Made by a program: the position numbers and the translations under genes. Under the pieces are notes generated by a model. It was not told where the DNA came from, did no database searches, and saw only the letters and a list, made by a program, of their open reading frames with translations. DNA of 64,000 nucleotides from Ophiosphaerella korrae (lineage: Eukaryota; Ascomycota; Dothideomycetes; Pleosporales; Phaeosphaeriaceae): the NCBI GenBank assembly GCA_028456385.1, contig JALNQF010000165.1, forward strand, positions 33,675-97,674, read 5' to 3'. This document shows positions 1 through 64,000 of this stretch, piece by piece. Positions within the stretch are counted from its first letter, which is position 1. Each line of letters begins with the position of its first letter.

Positions 1-203
1 GACTGGAACATACAGTGGGCGCTTGATGCTTTATATGTGTATCAGTCACGACTCTTTGTCATCATCGGGATAAGTTGCATGACTGAGAGATATATCACAT
101 GACCCGCCTCATACGAGAACTCGGGGGTTTTGCCGTCATTTCTCCAAATAGCATTGAGCGGCTAACATGGAATGGCTCACTTCCGGCTGTGTATATACTT
201 TAG

Positions 204-780
204 AAAGTCACTGAGAGCCAGTGATTCTGCTACCTACAGCAGCTGATGTGCCACCACAAACACCATGTCCAGCACATGTGGAGTCATCCTCTGTGGCGTA
301 GTTTGATGGCGATACATGGACCTCTTCACAGAGTTACCAAGAGCCTATGGATCTTGAGCAGGATCTCAAGTTCAAGCACATGACACTGCAAGGCGTACAG
401 CACATGGGGCGGTGATGCCATCTATTCTACACCATGACCAACACGCATAAAGCAATGCTGCGTGGCACAGCTCAAAGGCGTGGAGTGTCCGTCTCAGAGT
501 CACTGAGGGCCTATGATTCTCGAGCAGTGCCTCGAGTAGCAGGCACGTAACCCCGTGGGGCGTACACCATATGGGACAGTGATGCTATCTATGGCATCTA
601 GTGACCACGACTAACACCACGCATGAATTGATGCGTTGAAGCGGCGCTCCTTCAATGGGCGCTTCTCACACCCGGATTCACGGAGAACCTATGAAATCTG
701 AGTATTGCCTCAAATAAGAAGTGCATAACCCGCTAGATGTGCTGTAGTGGAGGCAATGAGGCTTTTGTGGCGCATGTTAC
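204..780. repeat. Degenerate tandem repeat region with no convincing gene
   Basis: Related blocks recur near 204, 329, 494 and 674. Each begins with a variant of GAGTCACTGAGGGCCTATG, followed by a cytosine-rich stretch and then 'GGGC..ACA.CATATGGG.C.GTGATGC'. Spacing is about 125-180 bp and identity between units is moderate, so these are old, diverged tandem copies. A 100-codon minus-strand reading frame (1035-733) overlaps the last part, but has no recognisable domain and I do not call it a gene. I see nothing else of note in bases 1-1032. Confidence 0.45.
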
Positions 781-1032
781 TTCATTTGTGCTTATGCATT
801 GTACTTGCAAGGCATACTCAGAGCTTGTTGCCCCGTCGTATAGTCCATATGGGCGCTTGCATGACTCCCTTTGACAGCATATAAGGACATGTTGAACCCA
901 CACCACTTCATAGACATGGCTTCGCCGGCACAAGCATTGGATATACGCACTCAACCTATTTCCCCAATGAATTTTGATGATATCTTCGACATGGTGTGTT
1001 ACCTCGACTGATGGCGTGTGGAAATGGGCTGA

Positions 1033-2870
1033 CACCTCAAGGCATTATACGGACCTCCGAAAGAAGCCGACAGAACAGAAAAGAAGGCCTGCCAGAGGTG
1101 TGAAGAGCGAGAAAGCGAGCTCGGCTTCCTGAAGGTCGTCGTCATATGCCTTTTGTCGGTCGTTCAGAGTTTGAATAACTAATACCCTGCTCGGGACGCT
1201 GAAGTTGCGCCTGGGTCTGGGTCAACAACTCGTCCAGAAGCGACCACAACTCTTCCAAACAGTGAAGCTACTGCAAAGCCTGGTCAGGCTGAGGTTCTGG
1301 CTGCGGAGAATTTCAGCGACATTGCTATGGAGGTCACGGCCCAACATGCAACGGAAACCCTAGATCGCAGTGCAACATCCGAAAGCCATCGCAATGCCAC
1401 CACTATCGACCTTAGCGACCTCCCGGATGGAGAGGCCAGCTACATCACGGGATCTATTGACACCGCAAGTTCTAGTGCACCACAGATCTCGGTGACATGG
1501 ACACAACCTTCCACATGGCCGATTTGAGAATGTGTGAAGCAGAAAGACTAAGCAGCGAGGAGGCTGTTAGCTCTCAGACGAACAACGAGCGTCCGGAAAA
1601 CGACAATGGTACGGAATCGACCAAGCAAGCGGTCAAGAGACGGCAGACTGGGCCTGTGGAGACTATCAAGTCCCCAGCAATCATGATCATGGACGAGGAG
1701 GCCAAACAACCTAAGGAGGTGACAGTTCTTCAGAAGGAGGTGACGCCTCTTGGAACCGTCAGGTTGGAAGGGGAGCCGATGGCCATTGACAACGACCAGA
1801 ATCATCGTTTTGAGGGAGCAGGTGTTTCCACAAACACCATGACACCGGTCATTGATACGGCCGAGGAAGGTTCCGAGGCTTCTGACCCTCCTGAGAGCAC
1901 CCAAAATCGACAAGGCCAATCTACCACAGCAGCAGTTGTTTCCAGTGAGGGCGAGGCCAGCTGTCTCGAGACTAGTGAAATGCACGTAAACGTCACGATG
2001 TCTAGAGACTTTAACCTGGAGTCGAGGACGGAAGATCATCTACGAAAATCGCCCCTGAGCTTTTCCAATCGAGCCAACGATACAAGAATTTCCGATGACG
2101 CAAGCAAGTCAAAATCCCAGCTCCGCGACAAAACCTCGGCCAAGAAGCGGCGTACAAAAACGAGCCGCTCTAGGTCACCTGTCAGAAACAGCTTTTATAG
2201 TTGTGAAGTGATTGTGATATCTGACGACGAAGAGGAAGATCAAGTCAAAGTTGAGCTTACGGACGACGCTGCACTCAGATTGAAGAAAGATCAGCGAATG
2301 GATATTGACCACGACGATACCGAGGTCGACAACTCGGACGAGATGTCTAGTGACTACGACGAATCCGATAACGCAGGATTGCTTCCCTGGGGAAATCCGG
2401 ACTTCGAAGAGCAAAACCAGAAGAAAGTTGACGACCTGTTTCACGATGTGCAGCGACATTGGTTGCGTTTCAATTCTCTCAGATCTATGCGAGCCCACAT
2501 GTGCGTGCATACGTTCAGTCAGTCGTTCAATGCCCTCGCCAGAAGGGCCGCTGCCGACGGCGGTCTTACGGACACTGATTTGGAAGAATTACAGAAAGAG
2601 TGGGCCATATTTGAAACTAGTATCATGCCCAAGGTGAAGAGGATCAGTCGAGAAGTGCGGCGCAAGGCCGAGGAGAAGAGAAACAAGGAGCACAAGAAGA
2701 AAGCCAATCAGGAAAAGCGCAAGATCCATGAGATCAGCAACGAAGAGCGCAAGGTCAAGTGCATCAGTAAGCTCATACGCCGTCTATATACCATGGGACA
2801 TATGCAATTAATCATCAACTCATGTGGGATGACAGATGGGGACAAGAGCGACAAGAATTACAAGCCATGA
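1033..2870 (+). CDS. Hypothetical nuclear-type protein, low complexity with basic C-terminus; 5' end unresolved
   Basis: The firm part is the frame open from 1497 to 2870. It is acidic in the middle (IVISDDEEEDQ, then DHDDTEVDNSDEMSSDYDES) and ends in a long lysine/arginine-rich helix (KRISREVRRKAEEKRNKEH), which suggests a charged coiled coil and a nuclear location. Upstream, frame 1 is open from 1183 to 1527, with an earlier part (1033-1180) containing a CxxC motif (ACQRCEERES), as in fungal zinc-binding proteins. A GT..AG intron at about 1492-1559 would join the two frames in phase; a second intron is needed near 1135-1210 to skip a TAA at 1180. I do not recognise the family. Codon use looks normal and no stop lies within the main frame. 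The start codon is unknown: 1497 is only the first ATG of the long frame, probably inside an intron. Confidence 0.6.
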
Positions 2871-3174
2871 AAGCACTTGGACAGATATAAATACAGTTGC
2901 AATCCAATCAAGTTCAAGATATAATCCTTGGGAACCAATTTGCTCTGCCGCTCCCAATTCAATCAGCCGTCCTGACGTGCTCCTCAATCTCCCGGATAAA
3001 GCCCAAACGCCACGATGAATCTTCCTCCTCTAACTTCGGAAGGGTCTGAATTTCGCAGATCCGCGCATTCGACAGATCTGCAGAGCCTGATCCCTGCCAT
3101 GGTGTTGGTGTTGGAGTCTCTCCAGCGAGCGGGGACTGCTTTGAGGTCAGCTTCGTCAATCGTCTTGCTGCAGT

Positions 3175-3594
3175 TTAGCCTACGTATTGCTGGCGTCGAT
3201 AAAGCTCCGCGCTAACAGTATCAAGGTTCTTCTGCAGGGCTACGTGCTCGGTCCGATGTGCGTCAAGCGCGGCGTACGCGGCATGGCACGCGGCTTGCCA
3301 CTGAGTCAGGTCGTGCGTCAACCTAGTTATGTGGGTCTCTAGCTCCATGCGTTCGTTCTGCACGGTCCAAAGCTCGTTGCGAGTGGCATTGTGCCCCCAA
3401 ATCTCCCAATCCAGGATCTGCAACAGTTGCAGGTACAGATTCGGCGATGGATAGCCTGCACCTGCGATCGCCGGATGTTCGAGCTTTGCAGGCCATGTTG
3501 GTCGCTGTTGGATCTGTTCGTCTGCTGATCCTTCGCTGGGTTCAGGTGCAGGATGCACACAGATAAGCGATGGCCATTTCAACGGTGTCGACAT
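3175..3594 (-). CDS. Small hypothetical coiled-coil protein
   Basis: The ATG at 3594 gives a 139-residue protein starting MSTPLKWPSL. Its C-terminal half (about residues 60-135) is heptad-like, with ELWTVQNERMELETHITRL and further leucine/alanine-spaced stretches, so a coiled coil is likely. The same frame stays open upstream to 3747 through the microsatellite, which would add a run of more than 20 serines. I prefer the inner start because the serine run comes only from the ATG repeat read on this strand. No known domain is visible. It lies tail-to-tail with the 1033-2870 gene and head-to-head with the kinase-like gene, so the 3.6-4.0 kb gap may be a shared promoter. It could be a truncated relic. 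Confidence 0.45.
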   Translation of the reverse strand: MSTPLKWPSLICVHPAPEPSEGSADEQIQQRPTWPAKLEHPAIAGAGYPSPNLYLQLLQILDWEIWGHNATRNELWTVQNERMELETHITRLTHDLTQWQAACHAAYAALDAHRTEHVALQKNLDTVSAELYRRQQYVG

Positions 3595-3617
3595 ATTGTT
3601 CAATGATGATAATAGTG

Positions 3618-3618
3618 G

Positions 3619-3684
<66 letters not shown>
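3618..3684. repeat. ATG/GAT trinucleotide microsatellite
   Basis: About 22 uninterrupted copies of a TGA/ATG/GAT triplet. Its three frames create artificial poly-Met, poly-Ser and poly-His reading frames on either strand. It sits just upstream of the ATG at 3594 of the minus-strand gene. Confidence 0.95.
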
Positions 3685-3685
<1 letters not shown>

Positions 3686-4035
3686 AATCCAGCGCACGAC
3701 TTGCCACCCCTCTTATAGCTGCACAGGCCCAAATGCTCAACGGACATTGTGCAAGAACGATACCTAGGACTGTAAGCAGCATTCCTGATATCCGTACAAA
3801 GCGACTCACGTTCCTGAGGTGTGTTTTCGGTTCCAACGTTCCCCGTTGCACCCCTCCTAGCTCCAGCGGCTACGACGGCGCAAAGTCGGCAAGATCATCA
3901 GGGAAGCAGTGGACAGCCTTCCCCCACCCCACCCAACACCCTCTTTCACGTTCACGTCAAAAAATTGACCTTCCTAGTAGATCAGTGTCTATAGCGGTAG
4001 CAGCCTGACATTGCTCTACGTAATGATGACACCTA

Positions 4036-5039
4036 AGGCCATAGAGGACGCTTTTCAGCGACACCCAAGACCACAAAACGTCCCAACGAAGGCAGCTCTA
4101 CTACAAAAATCCCTCCAAAAGTCTCTCCCTGCCGTGCTCTCCACCTCGACGTCCTCGACTTTGTCAACATCCATAACACGCAAATTTGCTTTTTCTCAGA
4201 CAAATTGGTAATGGTGAAAAAGACCTCGCCCGAGTTCGGGAGGAGAGAATATGACCGAACCTCGTCATTGCAACCCCTTGCAAACGTGGCCACCCTGCGA
4301 CAGTGTTTCGAAATGGACGACTTCTGGTATATGCAGTACGACTATTCGCGCTTCACTCTTGAAGAGATTCTCAATATCCACATGCGCCTTGAGGAAAGCC
4401 ATATACGAATTATTGCAAGCTCGGTAAAGACTGTAACATTCTCATCCCTCAAATGCACTCTACTGATACTTTAGATTTTTCTGGCAATTCAACACATAGC
4501 AAGTGCTGGGATCGTTCACAGCAAGATTTCCGTCACAACAATCCGTTTCTGTAGCAGCGGGATACCTCTTCTATGTCCGTACACTCCTTTGCCTAAGAGA
4601 CCTACGAGCTGAATTTCCTGTAGCAAACTTTGAAAATTGTGTTAAAACGAGTCCCGAGAGGGATGCCGGTCACGATCTTGAGGACCTTGGCTCGGTCGTT
4701 CTAGAATGTATGAACGGCAGCTCAAGCGATCATCTGCGAGACAGAGACACAATACGCCAGTTGCGGAAGCAGAGTAAGATGTTTGGCCTGGCGAACGGCG
4801 AAGCCTGGAGCGGGCATAAACTTCTACTTGACTTTCCTGACCACATGTTCAACGAAGCTACGTCGGTGCCGGCAAAACTTCAAAAACCAGTAAGTAAGAA
4901 CACTAATGCAGTCAGCACGAACTAAAGATCCCAGCACAAATATGTCACCAAGGATTTGACCCATGCTAGGCTAGTACCGTTTCTAGAATTGGTACCACTC
5001 GAGTGTTTCGCGCTGTGGCGTCCGGCAGATCCAGCATAG
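4036..5039 (+). CDS. Protein kinase-fold protein lacking catalytic motifs (pseudokinase), 5' end unresolved
   Basis: Exons read as <4036-4423, 4475-4574, 4624-4889 and 4935-5039, joined in phase by three GT..AG introns of 51, 49 and 45 nt. The spliced product follows a kinase domain in order: a beta-3-like lysine (VMVKKTSPEF), the helix C to hinge region (WYMQYDYSRFTLEEILNIH), then AIQHIASAGIVHSKISVTT where active kinases have HRDLK..N, then SNFENC where they have DFG. The late helix region (HDLEDLGSVVLECMNG) and the final helices ending in PFLELVPLECFALWRPA follow. The catalytic Asp of HRD and the metal-binding Asp of DFG are both absent, so it is probably inactive; that is inference from two motifs. 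The frame is open back to a stop at 4033 but has no ATG, so an upstream exon is missing from this model. Expanded families of such degenerate kinases are known in Dothideomycetes. The clean splicing argues for a gene that is or was recently functional. Confidence 0.7.
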
Positions 5040-5171
5040 CCCTGAACGGGGAACATGTTGCAGTTTCCCGTCCTCTGTCTTAGGCTTCCAGTGATCTTGC
5101 TTGTTAATTTCTTCGAGAGATATGTACATATATACCAATAGACATTGCGCATCTTCTTTGCCATACCAAAC

Positions 5172-5762
5172 ATGTCTCAATCTCATCACACTAACCCACA
5201 GTCAGGCGCTGAACCCTCTTGGGACGAAATGTTCTTTTTCAATCCTACAAGCCAACCTTTCGAGCCCTTCCAAGGCGATGCACAGAATCCGGGTTCAGTC
5301 CCTGACATCCTAGGTGGATGCACTCAAACAGGACCGCTTGTTATCGAGCAAGACCTCTCCATGATCAATGGCAGCTTCACTGGGCTCAATCACTCGGCAG
5401 CTCACATGTGTCAACCTTCCCAACCTTTCTAAATGCAGGGTCAATCAAGCAACTCCACCTTGACAAAGTTTCAACACGAGCTTACGAAAGTGTATTTGAC
5501 CGTATGGGAGCTGAAGAACGAGTATGAGCTAAAGATCTGCCACATTGAAAGGTAGCGTCCTTAGAAATTAGAGAAATCTACCACACTAACATCACGAAGC
5601 AAACTTGTTGAGGCTCAAGCGACAGCTCATAGCCTTCGCCAGGATGTGGATGCCCTTAAAGGGTACGTTAAGGTCCTCATGGGGTGTATTGGGGCACTTG
5701 CTGAGTTGGCTGCCGACTTAGAGGGAATTATACCAAAAGCTAAGGAAAAGGTTAAGGTGTGA
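5172..5762 (+). CDS. Three-exon hypothetical coiled-coil protein, 166 residues
   Basis: The model is exons 5172-5407, 5450-5551 and 5600-5762. The second intron (48 nt) is convincing: GTAGCG donor, CACTAAC branch site and GAAG acceptor, all in phase. The first (5408-5449, 42 nt) is less certain. The N-terminus is rich in Ser, Pro and Phe (AEPSWDEMFFFNPTSQPFEP). The C-terminal two exons form a helical stretch (LTKFQHELTKVYLTVWELKN, then EAQATAHSLRQDVDALKG) typical of a coiled coil, and the end is lysine-rich. I do not recognise the family. An AT-rich TATA-like stretch lies about 40-50 bp upstream of the ATG, near 5125-5137. It runs in the same direction as the kinase-like gene just upstream, with only about 130 bp between them. 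Confidence 0.6.
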
Positions 5763-6526
5763 CGTGCAAACAGAAAACTAGCTCTCTGCGCACGAAAACC
5801 AGATCCTAGGTCGTGTATCAAGTTTCCCTGTACAATAATCGCGCTTAGTTATATAACACAATACAAAAGGTTAACATTGTATACATATGCCTATTTTATG
5901 TTCATACTGAAGATGTGTCGCCTTCACTGCCGTACCATGTACGTTTCGCTCAACCAGTCGTTCATTCTGTCTCGAGGAAGCCGTCAAGATCCAAGTTCTT
6001 ACACATAAATCTACTAGAAGATCATACGGATAGGTGCATCGCTTGTGAACCCCTGCTGCACAATCGCACCCCATACCGCTGCCGAAGAGGGGGATTTCTC
6101 CGTCGACTAGTGTTGAAGGATGCATTGCTTCGAAAGGACGGCAAAGTATAGAGCACAAACAGATGCGGTCCACCAGCACGACTCGAGATACCGACCCAGT
6201 ACTGGGCTGTGATTGCTACGTTGCGATTAGATTATTAGTTTTGGTACGAACAAAACCATAGCTCTTCGGTCTAATGCGAGATGCCTTCCTTTTTTTGGTC
6301 TAAATTATCTTATATGATCTGTGCTTAAGCCGCGCGTGTATGTTCCATGTTGCATGTGGCTGCATGATTCGCCATTTGTACGGCGTCTCTTCAGGAACGT
6401 GCATTAGCTGGCATATCGAATTATCTCGCTTGCGGAAGTAACTGTTCGATTACCGAGCGCATCATAAGACAGGGCTAAGCGCGCCTGCAGGATGATCGAA
6501 CCTGTTTCCGGTATCCTGGTCTCTCC
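5763..6526. other. Intergenic, no gene seen
   Basis: Normal base composition with scattered stops in all frames. Short frames at 5915-6151 (plus) and 5871-6179 (minus) overlap each other and show no domain, signal or codon bias. Nothing further to report. Confidence 0.6.
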
Positions 6527-6626
6527 TACGCCGTACGGGCAGGCAACGAGATACTCAGACCTTCCAAGTTGAGATGTCGACGGCGGGTGCCGTTCCCGAG
6601 GATGCTTATCATGATTCCGTTGGCTG

Positions 6627-6861
6627 CACCAGTGCCGGCAATAATTCGTGCGCGCTGCCTCGATGAGCTAAGCCAACATCAAAGTTGCGTGTCTCAACGA
6701 TGCATTGAAATAATTCTCAAGAAACTTCATACATGTATGCTTATACTCTGTAAATGATCAAATGGCTTTACAGATGTTCATATCTGCGTTGCGCTGGTGT
6801 AGGTGTTGGCGTTGGCTTGGCTAATGTAGACAGCGCGCACGAATTATTGCCGGCACTGGTG
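6627..6861. repeat. Inverted repeat, 50-bp arms around a 135-bp loop
   Basis: The left arm is 6627-6676 and the right arm 6812-6861. The outer 31 bp of each arm (6627-6657 against 6831-6861) match perfectly as reverse complements, with a core of GCCGGCAATAATTCGTGCGC. The inner 19 bp match with a few changes. A CCGTACGG palindrome lies outside each arm at 6531-6538 and 6925-6932. It may be a small non-autonomous DNA transposon or the stem of a foldback element. I found no clear target duplication. Confidence 0.75.
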
Positions 6862-7013
6862 GCCGTGCGGACGACCGTCTTACGGAAACACCGAGCGCGG
6901 GCACTATACTACTGAGAGTCCAGCCCGTACGGGTTAGAAGGGGCTAAGGAACACACAGTCATGGAACGATTATGCCTCACGGATGACAGGAACCCGGCCC
7001 CCTTTCGCGTGAA

Positions 7014-7434
7014 CCGCACGGTCACAAGTACGCCGCGGCATCTAGGTCGGCACGGACCTCAGAATTTGGCCCGTCGCGCTCAATAATGTGGGCAAACGGG
7101 GGATCCGGGAAGAAGCGCTCACAGGGTCAGATTGCTCGCACGTCACGAGACCCCGCACGGCTGACGTACTCACACGGCTGACGTACTCGGACGGCTCAAT
7201 ATCCCGTACGGTCAAAGATGCCGCACGGCCTGTCATACCGTATGGTTGGCAGCACCGCACAGTCTGTAGCACCCGCCTGGTAAATGGACACCATACGGCC
7301 ATCGATTTTGTGGAGATTTGTCCATGTACGGGCGAGCAAGACCGCACGGGTTGCTTTTGAGTATGGTCACCGCGCCCATTTGGGTGCTTGAATTTGGGTT
7401 TCCATCATACCTTGCACGCTCATATTCCGCACGG
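7014..7434. repeat. Periodic array of CCGYACGG palindromes
   Basis: Copies or near copies of CCG(T/C)ACGG occur at 7014, 7153, 7171, 7188, 7204, 7221, 7238, 7255, 7272, 7291, 7325, 7342 and 7427. Between 7153 and 7349 the spacing is almost constant at 16-19 bp, mostly 17, while the 9 bp between motifs vary. The motif is an everted CCG-N2-CGG repeat, the half-site type bound by Zn2Cys6 regulators. It lies 180-600 bp beyond the 3' end of the ferric reductase gene. It may be a binding-site array or the subterminal repeats of a DNA transposon. No protein-coding gene is visible in 6862-7607. Confidence 0.7.
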
Positions 7435-7607
7435 GAAGTGAAGGAGGTCATACTAACTTCTAATATAACGTTATGTGTTATTCCGTCGTTTTAGTGTGTA
7501 CATTCTGTTGACACATGAGGTTGTACTGGATCAGGGCTATGACATTCTATAAAATTATTTCTAGGCTATATCTGAGTCTACATATGTTTACAACTAGACT
7601 TTCACTT

Positions 7608-9325
7608 CTAGCTCATGGAGCCGCCACGAGTGAACCTCAGTCTGGACATCCTACTCACTGCTGTCTCCACTGGCTGAAACGCGCAATTCGTGAAGTCTAT
7701 GTCGTGACAGCTCGAACGAACCGCCTGACGAGCCCGGAGTTCAAACGTTGTGCTTCCGCAGACTGCGCATAGCTTAGCAGTGTTACTATTGAAGATCCTC
7801 TCACTTACCCGATATCAGCATATTGCCGGCTTCCGCTCCCCATTCTTGATCAATGAACCAGCCCATGTCGAGGTTGCTTGACATCGGCAACATTCGCCGT
7901 CTCGAATTCCGCTTGGCCATGCTCTCTTCTACGGTTTCTTCTACCTCGCTAGGATAGAAGACGAAGATCGTGAGAATCTGTCGATGATCCAGATCGTCTA
8001 ATGCGCCGAGAAACTCTTCTGCCCATTTGATCTGGTCTGTGTTTGTCAGGCCAAGCTCGTGGGGCGGAAATAGACGTACCTTGACTCTCTAGAAGCCATG
8101 CTATGGTCAGACGTCTGACACGAGCAGTCTGCGTATTGTGCGCGAGGAGTAGATACCTTGCGGTATTCAGATGGGCTGCAATCCCGATACCGCTGGACAG
8201 CAGGAGAACTTTGTCGTAGCTGTCGAGTATGACGGCGTCAGATCCTCCGTATGGACCGTCAATGAAAGCCCGTGGTAGGCTGTGAGCCATCTTGAGTCTG
8301 TGTGTAAAACCATTGTGTGACTGCACAATGAGAACCATAGTTTTCGCTCGACCGCTCTCATCATCTATAGTCCACGCGACCATGAAAGGATGAGCTTCCA
8401 TGATACCGGGGCCAAATGCGCGAAGTGCTGGTACTGAGAGATAGACAAATTCTCCTGGCTTGACCTTCCAACCTCTTTTCACATCGATGTGTAACTGACA
8501 CACTTCGCTTGGTGACCCTGGGTGTGTGTAATAGGATGCAGTAAGGCGACATTGCGGACCCATTCCTATGTTTCGATAAAACACAAAACAGATCCACAGA
8601 AGCTTCTGAAATACGAAAAGTCCCCCAGCAGTCGAAAGGCAAGCTATGGTATATGTATCGAGGCGTGGTATATGAAGCCAAAGCAAGATCATGGCTGCAA
8701 TTGATCCAAGGGAGTGGATCTGAAGGAATAGCTCATAAGCCTTACGTCGCACGTAGATGAAAGAGAGTAGTGCTAAACTGCTTACGACCGCTAGCAACTA
8801 TATTAAGGTGAGACCAATTTGCTGCGTGGTTCTAGCTAACAAACTTACAGACACATCAATTGGATTGAAACTTGGGCCGCTTTGGAGCATGGCTATGGTA
8901 CCGTGTATCAAGCCCTCGGTGACGGATACTCGTCCAATCCATCGATGGAGGAGATGATGCTCCTGGTGCGAAAGTCGGAAGAATTTGTCCAGTATAATGT
9001 TCGATCTGCCTCCTATGTAGAGAAACACAATATTCGTGACGCAAAGCTTCGCAAGGCGAAGAGAAAACTCGACGCGGGTCTGTACGGAAAGTACGCAAAC
9101 TACGACATTCGCGATGATGAACGCAGCCAGAACAGCAGCTGTAATGACAGTGACATCTGAACTCCCATTCATACGGGGAACTATCACAGAATAGACTACC
9201 CATTTGTAGAAAGACGCCACCAAACGCTCGCGGACCTTGCCAGCAAGGGATTGCGAGAGTCTCCATGCGAGAAGAACTCCAACAGCAGAGGCATAAGCGA
9301 TTGTGTAGACGATTATAGTTCTCAT
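7608..9325 (-). CDS. Ferric reductase-like transmembrane oxidoreductase (FRE family)
   Basis: Exons on the minus strand are 8849-9325, 8080-8797, 7809-8036 and 7608-7762, with introns of 51, 43 and 46 nt all in phase. They give 525 residues. The N-terminal half has several membrane segments and a four-histidine haem pattern: LLHRWIGRV (His near 127), GLIHGTIA (141), LQIHSLGS (187) and LLWLHIP (201). The second half has the FAD-binding signature EAHPFMVAW (around residue 300), then GPYGGS and the NAD(P)H pocket LLLSSGIGIAAHL. The last exon carries the family's usual C-terminal VCGS element. The family moves electrons from cytosolic NAD(P)H across the plasma membrane to reduce ferric iron for uptake. 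It is shorter than many members, so an N-terminal exon may be missing: an open frame beginning MDPGPYDPQ lies at 9408 and upward. There are no in-frame stops, in contrast to the pseudogenes to its right. FRE genes are common Starship cargo. Confidence 0.88.
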
Positions 9326-9761
9326 TGTTGGGGTAAGGAAGTTTCGAAGAATGGCTGGCTATGAATATGCAACAGAACATTATCTGGGGATCGTAGGGAC
9401 CTGGATCCATTGACCCAAGCACGGATGTTCGCAGCAGACTGTTTCCCGTCCTTTGCTAGGACGTCCAAATTTGGCATACCGTTTGGCGCGGCTCGCTTGC
9501 ATATTTCACCGCGCCTAATAGGTACTATTTAGGACGGGCGCTTACAGTAGTTCTAGAACCAATAAGTAGCTGCGACTAGTATAATGTACTAGTCATGCTT
9601 CCCCGCCCACTTTCCCATTCTGAGCTGGATGGCAACTAGTAGGAAGACAGGTAACAGCTCTCTGGACTTTTGAAGACCCGCTGCAGACTGCACAAAGCCG
9701 GAAACCTACTTTTTTCGTATCACTGCTCCTAGTGCTCGCGTTCTACATCCCTGTGCAAGTC
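9326..9761. other. Intergenic between divergent genes
   Basis: This stretch separates the start of the ferric reductase (minus strand) from the MADS-like pseudogene (plus strand) and would hold both promoters. A possible extra first exon of the reductase lies at its left edge (about 9340-9422, minus strand). I see no other structure. Confidence 0.5.
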
Positions 9762-10640
9762 ATGTCCAAATCACCCCCCAAAGATGTAGCTCGCGCCTTC
9801 AAGACTCGTTAGGCTGGTATCTTCAAAAAAGCTGCCGAATTGCACTGCATTAACGAAAGCGTCCGCATATCGATCACAGTAGAAAGACCAGGAGAGACTC
9901 CAATTGTATTCTCTACCAAGGAATACGGCCATAATTGGCCTCCTTATATGGAACGATATGTACATATACCCGTGAAGAGCTCGAGAGGCGTAACTAAAAA
10001 ATACCTGTAGGCTGCTAAATATCTTCCGATCGTTAAGAGAGTATTGGATTACTAGAGTCTGAGTGACATAATCTCAAAGGGCCGTGTTAAGGTTGTTCGG
10101 CCTTCATCGCCTCCACCTGCACCACCAGTGCATCCCGCAACGTCTTCAGCGCCTCAGCCTGCATCAGTGCACTCTTTTCCCACTTCTAGCCCACCAGTAC
10201 AGTCTATTTCTAGTACTGAGCCGGAATACATACCTTCTACCCCACCAGTACAGCCTCTCTGCGCGAACCTGTCAGATTACATCCTGTCTACTGCTCCTGC
10301 CACGCAGCCAACGCCGTCTCTATCTTCTGCCAGCCTACAAATGCAGTCATTATGCACGGCTACGCCGCCAGTACAGTCCCCACCACCTGCCAGTCCACCA
10401 GAATACTCCAAACCTGACACCGCTCCATCCACGCGCCTCTCCTCGACCACCAACATACCAGTGTCGTTCGCCACCTTTCGCCCGTCAACGCCCGACAAAA
10501 CTTCACTCAACCAGAACACACAAACAGCGCCACGTTCTCGCTTCAAACGTCGCGATTCTAAGGCTTTATTCGACGATGAATGGGTAACGTCAAGCATTTT
10601 AGCAAGTCGAACCAGAAGTTCCTGTTCTCTCCCTATCTAG
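9762..10640 (+). pseudogene. MADS-box-like (SRF-type) protein, interrupted by three TAG codons
   Basis: From the ATG at 9762 the frame reads MSKSPPKDVARAFKTR, a stop, then AGIFKKAAELHCINESVRIS and ITVERPGETPIVFSTKEYG. This resembles the start of a MADS domain (basic region followed by the IFKKAxEL helix) as found in small fungal MADS-like proteins. In-frame TAG codons lie at 9810, 10008 and 10053. The same frame then continues to 10640 through a Pro/Ser/Thr-rich tail with repeats of PPVQS. Each TAG would be CAG (Gln) before a C-to-T change at CpA, the change made by RIP. I infer a DNA-binding protein inactivated by a few RIP-type mutations. The alternative, stop codons removed by introns, is unlikely because the frame stays the same across all three. 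The exact 3' end is uncertain. Confidence 0.65.
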
Positions 10641-10798
10641 TCATCTCCAAACATAATGTCAAGTCGGACCGCAAGTCCATGTCCCATGACTGCTGCACAT
10701 TCCATCCTTCCTACCAAACGACAGCGCTACGAGTAGCACTGCAGACCGCAGACAGTCAATTCATGTACTATATATAAGTTAACTTAGTTAAGCAATCA

Positions 10799-12990
10799 CT
10801 AAAGTTCGTCTTCACTCTCTACCACCTCCATATTCTCGCTCTCGTCTTTCTTCCCGTCCCTAATGACACGACTTCCACTACTATCTTCTTCTGTCAACAA
10901 TTTTCTTTTTTTCGTGTCCAGTTTAGCGTAGCGAGGCACTGTCGTCTCATCCGTGACCCTTATGAGAGAAGTGTTCTTTACGGGCATAAGCTTGACGTTA
11001 CGCTCGTTACTTCTAGACATTATGTATTTGTCCACAACATCCTTGGATCCGATAATAATAGTCGTCCCAAAGAGGGCGAAATACTGCAGTATCCAATCTG
11101 CTACCATAGAGGCATTCTTCCCAGAAAGTGTGATAGCTTTTACTAGTGGTAGAAGATGTTTCATCGCTGCGGATATAACGTCCTTAACAACAGTTAAGGC
11201 ATCCGAATCATCAGGCTTGATTTCAAACCAGCATCCAATGACCTAGCCATCAGTCTCATTCGAAGAGGCCACGAAAAGCTCGTACACGCCAAAGCTCATC
11301 CTCCATATCTTATAACTGTTAGAATCCCGTAACATAGACGTAATAGAAGCCTTCGTGGCTTTAGTGGAGACGGCAAACGGGGACGATTGGGCTGCCTGTA
11401 ATGCATTTGTTCTCTGCAGCTCTTCGTACCGCTAAAGCACAACGTTGTACTAAGTTCGAAGCTCCTTATCACTACTTTGTGTCTCTGCATCTTCCAATTC
11501 TTTACAACGTCTCTTCAAAGAATTATTTTCTTAATCGAGGTCCTGCTGTCGCTTGTGCATAGCAGAAAGCTTGATTTCTAGCAACTCGTATCAGTGCTGA
11601 AGGTCATCCTTGCTCTTTTGTAAGTCATCGTTCTTCTGTAGCATTGTTTTGATCCTGTCGTGCTGTGTGCTATCACTTGCTGTTAGCATTTGCTGAATGC
11701 TATCAATGTCCATATCTCCTGATTGCTGGCTATACGGTTTAACGAGCCTGGGCTCACTAAAATCGTAGTCCTATAGTCTTCGTGAGCGACTACTTAATTA
11801 ACATTTCTTAGTCTATAACAGACCTTCAGACTAAATTCGCCAAGAATGCAGCAAGGAAGCAAGCGGCGAGCTACTAGTAAGGTCATATAGTTCTGAGAGT
11901 GCAGTTTAAAAAGGGTTAGAAAGAATAAGGTCTCTTTATCCTCAATAATATCGCGTTCAAAGGGTCGGCTAATTCGTCTTTCTCTTTCTATACTGACTTC
12001 CTCTTAACTATTAGAAGTCTCATTAACTATACCTTCTGTTCTGCGATAAGTGGCGTCCACGATTCTCTATACATCAGTGTCAGTGAAACAAGCTACGACC
12101 GGATTAGCCTTTTCAAGATACTATAATACTAGCTCGGAAGCCGGTTTACTATCTACTAAGGCCTGGGCGTAAGATAATTTAAAGCCTCAAGATATAGCAA
12201 GCTCGGTAAGCAGCTTCTATACTACGGTGTTTAGTCCCTTATATATAGGCTTCATACCTTTACTTTCCTTTCTAGGCGTAAACGTGGTCAAATAGTCGAA
12301 ATACCGTACAGAAAATACCCAAAGCTTAAAATATACGACCCGCTTAGCATCAGTCTTAGTTACCTGACTCTTTAATTCGACCTCGTGAGTATTGGAAGAA
12401 AGCACCATAACTTTAGAGAGAGCCTAAAAGTTACCTATAAGGCTCTTCCGGATCGTTCTACGTATATCGTCCCCTATAAGCTGTCTTAGCGCAGCGCATA
12501 TTAGCTCAACGTATTTAAGCATTTCGAAGAATAATTTGAGCGAAGGTATTATTCCCCGAAGCGCCTATATCCTATCCTTGATCGTTACACGAACGTGTTT
12601 ATCGACGATTGTAGGAAAAAGCTCGCCCTTTCTTATAAGTTCGGTGACAAGGTCTTTGTCGGAGGCGTAATGCTGAGGGGCACGGAACTCTAACAATTCG
12701 ACTGTCGTCACGTCTACGCATGATGGTGACACAGCCACATCCCCATACCCAAGAATGCTTGTCCAAAACTTTTCAATATGATCCAGATAAGAGACCATCT
12801 CCTACTCCTTCCGTGAGAAAAGCCACATTATAAGCGAACAGGATTCGTACCTCTTCGCATTTGAGTACAAGTAACCTGTGAAGGGCTCCAAGTTGTACAC
12901 CTTGCCAGAGACCTGGAACTTCTTTGAGGATACTACCAGTGGGGCGAGAATTACTAAAGAGGCGTGTCAGGAGTTTCGAAATGTTATGGC
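10799..12990 (-). pseudogene. DUF3723-type protein, RIP-like stops, N-terminus missing
   Basis: Reading right to left on the minus strand, an exon ending at 12851 encodes VPGLWQGVQLGALHRLLVL and KCEE. A 49-nt intron (12802-12850, GTACGA..TAG) follows. The next exon encodes EMVSYLDHIEKFWTSILG, TVELLEFRAPQHYASDKDLV, then IIPSLKLFFEMLKYVELICA. This order matches the conserved core of DUF3723 as I know it. The frame continues to about 11.87 kb, interrupted by stops that are mostly TAG where CAG is expected (after KDRI, GNF and LNTVV). After a frame change, the C-terminal part (about 11750-10799) is a coiled coil (DSIQQMLTASDSTQHDRIK) ending in the acidic MEVVESEDEL. The N-terminal part is not found: the HET tail lies there on the other strand. 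The function of DUF3723 is unknown; the family is a known accessory gene of Starship elements. Confidence 0.72.
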
Positions 12991-13435
12991 GCAGGTAAGG
13001 ACGTGGTGTGAGTGGAAATTGGAGCAACTGAAAAGGTATCAAACATCCCTTCCCCAGCGCTGTTCCTTTACTCCAACTGACTTCCGAATCAGAGAAGCAA
13101 CCGGCCTACCCACCCTCCCACAACCTCTCCCGGACTCCGTCCTCCAACAAATCACACCCGAAACGCCGACGCAACTCCTCATCGCCAAGTTGATGTTCTT
13201 GACCGATAGACAGCTTTTCAACACCGCAAAAGGATACTTTGGACTTGTTATCAAAGGGGCGAAGTCTGGGGATCTGGTTTGTGATTTTAATACGGCGACG
13301 ACGCCGCATGTTTTGCGGAAAGTCGAAGGAGAGGAAGAGGTGTATGAAGTCGTGGGAGATGCGTATGTGAGCGATTTGATGTATTGTCGGGTGGATGGGT
13401 TGGGAATTGAGGAGAGGGATATTGTGCTTGTTTAG
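12878..13435 (+). pseudogene. C-terminal fragment of a HET (heterokaryon incompatibility) domain protein
   Basis: The reading frame of 185 codons ends in the conserved C-terminal module of HET proteins: AKGYFGLVIKGAKSGDLVCD, then PHVLRKVEGEEEVYEVVGDA, YVSDLMYCRV and a final IVLV. HET proteins trigger cell death after fusion of incompatible hyphae. The N-terminal HET domain itself is not present. Its place is taken by the antisense DUF3723 sequence, which overlaps the first 100 or so bases of this frame. The true junction between the two relics is probably somewhere in 12.93-13.05 kb, because the first 30 or so residues of this frame are also the antisense of a well-conserved DUF3723 motif. 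No in-frame stop is present, so decay is by truncation, not point mutation. It could instead be the last exon of a gene whose earlier exons I cannot see. Confidence 0.6.
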
Positions 13436-14067
13436 ATGGACAAGTCATCGGGTGTGTGTCTTTAGTAATGCTCGAGGCAATCTGGTTTCCGTTGTTGCAC
13501 GACTATGGGTCTGATATGTGCAGACTCCAACATCTATCGGCAAGCAGCCATATCCTAAGCTTGAAAAGATCAATATTAAATTCGGATTTGTTTCATACTA
13601 CTCATAAATCCCGAAGACAGTGGTCCCAATTCAACAGAGTAAAAGAAAGTACGAGTGGTCCCAGTCTAACCTGCAACTTGCAGGATGCAACAAGCGTTAT
13701 GCTCTTCTGCTCTTTATCGATCGGAAAAATCGCCAACGCCCGAATCATGTTGTTCTTCTCTTCTCTTATTGGTCCTCGTTACAGTGAGTGTAATTGACCT
13801 CCACAGCAGCACAAGATTGATGTCCTTCTCCACATGCCATTCCCACGACTCAAAAGAATTCTTCGCTCTTCTCTTGACAACTCACTATTGCTAGATAGTA
13901 TGTTCTCGCGAAGACCAATATCGCCATCTGTTGTCCGAGCAGGAGACCTGAATCGAGTAGGTAGCAACAGGCGCTCTTGCACTTTCCTTTCCAGATGCAC
14001 TGGCAGGATCTATCAAAGATGGGAAGTACCACACAGCTGCAGCAAGTGCACACCTGTCGCAAATGGC
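13436..14067. other. Intergenic, no gene seen
   Basis: Several overlapping short frames exist on both strands (13456-13797, 13834-14253, 13850-14124), none with a recognisable motif. The right end holds the promoter of the membrane protein gene that follows. Base composition is normal and not RIP-like. Confidence 0.55.
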
Positions 14068-14075
14068 TATAAAAA
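14068..14075 (+). promoter_or_regulatory. TATA box
   Basis: TATAAAAA lies about 100 bp upstream of the ATG at 14169 and is followed by a pyrimidine-rich stretch (CCTCTCTTCTCCTCTTTGTC), the usual layout of a well-expressed fungal promoter. Confidence 0.55.
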
Positions 14076-14168
14076 ATCGCACGATGCGCCCCATCCTCTC
14101 TTCTCCTCTTTGTCCCCAGTACAACTTCTTTGCTCCCGTACTAAACTTGTCACTCTATTCACTGCACC

Positions 14169-14665
14169 ATGCAGTCTGATGCCTTTACTTTTTGGTTTCC
14201 GGCATGCTGGACAATGCTCGGCGCCATCTTCTCCATCCTCTCTTTTGGACTAGCCGTTCTCCTCGCGTTTCGGGACCACGCAAATACACTTCACCCCCTC
14301 ATCATGGTGAGTCTACAGACTCTCGTGATGACGTTCGGATGAGGGAATTCGGAATTGAGTTGTTCGAGCTTTTGGGTTCTCTTGGGAACCAAGCTGCTGA
14401 GGCTCAGGGTGACCTTCGTGGGTTGAGGACCGACGTGGGCATGCTGCAGCGCTCATCTCACGAGACCAACGAAGAGCTCATAAGGTTGATGACCGCGCTG
14501 CGCGAGACCTTCACCGATTCCCGAATGATGAGCTACGGCCATCGCTCCCCTATCCAGAGAAGGCTCAGGCCTTTCTCCTTTCACGATTTCGTGACTGCCC
14601 GTGCCGAAGTCCTGGCCAGGGAAAGGATGCAGGCAAACCCCAGTCCATTCCAAGAATTGGACTGA
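14169..14665 (+). CDS. Small single-pass membrane protein with coiled coil, two exons, 147 residues
   Basis: Exon 1 (14169-14306) begins MQSDAFTFWFPACWTMLGAI and continues into FSILSFGLAVLLAF, a single strong membrane helix at about residues 8-35. The intron 14307-14359 (GTGAGT..GAG, 53 nt) joins in phase to exon 2 (14360-14665). Exon 2 encodes an amphipathic helical stretch (LFELLGSLGNQAAEAQGDLR, then MLQRSSHETNEELIRLM) followed by a basic tail (SPIQRRLRPF). The start is chosen because it gives the membrane helix and sits below a TATA box. Exon 2 is also open upstream to an ATG at 14192 in another frame, which would lose the helix. I do not recognise the family. It could be a signal-anchored protein with a soluble coiled-coil domain. 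Confidence 0.65.
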
Positions 14666-15481
14666 TGACCGCTGCGTCCAGGCAGCGGAGGCATGTCCCT
14701 CCGGGGGCATACCTCCCCAGCGATGAACTCACACCTTACCGCGGTGCTGGGGTTTAGTACCTTTCGAGGGAAGCCAAGATGAGTTCTCATGTACATAATT
14801 CCTTCAATTCAATACAATTCTTGCTTGATACACCTTGTTTTCGTGGACCGTGGACTGTGAATTGTGAACCGTGGAATGACTGCCCAGCTCTCTGCTGCAC
14901 AAATCAGAAGTGATGGTGAGCCGGATGGTGTTGTTTGCGCCGAAGCCAACTCAGCAGGTCTTAACTTCTCGAGCTTGAAAAATGGTAGGAAAGTGGGTTT
15001 TCTGCACATACTATCTCAATGTTGTTCTTGAGGCGCACGACATGCAACAAACCACCTACCAGCCCAAGAATTAACAAGACCACTTGGAGATCTCCCCCCC
15101 AACGCGGAAACCCGAACAAAGCGTCGCGCCGACTACAATCGCAATCGAAGACAGTGCCTAGGCCTATATATCGTGGGTAATTATGGGTCCATATTTTGTA
15201 GTCAATAGCGGCGTCGTGGGAAGTTCAGAGTCAATAGGTGTCAGGTTAGTGATGCTTCAAACACACCCTCATAGCTCCCACGTTGTCTGCACCTCCCACT
15301 TCTCCACACATCCCTCCTGCGTTCCCCTCCGCGCATTCGCCTCGCAAAATGCATTTGTCTGATACGGTCCCACACTCTGCCACGGCATATCCACGTTCGT
15401 GAAGTCCATTCAATGCTCCTATCTGCGACAACGCCGGGTCCGATGCCCTGAGCAGCTGGACAGAGTAATCAGCCACTCTTA
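14666..15481. other. Intergenic, convergent 3' ends
   Basis: This holds the 3' regions of the membrane protein gene (left) and the rhodopsin-like gene (right). The frame 15623-15246 on the minus strand is an alternative reading of the rhodopsin-like gene's last exon and beyond. No separate gene is supported. Confidence 0.55.
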
Positions 15482-16475
15482 TTATGCCTTTATTTCTTCC
15501 CTCTCCCGTTCCAGACTGTGAGTACGTCGTCCAGCCTTGATGTTTGGTATCGAGGCCGTGCATACGCTGCAGCCAGCGCGTGAAGCGGATGACGAGGGTT
15601 TGGTGAGGGGGAGACAGGCGCATATCAATCCGGCGGAGGATTCGGTGGCGGTCAGGACGATGTCGAGGTAGTTCATGTATGCTGGGTTGAGGCGGTGGGA
15701 ACGATTGTAGAAGTAGATTGTCCCCCGGACAAGGGAGACGGTTGAGGCACTGTGGTCGTATGTAAGTGCTGTATGTATTTGCGAGCTGTTGACTTACACC
15801 CCGCTAATGCAGAATATCGAGACCAGCGCAATCTTCTGTTTTCTGCGCATCTTCAGCCGAGAGACCATGACAACCGGCAGAAGCATGAGGAGCATGTCCG
15901 ACAAGGCATTGAAGATCCCCGTTGTCGGCACCGCTATCCTGCCAAAGTCGTATCTAGGTAACGTGCCAATCTCTTGTAGTACCAGCAGTATCAGACCCGC
16001 CAAAGTCCATGGTATCGTCAGAGTCATCAGCATCCACCAGCAGTACCGGAACCACTTCTGACGTAGAGTGAACGTGCGGTGATAGAGGAAGAGGATCGAG
16101 AGCTTGACGAGCGTAATCGCGATGATGTACAAAACGGCAAACGATAGCGTGGTGTTTGTTACGAATTTCTGTTCCTTTGTACTTTGCTGCGAGACATCTT
16201 GGAGGTCGAGCGCCCCGAAGGCTGTCAATAGTAGCCCAGATAGAAACAGGCCGAGGTTTGCGATCTATATCATTAACATGTGGAAATGATGAAAGAGTGG
16301 GGAGGCTCACAAATGCAAAGTAGCAGAGGTAATCATCAGTTGCTGGCGACGTCTTCATCATCCTACGTGGTGCTGTTCGCCCTCCCACCGCAGCTGTAGT
16401 CAACACGACGTCGATGGCCAGAATGGTATACGCTGGCACACTATAGTCCGCCGGGACGGAATTGTTCGCGCCCAT
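15482..16475 (-). CDS. Fungal rhodopsin-family (Fung_rhodopsin) seven-helix membrane protein
   Basis: Exons on the minus strand are 16311-16475, 15798-16264 and 15482-15749, with in-phase introns of 46 nt (GTGAGC..TAG) and 48 nt (GTAAGT..CAG). They give 299 residues. Hydrophobic segments follow one another: YTILAIDVVLTTAAVGG, LCYFAFIANLGLFLSGLLLT, LSFAVLYIIAITLVKLSILF, WWMLMTLTIPWTLAGLILLV, then the segment ending in LLMLLPVVMVSRLKM and RKQKIALVSIFCISG. The KLSILFLYHRTF motif and the R/K-M-x-x-x-QK motif after helix 6 are typical of this family, and the last exon has the usual LDIVLTATESSAGLICACLP. Members are plasma-membrane proteins of mostly unknown role, some related to Pth11-type receptors. 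No extracellular CFEM domain is present. The open frame, clean splice sites and short acidic/basic tail (LEREREEIKA) point to an intact gene. Confidence 0.88.
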
Positions 16476-17297
16476 GTTGTCTACTGATCCGGGCAGATGA
16501 AAGGATGTGAATGCAAGACTGAGTGGGGAAGGATTAGAAAGATGAGCCTAATGCCAGCAAAGATGACTGTTGTACAGCTCGCGCAACCTACAGAATTGTG
16601 AGAGCACACGCGATCGCGTTTCAGGTCGACATGTCCCGAGCATACAATACCGCGCATCATGGACTCATAGATGGATAAGCTGCGTAAATCAGGTCTTACT
16701 CGTCCCAAAGGATTCCGGTTCGGGAACGTTAGGTACAGGCTAGGACAGGGCTGATTCGTGCTTGACCGAAACGCCTGCCATGTGGCCTCGGCATGGGGGC
16801 TTCTGGCCTGTAGCTAGCTGGAAAGGGAAAAGGTGGCAGTGCATGTCGCATGCAGTTTGCTCTCAGTCTTGCTCTTCATGTCGTGCTGTGTTGCACGATT
16901 CTGGCGGTCAATGTGGTCCTTCTATGAAAGGGATTGCAAGATGAGGGATTGTTGAAGAAGTTGCTTGAAGTACATGGCAAGTATTGCTGGACTTGGTTTC
17001 GCGAAATATCCTTTGCTGATGAGTGTATGCATGGTGGTTTGTTCCAATTTCAAAGGTTTCCGGCATCGTCATTGCACAGCGCTAGACGAGCTATGCCCAA
17101 ATGGGACACTAGCGTCTACCTCCATCCGCCCAGCGACCTCCAGGCGCGTTCAGTTTAGCTGAATTTCCTTCGGTTTTGTAAGATGATCAGCCCGGACACT
17201 CAACCCAGAGCATTTCATGCCTGGCGGGGGAGCACTACCTTGCATCGGGATATTTCGGGGAATAAGCTCAAGACGTCAGCATAACGCCGAGCATGCC
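16476..17297. other. Intergenic, no gene seen
   Basis: Between the start of the rhodopsin-like gene and the end of the F-box gene, both on the minus strand. Short frames at 16481-16708 and 16934-17162 have no recognisable features. Nothing RIP-like is seen. Confidence 0.55.
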
Positions 17298-18500
17298 CTA
17301 TTTCCGAGGAATATGCCAGCTAAGTGGTCGGTTCCAAAGCTCGTAAGCATAGTTGTAACCATAGGAACGGTCTCTCAGCCGAATAGCTGGATGGTCTGAT
17401 GAAAATGACTGATGCAAGCCCATTCCGCGCCTGCGAAACATGACAAGCAGTTCCTCGAACATGTCTATCCATTTAGCATCTGGCAGAACTGGATGACCGT
17501 CAGCTTCATGCCAGAGTCTCCTCACGGAACCGGGTCCAAATCTTTCATCGAGCTCTACTCGAAACCTCTCGTCTGTTCGTGGGCAGGCCATGGTCAGCCA
17601 GCTCCAATCGAGTGGCGATCGACAGCTGCCCAGCTGGCTATAGATGCATATCTCGACAACGTAGCCTTCGCTTTGACCTTGCCAAGATACATTGATACTG
17701 TAGTCTGTGTGGCAGATTGGACACGACCGAGTTGAATCGTCCGAAAGGGGGGATGCTTCGGGAGTATCTGCCTGGATGGCAAGCTTGGGGGACTGCGTTA
17801 ACAGAGGGTCACGAGATGCATACAGATGCCAACAAATGGGTCGACATGTATGTTTGATATTCTCTCGCAAGCTCTTCGAATCGCGTTCTCGTTGAGAAAT
17901 GATGATCTTTGTTATTACCAGCAATTGATCATGGACGATGCGTGCGTGACGAGCTGAGGACTGCTTGACACTGTTTCTGTGATATTCCGTATGTGTTTGC
18001 TTGTCGAGGAAGGTTGGAAGTGGACCGTGTTCGCAGCCGCGAAAGTGTCGTTTCATGACCAAGTGCGCATGCGAAAACGGGATTTGGATGAATGGTGAGA
18101 AATAGATGTCATCTCCGCCATGCTGGCGCGGTGTGTGCTCTGAGATCCAGCGCAAGATAGAATGACTCCAGTACCCGTGCCAGCGATGCAGTCTCCCACA
18201 ATACCGACAGAAATAAGCATCAGCGATGTTGTCCTCAAGGTACTGCAATAGCTGGGTCCTCTCCGCCGCAGTCAACACCGGCTGTCCAGGAGTACAGAGG
18301 CTATATAGATCTCGGCAAGTGAAGGCGAGGAATGTTGTGGAAAGACCATCAAGATGCGACGTGATCATCAAGATTATCTCTGCAGGAAGAGCGAACCTTC
18401 CCAGATCCGACGGAGGGGATGGCTGCCGAAAGAGCCTCTCGAAGCGTCGACAGAGCCACTGAGCCATGGCACGGAGCAATATCTGCGTCGGTGGCGACAA
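17298..18500 (-). CDS. F-box protein with Cys-pair motifs, 400 residues, intronless
   Basis: A single open frame. An F-box lies at about residues 34-70: LGRFALPAEIILMITSHLDG, then LSTTFLAFTCRDLYSL, with the usual LP.EI...I...L pattern. It would bind Skp1 and recruit targets to an SCF ubiquitin ligase. Downstream are two cysteine-pair motifs, YFCRYCGRLHRW (residues 97-108) and SCPICHTDYSI (259-269), seen in many fungal F-box proteins and perhaps zinc-binding. The C-terminus has WNRPLSWHIPRK. ATGs at residues 1 and 12 are both possible starts; I keep the first. Target unknown. There are no in-frame stops, and codon use looks normal. Confidence 0.85.
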   Translation of the reverse strand: MSPPTQILLRAMAQWLCRRFERLFRQPSPPSDLGRFALPAEIILMITSHLDGLSTTFLAFTCRDLYSLCTPGQPVLTAAERTQLLQYLEDNIADAYFCRYCGRLHRWHGYWSHSILRWISEHTPRQHGGDDIYFSPFIQIPFSHAHLVMKRHFRGCEHGPLPTFLDKQTHTEYHRNSVKQSSARHARIVHDQLLVITKIIISQRERDSKSLRENIKHTCRPICWHLYASRDPLLTQSPKLAIQADTPEASPLSDDSTRSCPICHTDYSINVSWQGQSEGYVVEICIYSQLGSCRSPLDWSWLTMACPRTDERFRVELDERFGPGSVRRLWHEADGHPVLPDAKWIDMFEELLVMFRRRGMGLHQSFSSDHPAIRLRDRSYGYNYAYELWNRPLSWHIPRK

Positions 18501-18937
18501 CGTCAGGGAACGTCGTATAGACGAATGTTGAATGAGGATAATTTTAGGGGCTTGAAGATAAACTGGTGGAGGAATGTAGGCTAGATAGTGAGGTCCTGCC
18601 CTGCCACTCTGCCTACTTCGATAGCTAGCGTACCGCGCAACAGATTTCCGGCGTGACCGCCACTAATCGCACGCGGTACCAAAGTTGAGCGTCACAGAGA
18701 GGACATTGAGCGGTAGAGAAGAGCACCGTTCAACAGTGATGCGGATATTTGTCATCCAAATGTGGATTCGTCATCGAAAAGCAAATCAAGGAAGTAGAAG
18801 TGGGGATGGAGTTGCGTGCTTTGTCCGTCTCTTCACGAGCTTGGCGCGACGACGCGACGACAATCCTGCATACGCATCCATGAATGAACAGCGTCACAGT
18901 AAGGGGCTTCAGATAAACACAGTATTGTCATTCAGAC
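18501..18937. other. Intergenic, no gene seen
   Basis: Separates the F-box gene start from the end of the DUF3435 relic. A plus-strand frame 18685-18981 overlaps the relic's end and has no features. Confidence 0.5.
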
Positions 18938-21870
18938 TCATGTACAAGCTCTTTTATGTAGATAAGAATCATCGATGCTGAAGCGTGTTATCAGGCTCCC
19001 GTTCACCGTTTCCAGTTTCCCGCTCACCGTCTCTCGCTTCGCGGTCCCTGCACCTGCACTAGCTTCTGCGCCTTCTCGGCCTAGCGCAAATTCACCATCC
19101 TCACGTCCGCGTCCGACTGCGTACCCAACTTTGTTCCCATCGTGCGCATCCTCGTGCTCGTATTCATGTGCGTTCTCCTGCCCCTTCTCAGGTGATTTCC
19201 TCTTGCGATTGATTCTCTGAGGTCCGAATGGTGGGATACCATGTGCAGAATTAGCATGCTCCCAAAAATGAGCTTCTGACTCGATTCGCGTTTCGCATAG
19301 AGGATGAGGACACATAGTAGGCAGCGCAATAAGTTGAGTAATGTGCGTTTTTATGTGCTTGTGGAGATCGTAAGTGTCGGGATATTATGCGAACCGATCG
19401 TGCAGTATCTTTTCCTCATTGCCTAAGCAAAATAGACAATGAGCCGCTACTACTACGACGCCGCCACGTCGGATAAGTCTGCAATAATCGTTAAGAGGCT
19501 TAAGATGATGGTACTCGAGGTGGGCGGTCTAAACCCGCTCTGACTTAGCCTAAAGATTGTGCTCGTAACAGTATTGCATGAATGTATGTGTTGTGTGTTC
19601 TGTAGGGATCCTATGTGCTGTAGAGACATGGTACGATAGACCATTTAGATGATTCATGACAACGTAGCAGCCTTTCTAGAGGCATTGTCTCGACTGATTT
19701 TGACGAAGGTGGTCTGTCACGTGCGAGACATAGAGCCGGCTGCTCTTGCCAGTAAAGCGATGGCTACAATTATTCCATAGACAAGCAGGGTGCTGGCGAA
19801 ACTGCTGCAACATAAGTTGCTCCGCTTCTTTTACTTTCTCCTGTCTGGCGCACTTAAGTAGATGTTTGTTCATCCTTTCAGGTCGTGTACTATATCGTTA
19901 GAAGCTTCACGAAGCTCTTGCGAAGCTTACTTACAGCTGTAAAGGACTCTTGCATACGCGACAACGATTCTCTTGGGTGGGCTCTGCATCCTGGTATGCA
20001 TAACGCGTTCGCGTTGGGCAAGCCCATCTCGTCAGTGGTTCCACAAGATCCTTCAAACGAATTATGTTCTCCTCTTCTTTCGATGATCCTGTTAGGGAGC
20101 AATCATCCTTTGAGAAGTCGTCATCGCTTTCTGTTGCGCTGCTAGAGTCATCCACGCTAAAAGCATCAGGATAAAGCATCATGGCAGCCTTTCGGCGGTG
20201 TGGCTCATGCTTTAAGAGTGCTTGTAAGTATCGTGAGGGCGACCGTGTAAGACAGGTCGAGTCCACGGGACTTGAGTCGCAAATGCCGTCCTTTATGAAG
20301 GTTTCCAATCGTTTGTGGTACATACGCTTCCGTGACTGGCGCCTGAATTCGTACTCCTATGCTGGAGAGAGTTCTGCTACAGTGATTGAACCATGCGGAG
20401 ACTCTGACAGCTTCGCCGTGAACCCGAATCTGTTCCGAATCGACTTATCAATGAGCTGCGCGCCTAGTGGCTTAGGTGCTAACAACTGTCTGCTAGACAT
20501 TATTAAAATATGGCTCTCGATAAAGTTCTTCTGCTATAGGCGACTATAGACAATACTCTGCGTGTCAATCCTGACGACAGATGACATGTAAGACTGCATG
20601 ATCTTATTGTTCGAGTGTCCCATAAGTTGCTGCCGATAGAGGTCCTAGATACTCCCTGCACTATATAAGTAAATCAGTAGCTTATGTAATTATCGCCGAC
20701 ATACCTTATATCGCATTCGCATAGCCTCGCCAGAAACAGTATGCAGTCAGTCTGTCTTTATATCTAGCTCTTTAACCTAAGCTCTTTATCTGATTACCGA
20801 AGCAGTTATAATTCCAGATATTATTATTAGATATCATTATGTCAGGACGCAAACTACGCATGACAGGTTATTTATCCTTACCTAACCTATAACAAAAGGT
20901 GTATCTTGTGGCGCCTGGCGGTATCTCTTTACTTTCTATATTATCTATAGACTCAACGTCTTCGAACACGCAGTCAGCTAGAGCTTGGGCAAGGAACCAA
21001 GTGACAGGGCAAAGGGCTCGATCGTGTGGCCATTCGTAGAGTACGAGACGTGGTCTAGTATATTAGTCAAGCTCCTCAACCTTTCGCTGTTATACTTACG
21101 CGTATTTCTAATTACTTCGATGTCCCTTACAATTACGAAGACATACTTGTAAAGCGAACCTAGTATAGTTAGTATTATCCTGCCGCATGACTATTACATT
21201 ACCGTAGAGTAGCCCTTTGTTGCTATTCTTCTACTCAACAGATTCTATGACTTCGCCTAGACGACTGCCCATGAAGGTCAATAGAAGCAGAGAGAATATG
21301 AGCTGTACGACTATACGCGAGTGAGGCGATTTGTACTCATTGTATACCAGCAGGAATCGCATAAGGTCTTGTGTGACCGCCAATAGGGCGATAGGCTTTT
21401 TGTATGCTCGTATAGAAAGATTCTTAGTCCTCAGTAACTCAAACTCGATAAGCTAGTTTAGTGAGTATTTTGTAAAGTTATAGTAACACGCGGCGATACA
21501 TATAGCAGCAAGTTTCTGATTCTGGGCGCTATTGTACTAGTAATTTGTGTGGAACTTAATAGCGCGTTTTAACACGGAAAGATAATTCCTAAGTATGACA
21601 TTAGTTATCTTCTCGTCGATCTGGCTAACGCTGCAACGAACAAGCTATCGCAGGAACAATTTGATGGTGTCTACAGAAGGCGCCTCCGGGAAAGGTACTA
21701 AGTCGTCGCATGTAACGTGCAGTATTTGTTCTGAGAAACTTAATCTAGTAAGCAGCTGAGCATCTCTTAGATTTATAACACTTACTTAGTCTATAGCTGT
21801 ATAATCGAGCGATAAGACTTCGCACTCGAAGGTATTAGACGTGATTCAACTTCAGCGCGTGTAGGAAGAG
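18938..21870 (-). pseudogene. DUF3435 tyrosine recombinase (Starship captain-like), broken by RIP-type stops
   Basis: Read right to left: near 21.87-21.4 kb an N-terminal SAM-like helical part (DTIKLFLR, stop, LVRCSVSQIDEKITNVILRN, then YLSVLKRAIKFHTN). The recombinase core follows: LLLLTFMGSRLGEVIES at about 21.24-21.29 kb (box I arginine), CKGHR, and ALCPVTWFLAQALADCVFED near 21.0 kb. CFWRGYANAI near 20.72 kb is the usual RRG box with one Arg changed to Trp. MGHSNNKIMQSYMSSVVRID at 20.62-20.56 kb carries the catalytic Tyr. The same frame runs on through 19.93 kb (C-terminal Ser/Asp/Glu-rich part and CRVCKS), then C2H2-like pieces (PACLWNNCSHRF; CLFCLGNEEK; MCPHPLCETRIESEAHFWEH), the standard tail of this family, and a basic end. 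Stops are mostly TAG/TAA at expected Gln codons. At least one intron is likely near 20.66-20.70 kb. It is not functional as it stands. Confidence 0.82.
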
Positions 21871-23164
21871 AGGTTGTGACTTATGTGTCCTTTGCACGTT
21901 CCTGCAGGTCGCTAACAAACGTCGAGTGTGTGCCTCGCTTCCGACCTATCCTCTGATGCGCGATTGCAGCTGAATTCAAGTGTCGTCGTCGTCGCGGTGA
22001 ATTAGGGCAATGAGCAATTAGGCTGATCTGCAGCTATGATCATGAAGGAAAGGAGGAGGAGGAGGAGGAGGAGGAGGATAAGTATGGCGCACGCTCATGT
22101 TCCCCCCTATGCGCCGCTTGCACAGCAGACCCCAATGCCCAATGCGCACATGGCTAAGGGTGCCTTGTTGCTTATGTCTGCTAAAAGCTGTAAACAGGAT
22201 CGTGGTGGGCAGGCGGCACAGCTAAAGTAGTTGCACGCGCCCGGTTGAACTTCAGAACACCAGCGCCTAACAACCGTTTCCAGAGAGCGACTAAAGCAAA
22301 TAACCCGTAAACGGTACCTCGAAATCTGGTTGATCAGACAAGTGAACTAGCACTCAATTGTTCATATATTGTCGTTTTCTTCCAAACAACCGTTTCTAGT
22401 AGCGCGTCTCCCGTTTTCGGTATCGCGCATTTAAGCGCTATACTTGTAAGCTAGGCTTATACATTTCTATTTTACTTTCTTATACTATCTAAATTATAGG
22501 TTTACAATAAACTTAGGGCGTAGTATGTATATCTATTACACGCTTATCTTTCGCCCCCTAAGGTATAATCTAGTTGTCAGATTTGAAGGAGGTTATAGCA
22601 GTTTGATAAAAAGGCTTTTTCGTAACGGCCATGTGAGGGCCTTGTTGGAGAGGGATACTGAGGCTTTCAGAAAAGCCCTTTTTCAGATTGATCACCTATG
22701 ACTTGATGGCACTGGGTATGAACTGAGTGGATTGATCCTGCTGTCTATCTCTGGCCCTGCGCTCTATCTATGTATCTGCGATGCGGCGGTCTCGGCTGGG
22801 TCTCTCGAGACGGCGGCGAGCCGGATCCTCAACACCCCTTCTGTTGAGGTGCTGGTTTCTTTGTTGTATTAGTCGTGCTGACGTAGTCCATCTCCTTGCA
22901 TGTGAGATTCTTTGTTCGATTCCTTTGTTCGTGAAGGTCGAGGCTGCGATCCTTTCAGCTGCGGCGGGGTTGGCGGCTTGGCGATCGCACATGTGATCGC
23001 GCATCTAATCGCGCATCGAGCATCTGATCGTGCAACTCATCTAACACTAGTAGCCTACTATTACACTTTAATATATATATTCTACTTCTCTTTTACTCTT
23101 TTTTATAACACTATAGCTCCTAGAAAGCGTATTTAAGACTTATTATACCTACGTATCTTTACAT
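21871..23164. other. Transition zone between gene region and RIP block
   Basis: No gene is supported. A 14-bp direct repeat ACAACCGTTTC(C/T)AG occurs at 22270-22283 and 22386-22399, in the region where the 5' end of a captain-led element would be expected. Composition drops to AT-rich at about 22.44-22.56 kb, rises again at 22.58-23.0 kb (including a GC-rich stretch with short ATCGCGCATC-type repeats at 22981-23036), then falls for good at about 23.05 kb. The frames at 22768-23004 are shadows of each other. Confidence 0.5.
22051..22078. repeat. AGG trinucleotide microsatellite
   Basis: About nine copies of AGG. It produces an artificial poly-Arg frame at 22036-22230, which I do not regard as a gene. 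Confidence 0.9.
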
Positions 23165-23169
23165 AATAA

Positions 23170-23598
23170 TGTTACGGGCCTCCTGTCGTCGACTATAGGT
23201 GCCTGTCTCGAAGGGGGTTAGTGGATCACGAGGTGATAGTAAAAGCTCGGGGGTAATCTGTAATAACTGTAAACAATAGAAGATGTTTTGCAACTGTCTT
23301 GTATTGGCGTTCCGTAGTCAAAGGATTGAATTGCCGATGCCATCCTAATGATGCGCATCCTACTGACTATATACTCCTCGTGATCTGTAATCTGTAGCTG
23401 CTAAGATAAACGGATCACAGATCGTCCTAATCTATAATCTATAGCTACTAAGAGTCTACAGATTACAGATTAGTCTATGTGTCCTAGTTGTGTGTTGTTT
23501 CCTAATTAAGATTATTACCCCGCTCGTCCTATGCTTTGTTAGCAACCAAGTTAGGGCTAATTAGTTCTATCTCGATTTCTTCTATTACACCTATAATA
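23170..23598 (-). repeat. LTR of family A copy 1 (left; 3' LTR in element sense)
   Basis: 429 bp, starting TGTTACGGGCC and ending CCTATAATA. It contains a hairpin: CTAATCTATAATCTATAG pairs with CTACAGATTACAGATTAG a few bases on. It is clearly less mutated than its partner at 29773. Confidence 0.9.
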
Positions 23599-26500
23599 CT
23601 ATCTCCCCTTCTAGGCGGGTCCTAGTTCTCCTATCCTAGAGCTAGAGTTATTAGTCTAGTTTCTTCGTCAATGTAGAGTTCTTTATCCTCCCTTATAACT
23701 ATTTTATCTACACGTTGTTACTACCTCCTTACTAATCGCGTACTACGCAATAGTATTAAAATATTTCCTTGTTCTTATTGTACTTCTCCTAAATTAAATC
23801 CTAAATCCCTTCCTTGTATTATTTCTACAAACAATAGTAGAGCTTATAAAGTATATATTCGTGCGAACATACGTAGTTCTTATAATGTGTCTAGTGTTTC
23901 TCTATCTAAGTGTACGTTTATTATACTTATTCTTACGTCTAGGCTTAATAATAATAGGGAAAGCTATTAACTAGACTTAAGAGAAATTACTATCTTAAAT
24001 TATAGAGGCTAAAGCTAAGTATAAGCGTATCTAGGAGCTTACGTAAAGTAAGCTAGTAAAGAATTAAACTTATCTCTCTTATCTTTGTAAAATAAAGGCC
24101 TTAAATAATAAGAAATTAGCTAAGTAGTTAGTAGCTCTAGAAGCTAAGCTAGATCTAGATAAGGCGTTTAGTGTTGCTGTAGCAGGTCTTGCGCTAGACG
24201 TCTCTATCGTCTCTTTATCTATTGTTAGTAATATTAGTTCTCTTAGTTTACTACTAGGCGTTCTAGAGGGTTTTAACTTTAGAACTCCTCTAGTTTCTTA
24301 AGGTAATTAAGATTGTCCTCTAGTTTCTATATTTTCTCCTATAGTTATCCTTTTTCGTCTATACCTATCTATTCTACTATATAGTAGTTTTTTCTATTAT
24401 AGAACTAGTGTGCTAGGATTTTCTTAACTTCCTATTCTTCTTATTCTCTATACGTATCTACTTTGTACACTAGTAGTTCTACGTTTTATAGTACTTGTTC
24501 TAGTAGGGCTATATAGAATATTAGGTATATCCTTATCTTGTTTAGTAGCTTTAATTTGAATATAACTAGTGTAACTTCTTTCTTGATTTTGTATAGTCTT
24601 ATCTTAACGTAGTCTAATTTTAAACTAGGTTGTTTACTTTTAATATTCTTTCGTACTAACTATACTCTTTCTCTCTCTCTAAATTAGAGTCCTTCTTTAT
24701 ACTTCTTATTATAGTACTTTACTATTTAATTATATAGGAACTCTATATCTTATCTTAGTTAGTTATATATATCTCTAAGTCTATTAGTAAAGTTTTTTCC
24801 TTTTAGAGACTAAGATATTTATTCTCTTAGTGTTTAGTATATATTAGGCTTAAATCTATAGTTCGCGAAGAAGAGTAATACTCTTATTACTATATTCTTT
24901 ACGCTGTTGTATACTAACTGTGCTATAAGTAGTAACTATACCTAATTGTTCTAGTTGTAGTTAAGGTAGCATCTTAAGTACTATTCTACTATCTAATTTA
25001 TTCGTTCTAATTATCTATTTGTTTATAAGCGATATACTATAGACATTGCGTACTATATTCTTAATTGCGCTATTATCGTTCCCTATAGTTTTAATATAAA
25101 TTGTACATCTCTATCTATAATAATCTTATCTAGTAGTCTATATTAACTAATTATAGTTCCTATAACCTAATATATAGTAACTTCTATCTTACTCTTCTCT
25201 TTATATAGCCTAAAGTATATATACTTTGTAAGCTTATTAACTATTATTAGGATTCTATTATACTTAACTCCTAATATTAAGTCTTTAGACTTAAGTAACT
25301 TTATAATAAAGTCTATTATAATAACTCCCTATAGTTATCTTAGTGCTTCTACTAGTTGTAGTATTCTATATAGTATATATCTATTGTGTTTATTCCTTTA
25401 ATATTCTATATAGTCTCGTAGTACTTCTATTACTAGTTGTCTTGCTTTTAGAATATAGTAGTCTCGTAGTAGTCTATCTAATGTTTTTTTAATACCTTAG
25501 TAACTATATACTAGTAATTTATAGAATTGTTATATAAATTCCCTTTAAATTTTTCCTAGAATATATATTCTTCTATATACTTGTACAAATCTATCTTAGA
25601 TTTTAAGTTTCTCTATTTCTTTAGATACTTCTTGTATTATTTTCTAAATTTATTTGTTTAGCTTGTTGCTTATCTTCTTAAGTATTGCAGCTATCTTAGG
25701 TATGTTTAGGACTAAATGTCCTTCCTTGTTCTTAACTAGAACTATACTAGTAGCGCTTACTTCTTCTTGTAAATCTAGTCTTCTACTTAGAGTATCTATA
25801 AATTAGTTGTCTTTCCTTTTTGTGTATATTATTTCTATATTAAATATTAATAGAAACTCCTACTATCTTGTATAGCGTTGTAATAGCTCTTTATTTATTA
25901 TAAATCCTATAAGATTCTTGTAGTCTGTGTAAACTTTTGTTTAGTGCTTTGCTCCTTGTAGGTATACTCTCTATTATTTAAATACTTTGTAGATTACTAG
26001 TATCTCTTTGTTATAGATTAGGTAATTAAGTTCTACTATTTTTATCTTCTTAGAGAAGTATTTAACTAAGTATTCCTTTTTAGTCTCTAGGTCTTCTTGT
26101 ATTAGTGCTATTCTATAGACTAAGTTTAATGCGTCTGTTTTTACTATTACTAGTAGTTCTAGGTTATATATTCTAATAACTAGGTTTTCTATAAACTTCT
26201 TTTTTATTCTTTTAAATACCTTATCGCATTCCTTTGTCTATTTAAATAGCGTATCTTTTTTTATAAGTCTTGTAATTAGCTCTATATCTTTAGAGTATCT
26301 TACTATTAACTTTCTATAAAAGTTAGCTAGCCTATAAAATTACTATACCTCTTTTAGGTTCTTTAGTGTTAGCTATTCGTTAATTAAGTTAATCTTTTCT
26401 AGGTTAATCTTGATTTTTCTTAGTTTAATAATAAATCTAAGGAAATCTATTTCCTTTGTATAGAACTCGTATTTTCTTATCTTAAGGAATATTTTAGCTT

Positions 26501-29500
26501 CTACTAGTTTCTTTAGCACTTTATGTACATGTTGCACGTATTCTTCTTCTATTTCTAAGAATATAAGGATGTCGTCTAAGTACGTAAATGTAAATATATC
26601 TAAGTATTCTCTTAGTACTATATTAATTCTCTCCTAGAATGCTGCTAGTGCGTTTATTAAACTAAATAGTATAACTAAGTATTTGTATAGTCTATATTGT
26701 GTTCTAAACGCTATTTTCTACTTGTCTCCTTTCTTAATTCTAATCTAGTAGTATACGTTTTATATATCTAGTTTTGTAAAGATCTTTGCTCTTTGTAGCC
26801 TATCTTGTATTTTATCTATTTGTAGTAGTAGGTATTAGTTCTTGTTTGTAATTACGTTAGTTTTTCTAAAATCTACGTAGAGTCTTTTATTACTTGTCCC
26901 TTTTTTATCTATAAATATTAATCTATGTACTACTAAGGATTTAGATTCTCTTATCTATCCTTTCTTTATTACATTTTGTATAAATAATTGTTTAATCTTA
27001 GATTCTTCTTCTATTTTTTAGTAGACTAGACTCTATTTTACGTTCTTTTCTTCTTCTAGTTCTATTGCTAAGTCCTATAGTTAGTGTTCTAGAAGGTAAT
27101 CTTTTAGTTCTATAAGCTACTTTTCCTATTTCTTGTATTCTTCTAGGAATTCTCCCTTGTAGGTGCTTATGTTAGCTTTTAGCATGTCTGTTTTATTGTA
27201 ACTAATTTTTTTTATTCTCTAATTAATGTATAGGTTAGTTATCTATAACTATAGTATACCTAATATTATATCTTGTTTATTATTAATTGTCGTTATATCT
27301 ATAACTATATTCTAGATTTCTAGTCCTTCTAACTTTAGTGTTAAGGGTACTGTCTCGAACTGTATAAGTTCTTAGAATAGTTTTCCTTTAATTGTACTTA
27401 GTTGTTAAAGGTATTTCTTTGTTGTATACTTTATTCTCTATGTTTCTACAAACTTCTTTAATATAAAGTTTCTTGTAGCTCTACTATTAATTATTAATTA
27501 TACTTTCTTTTTTTAGTATATACCTATTTTCGTAATATATAGGCCTCTTATACCTTCTAGCCTTTCTTGCTTTAGTAATTTATTAAATTGTCTGTCTTTC
27601 TAAGGCTATAGGCCTACTTTAAGTTTATATTCTTTGTATTTTAGACACTTGTTGTATATATATTTGTACTATAGTCTTCTTTAGACGCATTTCTTAGATA
27701 ATTTTAGGCTAGGTCTTACTACTATATATTTATCTTCTAGGATTATTTCTTATCCTTAGATATCTTCTACTATAATTACTCTTGTGTAGTTATAGCCTCT
27801 TCTCTTTATAGGCTATACGTTGTTATTTACTTTAGAGTTTCTATGTATAATGCAATTCTTATCTAGGTATAATATCTATAATACTTTAAAGTGTACTAGG
27901 TGTTTTAGGTCTATTATTTTATTATCCCCCTCTTAGTATTTACTTCTATTAGGTATATCTATTGTTAGGATATAGTACACTACTAGTACTCTTAGTGTGT
28001 AGGCTTTGTTAATCTATCGCGTCTCTCTTGCGAGGTATTACTATTCTTTTTATGTAGGTATTCTTCTTACTATAACTATATATTACTTTATCTATTCTTA
28101 AAATAGTATAAACTTTATTTCTTTAGGATTGCGTTCTTTCTAGTCTTCGTACGCTTTCTCTATACTTATAACTAGTAAGTATTTCTAAATAAACTTCTAT
28201 TCTTTGTCTCGTTCCTCTATATCTATTATAGTATAGCTATTATAACTATATATTGTTAGCTAGGTATACTCTATATCTCTTATACTAACTTATCTCTTGC
28301 TTCCTTATAGTCCTTTAGAGGGAGCTATAGTAGTCTCTTTATTTAGTGCTAGTCTATTAGCCTAGATTAATAGTACTAGGGGCTCTTCCCCTTCTAAATC
28401 TTCTATTAGTAGGTCTATTACTTAAGCTATCTCTTTTAGCTAAGCTTTTGTTCTTTCTTTTATTACTACTACTCTATTTCTCTATTATAAGAAATATCCT
28501 ACTCCCTACTTACTAGAAAGATATATATAGTAGTTATCTTTGTAACAAAAGGTCTAATAGAGTATTGCGTGTTATATTTCTTTGCTCCTAGCTACCTTCT
28601 CCTAAGGTTTAGCCTATACTTATAGTACTTCCTTCTTTTTCTCTATTGTCTTTAACTAAGCTTCTTTATCTTTTTTATAGTCTTTATTTTTGTAGCTGTT
28701 TATAAAGTGTCCTAGTTTCTTATATTTATAGTATACTATATCCTTCTTTTTTTTAGATTAGTAGTCTTTTATATAGTAGCCTAGTTTACTATAGTTAAAG
28801 TACGTAAAGTCTTTATTCTTTCTCTTTTTCTTATCCTTGTTTACATTAAGGATTATAGGATCTCTAGTATCCTAGTTCCTAGTTTAGTTACTATACTTAT
28901 TCTTCTTCTATTCTTAAAGATCGTTGTTAATTTGTATTACTTACTACTTTAGGGCTTCTAGTGTCCTTAGTTTCTCTATGTGTATTATTTTATATTAGAT
29001 TTTTAAGTTTAATCCTTGTTTAAATCGTAATATTAATGCTAACTTATTTTATTCTGTGTTTTAGGATAGTTATTTAAATTGTAATATATACTTAGGAATA
29101 CTCTAGGTCTATATAAGCTTTTCTAGCTATTCTTTAGCTTGTTAGGTGACGTCTGTATCCCTAAATACTGCTCGCATTCGTTTAGTAAAGTACTCGTAAC
29201 TTCTAAAAATAGCTCTAGTTTTATCCTTCTAGGTTATTAGAGAGTGCGTTATATAATCTATCTAGTAAGGTTTATACTATCTTATTGCGTCTTCTTTAAG
29301 ATGTAATCCAATGTATATTACCTTCTTTTCTTCTATATTAAAGTGTAGTACTTGTATATCTATCTAGAGTTGTACTAAGGCTATAAAGGGTCTTAGTTTC
29401 TCCCTTGTTCTATTAAACTTCTTAAGGACAGGTATCTTTAGTAGCTTCTTTGTAGCACTTATTGCTAGACGTTGTATAATTAACTCTATCTAATTCTATC

Positions 29501-29772
29501 CTTTAATAATAGCTTTAATCTATACCTTGTTTTGTTTCGCGTAATCCTATAGTTCTTTATTCTACGTTTCTAAGGCGTTGATTACTATTTTTATATCTTC
29601 CTTATCTAAGATTAAGTTGTTAATTTAGTCCTTAATTGTTTCTTATATAGTGCTGTTAGACTTATAACTACTCTTAGGGGCTTTACTTATTTTAGTTAAA
29701 CTTTCTACTATTATGTTAGCTAGACTGCGCGCTACTTACGCTTTGCTTCTCGTAATAACTAAATTAGTAAGG

Positions 29773-30201
29773 TGTTATAGGCCTCTTGTTGTTAACTATA
29801 GGTGCCTATCTCGAAGAGAGTTAGTAGATTACAAGGTAATAGTAAAAGCTTAAGAGTAATCTATAATAACTATAAACAATAGAAGATGTTTTGTAACTGT
29901 CTTGTATTAGCGTTCTGTAGTTAAAGGATTGAATTGCTAATACTATCCTAATAATACGCATCTTACTAACTATATACTCCTCGTAATCTATAATCTATAG
30001 CTGCTAAGATAAATAGATTATAGATTGTCTTAATCTATAATCTATAGCTACTAAGAGTCTATAGATTATAGATTAGTCTATGTGTCCTAGTTGTGTGTTG
30101 TTTCCTAATTAAGATTATTACCCCGCTCGTCCTATGCTTCGTTAGCAACTAAGTTAGGGCTAATTAGTTCTATCTCGATTTCTTCTATTATACCTATAAC
30201 A
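29773..30201 (-). repeat. LTR of family A copy 1 (right; 5' LTR in element sense)
   Basis: 429 bp, starting TGTTATAGGCC and ending CCTATAACA. It differs from the left LTR almost only by C-to-T and G-to-A changes. Confidence 0.9.
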
Positions 30202-30206
30202 AATAA

Positions 30207-31802
30207 GAAGCTATACTAGTCCTACTTACTACTATAAAATATAAGAGCTAGCTTTTATTAAGTAAATATAAGTAGTTCTAATATATAATAAAGCTTTAGA
30301 GAGAGTAAGTTATAATAAAAAACTATATTAATTTACTACTAAGTATAACTAGCTTTTCTAAGACAATATTAAGCGTTCTTATTATTAGTAAACTATTCTC
30401 TTCTACGCCTTTAGTATTCTAGATTAAATTATTTCTCTAGTAGTTTACTAAAATACGTACTAAAAATATAAAGATAAGAATTACTAATATTACTATTATA
30501 AACTACTTATACTACTTAAAGTAAGTAATCTAATTACTTATAAACTCTTAGTATAGTAAAGTTAAGATAAAAAATCTTAAGAAAACTATACTTAACTTAA
30601 TAAAGTAAAAGCAGGTTACTATAATAGATATTACTTAGAATAGTATTTAATTCTTATAAGCTTATAATAAGTATTAATACTTTTATTTATATAAATATTA
30701 TTAGCTAGTGTTCTTTATTAAGCTCTTTACTAACTTAAGTACTTATCTTAGTAAGATTATTAAATCTAACTAGTATAATAAAAGTAATAAAAGGTTATAA
30801 TATTATAATATTAACTTAATATATAATAAAATAAGTAAATACATAATTAATATTTAGCTATAGTACTAAAAGTATAATTACTTAAATAAGAAGTTAATAT
30901 ACATACGCTATAGCTACTTAATATTAGTATAATAATATAAATAGCTTTACTTTCTAACTATATAAGAGTCTATATAATAGATTATTATACTCTATTATAC
31001 TTTTTCTTACTTTATTACTAGTAGACTAAGTCTTTAAAAAGATTAACTCTTTTAATAATCTTAATACTATAAAGTCTAAGTATAAAGATAATTATATTAT
31101 TTACTAATATAAAGAATAAGTAAAATTTCTCTTTATATTATAAGAAATTAATAAATTAAGAAAAATATCTTTAACTAATATACTAAAGAGGCTAAGTTAG
31201 TAAGCTAGCTATAAAGAAACTCTAACTACTTACTTTTTCTAGAGAAATTTTACCTAATATATAAATTATACGTTTTCTTATTTATATAACTATTATTAGC
31301 TTAAATTAATATAGAGCTTTATCTTTAGATAAAATAGAGAAGAATAAAGTATACTAATAATAATATAATAAAATACTATATTATAAGTACTTAAGATATT
31401 AATAGCTAAGCTATTATTTATAATTAACTTTAGTAGCTTAATAAAATTAATTAATTAGTCTCTATAAAGTTAAAGAGAAATATTAATATACTAAAGCTAC
31501 TTAGATCTTAGCTTACAAATCTACTACTAAGAGTAACTAAAAGACTTAATATTAATAATATTTTAGAAGATAAGAATAGTCTTATAGTATATAAACTTAA
31601 GCTAACTACTTTCTAAAAAGCTAGCTATAGATACTAGTTTAGATAAAAAGCTTATTAACTTCTAAAAATTCTTAGTACTTACTATTAAAGTATCTTTATA
31701 TACTATTAAAATTTAAGCCTAGTTATAGGTTTATAGTTAGTCTACTTTATCTAAAAAGTTATTATAACTCTAAAGACGTACTTCTCTTTTATATAATCCT
31801 AG
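30207..31802. other. AT-rich RIP relic, unassigned
   Basis: Saturated with TA, with no frame over about 60 codons. I could not match it to the LTR families. It is the older sequence into which copy 1 (left) and family B (right) inserted. With the inserts removed it would be continuous with 45609 onward. Confidence 0.5.
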
Positions 31803-31807
31803 ACCTA

Positions 31808-32193
31808 TATTACAATACTAAGTAGTAAGTAAGCTATTATATTACACGCAATTAGGCTAGGCAATACAGCGTAGTAAAACACGTAACTATTTAGTAGTAA
31901 ACGCTCTAGAGTAAGCGCTTAGGAATAAACGCTAGATAGTAAGTATATAGGAACGCTAATAGACCTTTATAGACTATTGTATTTAATCTCTTCTTTACCT
32001 CTTATCCTAATAGAGTATTATAACTAATACTTTAATTAGATTCTTATCTACTTATTAATACTTATATACCTTATAATACTCTAATAAGAGCTAACTATTA
32101 ATTAAGCTAAGTAACTAACTTATTTATTAACCTCGCCTATCTTATAGAAGCCTACTTACCCTTATTACCTTTACTAGTTCTAAGGTCTTAACA
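31808..32193 (+). repeat. Family B left LTR
   Basis: 386 bp, starting TATTACAATACTAAG and ending GTCTTAACA. It has one copy of the 14-bp unit ACGCTCTAGAGTAA. Confidence 0.85.
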
Positions 32194-35100
32194 TATTAAA
32201 TACCTTTAAAATAAGTAATACGTTAATAAACATAGATAACTAGCGTATAGGAGCGACCTATATAGCTACTTCTAAAGTCGCTAAGCTAGACCTCTACTAT
32301 AGAGAATAGAATAAGCTTAAGCTATAGATCCTATAACTTAATCTCTTTTTTAAAGTAGACTAAGTTTAAGATAAAGATAGAGCTATACTTATATTATCCT
32401 ATATAAAGGGTAAGGTAGAGAAATAAGTTACGCTATACTTTAAGAAATACCTTAATAATAATAACAGCGACTACAACAAGATATTTAAAGAATAGATTAA
32501 GTTTAAAGATAAAGTATAATAAGCCTTTTTACTAGTAAATAAGATAGTAGTAGTAGAGTGCGTAATATAGTAGCTATAACAAAACAAGGTAGTAGTAGAC
32601 TACACTAATAAGTTCTAAAGCTACGCAATATAAATAGAATAAAATAATAAGTTATTAATAAAGATATTTTAATAGAAACTTAAAAGTAACGTTTAAGGTA
32701 AGCTAATACGTAGTAGAGCTACGATTAAGACGTTAGAGAACCTAATAGAGAAAGTAATCTAAGTTAACAACTATATATACAAATACATAGTAGAAGCTAA
32801 GAATATAGAAGTACTATGTATAAAAAATAAGAAGTACTAACCTAAGTATAAGTAGTAACGCAAATACAAAAACAAGTAAGTTTAGAGTAGCTATAGATAC
32901 TTTAGGCTAGACAAGATATACGTTAACAATATAAACCTAAGAAAACAAGAATACTATTACTATAAGAACCCTAAGAGAGTAAAAAGCTAAAAATACTATA
33001 AGTATAGTAAAATAAAGCACTTAGTAAAGAATTACTAAGTAAAGAACAAGATTATATAACAAATTAATATACTTAAGTAGTAAGATAAAGATAGAGAAGA
33101 AGAATAGGAAGTAATCTCTAGAAGAAGCTAGGAAAAGAGAAACTATAAAACTATAAACCTCTAGTAGTAAGATATAGGTAAGAGATATAACTACTATAAA
33201 ATTACTATATAACTAATAAACCTTATAATAGATAATAAAGTAAAAGTTATAAAGATACTACTAGAGATATAAAGCTACGTAAGAAGGTATTAGCTAAAGT
33301 AGAAATAAGCTAAGATAGACACCTTAGAATACCTTTAGCTATACTAAAGAAGGACAGAGTATAGGCGCGAGATAACGCTATATCTAGGAAGGTAGGTATA
33401 TATAGCCTAAAACAAGAATAAGAAAGAAAACTAAGAGCCTAAGACCTCTAAATACAAAATAGTACCTAGAATACTAAAGCTAAAGTAAGAGAACGCTAAG
33501 GTATAAGATAGATTTATAAAAGAAATCTAGAAACTAGTAGATAGCTACTACTTAGTAAAAAAATAGTAAGATAAAGAACGCTAGATACGTAAAGTAGGGT
33601 AAACCTAGTAATATAAATTATTATACGTAAACAACAATTAGGCGCTAATTATTATAAATCTAGTATTAATACAAGAACTATAATACTAGCTATACTTATA
33701 TAACCTAAACTATCTACTACTATTATAGATAGGATATTACTACAACAACTACTTTACCTACTATTCTAATAAGATAGGATCTAGATATTTCCTTTATAAG
33801 AGATCTAGATATAAATAGAACTAAGAAGAGTATATAAATATAAGATATAAACAATATCTATAAGATAAGTAAGAAGTAGAGTACTTTCTAAGTATAACTA
33901 AGAAAGAAGTAAATACAAGTAAGATACTTATAAACAACTAATATATTAATCTAATCTAGTAAACCTATACGCTTAAGAAGTATAAACAATATAAAAAGAT
34001 TAAAATACTCTAAAGATTTTAGTAAAAGATAAACAAAGATTATAAGATTAAGTCTTTTTTTAAGCAAATAGCTAACGCTAGATATATATCTAGAAGCTAT
34101 AACACTATTAACGCTAAAAGACTTATTAAACTCCTAGTAAAGATAAGAAGAGAAAGAATAAAGGTATTAGTAGATTTAGGGTTATTTATAAACCTAATTA
34201 CACCTAAAGTAGTAGAATAAGTAAGACTTAAACTACAAGTAAAGAAGATACTATACCTAATCTATATTATAAATAGATAACTAATACTAGAGAACCTAAT
34301 AGTTAGTAATAAAGTAACTACAAAGATTATTATTTAAGGATATAGTATAAAGATTACTCTAGATATATTAGTTTTAGCTAATAAAAACATTATACTAAGA
34401 CTCTTATAGCTATAAGAGTTTAATCCTAAAGTTAATTAGAAAAACTAGAACCTCTTATTTAATAACTATAAAGACGTATATAGATCTAAGCTTACGTATT
34501 AGTAGCGTTTAATAGTAGATAAGAAGGTACTATATAAGATAGTAGCTTTAATAGTAACTTACTAAGAGAGAGTAAGTAACTCTATAAGTACTAGTAGAGT
34601 ACTAGGCTAAGAAGTAGGAGTAGAGAAGTAACGCGTAACTCCTAAGATCCTAGAATAATACAAGAAGTTTAGCTACTTGTTTATAGAAGAAATAGATACA
34701 CTAGTATTACTTAAGTACTAACCCTAGGACTACACGATTAAGTTATAAGAAGGAAAAGAGCTACCTTTTAGGCCTATTTACTAATTAATAGAGAGTAAAT
34801 TAGTAACACTCTAAAAAAGACTAAATAGAGACCTAAAGAAAGAATATATACAAGAATCCTTATTATTAGTAGGATTTCTAATTCTCTTTATACTAAAGAA
34901 GAAAGGACTACTAAGGATATACGTAGACTACTAAAAACTAAACAATATTATAGTAAAAGACTACTACCTACTACTAAATATAGATAAACTCTAAGATAAG
35001 CTAAGCTAAGCTAAGATTTTTATAAAGCTAAACCTAAAGGATAAATACTACTTAATAAGAATTAAGGTAAGTAAAGAGTAGAAGATAGCGTTCTAAACAC

Positions 35101-35848
35101 GCTATAGATATTATAAGTATATAGTAATACTCTTTAGACTAACAAATATACTAGTAACGTTCTAAAGACTAATTAATAATATATTATAAGAATACTTAGA
35201 TAAGTTTGTTATAGCCTACCTAGACGATATACTAATATATTCTAAAGAAGAAGGTAAGCACGTAGAGTAAGTAATAATAGTACTATAGTACTTAGACTAA
35301 TATAACCTATAACTAAAGCTAGAGAAGTATAAATAGTATAAGATAAAAGTAGAGTTTCTAAGATATATAATAAGTATTAACAAAGTTAAGATAAGCTAAG
35401 AAAAGATTAAAGTAGTAGAAGAATAGAAAGAACTTAAGATAGTTAAGGACGTATAATCGTTTCTAAGATTTATTAACTTTAACTAATACTTTATAGAGAG
35501 ATTTTTAAAGAAAGTACTACTACTTACAAAGCTTACAAGAAAAGATATAATATAAGAATAGAGAGTAGAGTAGAAACAAGCTTATAAAGAACTTAAGTAA
35601 GCCTATATTATACTACTAGTTTTAAAGTAATTTTATAGTAACAAGACCCTAGTAATTAAGATAAATATATCTAACCTAGCTTATAGAGCAATAGCGCTAC
35701 AAAAGTATAAAGAGAAATAGTATCTAATTATATACTATTTAGAGAAGTTTATAGAGTAAGAAAAAAGATACAATATATATAATAAAGAGCTACTTATAAT
35801 AGTTAATACGCTTAAATATTAGAGAGTATACGCTAAAAGTATAATAGA

Positions 35849-36275
35849 TATTATAGGTGTAATAGAAGAAACTAAGATAGAGCTAATTAGTCCTAACTTA
35901 GATACTAACAAAGTATAAGATAAGTAGAGTAATAATCTTAATTAGGAGACTACATATAATTAGGACACTTAGGGTAATCTATAATCTATAGGATCTTAGT
36001 ACCTATAGATTATAGATTAAAGGCGATCTACAATCTATTAGTCTTAGTAACTATAGATTATAGATTACAACAAGTATATAGTTAATAGGATACGTATTAT
36101 TAGGATAGTATTAGTAATTTAATTTCTTAACTATAGAACGCTAATATAAGATAGTTATAAAACATCTTTTATTATTTATAGTTATTGTAGATTACCTTAT
36201 AAGCTTTTACTATTACCTTATAATCTACTAACTCTAATATAAGCGCCTATAGTTAACAACAGGCAGCCTATAATA
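35849..36275 (+). repeat. Family A copy 2, 5' LTR
   Basis: 427 bp from TATTATAGGTG (the original TG changed to TA) to CCTATAATA. A leader without clear genes follows, from CCTTACTAATTTAG. Confidence 0.9.
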
Positions 36276-39200
36276 CCTTACTAATTTAGTTATTACGAGA
36301 AGCAAAGTATAAGTAATATATAGTCTAGCTAATATAATAGTAGAAAGTTTAACAAAACAATTAGGTAAAGCCCCTAAGAGTAGTTCTAAATTAGATAGTA
36401 CTATATAGGAAATAATTAAAGGTTGTCTTAACTAACTAATTAATAACAAAGAAGATATAAAAATAGTAATCGATACCTTAGAAACGTAGAATAAAGAACT
36501 ATAAGATTACGCGAAATAAAACAAGGTATAAATTAAAGCTATTATCTAAGGATAGAACTAGATAGAACTAATTACCTAAAGATTAGAGATAAGTGCAACA
36601 AAGAAACTACTAAAGATACCTATCCTTAAGAAATTTAATAGAATAAAGGAAAAACTAAGACCCTTTATTATATTAGTACAACTCTAGATAAATATATAAG
36701 TACTACACTTTAACATAGAAGAAAAGAAGGTAATATATATTAGATTATACTTTAAAGAAGATATAATAAGATAGTATAAGCCTTACTAGACAGACTACAC
36801 GACATATTCTCTAATAACCTAGAAGGACAAAACTAGAGCTATTTTTAGAAGTTATAAATACTTTACTAAATAAATAAGAGTAGTATTTAGAGATATAGAC
36901 ATTACCTAATAAGCTAAAGAATAGCTAGAGAAGCTTACATAGAATTAGAGTATTCCTAAGTATATATTATAGTTTAAATAACTATTATAGAATATAGAAT
37001 AGAATAAGTTAGCTTTAATATTACAATTTAAATAAGGACTTAACTCTAAGATCTAATACAAGATAATATATATAGAGAAACTATAAACACTAGAAGCTCT
37101 AAAGTAATAAGTAATTTAAATTAATAATAATCTTCGAGAATAGAAGAAGAATAAGTATAGAGGTTACACCTAGAACTATAATAAGAGAGACCTAATAGTC
37201 CTTAATACTAATAAAGATAAGAAAAAAAAGAAAAATAAAGACTTTACGTACTTTAACTATAGTAAACTAGGCTACTACGCAAAAAACTATAGATCTAAGT
37301 TAAAAAAAGATATAGTATACTATAAATACAAGAAACTAGGACACTTTATAAAAGACTATAAGAGTAAGGACCTAAAGAAAGAAAACTAGTTAAAAATAAC
37401 TAAAAAGAGGAAAGAAGTACTATAAGTATAGGCTAAACCTTAGAAGAAGGTAGCTAGGAGTAAAGAAGTATAATATATAATACTCTACTAGACTTTTTAT
37501 TATAAAGATAACTACTATATATATCTTTCTAGTAAGTAGAGAGTAGTATAGTTCTTATAAAAATAGAGATATAGAGTAGCTATAATAAAAGAAGGAATAA
37601 AAGCTTAGCTAGAAGAAATAGCCTAAGTAATAGACCTACTAATAGAAGACTTAGAAGGAAAAGAGCCCTTAGTACTATTAATCTAGGCTAAAGGACTAGT
37701 ACTAGATAAAGAAACTACTACGACTACCTCTAAAGAATAGCGAGTAAGTAAGAAATAGGTTAGTATAAAAGATATAGAGTATACCTAGCTAATAATATAT
37801 AGTTATAATAGCTGTATAATAATAGATATAAAAGAATAAAACAAAGAATAGAGATTTATTTAAATATACTTAATAGTTATAAGTATAGAGGAAGCGTATA
37901 AAGACTAGAAAGAATGTAATCCTAAAGAAATAAAGTTTATACTATTTTAGGAATAGATAAAGTAATATATAGTTATAGTAAGAAAGATACTTATACTAAG
38001 AGAGTAGTAGTACTTTATAAGAAAAATATAATAGATTAACAAAGCCTATATACTAAGAGTACTAGTAGTATACTATATCCTAACAATAAATACACTTAGT
38101 AAAAATAAGTACTAGGAAGGAGATAATAAGATAATAGATCTAAAACATCTAGCGCACTTTAAAGTATTATAGATATTATACCTAGATAAGAATTATATTA
38201 TATATAGAAACCCTAAAGTAAATAATAATATATAGCCTATAAAGAGAAGAGGCTATAATTATACAAGAGTAATTATAGTAGAAAGTATCTAAGGATAAGA
38301 AATAATCCTAGAAGATAGATAGCTAGTAGTAAGACCTAGATCTAAGTTAACTAAGAAATACGTCTAGAGAGGACTATAGTATAAATGTACAAATAACAAA
38401 TATCTAAAATATAAAGAATATAAACTTAAAGTAGGGCTATAGCTCTAGAAAAATAAATAGTTTAATAAATTACTAAAGTAAAAAAAGCTAAAAGGTATAA
38501 GAGGCCTATATATTACAAAAATAGGTATATACTAAGAAAAGAAAGTATAAGTAATAATTAATAGTAGAGCTACGAGAAACTTTATATTAAGAAAGTTTGT
38601 AGAAATACAAGGAATAAAGTATACTACAAAGAAATACCTTTAATAATTAAGTACGATTAAAAGAAAACTATTCTAAGAACTTATATAGTTTAAAATAGTA
38701 CTCTTAACACTAAAGTTAGAAGGACTAGAAATTAAGAATATAATTATAGATATAACAACAATTAATAACAAATAAGATATAATACTAGGTATACTATAGT
38801 TATAGATAACTAACCTATATATTAATTAGAGAACTAGAGAAATTAGCTATAATAAAATAGACATATTAAAGGCTAATATAAGTACTTATAAAGGAGAATT
38901 CCCTAAAGAATATAAGAAATAGGAAAAATAGCTTATAGAGCTAGAAGACTACCTTCTAGAATATTAACTATAGGACTTAGCGATAGAACTAGAAGAAGGT
39001 AAAAATATAGGATAGAGCCTAGTCTACTAAAAGATAGAAAAAGAATCTAAAATTAAATAAACGTTTATCTAAAATATAATAAAGAAAGGATAGATAAAAG
39101 AGTCTAAATCCTTAGTAGTGTATAGACTAATATTTGTAGATAAAAAAAGAATAAGTAACAAGAGACTTTACGTAGATTTTAGAAAAACTAACGTAATTAC

Positions 39201-42200
39201 AAACAAGAACTAATACTTACTACTATAGATAGATAAAATACAAGATAGACTATAAAGAGTAAAAATCTTTATAAAACTAGATATCTAAAACGCTTACTAT
39301 TAGATTAGAATTAAAAAAGGTAATAAATAGAAAATAGTATTTAGAACATAGTATAAACTATATAAATATTTAGTTATACTATTTAGCTTAATAAATACGC
39401 TAGTAGCGTTCTAAGAAAGGATTAACATAGTACTAAGAGAGTACTTAGATATATTTATATTTATATACTTAGACGACATCCTTATATTCTTAGAAATAGA
39501 AGAAGAACACGAGCAATACGTGTATAAAGTACTAGAGAAACTAGTAAAAAATAAATTATTTCTTAAAATAAGAAAATACGAATTTTACACAAAGAAAATA
39601 GATTTCCTTAGATTTATTATTAAACTAAAGAAGATTAAGATTAACCTAGAAAAGATTAAATTAATTAATAAGTAGCTAACACTAAGAAACTTAAGAGAGG
39701 TATAATAATTCTATAGGCTAGCTAACTTTTGTAGAAAGTTAATAGTAAAATATTTAGAAGATATAGAACTAATAACAAGACTTATAAAGAAAGATATACT
39801 ATTTAAATAGATAAATAAATACAATAAGGTATTTAGGAATATTAAAAAGAAATTTATAGAAAACCTAGTTATTAGAATATATAACCTAGACTTACTAGTA
39901 ATAGTAAAAATAGATATATCTAATTTAGTCTATAAGATAGTACTAATACAAAAAGACCTAGAAACTAAAAAGGAATACTTAGTTAAATACTTCTCTAAGA
40001 AGATAAAAACAGTAGAACTTAACTATCTAATCTATAATAAAGAAATACTAGTAATCTATAAAGTATTTAAATAATAGAGAGTATACCTATAAAGAGTAAA
40101 GTATTAGATAAAAGTCTATATAGACTACAAGAATCTTATAAGATTTATAATAAATAAAGAACTATTACAACGCTATATAAGATAGTAAGAATTTCTATTA
40201 ATATTTAATATAGAGATTATATATATAAAAGGGAAAGATAATTAATTTATAGACGCCTTTAGTAGAAGACTAGACTTACAAGAAGAAGTAAGCACTACTA
40301 GTATAGTTCTAGTTAAAAATAAAAAAGGATATTTAGTCCTAAATATACCTAAGATAGCTATAACACTTAAAAGAACAAGTAGCGAACTAAACAAATAGAT
40401 TTAGAAAATAACGTAAGAAGTATCTAAAGAAATAAAGAAACTAGAAATCTAAGAAGGATTTGCATAAGCCTATAGAAGAATATATATTCTAAGTAAGATA
40501 TAAAGAAAATTTATAAGATAATTCTATAAATTACTAGTATATAGTTACTAAGGAATTAAAAAAATATTAGATAGACTACTACAAGACTACTACATTCTAA
40601 AAGTAAAATAACTAGTAATAGAAGTATTACAAGACTATATAGAATACTATAAGAATAAATATAATAGATACGTACTATATAGAAAGCTATAACTAGTAGA
40701 AATACTAAAATAACTATAGAGAGTTATTATAATAGACTTTATTACAAAACTACTAAAGTCTAAAGACCTAATATTAGGAGCTAAATATAATAGAATCCTA
40801 ATAATAGTAGATAAACTTATAAAGTACTTCTACTTTAGGCTATATAAAGAAAAAAGTAGGATAGAAGTTACTATATACTAGGTCCTAGGAACTATAATTA
40901 GTTAATATAGACTACTAGACAAGATTATTATAGATAGAGATATACAATTTATATTAAAACTATAGGGAATAATATTAGCGTAATTAGGAATATAATATAT
41001 AATATCTATAGTATACTAACTATAAATAGATAGATAGTTAGAATAAATAAACTAGATAGTAGAATAGTATTTAAGATGCTACCTTAACTACAACTAGAAT
41101 AATTAGGTACAGCTACTACCTATAGCATAGTTAGCATATAACAGCGCAAAGAATATAGTAATAAGAGTATTACTTTTCTTTATAAACTATAGATTTAAAC
41201 CTAATATATACTAGATACTAAGAAACTAAATATCTTAGTCTCTAAGAGGAGAAAACTTTACTAATAGACTTAAAGATATACACGATTAACTAAGATAAGA
41301 TATAGAATTCCTATATAACTATATAGTAAAGTACTATAACAAGAAATATAAATAGAGACCTTAATTTAAAAAGAGAGAAAAAGTATAGTTAGTACGAAAA
41401 AATATTAAGAGTAAATAACTAAGTTTAAAATTAGACTACGTTAAGATAGAACTATATAAAATTAAGAAAGAAGTTATACTAGTTATTTTTAAACTAAAAC
41501 TACTAAATAAAATAAAAATATACTTAACGTTCTACGTAGCTTTACTAGAATAAGCACTATAGAATATAGAACTACTAGTATATAAAGTAGATACGTATAA
41601 AGAATAAGAAGAATAAAAAGTTAAAGAAATCCTATAGTACTAGTTTTATAATAGAAGAAACTACTACTTAGTAGAATAGATAGGTATAGATAAAAAAGGA
41701 TAACTATAGGAAAAAATATAGGAACTAAAGGATAATCTTAATTACTCTAAGAAACTAGAGGACTTCTAAAGTTAAAACCCTCTAGAACGCCTAGTAGTAA
41801 ACTAAGAGAACTAACATTACTAATAATAGATAGAGAGACAATAAGAACGTTTAATATAAGATCTACTATAATAAACGCCTTATCTAAGTCTAGCTTAGCT
41901 TCTAGAGCTACTAACTATTTAGCTAATTTCTTATTATTTAAGGCCTTTATCTTATAAAGGCGAGAGAGACAAGCTTAATTCTCTACTAGCTTACTCTACG
42001 CAAGCTCTTAGATTTACTTACACTTAGCTTTAGCCTCTACAATTTAAGATAGTAATTTCTCTTAAGTCTAGTTAATAGCTTTCCTTATTATTATTAAGCC
42101 TAGACGTAAGAATAAGTATAATAAACATATACTTAGAAAGAGAAACACTAGATACGTTATAAGAACTACGTATATTTATATAAATATACACTTTATAAGC

Positions 42201-42443
42201 TCTACTATTGTTTATAGAAATAATATAAAGAAGAGATTTAGGATTTAATTTAGGAGAAGTATAATAAGAATAAAGAAATATTTTAATACTATTACGTAAT
42301 ACGCAATTAGTAAGAAGATAGTAATAATATATAAATAAAATAAGTATAAGGGAGGATAAAGAACTTTATATTAATAAAGAAACTAGATTAATAACTTTAG
42401 CTCTAGGATAGATAAACTAGAACTTATCTAGAGAGGGAGATAG

Positions 42444-42870
42444 TGTTATAAGTGTAATAGAAGAAATCAAGATAGAGCTAATTAGTCCTAACTTAGATAC
42501 TAATAAAGTATAAGATAAGTAAAGTAATAATCTTAATTAGGAGACTATATATAATTAGGATACCTAGGGTAATTTATAATCTATAGGATCTTAGTACTTA
42601 TAGATTATAGATTAAAGGCAATCTATAATTTATTAGTCTTAGTAACTATAGATTATAGATTATAATAAGTATATAGTTAATAGGATACGTATTATTAAGA
42701 TAGTATTAGTAATTTAATCTCTTAACTATAGAACGCTAATATAAGATAGTTGTAAAATATCTTTTATTATTTATAGTTATTATAGATTACTTTATAAGCT
42801 TTTACTATTACTTTATAATCTACTAACCCTAATATAAGCGCCTATAGTTAACGACAAGTAGCCTATAATA
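42444..42870 (+). repeat. Family A copy 2, 3' LTR
   Basis: 427 bp from TGTTATAAGTG to CCTATAATA, preceded by the polypurine tract GAGAGGGAGATAG. Confidence 0.9.
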
Positions 42871-45161
42871 ATAGAAGTAATTATTAAGATAGATTATAAG
42901 AACCTAATATACTTTATAATAAGTAAGAAGTTAAAAGATAAGTAGATATAATAGTTAGAACTACTAGGATAGTATAAATTTAAGATCTAGTACGTACTAA
43001 GTAAGGAAAATAGCTAAGTAGACGCGCTTAGCTAAAGACACAATATTATAGGAAAGAAATAAGTAGTAGAAGAAACTATACTCTAAGATAATAGATAAAG
43101 ATACCTAGTACTAAATACACGACTAGTAGAGGAGTAAGAAATTAACAACCTAGTTAAGATTATAAACAAGGTTCTAGAAGAATTATAGGAAGTAATTATA
43201 TAATAATACTATAACAACCTAGTATATAAGTACCTAAGGATTACATAAACTATAGAACTAATCTAAAGGAACTATAGATTTAGTAAGATAAAAGAGAAAG
43301 TAACGTAGTTTATTAAAGAATACGTAAATTACTAGAAGAATAAGTATAAGATATATACACCTTATAGAGAAATATAAGTAATTAAGATACTAGAAGAACT
43401 ATAGATAGACGTTGCAATAAACTTTATTATAGGACTACTAACGTTAAAGAACCTAGTAATAAGAATAGGATATAATATAATAATAGTAATTATAGACTAA
43501 TTTATAAAATACGCTAAGATAGAGAAATTCTAAAGTAACTATATAGTAGATTAGCTAAGATACGTACTACTAGAAGTGCTAATATAAAGATACAAGATAC
43601 TAAAAAGTATTATTAGTAATAGAGATAAGCTTTTTACGTCTAATTACTAGATAACGCTACTTATAGTAATAGAGATAAAAAGGAAGCTATTAATAGCCTA
43701 TTATCTATAGATAGATAGATAGATAGAGTAGACTAATAGAACGTTAAAGATATACTTAAAGATTTATAGTAATTAGAAGTAGAATAATTAGGTATTACTA
43801 TTACCTATAGCATAATTAGTATATAACAATAAGTACTTAAAAGTAATAAGTAAAACACTATATTTTATAAACTATAAGATATACTCTAATTTATTTAAGA
43901 GAATACTACTAGGACCTAAGATAGAAGGCGTATTAGTTAGAATAAAAGATATACAAGAGCTCTATAATAAGATAAGATAAAAACTAGAGAAAGCTTAAAA
44001 ATAAAGTATTTTATATATTAATTAAAAACAAAAAATAGTACTTTAGCTAAAAGAAGGGGATAAAGCATATCTTTATATAAAGAATCTATAAATAAAGCAA
44101 CCTAGTAAAGGACTAGATTATATTAAGGTTAGACTATTTTTAGTTAAAGAAGATAATAAGCTAGTAACAAAAATACTAAAACTACCTAAAGATACTAAAG
44201 TATACTCTAAGTTCTATATAAGCCTACTAGAACTAGCTAAGCTAAAAATACTAGTATAGTAATAATTCTAATATTAGAAGGAAGAGGACAACAAGTTTAA
44301 AGTTAAAAACCTATAAAGATATTAAGAAATAGGACGTAACACCTTTTAAAGTATATAGTTTCTCTAAGAGTAGCTAGTAAAATAGAAAGGCTACTTAGTA
44401 AGTAAAAATATATAGGAACCTAAAGCTAATCTATAGAATTATTAGTAGATACTTAAGAAAGTAAGAAGTAAGTATAATATACTAGGATATATAGGATATA
44501 CAAAGCTATAGCTAGGATATAATAGATATATTAGTAGAAGAAAGTTCTATAATAAACCTAACTATATAGAGCTTATAAAGCGCCTTTAGTTGTAATAAAT
44601 TTATCTAATAAGCTAATAGTAGACTAGATAGTAGAGGAAGAAGTAATATTAATAGTAGTAGTAAAATAGTTAAGAACTTACGCTAAGACCTTATTACCTT
44701 CTTACTCTAACTCTAATACTAGGTACAAGGCCTTATAGTAAGTACGCTCTTTAGTAGATTTTAATATTTTCTTATTACGTAGTAAATAAGTAATAATAAT
44801 AGTAAGAAGTTTTTTATTATTATTAACCTTTTTATAGAACTCTTTACAAGTTTAATTAAGAGACTCTTAGGTTATACTAATATAAAGACGCTCTATATAA
44901 GTATACTTAGTATACTTTAGAGTAGAATCTAGTATAACAAAATAAAGAATACTTAAGAGAGAATAATATAGATAAGGTGTTTTAGAAATATAGTTTATAG
45001 TAAAGATTTCTAATAAGAGATAAAGTCTATAAGACTATAAAGAAGGTAATATTATAGTAAGATAGTTTTTAACTAGAAGGTAGGGTAAACTACTTATAAG
45101 CTAGACCTAGCTAATAGAGGCTTAGGCCTAAAGATAGACTTAGCGTAAGAAAAGGAGATAG

Positions 45162-45603
45162 TATTATAATACTAAGTAGTAGGTAAGCTATTATATTATA
45201 CGCAATTAGGCTAGGTAATATAGTATAGTAGAATACGTAACTATTTAGTAGTAAACGCTCTAGAGTAAACGCTCTAGAGTAAATACTCTAGAATAAGCGC
45301 TCTAGAGTAAACGCTCTAGAGTAAGTACTTAGAAATAAACGCTAGATAGTAAGTATATAGAAACGCTAATAGACCTTTATAGACTATTATATTTAATCTC
45401 TTTTTTACTTCTTATCCTAATAGAGTATTATAACTAATACTTTAATTAGATTCTTATCTACCTATTAATACTTATATACTTTATAATACTCTAATAAGAG
45501 CTAACTATTAATTAAGCTAAGTAACTAACTTATTTATTAACCTCGCCTATCTTATAGAAGCCTACTTGCCCTTATTACCTTTACTAGTTCTAAAGTCTTA
45601 ATA
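45162..45603 (+). repeat. Family B right LTR with 14-bp tandem expansion
   Basis: 442 bp. It is co-linear with the left LTR except for four extra 14-bp units (five in all, about 45254-45323), which account exactly for the 56-bp length difference. Confidence 0.85.
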
Positions 45604-45608
45604 ACCTA

Positions 45609-46934
45609 ATAGTTTAATAAGTAAATCTTTAGAAGAGGCGTTATAATTATAACTTAGTTAAGCTACTTTTAGGTAACTACTATAGTATATATAAGAAGGA
45701 TTTAAATAAGTAAGTCTAATTTCTAGAGATAAAGAAATACTATTTTATAATACTAAGCTCTATCTATATTATTAAAATAGTTATATACTTAAATATATAT
45801 ATATTAAACGTACTAAAGATACTATAGTTTATATAACTAAATAGTTTAAGTAAGTTATTAGAACTTATCTCTAGAATAACTATAGCTATTACTTTAGCTA
45901 TTAGACTTATATAAACTATAATCTATATATTACTAAGTATATAAAAGCTATATAATTATATTAGTACTTATAAAACTATTATAACTAAGAATTTAATAAT
46001 ATATATATTTTTACTTAGTATATTTTATAAGTATATAACGTCTCTAATAAGTAAACTAAATATACTAATATATAATACTACTATAAATATAATATATAGT
46101 ATATATTAGAGTAGTTATAAAAGTAATACCCTTTATCCTAATACTTTTTAAAGATAAATAACCTTTATAGTCTTATTATAGTAAATTTATTAGTAGTTAT
46201 TACTATATACTACTTATTCTACTTAAGAAAGTAAAGCTACTTAGTTTATATAGTTTAATAAAGTTTATAAGCTAAATATTAAGTTACTAAACTAAATATC
46301 TATATATATACTATAAAAACTAAGTTAGTTCTAAAAATATATTTTAAAACTATATTATTTCTATTTATAGTATTTTATACCTAGAAGCTTTATTAAGAGT
46401 ATAGAAGTAGAAAATTAATAAGTATAATAATAGCTTAGATAAAAGTATAGTAATAAAAAGATTATTAATAAAGATACTATAGTAATTAATCTTTAGTTAT
46501 ATTTATTATAATATAATAACGTATAAATAGTATAATACTATTAACTAAAGTAGCTTTTATAGAAAAAGCTCTTTTTTAGTTATATTAGTTATAAGTCTCT
46601 TAAGTATAAAGAATAGCTTTAGTATAGTATATATACTAGGGTTACTATAGTTTATAGTAGCGTTAGCGCCTAGATATAAGACTACTAGTACTCTAAGTAA
46701 GTAGTACGCATTATAAAATCCTATTTTATAGTATTATATTTATAGTAATTCTAATAGTATATATACTTATATTTAATAGCTTATTAAGTTACTAAGTCTA
46801 CTCTAAAATAGTAGTAAATAAATTAAGCTTATACTTTTTATATTTATTAGTTAAGAATAAAGTTATATATATAATAACTAAGATATTATTATAATAAGAT
46901 TTATAAGAGATAGATACTTATTAAAGGTAATATA
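45609..46934. other. AT-rich RIP relic, unassigned
   Basis: Continues the old sequence interrupted by family B and is itself interrupted by the Tc1/mariner-type element. I recognise no domain. Confidence 0.5.
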
Positions 46935-46936
46935 TA

Positions 46937-49014
46937 GTAAGGAGACACGAAAAAAAAAGTTATAGTTTTTAACTAGTACTAACTCTACGAATAAAATAGC
47001 TAAAAATATATACGAATATAAATCTTAAAGAAAATATCTAGGACTTTATTTTAGTATACTACAAATTTTAATTACTAAGCAAATAAAAGCTAGGATTTAA
47101 ACTATTTAGAGGATATTTTTTTTATAAAATTTAACCTAATAGAACTTTTTTATTAGCGTATAAAATTCTATTTTTATTTTATCTACTATTTAGTAAGTAA
47201 GTAGAGATTATATTACGAAATTTTTATAGAATATTTATTATCTACTTATTTAGTTATTTTAAATTAAAAAAAGTAATAACTTTATTACGTAAGCTAAACT
47301 TACTAAATAGACTACTAATTTATTAGTTTATTAAGGATAAATTAATTTCTAATCTTAATTTTTCTATATAATTTCTAAATCCTTAATAACTAACGATAAA
47401 CTTCTTAAAATATAAACCTAAAGTTAACCTACTTTAATCTTCTAATATACTTCTATTTACTATTACTAGTATCTTTAATAGATAGTATATATCTATTAAT
47501 AATACTATAAAGCGAATTAGAAAAAAAAAATAGTTATTTACTCTCTATTAGCTAAGTAATAGAAAGGTATATTACTAGGTTAAAATTAAGAGAAATAAAG
47601 TAACTAAATAGAGATTTAATAAGGAATCCTAGGAAGACTAATACGAGATTATTATTTAAAAATAATATTAATATCTCTATTAGGAGCTTCTAATTGTTTA
47701 TAGAAGAAAAAAGCTATACTATTAACGTTACTAATAAAAAGCTCCTAATTAATAAAAAAAATACTAAAAAAGAGTCTACTCTTATAATAAGTAGCTAAGA
47801 AGGCTAAAAAATAATTAGTTTAATAGTAAAAAATACATATTTTAAGATATAAAAGAGAGATAAGATAAAATATTATTAAAAAGAGGGTAAAAAAAGAGAT
47901 ATAAAAGAAATAGTCTTTATATTAAGTAGAAATAAGTTTAAAAAAATATTCTAATTTCCTAAAATATTCTATTCTTTTTATATTATATTTTCTAATTAAT
48001 TATATACTTAAAGCTAGCGTACTAACTATTATATTAGGTAAAGAAATAAATATCTAAGTATAAGGAGCTATTTAGATAGGAAGAACATTAGACCTAGAGT
48101 TAATTTAGGTCCTTATTAGTACTAGTCCTATTTATTCTACTTACTATATCTATATAGTACTTAATAAATATCTTAAAAAGTATATTAAAAGACGTTAGTT
48201 ATATAACTCTAATTTAGGTAATTTTTTTATTATTATAAAAGAACTTATTAATAGATCTTCTATCTAAGGCTATAAATAACTATCTAGGATACTAAGGTAT
48301 ATATATTTATATAATACTAGTAGAATTTATAAAGCTTCTACTATTATTAATTAGTTTTAGAGAAATAGTATAAAACTCTTTCTTTATCTAGCTTATAGTC
48401 TAGATCTAAATCCTTTTAAAAACGTATAGAATTTATATAAAAATAGACTAATTAAAAGATATAAAAGATATTTTTCTATATAAACTACTTATATAGTAGT
48501 AGAATCGTTTAATTTAGTAAAAAAAGAAAAAGAAGCGCTTATATTATAAGAATCTATAGAAAAATCTATAAAATTAAAAAAAAACGTTAGTAGGACTATA
48601 TACTAGCTAAATATTATTCTACTAAGTATTTATACTAATAGGTTATAGCTTATAAATATAAGTTTTTACTAAAAGTTTACTTTATATCTACTCTTTAAAT
48701 AATTAGAATTACGTATAACTCGAACATATTAATTTAATAATATATATCTAACTTATACTAAAAAATAATAGAAAAAGATACTAAAAATAAAAACTTATTA
48801 AGCTCTAAAGTTAGCTTAAAAAAAAGTTCTCGAAATAGTTTAAATCCTAGCTCTTATCTGCTTAGTAATTAAAAATCGTAGTAAGCTAAAATAAAGACCG
48901 TGATATTTTCTTTAATATTTAGATTTGCTTATATTTTTAGCTGTTTTATTCGTAGAGTTATTACTAGTTAAAAACTATACCTTTTTTTTAGGCTTTTTTT
49001 TCGTGTTACCTTAC
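46937..49014 (+). mobile_element. Tc1/mariner-type DNA transposon, RIP-degraded
   Basis: 2078 bp between TA dinucleotides (46935-46936 and 49015-49016), the target duplication of this superfamily. The inverted repeats are long, about 75-85 bp: left begins GTAAGGAGACACGAAAAAAA, and the right end read in reverse begins GTAAGGTAACACGAAAAAAA. Both then share TATAGTTTTTAACTAGTA and CTCTACGAATAAAA. On the plus strand near 48.39-48.46 kb the frame reads AYSLDLNPFKNV, then a stop, then NLYKNRL, the conserved third part of the Tc1/mariner DDE domain (usually SPDLNPIEN.W). No intact transposase frame remains. Much of the inner sequence could not be read. Confidence 0.82.
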
Positions 49015-49016
49015 TA

Positions 49017-51839
49017 TACCTTCTCTTTTATATCTTCTCTTACTTATCTATCTTTACTATAAATATAAATTTTATCTTTTACTATAAAGAGTATCTAATA
49101 AATAAAAGTTACTAGAGTTCTAGCTTTACTAATAAGGTTATAATATAATTAAAGACTTTCTTTTAGTTACTAATTATACAATTAACTCTAAAGCTAAAAC
49201 TAGTATATATATCTTACTATCTTTACTTTACTTCTCTAATAGTATTATAGAACTTAAAAGCTTTATACTAGGTTTTACTACTCTTTACTTCTATTTATTT
49301 TAGTATTTATACTTAAAGTCTAAAGCTTTAATTATAGTTTAATATATTAGTCTAAAAAGTAAGTTAGCTCTATAAACTATCTTAAACTAATATCTTTATA
49401 GTTATTTACTATAAAGATAAATTTTATATATATAACTTAGTTAATCTAACTTTATATAAGATTTTAGAGCCTAAAGTATAGTTTATTCTTATTTTTATAA
49501 GTAGATTACTAACTTATAAAAGTCTTCTAAAATAGTTATTATAGTAGTAGTTAGAAGAACTATTAATAGTAAAATAGTATAACTAGTATAGTATATTTTA
49601 AATAATCCTATTTATTATTATATATTAATTATTACTAAGAATAAAGGTTAATTAATTGTAAATAAAAAGACTAGATTTTAGTACTTATATCTTATATCTT
49701 AAAAATAGATAACTAGAATTAAGTATTTAAATATAGTATTATAAAGCTAAAAGAAAGTATAAAACTATATCTAGTACTCTTTAATCTATCTTATAAGTAC
49801 TTTATATAAAGTTATATCTACTTATTTATACTCTTAAAAGTTAATAGTAGCTATATTCTTGTTTTTAAAATAATCTTATATATAAGTAAGCTTTATATTA
49901 TATACTTTATAGCTTTTAAAGCTAAATATTTTAGTAATTAATATTTAATAATAAGATAGCTCTTTATTAACTTTAGCGCCTTTAGTAGTTTAAATAAAAG
50001 TATCTCTAAGAAGTATAAAAAAACGTATTAAACTAAATAGGCTTATACTTATTAGTACTATAGTTACTTTTATTAAGCTAGTATTTTCTATATAAAGTAA
50101 AGCGTAGAGTAAAGTAACTTAAGAAATAAAATAGGTAGCTAAATATTTAGAGTACTAAGCTAGTATAGTAGAGAAAGTCTAGTTATTTTAATTTAGTTAG
50201 TAGTTATAATAATAGATTCTTAATTAGTCTAATAGATAGCTAAGCTAAATTCTCTTTAATCTTTAAAGGAACTTCTTTATCTTATAAGTATAATTAATTT
50301 ATAATATAATATTAGTAAAATAATCTTATAATACTTTACTTATCTCTTTAATTCTTTTAAGTTATTTTATACTACCTAAAGTATCTCTTTTATATTAAAG
50401 TATAGCTCTAGATTTAGAACTTTTTATCTCTTACTTTTAAGGAATACTTTCCTCTATAACTTATTATTACAAGGAATTAATAGTTAGTAATATAGTATTA
50501 ACGTTACCTCTATAGTCTTAAGAAAATCTCTCTTATTATTTACTTCTCTTTTTTTTATTTTAGCTAGCTTATTAGTACTAATATAATTCTACTTTTTAAA
50601 TTATAAAATAATTCTTTCTTTATTTAGCTTATTATAATAAATATATATCTAGAAGAGTACTTAGAAGAATAACTTTAGATTATATATAAATAAATATACT
50701 TTATTATCTAGTAGTACTCTAATTACTATAAACTTTTATATACTAGTCTTCTCTTATACTCTAGAAGATTTTTTATATTACCTCTTAATAGTAAAGTTAA
50801 AGTTAATTTAGAATATATACTAAAAGAAGTTATTATCTTCTTTATTTACTATAAAATTATTTCGTAAGATATTATATTATAAAATACTAGCCTTAATATA
50901 TAATAACTTATATCTTTAAATATAGCCTTCTAGCGTAGTAAAAAAGCTAGTTTAAGAGCTTACTTTATAGATAGCTTTCTTATAGTTATATATATTAATA
51001 TAGTAATATACTTAGTTTACTATAGCTCTTCTACTTTTTACTAGAGAGCTTAAATAAGTTTACTTACTAAGTAGTAATATACTAGTATATAAAGTGTTAG
51101 CTTATACTAGGTTAAACTTAGCTACTTATAAAATAGTAGTAGAAGTAATAGTAGTAGATAAAGATAATTTAAGTATAAGAAAAAAGTTAAATAGTTAATT
51201 AATTAATAAGAGATTTAGAAAAATTTAGATAATTTAAGATTAGATTTCCTAACACTTCTATAGATTGTATTATAGATTTATATTATAAAAGTTACTAATT
51301 AATATAACTATCTTCTACGTAATAGTATAGTAATAGTATATTTATATAGCTTAAGAACTACTTCTTCTTAGTAGTAGTACTACTACTTTAATTCTCTTAT
51401 AAGATATAATATCTAGTAATACTTAGAAGTAGTAGTAAGCTTTCTAGCTTATAGTTTACTACTTTTATTATATCTAGGCCTTATTATACGTTTTAGTAGA
51501 TATTATTATAACTACTTATATAAACTATTTTATAGTAATAGTATCTTATAATATTATTTACTTATATATTATTTACTTTATATAGTAACTTACTCTTTTC
51601 TTTATATTTTTAAAACTATTATAAGTCTTTAATAATAAAGAGTAATTGTAATTTATCTCTTTTATAGTAAGCTTTCTAGTAAGTTATTACTTAGCTAGTA
51701 ATATAAAGTACTTACTTTATTACCTTATTAATAATAAGATACTCTATATAGTTACTTTATTTAATCTTAATATATTATTTACTTATATTAGTAAAGATAG
51801 TAGTATTAAATCTAAGCTACTCTTTATTTAGTAATAAGT
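49017..51839. other. AT-rich RIP relic, unassigned
   Basis: TA-saturated, with no frame over 60 codons. I could not find LTRs, inverted repeats or recognisable domains. It is probably one or more old transposons. Confidence 0.5.
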
Positions 51840-51844
51840 ACTTA

Positions 51845-52273
51845 TGTTACGGGTGTAACAGAAGAAATCGAGATAGAACTAATTAGTCCTAATCTAGGTG
51901 CTAACGAAGTATAGGACGAGTAGAGTAACAACCTTAATTAGGAGACTATATATAACTAGGACACCTAGGCTAATCTATAATCTATAGGCTCTTAGTATTA
52001 ATAGATTATAGATTAAGACAATCTATAATCTACTAGTCTTAGCAACTACAGATTATAGATTACAACAAGTATATAGTTAGTAAGATACGCATCGTTAAGA
52101 TAGCATTAGTAATTTAATCCTTTAACTATAAAACGCTAATACAAGATAGTTGCAAAACATCTTCTATTATTTATAAGTTATTACAGATTATAACCTAAGC
52201 TTTTACTATTAACTCTTAATCTACTAATACTCTTAGGGTACTAGGAAGTTAACCCTAGTAACACCCTATTACA
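51845..52273 (+). repeat. Family A copy 3, 5' LTR
   Basis: 429 bp, starting TGTTACGGGTGTAAC and ending CCCTATTACA. It is less RIP-mutated than the 3' LTR. Confidence 0.9.
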
Positions 52274-55200
52274 CCTTTACTAATTTAGTTATTGCAAGAA
52301 GTAAAGCGTAAGTAGCGCACAGTCTAGCTAACACAATAGTAGAAAGTTTAACTAAAATAAGTAAAGCCCCTAAGAGTAGTTATAAGTCTAACAGCACTAT
52401 ATAGGAAACGATTAAGAACTAAATTAACAATCTAATCTTAGATAAAGAAGATATAAAAATAGTAATTAATACTTTAGAAATATAGAACAAGGAATTACAA
52501 GATTATATAAAGTAGAATAAAGTATAGATTAAAGCTATTATTAAAGGTTAGAATTAAATAGAACTAATTATATAACGTCTAGTAATAAGTACAATAAAGA
52601 AACTACCTAAAATACTTATCTTTAAGAAGTTTAACAGAACAAGAGAGAAACTAAGACCTTTTATTACCTTAGTACAACTCTAGATAGATATATAAGTACT
52701 ACACTTTAATATAGAAGAAAAGAAAGTAATATATATTAGGTTGCACCTTAAAGAAGATGTAATAAGATAGTATAAACCTTACTAGATAGACTATACAATA
52801 TACTCTCTAATAACCTAAAAGGATAAAACTAGAGCTATTTTTAGAAGTTACAAGTACTTTACTAAACAAATAAGAGTAGTATTTAGAGATATAGACGTTA
52901 CCTAATAAGCTAAAGAATAGCTAGAGAAGCTTATACAAAGTTAAAGTATTCTAAAGTACGTATTATAGTTTAAATAACTATCTTAGAATATAGAATAGAA
53001 TAAGTTAGCTTTAATATTACAATTTAAGTAAAGACTAAACTCTAAGATCTAATACAAAATAATATATATAGAGAAACTAAAGACACTAGAAGCCCTAAAG
53101 TAATAGGTAATACAAATTAACAACAATCTTCGAGAATAGAAGAAGAACAAATATAGAGGTTATACCTAGAACTATAATAAGAGAGACTCTATAATCCTTA
53201 ACGCTAATAAAAATAGAAAGAAAAAGAATAAAGACTTTACGTACTTTAATTGTAGTAAACTAGGCTACTATATAAAAGACTACTAATTAAAGAAAAGAAA
53301 GGATATAGTATATTATAAATATAGGAAACCTAGACACTTTATAAAAAACTACAAGAATAAGGACCTAAAGAAAGAAACCTAGTTAAAGACGACTAAAAAG
53401 AAGAAAGAAGCACTATAAGCATAGGCTAAATCTTAAGAGAAAGTAGCTAAGAGTAAAGAAATATAATATATAATACTCTATTAGACTTTTTATTACAAAG
53501 ACGACTACTATATATATCTTTCTAGTAAATAAGGAGTAGGATACTTCCTATAATAGAGATAGAAAGTAGCTATAATAAAAGAAAGAATAAAAGCTTAGCT
53601 AGAAGAAATAGCCTAAGTAATAGACCTACTAGTAGAAGATCTAGAAGGGGAAGAGCCCCTAGTACTATTAATCTAGGCTAAAGGACTAGCACTAGATAAA
53701 GAGACTACTACAACTACCTCTAAAGGACTATAAAGAAGTAAGAGACAAGTTAGTATAAGAGATATAGAGTATACCTAGCTAATAATATATAGTTACAATA
53801 GCTATATAATAAGTAATATAGAAGAATAAAATAAAGAATAGAAGTTTATTTAGAAATACTTACTAGTTATAAGTATAGAGGAAGCGTACAAAGACTAGAA
53901 AGAACGTAATCTTAAAGAAATAAAGTTTATACTATTTTAAGAATAGATAAAGTAATATATAGTTATAGTAGGGAGAATACGTATATAAAAAGAATAGTAA
54001 TACCTTATAAGAAAGACGTAATAGATTAACAAAGCCTATATACTAAGAGTACTAGTAGTATACTATATCCTAATAATAGATATACCTAGTAGAAGTAAAT
54101 ACTAAGAAGGGGATAATAAAATAATAAATCTAAAACACCTAGTACACTTTAAAGTATTATAGATATTATACCTAGATAAGAATTATATTATATATAGAAA
54201 TCCTAAAGTAAATAATAGCGTATAGCCTATAAAGAGAAAAGGCTATAACTATATAAGAGTAATTCTAGTAGAAAATATCTAAGGATAGGAAGTAATCCTA
54301 GAAGATAGATACATAGTAGTAAGACTAGGCCTAAAACTATCTAAGAAATGCGTCTAAAGAGGACTATAGTACAAATATAGGTACAATAAGTATCTAAAAT
54401 ACAAAGAATACAAACTTAAAGTAGGCCTATAGCCCTAAAAAGATAGATAATTTATAAAGTTACCTAAGTAAGAAAAACTAGAAGGTATAAGAGGCCTATA
54501 TATTACAAAAATAAGTACATACTAAGAAAAGAAAGTACAATTAATAATTAATAGTAGAGCTACAAGAAACTTTATATTAAAGAAGTTTGTAGAAATATAG
54601 AGAATAAAGTATACAATAAAGAAATACCCTTAATAACTAAGCACGATTAAAGAAAAACTATTTTAGGAACTAATATAGTTTAAGATAGTACCTTTAACAC
54701 TAAGGTTAGAAGGACTAGAAATTAAGAATATAGTTATAGATATAACAACAATTAATAACAAACAAGATATAATATTAGGTATACTATAGTTATAAATAAC
54801 TAACCTATATATTAATTAGAGGATAGAGAAGATTAACTACTATAGAATAGACACGTTAAAGGCCTACAAGAACACCTACAAGGGAGAATTCCTAGAAGAA
54901 TATAAGAAATAAGAAGAATAGCTTATAGAACCTAAAGATTACTTTCTAGAATATTAACTATAGGACTTAGTAATAGAAACGAAAGAAGGAAAAGACATAG
55001 GGTAGAGCCTAGTCTACTAGAAAATAGAAAAAGAATTAAAGATTAAACGAGTATTTATTTAAAAAGTAATAAAAAAGAGATAGATAAGAGAATCTAAATC
55101 CTTAGTAGCTTATAGACTTATCTTTATAAACAAGAAAGAAATAAGTAATAAAAGACTTTATATAGACTTTAGAAAAACTAACGTAGTTATAAACAAGAAC

Positions 55201-58200
55201 TAATACTCCTTACTAAAGATAAATATAATATAAGATAAACTATAGAAAGTAATAATCTTTATAAAGTTAGATATCTAGAACGCCTACTACTAAATTAGAA
55301 TTAAAGAAGGTAATAAATAGAAAATAGTATTTAGAATATAATAGGGATTATATAAATATTTAGTTATACTATTTAGCTTAATAAATATACTAGTAGTATT
55401 CTAAGAAAGGATTAATATAGTACTAAGAGAGTACTTAGACATATTTATATTTATATACTTAGACAACATTCTTATATTCTTAGAAATAGAAGAAGAATAC
55501 ATATAATATATATACAAAGTACTAGAAAAACTAGTAGAAGCTAAAATATTTCTTAAGATAAGAAAATACGAGTTCTATATAAAGGAAATAGATTTCCTAG
55601 GGTTTATTATAGAACTAGGAAAGATTAAGATTAATCTAGAAAAGATTAAGTTAATTAATAAATAGCTAACACTAAGAAACCTAAAAGAGGTACAACAATT
55701 TTATAGGCTAGCTAACTTTTATAGGAAGTTAATAGTAGGATAGTCTAAAGATATAGAACTAATAACAAAACTTATAAAAAAAGATACACTATTCGAATAG
55801 ACAAAAGAATATAATAAAGTATTTAAGAAGATTAAGAAGAAGATTATAGAAAACCTAGTTATTAGAATATATAACCTAGACCTACTAGCAATAGTAAAGA
55901 TAGACGCATCTAACTTAGTCTATAGAATAGCACTAATACAAGAAGACCTAGAGACTAAAAAAGAATACTTAGTTAAGTACTTCTCTAAGAAAATAAAGAT
56001 AGTAGAACTTAACTACCTAATCTATAATAAAGAAATACTAGTAATCTACAAAGTATTTAAGTAATAGAGAGTATACTTATAAGAAGTAAAACATTAGACA
56101 AAGGTCTATATAGACTACAAGAATCTTATAGGATTTATAATAAATAAAGAATTGTTATAACGCTATACAAGATAGTAAGAATACTTATTAACGTTTAATA
56201 TAGAAATTATATATATAAAAGGGAAAGACAACTAGTTTATAGACGCCCTTAGTAGAAGGCTAGACTTATAAGAAGAAGTAAACGCTACTAGTATAGTTCT
56301 AGTTAAGAATAAAGAAGGATACTTAGTCCTAAATATATATAAAATAGCTATAACACTTAAAAAGAAGAGTAGCGAGCTAGATAAATAGATTTAGAAAACA
56401 ACAAAAGAAGTATCTAAAGAAATAGAGAAACTAGAAATCTAATAAGGATTTGTATAAGCCTATAGAAGAATATATATCCTAAGGAAGATCTAGAGAGAAT
56501 TTATACAATAATTCTACAAATTACTAGTATATAGTTACTAAGGTATTAAGAAAATATTAAATAGACTACTATAAGACTACTATATTCTAAAAGTAAGATA
56601 ATTAGTAATAGAGGTACTACGAGACTATATAGAATATTAAAGGAATAAATATAATAGATATATACTATATAGAATATTATAACTAGTAGAAACACTAGAA
56701 TAACTATAGAGAGTTATTATAATAGACTTTATTATAAAGCTACTAAAGTCTAAAGACCTAATATTAGGGGTTAAGTATAATAGAATCTTAATAATAGTAG
56801 ATAAACTTATAAAGTACTTATACTTTAGACTATATAAAGAAAAAAGTAGGATAGAGGTTACTATATACTAGGTTCTAGGAACTATAATTAGTTAATATAG
56901 ACTACTAGATAAAATTATTATAGATAGAGACGTACGATTTATATTAAAACTATAGGGAACAATAATAGTATAATTAGGAATTAAATATACAATATCTATA
57001 GCATATTACCTATAAATAGATAGATAGTTAGAACGAATAAATTAGATAGTAGAACAATACCTAAGATACTACTTTAACTACAACTAGAACAATTAAGTAT
57101 AGCTACTACCTATAGTATAGTTAGTATATAACAGCGTAAAGAACGTAGTAATAGGAGTATTACCCTTCTTCGCAAACTACGGATTTAAACCTAATATATA
57201 CTAGACACTAAGAAATTAGATATCTTAGTCCCTAAGAGGAGAAAACTTTGCTAATAGACTTAAGGACATATATAACTAACTAAGACAAGATATAGAATTC
57301 CTATATAATTAAATAGTAAAGTACTATAATAAGAAGTATAAAGAGGGACCCTAATTTAGAAAGAGAGAAAAAGTATAGTTAGTACGAAAGAATATTAAGA
57401 GTAAATACCTAAGTTTAAAATTAGACTACGTTAAAATAAGACTATATAAAATCGAGAAAGAAGTTATACTAGTTATATTTAAGTTAAAGCTACTAAATAA
57501 GATAAAGATATACTTAATATTTTACGTAGCTCTGCTAGAACAAGCACTATAGAATATAGAACTACTAGTGTATAAAGTAGATATATATAGAGAATAAGAA
57601 GAATAAGAAGTTAAAGAAATCCTATAATACTAGTTCTATAATAGAAGAAACTACTACTTAGTAGAATAGATAGGTATAGATAAAAAAGGATAACTATAAG
57701 AGAAGATATAGGAACTAGAAGACAATCTTAATTACTCTAAGAAACTAGAAGAGTTCTAAAGTTAAAACTCTCTAGAACGCCTAGTAGTAAACTAAGAGAA
57801 CTAATATTATTAATAATAGATAGAGAGACAATAGAGATATCTAGCGTAGGACTTGCTACAGCAACACTAAACACCTTATCTAAGTCTAGCTTAGCTTCTA
57901 GAGCTGCTAACTACTTAGCTAATTTCTTATTATTTAAGGCCTTTATCTTACAAAGACGAGAGAGACAAGCTTAATTCTCTACTAGCTTACTCTACGCAAG
58001 CTCCTAGATACGCTTATGCTTAGCTTTAGCCTCTACGATTTAAGATAGTAATTTCTCTTAAGTCTAGTTAATAGCTTTCCCTATTATCGTTAAGCCTAGA
58101 CGCAAGAATAAGTGTAATAAACTTATACTTAGAAAGAGAAATACTAGATATATTATAAGAGCTACGTATATTTATATAAATATACGCTTTATAAGCCTTA

Positions 58201-58439
58201 CTATTGTTTATAGAAATAATACAAGGAAGAGACTTAAGGTTTAACTTAGGAGAAGTATAATAAGAATAAAGAAACATTTTAACACTATTACGTAATACGT
58301 AATTAGCAAGGAGGTAGCGACAACGTGTAGATAAAATAGTTATAAGGGAGGATAAAGAACTCTATATTAATAAAGAAACTAGACTAATAACTCTAGCTCT
58401 AGGATAGGTAAACTAGGACCTACCTAGAAGAAGAGATAG

Positions 58440-58868
58440 TGTTATAGGTGTAACAGAAGAAATTAAGATAGAACTAATTAGTCTTAATCTAGGTGCTAAT
58501 AAAGTATAGGACGAGCAGGGTAACAACTTTAATTAGGAGACTACATATAACTAGGACACCTAGGCTAATCTATAATCTATAGGCTCTTAGCATTAATAGA
58601 TTATAGATTAAGACAATCTATAATCTACTAGTCTTAGTAACTATAGATTATAGATTACAATAAGTATATAGTTAGTAAGATGCGTATTATTAGGATAGTA
58701 TTAGTAATTCAATCCTTTAACTATAGAACGCTAATACAAGATAGTTGCAAAACATCTTCTATTATTTATAAGTTATTATAGATTATAACCTAAGCTTTTA
58801 CTATTAACTCTTAATCTACTAACACTTTTAGGGTACTAGGAAGTTAACCCTAGTAACACCTTATTACA
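58440..58868 (+). repeat. Family A copy 3, 3' LTR
   Basis: 429 bp, starting TGTTATAGGTGTAAC and ending CCTTATTACA, preceded by the polypurine tract GAAGAAGAGATAG. Confidence 0.9.
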
Positions 58869-58873
58869 ACTTA

Positions 58874-60309
58874 AGTATAGTAAATATAAACTATAGCCTA
58901 TTTTTATTAATATTAAATAGTATAGACGTAATACTTTTTACCTTATTATATTCTTATAACTATAATTGCAACCTATATAGTATAAAGCTAAAGATAAAGT
59001 AGTAGCTAATTTAGGTAGTAAGTACTTTCCTTATATATTACTCTAGGTTAAGCTATACTTTAGAAGCTATATTAGCTAAAAAGTTACTCTTAAGCTCTCT
59101 TAGTATAAGGATTTATAACTAGTAGTACTTAGTATTAATACTAGCGCTTAAGTTATCTATAAAGTAAATATCTAATCTATAGTTAGCTATAAAGTATTTT
59201 ATAAGCTAATAGGGCTATACTAGTAGCTATTAATAACTAGAGGTAAACTAATACTCTTTTATAAAATCTAAGAGCTAGCTAGTAAGCTATATAAACTTAC
59301 TTAAGATATTTTATTCTCTTATACTTTAAAGCTAACTTTACTAGCTATACTTCTTAGTAGAGTAAGTTATCTCTTTCTTTATACTTATTAAATATAACCT
59401 ATACTACTAAACTAAGATCTATAACTTTACTAAAGAATAATTTAAAGAACTTAAGTATCTTAATATATATTTAACCTAGCTCTTTTTTTAGTATATTATT
59501 TAAGTATTTATAGTATTTAGTTAAGTTTATAAAGCTACTTACGCTATACTTTTATAGTATTTATTAGATAGATAGTAGAAAATAAAGTAAAGGAGTTAAC
59601 TTAGTAGTAGTAGCTTTAACTTTATTCTAAATAATATTATTAGTTTCTTTTTTAAGGACTATATTCTATAAAGATAATATTTATTCTATATTAAAGTTAT
59701 TAGAGCTAATTATAAAGCTAAGTTTTATAAAGTAGCTAAAAAGATTACTTTTAGTTTTTAAGTATAGAAAGTAAGTAGTAAAAAGGATTTAAAGAGCTAA
59801 GATAAAAGTAAGTAATAAGTTTTAGATATTTAAAAGTATATTAGAAACAAATCTTTTTATAATTAAGTAGTATTACTTTTACTTTCTATTTAATCTAATA
59901 CTTATAGAGAAGTAGATATTATTATATCTTAATATATAGAATAGAATAAATTATAAATAATCTTTAATCTATCTTTTATTAGTTTAGATTAGTGTATTTC
60001 TAGTTAAGATAGTACTATTATTACTACTAGTAAATACGTAAAGAATAGTAATTAATATATTTAAATAATATTATAGATATAGATTTATATATTATTATAT
60101 ACTTTAGAGAAGATATTTATTAACTAAGAATAAAGTATATTATAAAAGTAAAGGTTTAGAAAAAATAGAAGTAATAATAACGTATAGAAGAGGCTAGTTT
60201 AGTATCTTATTAGCTTAAGATATCTACTAAATACTAGTACTAGATTGTAGCTAAAAGTTATAGAAGAAAGATTTAGTATTAAAAAGTATTAGTATATAAA
60301 GGGCGTAGC
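58874..60309. other. AT-rich RIP relic, unassigned
   Basis: TA-saturated sequence between copies 3 and 4 with no recognised feature. It is the right-hand continuation of 49017-51839 if copy 3 is removed. Confidence 0.5.
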
Positions 60310-60802
60310 TATAATAGGGTTACTAGAGTTAACTTCCTAATAACCTCTAGGGTTATTAGTAGATTAAGAGGTAATAACTATAAATAATAGTTAATTTATG
60401 TATACAATATTAAGTATTAGCGTTTTAGGTTAGAGATTAGATTACTAATATTATCTTAATAATGCGTATTCTATTAACTATATACTTATACTAATCTATT
60501 TATATAATATTATAGATTACTACTAATCTATTTATATATAACTAAAGATTACCTTAATCTATTTATATATTATTATAGATTACTCTAATCTATTCCTACG
60601 TAATTATAGATTACTCTAATCTATTCCTACGTAATTATAGATTACTCTAATCTATTCCTACGTAATTATAGATTACTACTACGTATCCTAGTTATAGGTA
60701 GCCTCCTAATTAAGGCTGTTACCTTACTCGTCTTATACTTCGTTAGTATCTAAGTTAGGACTAATTAGTTCTATCTTAATTTCTCTTGTTACGCCTATAA
60801 TA
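60310..60802 (-). repeat. Family A copy 4 LTR, expanded by a minisatellite
   Basis: 493 bp, starting TATAATAGGGTTACTAG and ending CGCCTATAATA. It is longer than its relatives because of the 31-bp tandem array inside it. Confidence 0.85.
60572..60677. repeat. 31-bp minisatellite inside an LTR
   Basis: Three identical adjacent copies (60572-60602, 60603-60633, 60634-60664) of a unit that begins ATTATAGATTACTCTAATCT, plus part of a fourth. More diverged copies lie just to the left (about 60490-60571). Confidence 0.92.
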
Positions 60803-62638
60803 CTATCTCCTCTTTTAGGTAAGTTCTAGTTTATCTATCTTAGAGCTAAAGTTATTAACTTAGTTTCTTTATTAATATAGAGCTCCTTATCTTCTTTTAT
60901 ACCTACTAAATCTACTCTTTATTATCTTTAATTAGTAGATTGTGTATTATATTATAGTATTACTATATTTCTTTATTCTTATTATAAATCTTTAAATCTT
61001 TCTATAGAGTATATTTCTTTAAAGTATAGTAAGGCTTATAAAGTATATATTTATACTAATACTTATATATCTTATAATCTTTCTAGTATATCTCTTATAG
61101 AGTATAAGTTAATAATACTTATTTATATATCTATACTTATTTGTAATAGAGAGAGCTATTAACTATACTTAAGATAAACTATCTAAATAGATTACTAAGG
61201 CTAAAAAAGAACGTAATTAGATTCTAAGTATATAGGTAAAAAATTACACTTATCTAATTTGTCTTTATAAGACAAAGGCCTTAAATAATAAGAAGTCTAT
61301 TGTATAAGCTACTCTTATAGAGTCTAAGCTTAATTTTAAGGCTATAGTAGAGGCTATTCCTATAGTATTAGGTGTTCCTATTATCTCTCTATCTAGTAGT
61401 AGTAACGTTAATTTTCTTAGTTTACTTTAAGGCGCTCTAGAGGGTTTTAATTTTAGAACTCCTCTAGTTTCTTAAAGTAGTTAAGGTTATCTTCTAGTTT
61501 CTATATATCTTCCTATATTTATCCTTTCTTATCTATACCTATCTATTTTACTAAGTAGTAGTTCCTACTATTATAGAACTAATATTCTAGGATTTCTTTA
61601 ATTTCCTATTCTTCGTATTCTCTATACGTATCTACTTTATATACTAGTAGTTCTATATTTTATAGTACTATCTTTAGTAGTACTATATAGAAGATTAGGT
61701 ATATCTTTATCTTATTTAGTAGCTTTAGTTTAAATATAACTAGCGTAACTTTTTTCTTAATTTTATATAGTCTTATCTTAACGTAGTCTAGTTTTAAACT
61801 TAGTTATTTACTCTTAATATTTTTTTATATTAACTATACTTTTTCTCTCTTTTTAAATTAAGGTCCTTCCTAGTATTTCTTATTATAGTATTTTACTATC
61901 TAATTATATAGAAACTCTATATCCTATCTTAGTTAATTGTATATTTCTTTAAGTCTATTAGTAAGGTTTTCTCTTCTTAGAGACTAGGATTCTTTAGATC
62001 TTAGTATTTAATATACGCTAGAGTTAAATCTATAATTTATAAAAAAAAGTAATACTCTTATTACTATATTCTTTACACTATTATATACTAACTATACTAT
62101 AGGTAGTAGCTATACCTAGTTATTCTAGTTATAGTTAAGGTAATATCTTAAGTACTATTCTACTATCTAATTTATTTATTTAGATTATCTATCTATTTAT
62201 AAGTAATATACTATTAACATTATATAATTAATTCCTCTTTATACTATTATTATTTTCTATAGTTTTAATATAAATCTTATATCTCTATCTATAATAATCT
62301 TATCTAGAAGTCTATATTAACTAATTATAGTTCCTAGAACCTAATATATAGTAACCTCTATCCTACTTTTTTTTTTATATAGTCTAAAGTATAAATATTT
62401 TATAAGCTTATCTGCTATTATTAGAATTCTATTATACTTAATTCCTAATATTAAGTCTTTTAACTTAGGTAGCTTTATAATAAAGTCTATTATAATAACT
62501 CTTTATAGCTATTCTAGTACTTCTATTAGTTATAGTATTCTATATAGTACGTATCTACTATACTTATTTCTATAATATTCTATATAGTCTTGTAGTACTT
62601 CTATTACTAGTTATCTTACGTTTAAAATATAGTAGTCT

Positions 62639-63079
62639 TGTAATAAGCTTTCTAGGGTTAACTTCCTAGTAGCCTAAAAGTATTAGTAGATTAGGAAGTA
62701 ATAATAAAAGCTCGTATAGTAATCTATAATAGGCTATAAATAATAGAAGATATTTTACAACTATCTTAGTATTATTACTCGTAGTTAATAATTAAATTAC
62801 TAATACTATCTTAGTAATAGGTATTACTACTAACTATATACTTAGGCTCCTTAGCTAGCTTTATACTTTGTATTTACTAAGATTATAAATTATAAATTTA
62901 TTACGTATTTTAGCTTTGTACTTTATATTTACTAAGATCGTAAATTACGAATTTATTACGTGTCTCTATTGTAATTAGCTTCCTAGTTAAGTTCGTTACT
63001 CTATAGGTTATACGTACTTTTATTATCTATAGTAGGGCTAACTAGCTTAAATTAGTTTTCTCTTATTATAGCTATAATA
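62639..63079 (-). mobile_element. Solo LTR of family A nested in copy 4
   Basis: 441 bp, starting TGTAATAAGCTTTCTAGGG and ending AGCTATAATA, flanked by the exact 5-bp duplication AGTCT (62634-62638 and 63080-63084). No internal sequence is present. It is what remains after the two LTRs of an element recombined. Confidence 0.88.
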
Positions 63080-64000
63080 AGTCTTATAGTAGTCTATCTA
63101 GAGTTTTGTTAATTCCCTAGTATTTATATATTAGTAATTTATAGAATTATTATATAAATTCTCTTTAGATCTTTTTTAGAATATATATCCTTCTATAGGC
63201 TTATATAAATCCCTCTTAGTTTTCTAGTTTCTTTATTTCTTTAGATACTTCTTACGTTATTTTCTAAATCTATTTATCTAGCTTGCTATTCTTTCTTTTA
63301 AGTATTACAGCTATTTTAAGTATATTTAGGACTAAATATCTTTCTTTATATTTAACTAGAACTATACTAGTAGCGTTTACTTCTTCTTATAAGTCTAGTC
63401 TTCTACTAAAGGTATCTATAAATTAGTTATCTTTCCCTTTTATATATATAATTTCTAAGTTAAATATTAATAGGAATTCTTACTATCTTGTATAGTATTA
63501 TAATAAGTCTTTATTTACTATAAATCTTATAAGATTCTAGTAGTCTATATAGACTTTTATTTAGTATTTTACTCTTTATAGGTATACTCTCTATTACTTA
63601 AATACTTTATAAATTACTAATATCTCTTTATTATAAATTAGATAATTAAGCTTAGCTAGCTTTATTTTCTTAGAGAAGTATTTAACTAAGTATTCTTATT
63701 TAGTCTTTAGGTCTTCTTATATTAGTGCTATTCTATAGACTAAGTTAGATATATCTATTTTTACTATTACTAGTAGTTCTAGGTTATATATTCTAATAAC
63801 TAGATTCTCTATAAACTTTCTTTTAATTTTATTAAATACTTTATTATATTCTTTTATCTATTTAAATAGTGTATCTTTCTTTATAAGTCTTATTATAAGC
63901 TTTATATCTTTAGACTATCTTACTATTAACTTTCTATAAAAGTTTACTAGCCTATAAAATTATTATACTTCTTTTAAGTTCTTTAGTATTAGCTATTTAT

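What the first reader, a model, noticed from the sequence alone, without database searches (positions are those of the whole stretch)
1..22400. Possible remains of a Starship giant transposon (captain, DUF3723 and ferric reductase together)
Three gene families that define or typically accompany Starships lie within 15 kb: a DUF3435 tyrosine recombinase (18.9-21.9 kb), a DUF3723 protein (10.8-13.0 kb) and a ferric reductase (7.6-9.3 kb), with a HET-protein fragment between. The recombinase is at the right edge and reads leftward into the others, the layout expected of a captain at the 5' end. Seen: the motifs and the order. Known: these families are recurrent Starship genes. Inferred: that they once belonged to one element. 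No element boundary has been demonstrated, and the right flank is RIP-degraded.
Basis: partly seen in the sequence, partly recalled or inferred. Interest (0 to 1): 0.85.

Follow-up and report, generated by a model that had tools for sequence, protein, structure and literature searches.

The report
Broken fungal Starship-type gene cluster
A stretch of fungal DNA holds broken copies of genes that often ride on giant 'Starship' transposons, lined up as in such an element, but no edge of an element can be shown, so it is most likely an old wreck of a known kind of element.

Summary
The genes are real. Six-frame Pfam scans find DUF3435 (20.7-21.4 kb), DUF3723 (11.8-12.9 kb) and a ferric reductase (domains 8.2-9.0 kb), all minus strand; a HET C-terminal fragment lies at 13.1-13.4 kb. 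The recombinase is a near full-length relic (about 18.94-21.88 kb) with stops and a zinc-finger-like tail. DUF3723 lacks its first 30% and abuts the HET fragment head to head. FRE is interrupted.

The RIP-degraded right flank is not an element edge: it begins with a high-copy repeat near 23,169, and a young solo LTR (22,575-23,046, TSD ACTAG) lies between it and the recombinase.

For a Starship: on 3 of 3 contigs where both families were found, DUF3723 lies downstream of DUF3435 on the same strand (expected 0.25; P about 0.002, or 0.014 with half the genome; post hoc). C845 has the same recombinase lineage.

Against: no second copy found, no TIR or direct repeat above chance, empty site untestable, a breakpoint between the two key genes, and separate RIP marks with unmarked DNA between.

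Best reading: eroded 5' part of a derelict Starship, unproved (0.55); new member of a known kind. Lead: AAACGG repeats upstream of the recombinase here and in one relative, not in two others.

The parts
18941..21880 (-). DUF3435 tyrosine-recombinase (captain-type) relic with C-terminal zinc-finger-like tail; broken by stops
   Evidence: Pfam PF11917; relatives L025, L024; metagenomic P0001 78% and 66% identical over 120 and 230 residues; alignment
22266..22416 (.). Four AAACGG motifs (three in the recombinase's sense, one reversed; two lie in 18-bp direct repeats 22266-22283 and 22382-22399) upstream of the recombinase; possible binding sites or nothing
22575..23046 (-). Solo LTR, 472 bp, flanked by 5-bp ACTAG target-site duplication; 39 other places found, one at 100% identity (C232)
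23169..64000 (.). RIP-degraded block; its left end is a high-copy repeat with an LTR-like terminus; GC 0.18-0.36
11845..12928 (-). DUF3723 remnant, profile 154-506 of 508, 8 stops in the main match, RIP-marked core
13085..13435 (+). C-terminal fragment of a HET protein, head to head with the truncated DUF3723
7949..9358 (-). Ferric reductase gene (two same-frame open stretches parted by one TAG; domains 8,246-9,037; NAD-binding part downstream only a weak match, frames shift)
15596..16210 (-). Fungal rhodopsin-domain gene (PF20684), no second copy found, no RIP mark; one stop within the match (intron or lesion not decided)
17298..18662 (-). Open frame of 454 aa, F-box-like match below the curated cut-off, no RIP mark, no second copy found

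Best explanation
The locus is most likely the eroded 5' part of a derelict Starship. In a live element (established knowledge) the captain recombinase, the first gene, cuts out and inserts the whole element at a short target. Here (inferred) such an element came in, with DUF3723 and perhaps FRE and others as cargo behind the captain. RIP and other mutations then killed captain and DUF3723 (their broken state is shown). A rearrangement removed the 5' third of DUF3723 and joined it to a HET fragment (junction shown, event inferred). Retroelements landed about 0.7 and 1.3 kb upstream of the relic's start (repeat ends shown) and hid or split the target-side DNA (inferred). The recombinase as it stands can no longer move anything (inferred from its stops).
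For: Near full-length DUF3435 relic with a close relative free of stops, P0001. DUF3723 downstream, same strand, on 3 of 3 contigs where both were found: C74 8.6 kb, C845 33.5 kb, C656 43.3 kb; expected within 50 kb 0.25, P(3 or more) 0.0022, or 0.014 with half the genome; without the window about 0.027 or 0.090. C845 carries the same recombinase lineage, strongly RIP-degraded (index 0.92-1.65), next to upstream DNA with little RIP (-0.05 to 0.39). The triple with FRE is uncommon by chance. Captain, ferric reductase and HET, with DUF3723, are in the reported content of Starship Horizon (PMC9594970, passages).
Against: No terminal repeats above 60 Markov controls; no Rfam match, so no 5S rRNA target, in the window; no Voyager target site. 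No second copy of 3.9-22.3 kb. RIP index of 0.5 or more occurs inside the island only at the DUF3723 core, the DUF3435 core and 22.1-22.5 kb, and every step from 12.5 to 19.3 kb is negative, so no unit holding both genes shows the mark of a repeat. Breakpoint at 12.95-13.09 kb. Of 28 DUF3435 loci only the window's has FRE within 50 kb. C645 and C3, of the same lineage, have no DUF3723 on their contigs; C656's recombinase is of another group. Captain-like genes are mostly orphans: 143 Starships against 10,628 orphan genes (PMC12289983, passage). DUF3723 and FRE were absent from Gaeumannomyces Starships (PMC12134995, passage), so they are no defining marks.
Confidence: 0.55

Rival explanations
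1. A solo DUF3435 gene, never a captain of this island, came in alone or was left behind, and DUF3723, FRE and HET scraps are unrelated residents of a repeat-rich accessory region.
For: DUF3435 and DUF3723 carry separate RIP footprints with unmarked DNA between; truncation and HET junction between them; one pair within 10 kb is expected in 18-32% of random genomes; orphan genes outnumber Starships in a published survey and 'solo' genes are more usual (PMC12134995, passage).
Against: The same downstream, same-strand arrangement on 3 of 3 contigs, one with the same recombinase lineage; uncommon triple with FRE.
Confidence: 0.35
2. Ordinary chromosomal synteny: the genes are long-standing neighbours and the recombinase is a host gene.
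For: F-box-like frame and rhodopsin-domain gene have no RIP mark; no relatives could be compared, so synteny is not excluded.
Against: BCS1, FRE, DUF3723, HET and DUF3435 are interrupted or truncated, and the 28-kb island sits between long RIP-degraded blocks.
Confidence: 0.07
3. Crypton-like small element: only the recombinase and its upstream repeats were the mobile unit, without cargo.
For: Another DUF3435 group in this genome (C261, C364, C5, C402, C656) shares about 1.2-4 kb around the gene in the 4-10 kb pieces compared (the C402-C656 match runs to the end of the shorter piece).
Against: The window recombinase has no second copy by DNA, so no unit ends can be seen; the DUF3723 arrangement on C845.
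Confidence: 0.03

Closest known systems
Starship giant transposons of Pezizomycotina (e.g. Horizon)
   Same: DUF3435 recombinase reading into the body, with DUF3723, ferric reductase and HET genes, as reported for Horizon
   Different: No direct repeats, TIR, empty site or full extent shown; key genes broken; breakpoint inside
Orphan ('solo') DUF3435 genes
   Same: A single DUF3435 gene without shown element edges, as for most of the family
   Different: DUF3723 downstream on the same strand, a pattern seen on two other contigs
Cryptons
   Same: Tyrosine recombinase as mobility gene (recalled)
   Different: No short unit with ends seen; genes of Starship cargo families adjoin

Membership tests
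Starship | DUF3435 tyrosine recombinase (captain) | tested here: met
   PF11917 above cut-off, relic near full length; broken
Starship | Captain is the first gene at the 5' end and reads into the element | tested here: inconclusive
   No Pfam match between the recombinase and the repeats upstream; it reads leftward into the island; the 5' end of an element was not located
Starship | Flanking short direct repeats or TIR | tested here: inconclusive
   Longest shared words 11-12 bases, within the 11-16 of 60 Markov controls; repeats of 4-6 bases cannot be told from chance
Starship | Presence/absence block with empty site | not testable with these tools
   No relatives of the genome are held (output)
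Starship | Cargo genes of recurrent families (DUF3723, FRE, PLP, NLR; not required) | tested here: met
   DUF3723 and FRE remnants, and a HET fragment; no PLP or NLR family at E <= 0.01 in the parts scanned
Starship | Evidence of transposition (copies at other sites, other strains) | tested here: inconclusive
   No second copy of 3.9-22.3 kb in this assembly; other strains not testable
Orphan DUF3435 gene | DUF3435 gene without an element | tested here: inconclusive
   No edges found, but genes of cargo families adjoin
Tyrosine recombinase | Conserved catalytic residues and fold | tested here: inconclusive
   P0001, which begins after box I, keeps box II and the GH..Y part; the relic keeps box I and GH..Y but not the box II arginine (box assignment recalled); model of P0001 too poor, pLDDT 32.5

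The most novel reading that the evidence does not exclude
A captain lineage with a zinc-finger-like tail (window, C645, C3, C845 and metagenomic P0001) travels with a DUF3723 gene placed downstream on the same strand (seen for 2 of the 4 genomic members, C74 and C845), and is preceded by a cluster of AAACGG repeats that could be its own end-binding sites. In 236 kb examined two such clusters exist, both just upstream of members of this lineage (window and C3); C645 and C845 lack the cluster.
Probability: 0.2. Interest if true: 0.45.

Novelty: new member of a known kind. Interest (0 to 1): 0.3.

Why it matters
If it is a derelict Starship, it shows how such elements decay in a RIP-marked genome: captain and DUF3723 marked, retroelements landing beside the captain, internal joins. 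It would also give this fungus three candidate loci to compare (C74, C845, C656). The AAACGG cluster would make captain binding sites directly testable. If not, it is a caution that nearness of DUF3435, DUF3723 and FRE alone does not prove a Starship.

Tried and rejected
Right edge at the RIP boundary: rejected, it is a high-copy repeat end, with a solo LTR before it. TIR or direct repeats between 21.88-23.17 kb and the rest of the island: none above 60 Markov controls. Voyager target site: 2 matches with 2 mismatches, 4.2 expected. Second copies of the island: none for 3.9-22.3 kb; 1-3.9 kb and the left part were not tested, since (1-18.9 kb) could not be scored. Protein searches: the L025 relative gave none of 7992 candidates at E <= 0.001 (its frame is probably broken by introns); the relic gave one protein, P0001, among 5178 candidates. 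No PDB relative at E <= 1. IMG/VR scan with P0001: none. An AAACGG pair left of the window (-2706, -2685) is in a purine-rich stretch of GGAAAC-like words, so it was not taken as the other end. L024 upstream lacks the cluster and C845 has one motif. No Rfam match, no tRNA (bacterial settings). The structure model of P0001 had pLDDT 32.5; the fold search started with it was not collected and is not used.

AT-rich DNA around DUF3435: of 21 loci examined (20 fetched plus the window; 7 of the 28 not fetched), 5 have it upstream only, 2 on both sides, 0 downstream only, 14 on neither: suggestive, not used as proof.

Full report
Setting. The window is contig C74:33,675-97,674 of a 63.0-Mb, 974-contig genome without held relatives. 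The contig is 97,674 bases. A 28-kb island of normal composition (C74 about 29.0-56.8 kb, window about -4.7 to 23.2 kb) lies between blocks with GC mostly 0.15-0.30 and strong RIP indices. Left of the window the island holds a BCS1-type AAA gene whose first frame carries several stops.

Check of the observation. Six-frame Pfam scans of the first 23.8 kb give Ferric_reduct and FAD_binding_8, DUF3723 at 209 bits, a fungal rhodopsin domain and DUF3435 at 39.7 bits. All are on the minus strand. The HET fragment was not found by Pfam. A genome search with it gave 9 other places at E <= 0.001, and the one followed up, on C612, has a HET domain upstream of the matched stretch (a first fetch, took the wrong side).

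The recombinase. Read with X at stops, the relic spans about 18.94-21.88 kb. Two relatives in the same genome, on C3 (L025) and C645 (L024), match its pieces at 27-57% identity. A metagenomic protein, P0001, is 78% identical over 120 residues and 66% over 230. The matched DUF3435 part has 2 TAG and 6 TAA. In the alignment the relic keeps the GSR of the first box and the GH..Y part. The arginine of the second box, kept in P0001 and L025, is not kept in the relic, nor in L024. P0001 begins after the first box. That these are the catalytic boxes is recalled knowledge, not a call. The tail carries cysteine/histidine motifs like zinc fingers (seen in the translation; no Pfam match). A protein search with P0001 adds a RIP-degraded relative on C845, and weak ones on C390 and C2.

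What lies upstream. A DNA search with 21.9-24.6 kb shows a repeat with 39 other places that cover nearly all of its 1.4 kb at 87-93% identity (40 of 3573 candidates were scored, so the true number is likely larger). In 27 of the 39 the match ends between window 23,163 and 23,182; in 11 it ends about 40 bases earlier inside the repeat, in 1 about 25 bases further. The end reads ...CCCGTAACA, as fungal LTRs often do (recalled). A second search shows a repeat at 22,575-23,046 with 39 other long matches, 80-100% identical (40 of 405 candidates scored). It is 472 bp, with TG..CA ends and ACTAG on both sides: a solo LTR with target-site duplication. Longest direct or inverted words between the upstream DNA and the island are 11 and 12 bases; 60 Markov controls gave longest words of 11-16.

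State of the other genes. DUF3723 matches only profile 154-506 of 508. The first exon of an open paralogue on C304 has no counterpart in 9.0-14.5 kb, and of its second exon only the end has. HET similarity begins about 13,085. Two genes that both lack their 5' parts thus meet head to head at about 12.95-13.09 kb. FRE has one in-frame TAG, and its NAD-binding part is a weak match only (E 0.13). The 454-aa frame at 17.3-18.7 kb is open, with an F-box-like match below the cut-off.

RIP. At 400-base steps the composite index reaches 0.5 or more inside the island only at 11.73-12.53 kb (0.85, 1.33), 20.93-21.73 kb (0.82, 0.50) and 22.13-22.53 kb (0.68). Weak positive values (up to 0.33) occur elsewhere, among them at the left edge, and all steps from 12.53 to 19.33 kb are negative. 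Controls: the open DUF3723 on C304 has -0.84, L025 -0.24 and -0.39, L024 -0.48 and -0.73, C912 -0.53; the window cores have 0.63 and 0.43. But some other DUF3435 genes (C5, C278, C209) have 0.36-0.56, so a mild mark is not special to the window. RIP needs duplicates (established knowledge), so DUF3723 and perhaps DUF3435 had homologous copies; leakage from the nearby repeat block could also explain the latter. A duplicated unit holding both genes should have marked the DNA between. It did not. This speaks against a multi-copy element but not against a single-copy one.

Is the neighbourhood more than chance? One search's 45 matches fall on 28 loci, one search's 38 on 22 loci, one search's 20 on 19 loci (merged by me, used). 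One DUF3435-DUF3723 pair within 10 kb arises in 18% of random placements, 32% if only half the genome can hold them; a triple with FRE within 20 kb in 0.4% or 1.9%. With direction, and with C845 added (29 recombinase loci), all 3 same-contig pairs have DUF3723 downstream on the same strand (8.6, 33.5 and 43.3 kb). Expected is 0.25; P 0.0022, or 0.014 with half the genome; leaving the window out, about 0.027 or 0.090. C656's recombinase belongs to another group, and C645 and C3 show no DUF3723 on their contigs. These tests were thought of after seeing the data, and accessory regions cluster such families, so they support the Starship reading without proving it.

AAACGG. Four copies lie at 22,274-22,416, two of them in 18-base direct repeats that are 89% alike. 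In 235,973 bases examined only two places have three or more copies within 160 bases: this one and one in L025, about 170-260 bases upstream of its likely start codon (start read). It is the only hexamer clustered in the upstream stretches of both. L024 lacks it, and C845 has one copy. The motif was chosen from the window, so only the relatives are a test: one of three passes.

Literature. Passages only were read. Captain as first gene, direct repeats: PMC12257634, PMC12153272. Solo genes more usual than captains, DUF3723/FRE/PLP searched as reported Starship genes but absent from Gaeumannomyces elements: PMC12134995. Orphan counts: PMC12289983. DUF3723 as a characteristic feature: PMC11623301. 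Horizon content: PMC9594970, which prints the domain as 'DUF3273' in the list and 'DUF3723' later for another element. DUF3435 and DUF3723 beside a repeat-rich locus without proof of an element, a close parallel: PMC10128009. The founding paper (Gluck-Thaler 2022) was not read.

Verdict. A dead captain-type recombinase and a dead DUF3723 in captain-first order, probably the 5' remains of a Starship, with FRE and HET as possible cargo; boundaries and unity are not shown. The most telling new points are the nature of the right flank, the internal breakpoint, the split RIP marks and the recurrent captain-DUF3723 arrangement.

Noticed in passing
window 6627-6682 and 6806-6861: Inverted repeat with 56-base arms, 88% complementary, 123 bases apart, no other copy in the genome search: a lone foldback or MITE remnant, or a hairpin RNA locus.
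   Followed up: partly
L037 (C845:126800-130000) and C845:162152-163732: RIP-degraded recombinase of the same lineage from about 128.03 kb next to DNA with little RIP, with a RIP-degraded DUF3723 33 kb downstream: a second candidate element, clearer at its 5' side than the window.
   Followed up: partly
C656:7231-8569 and 50574-51296: RIP-degraded DUF3435 and DUF3723 43 kb apart, same strand: third candidate.
   Followed up: no
L014, L015, L016, L008, L033: Related DUF3435 genes (65-93% DNA identity, some RIP-degraded) that share 1.2-4 kb around the gene: a multi-copy group.
   Followed up: partly
window 51860-58858: The same LTR-like start words recur 6,595 bases apart in the RIP block, as if one retroelement were present twice in tandem.
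   Followed up: no
window 4037-4925: Weak protein kinase match (E 0.053, below cut-off) in broken frames: possible kinase remnant.
   Followed up: no
20 fetched DUF3435 loci plus the window: AT-rich DNA near DUF3435 genes lies upstream only in 5, on both sides in 2, downstream only in 0, on neither side in 14 of 21.
   Followed up: partly
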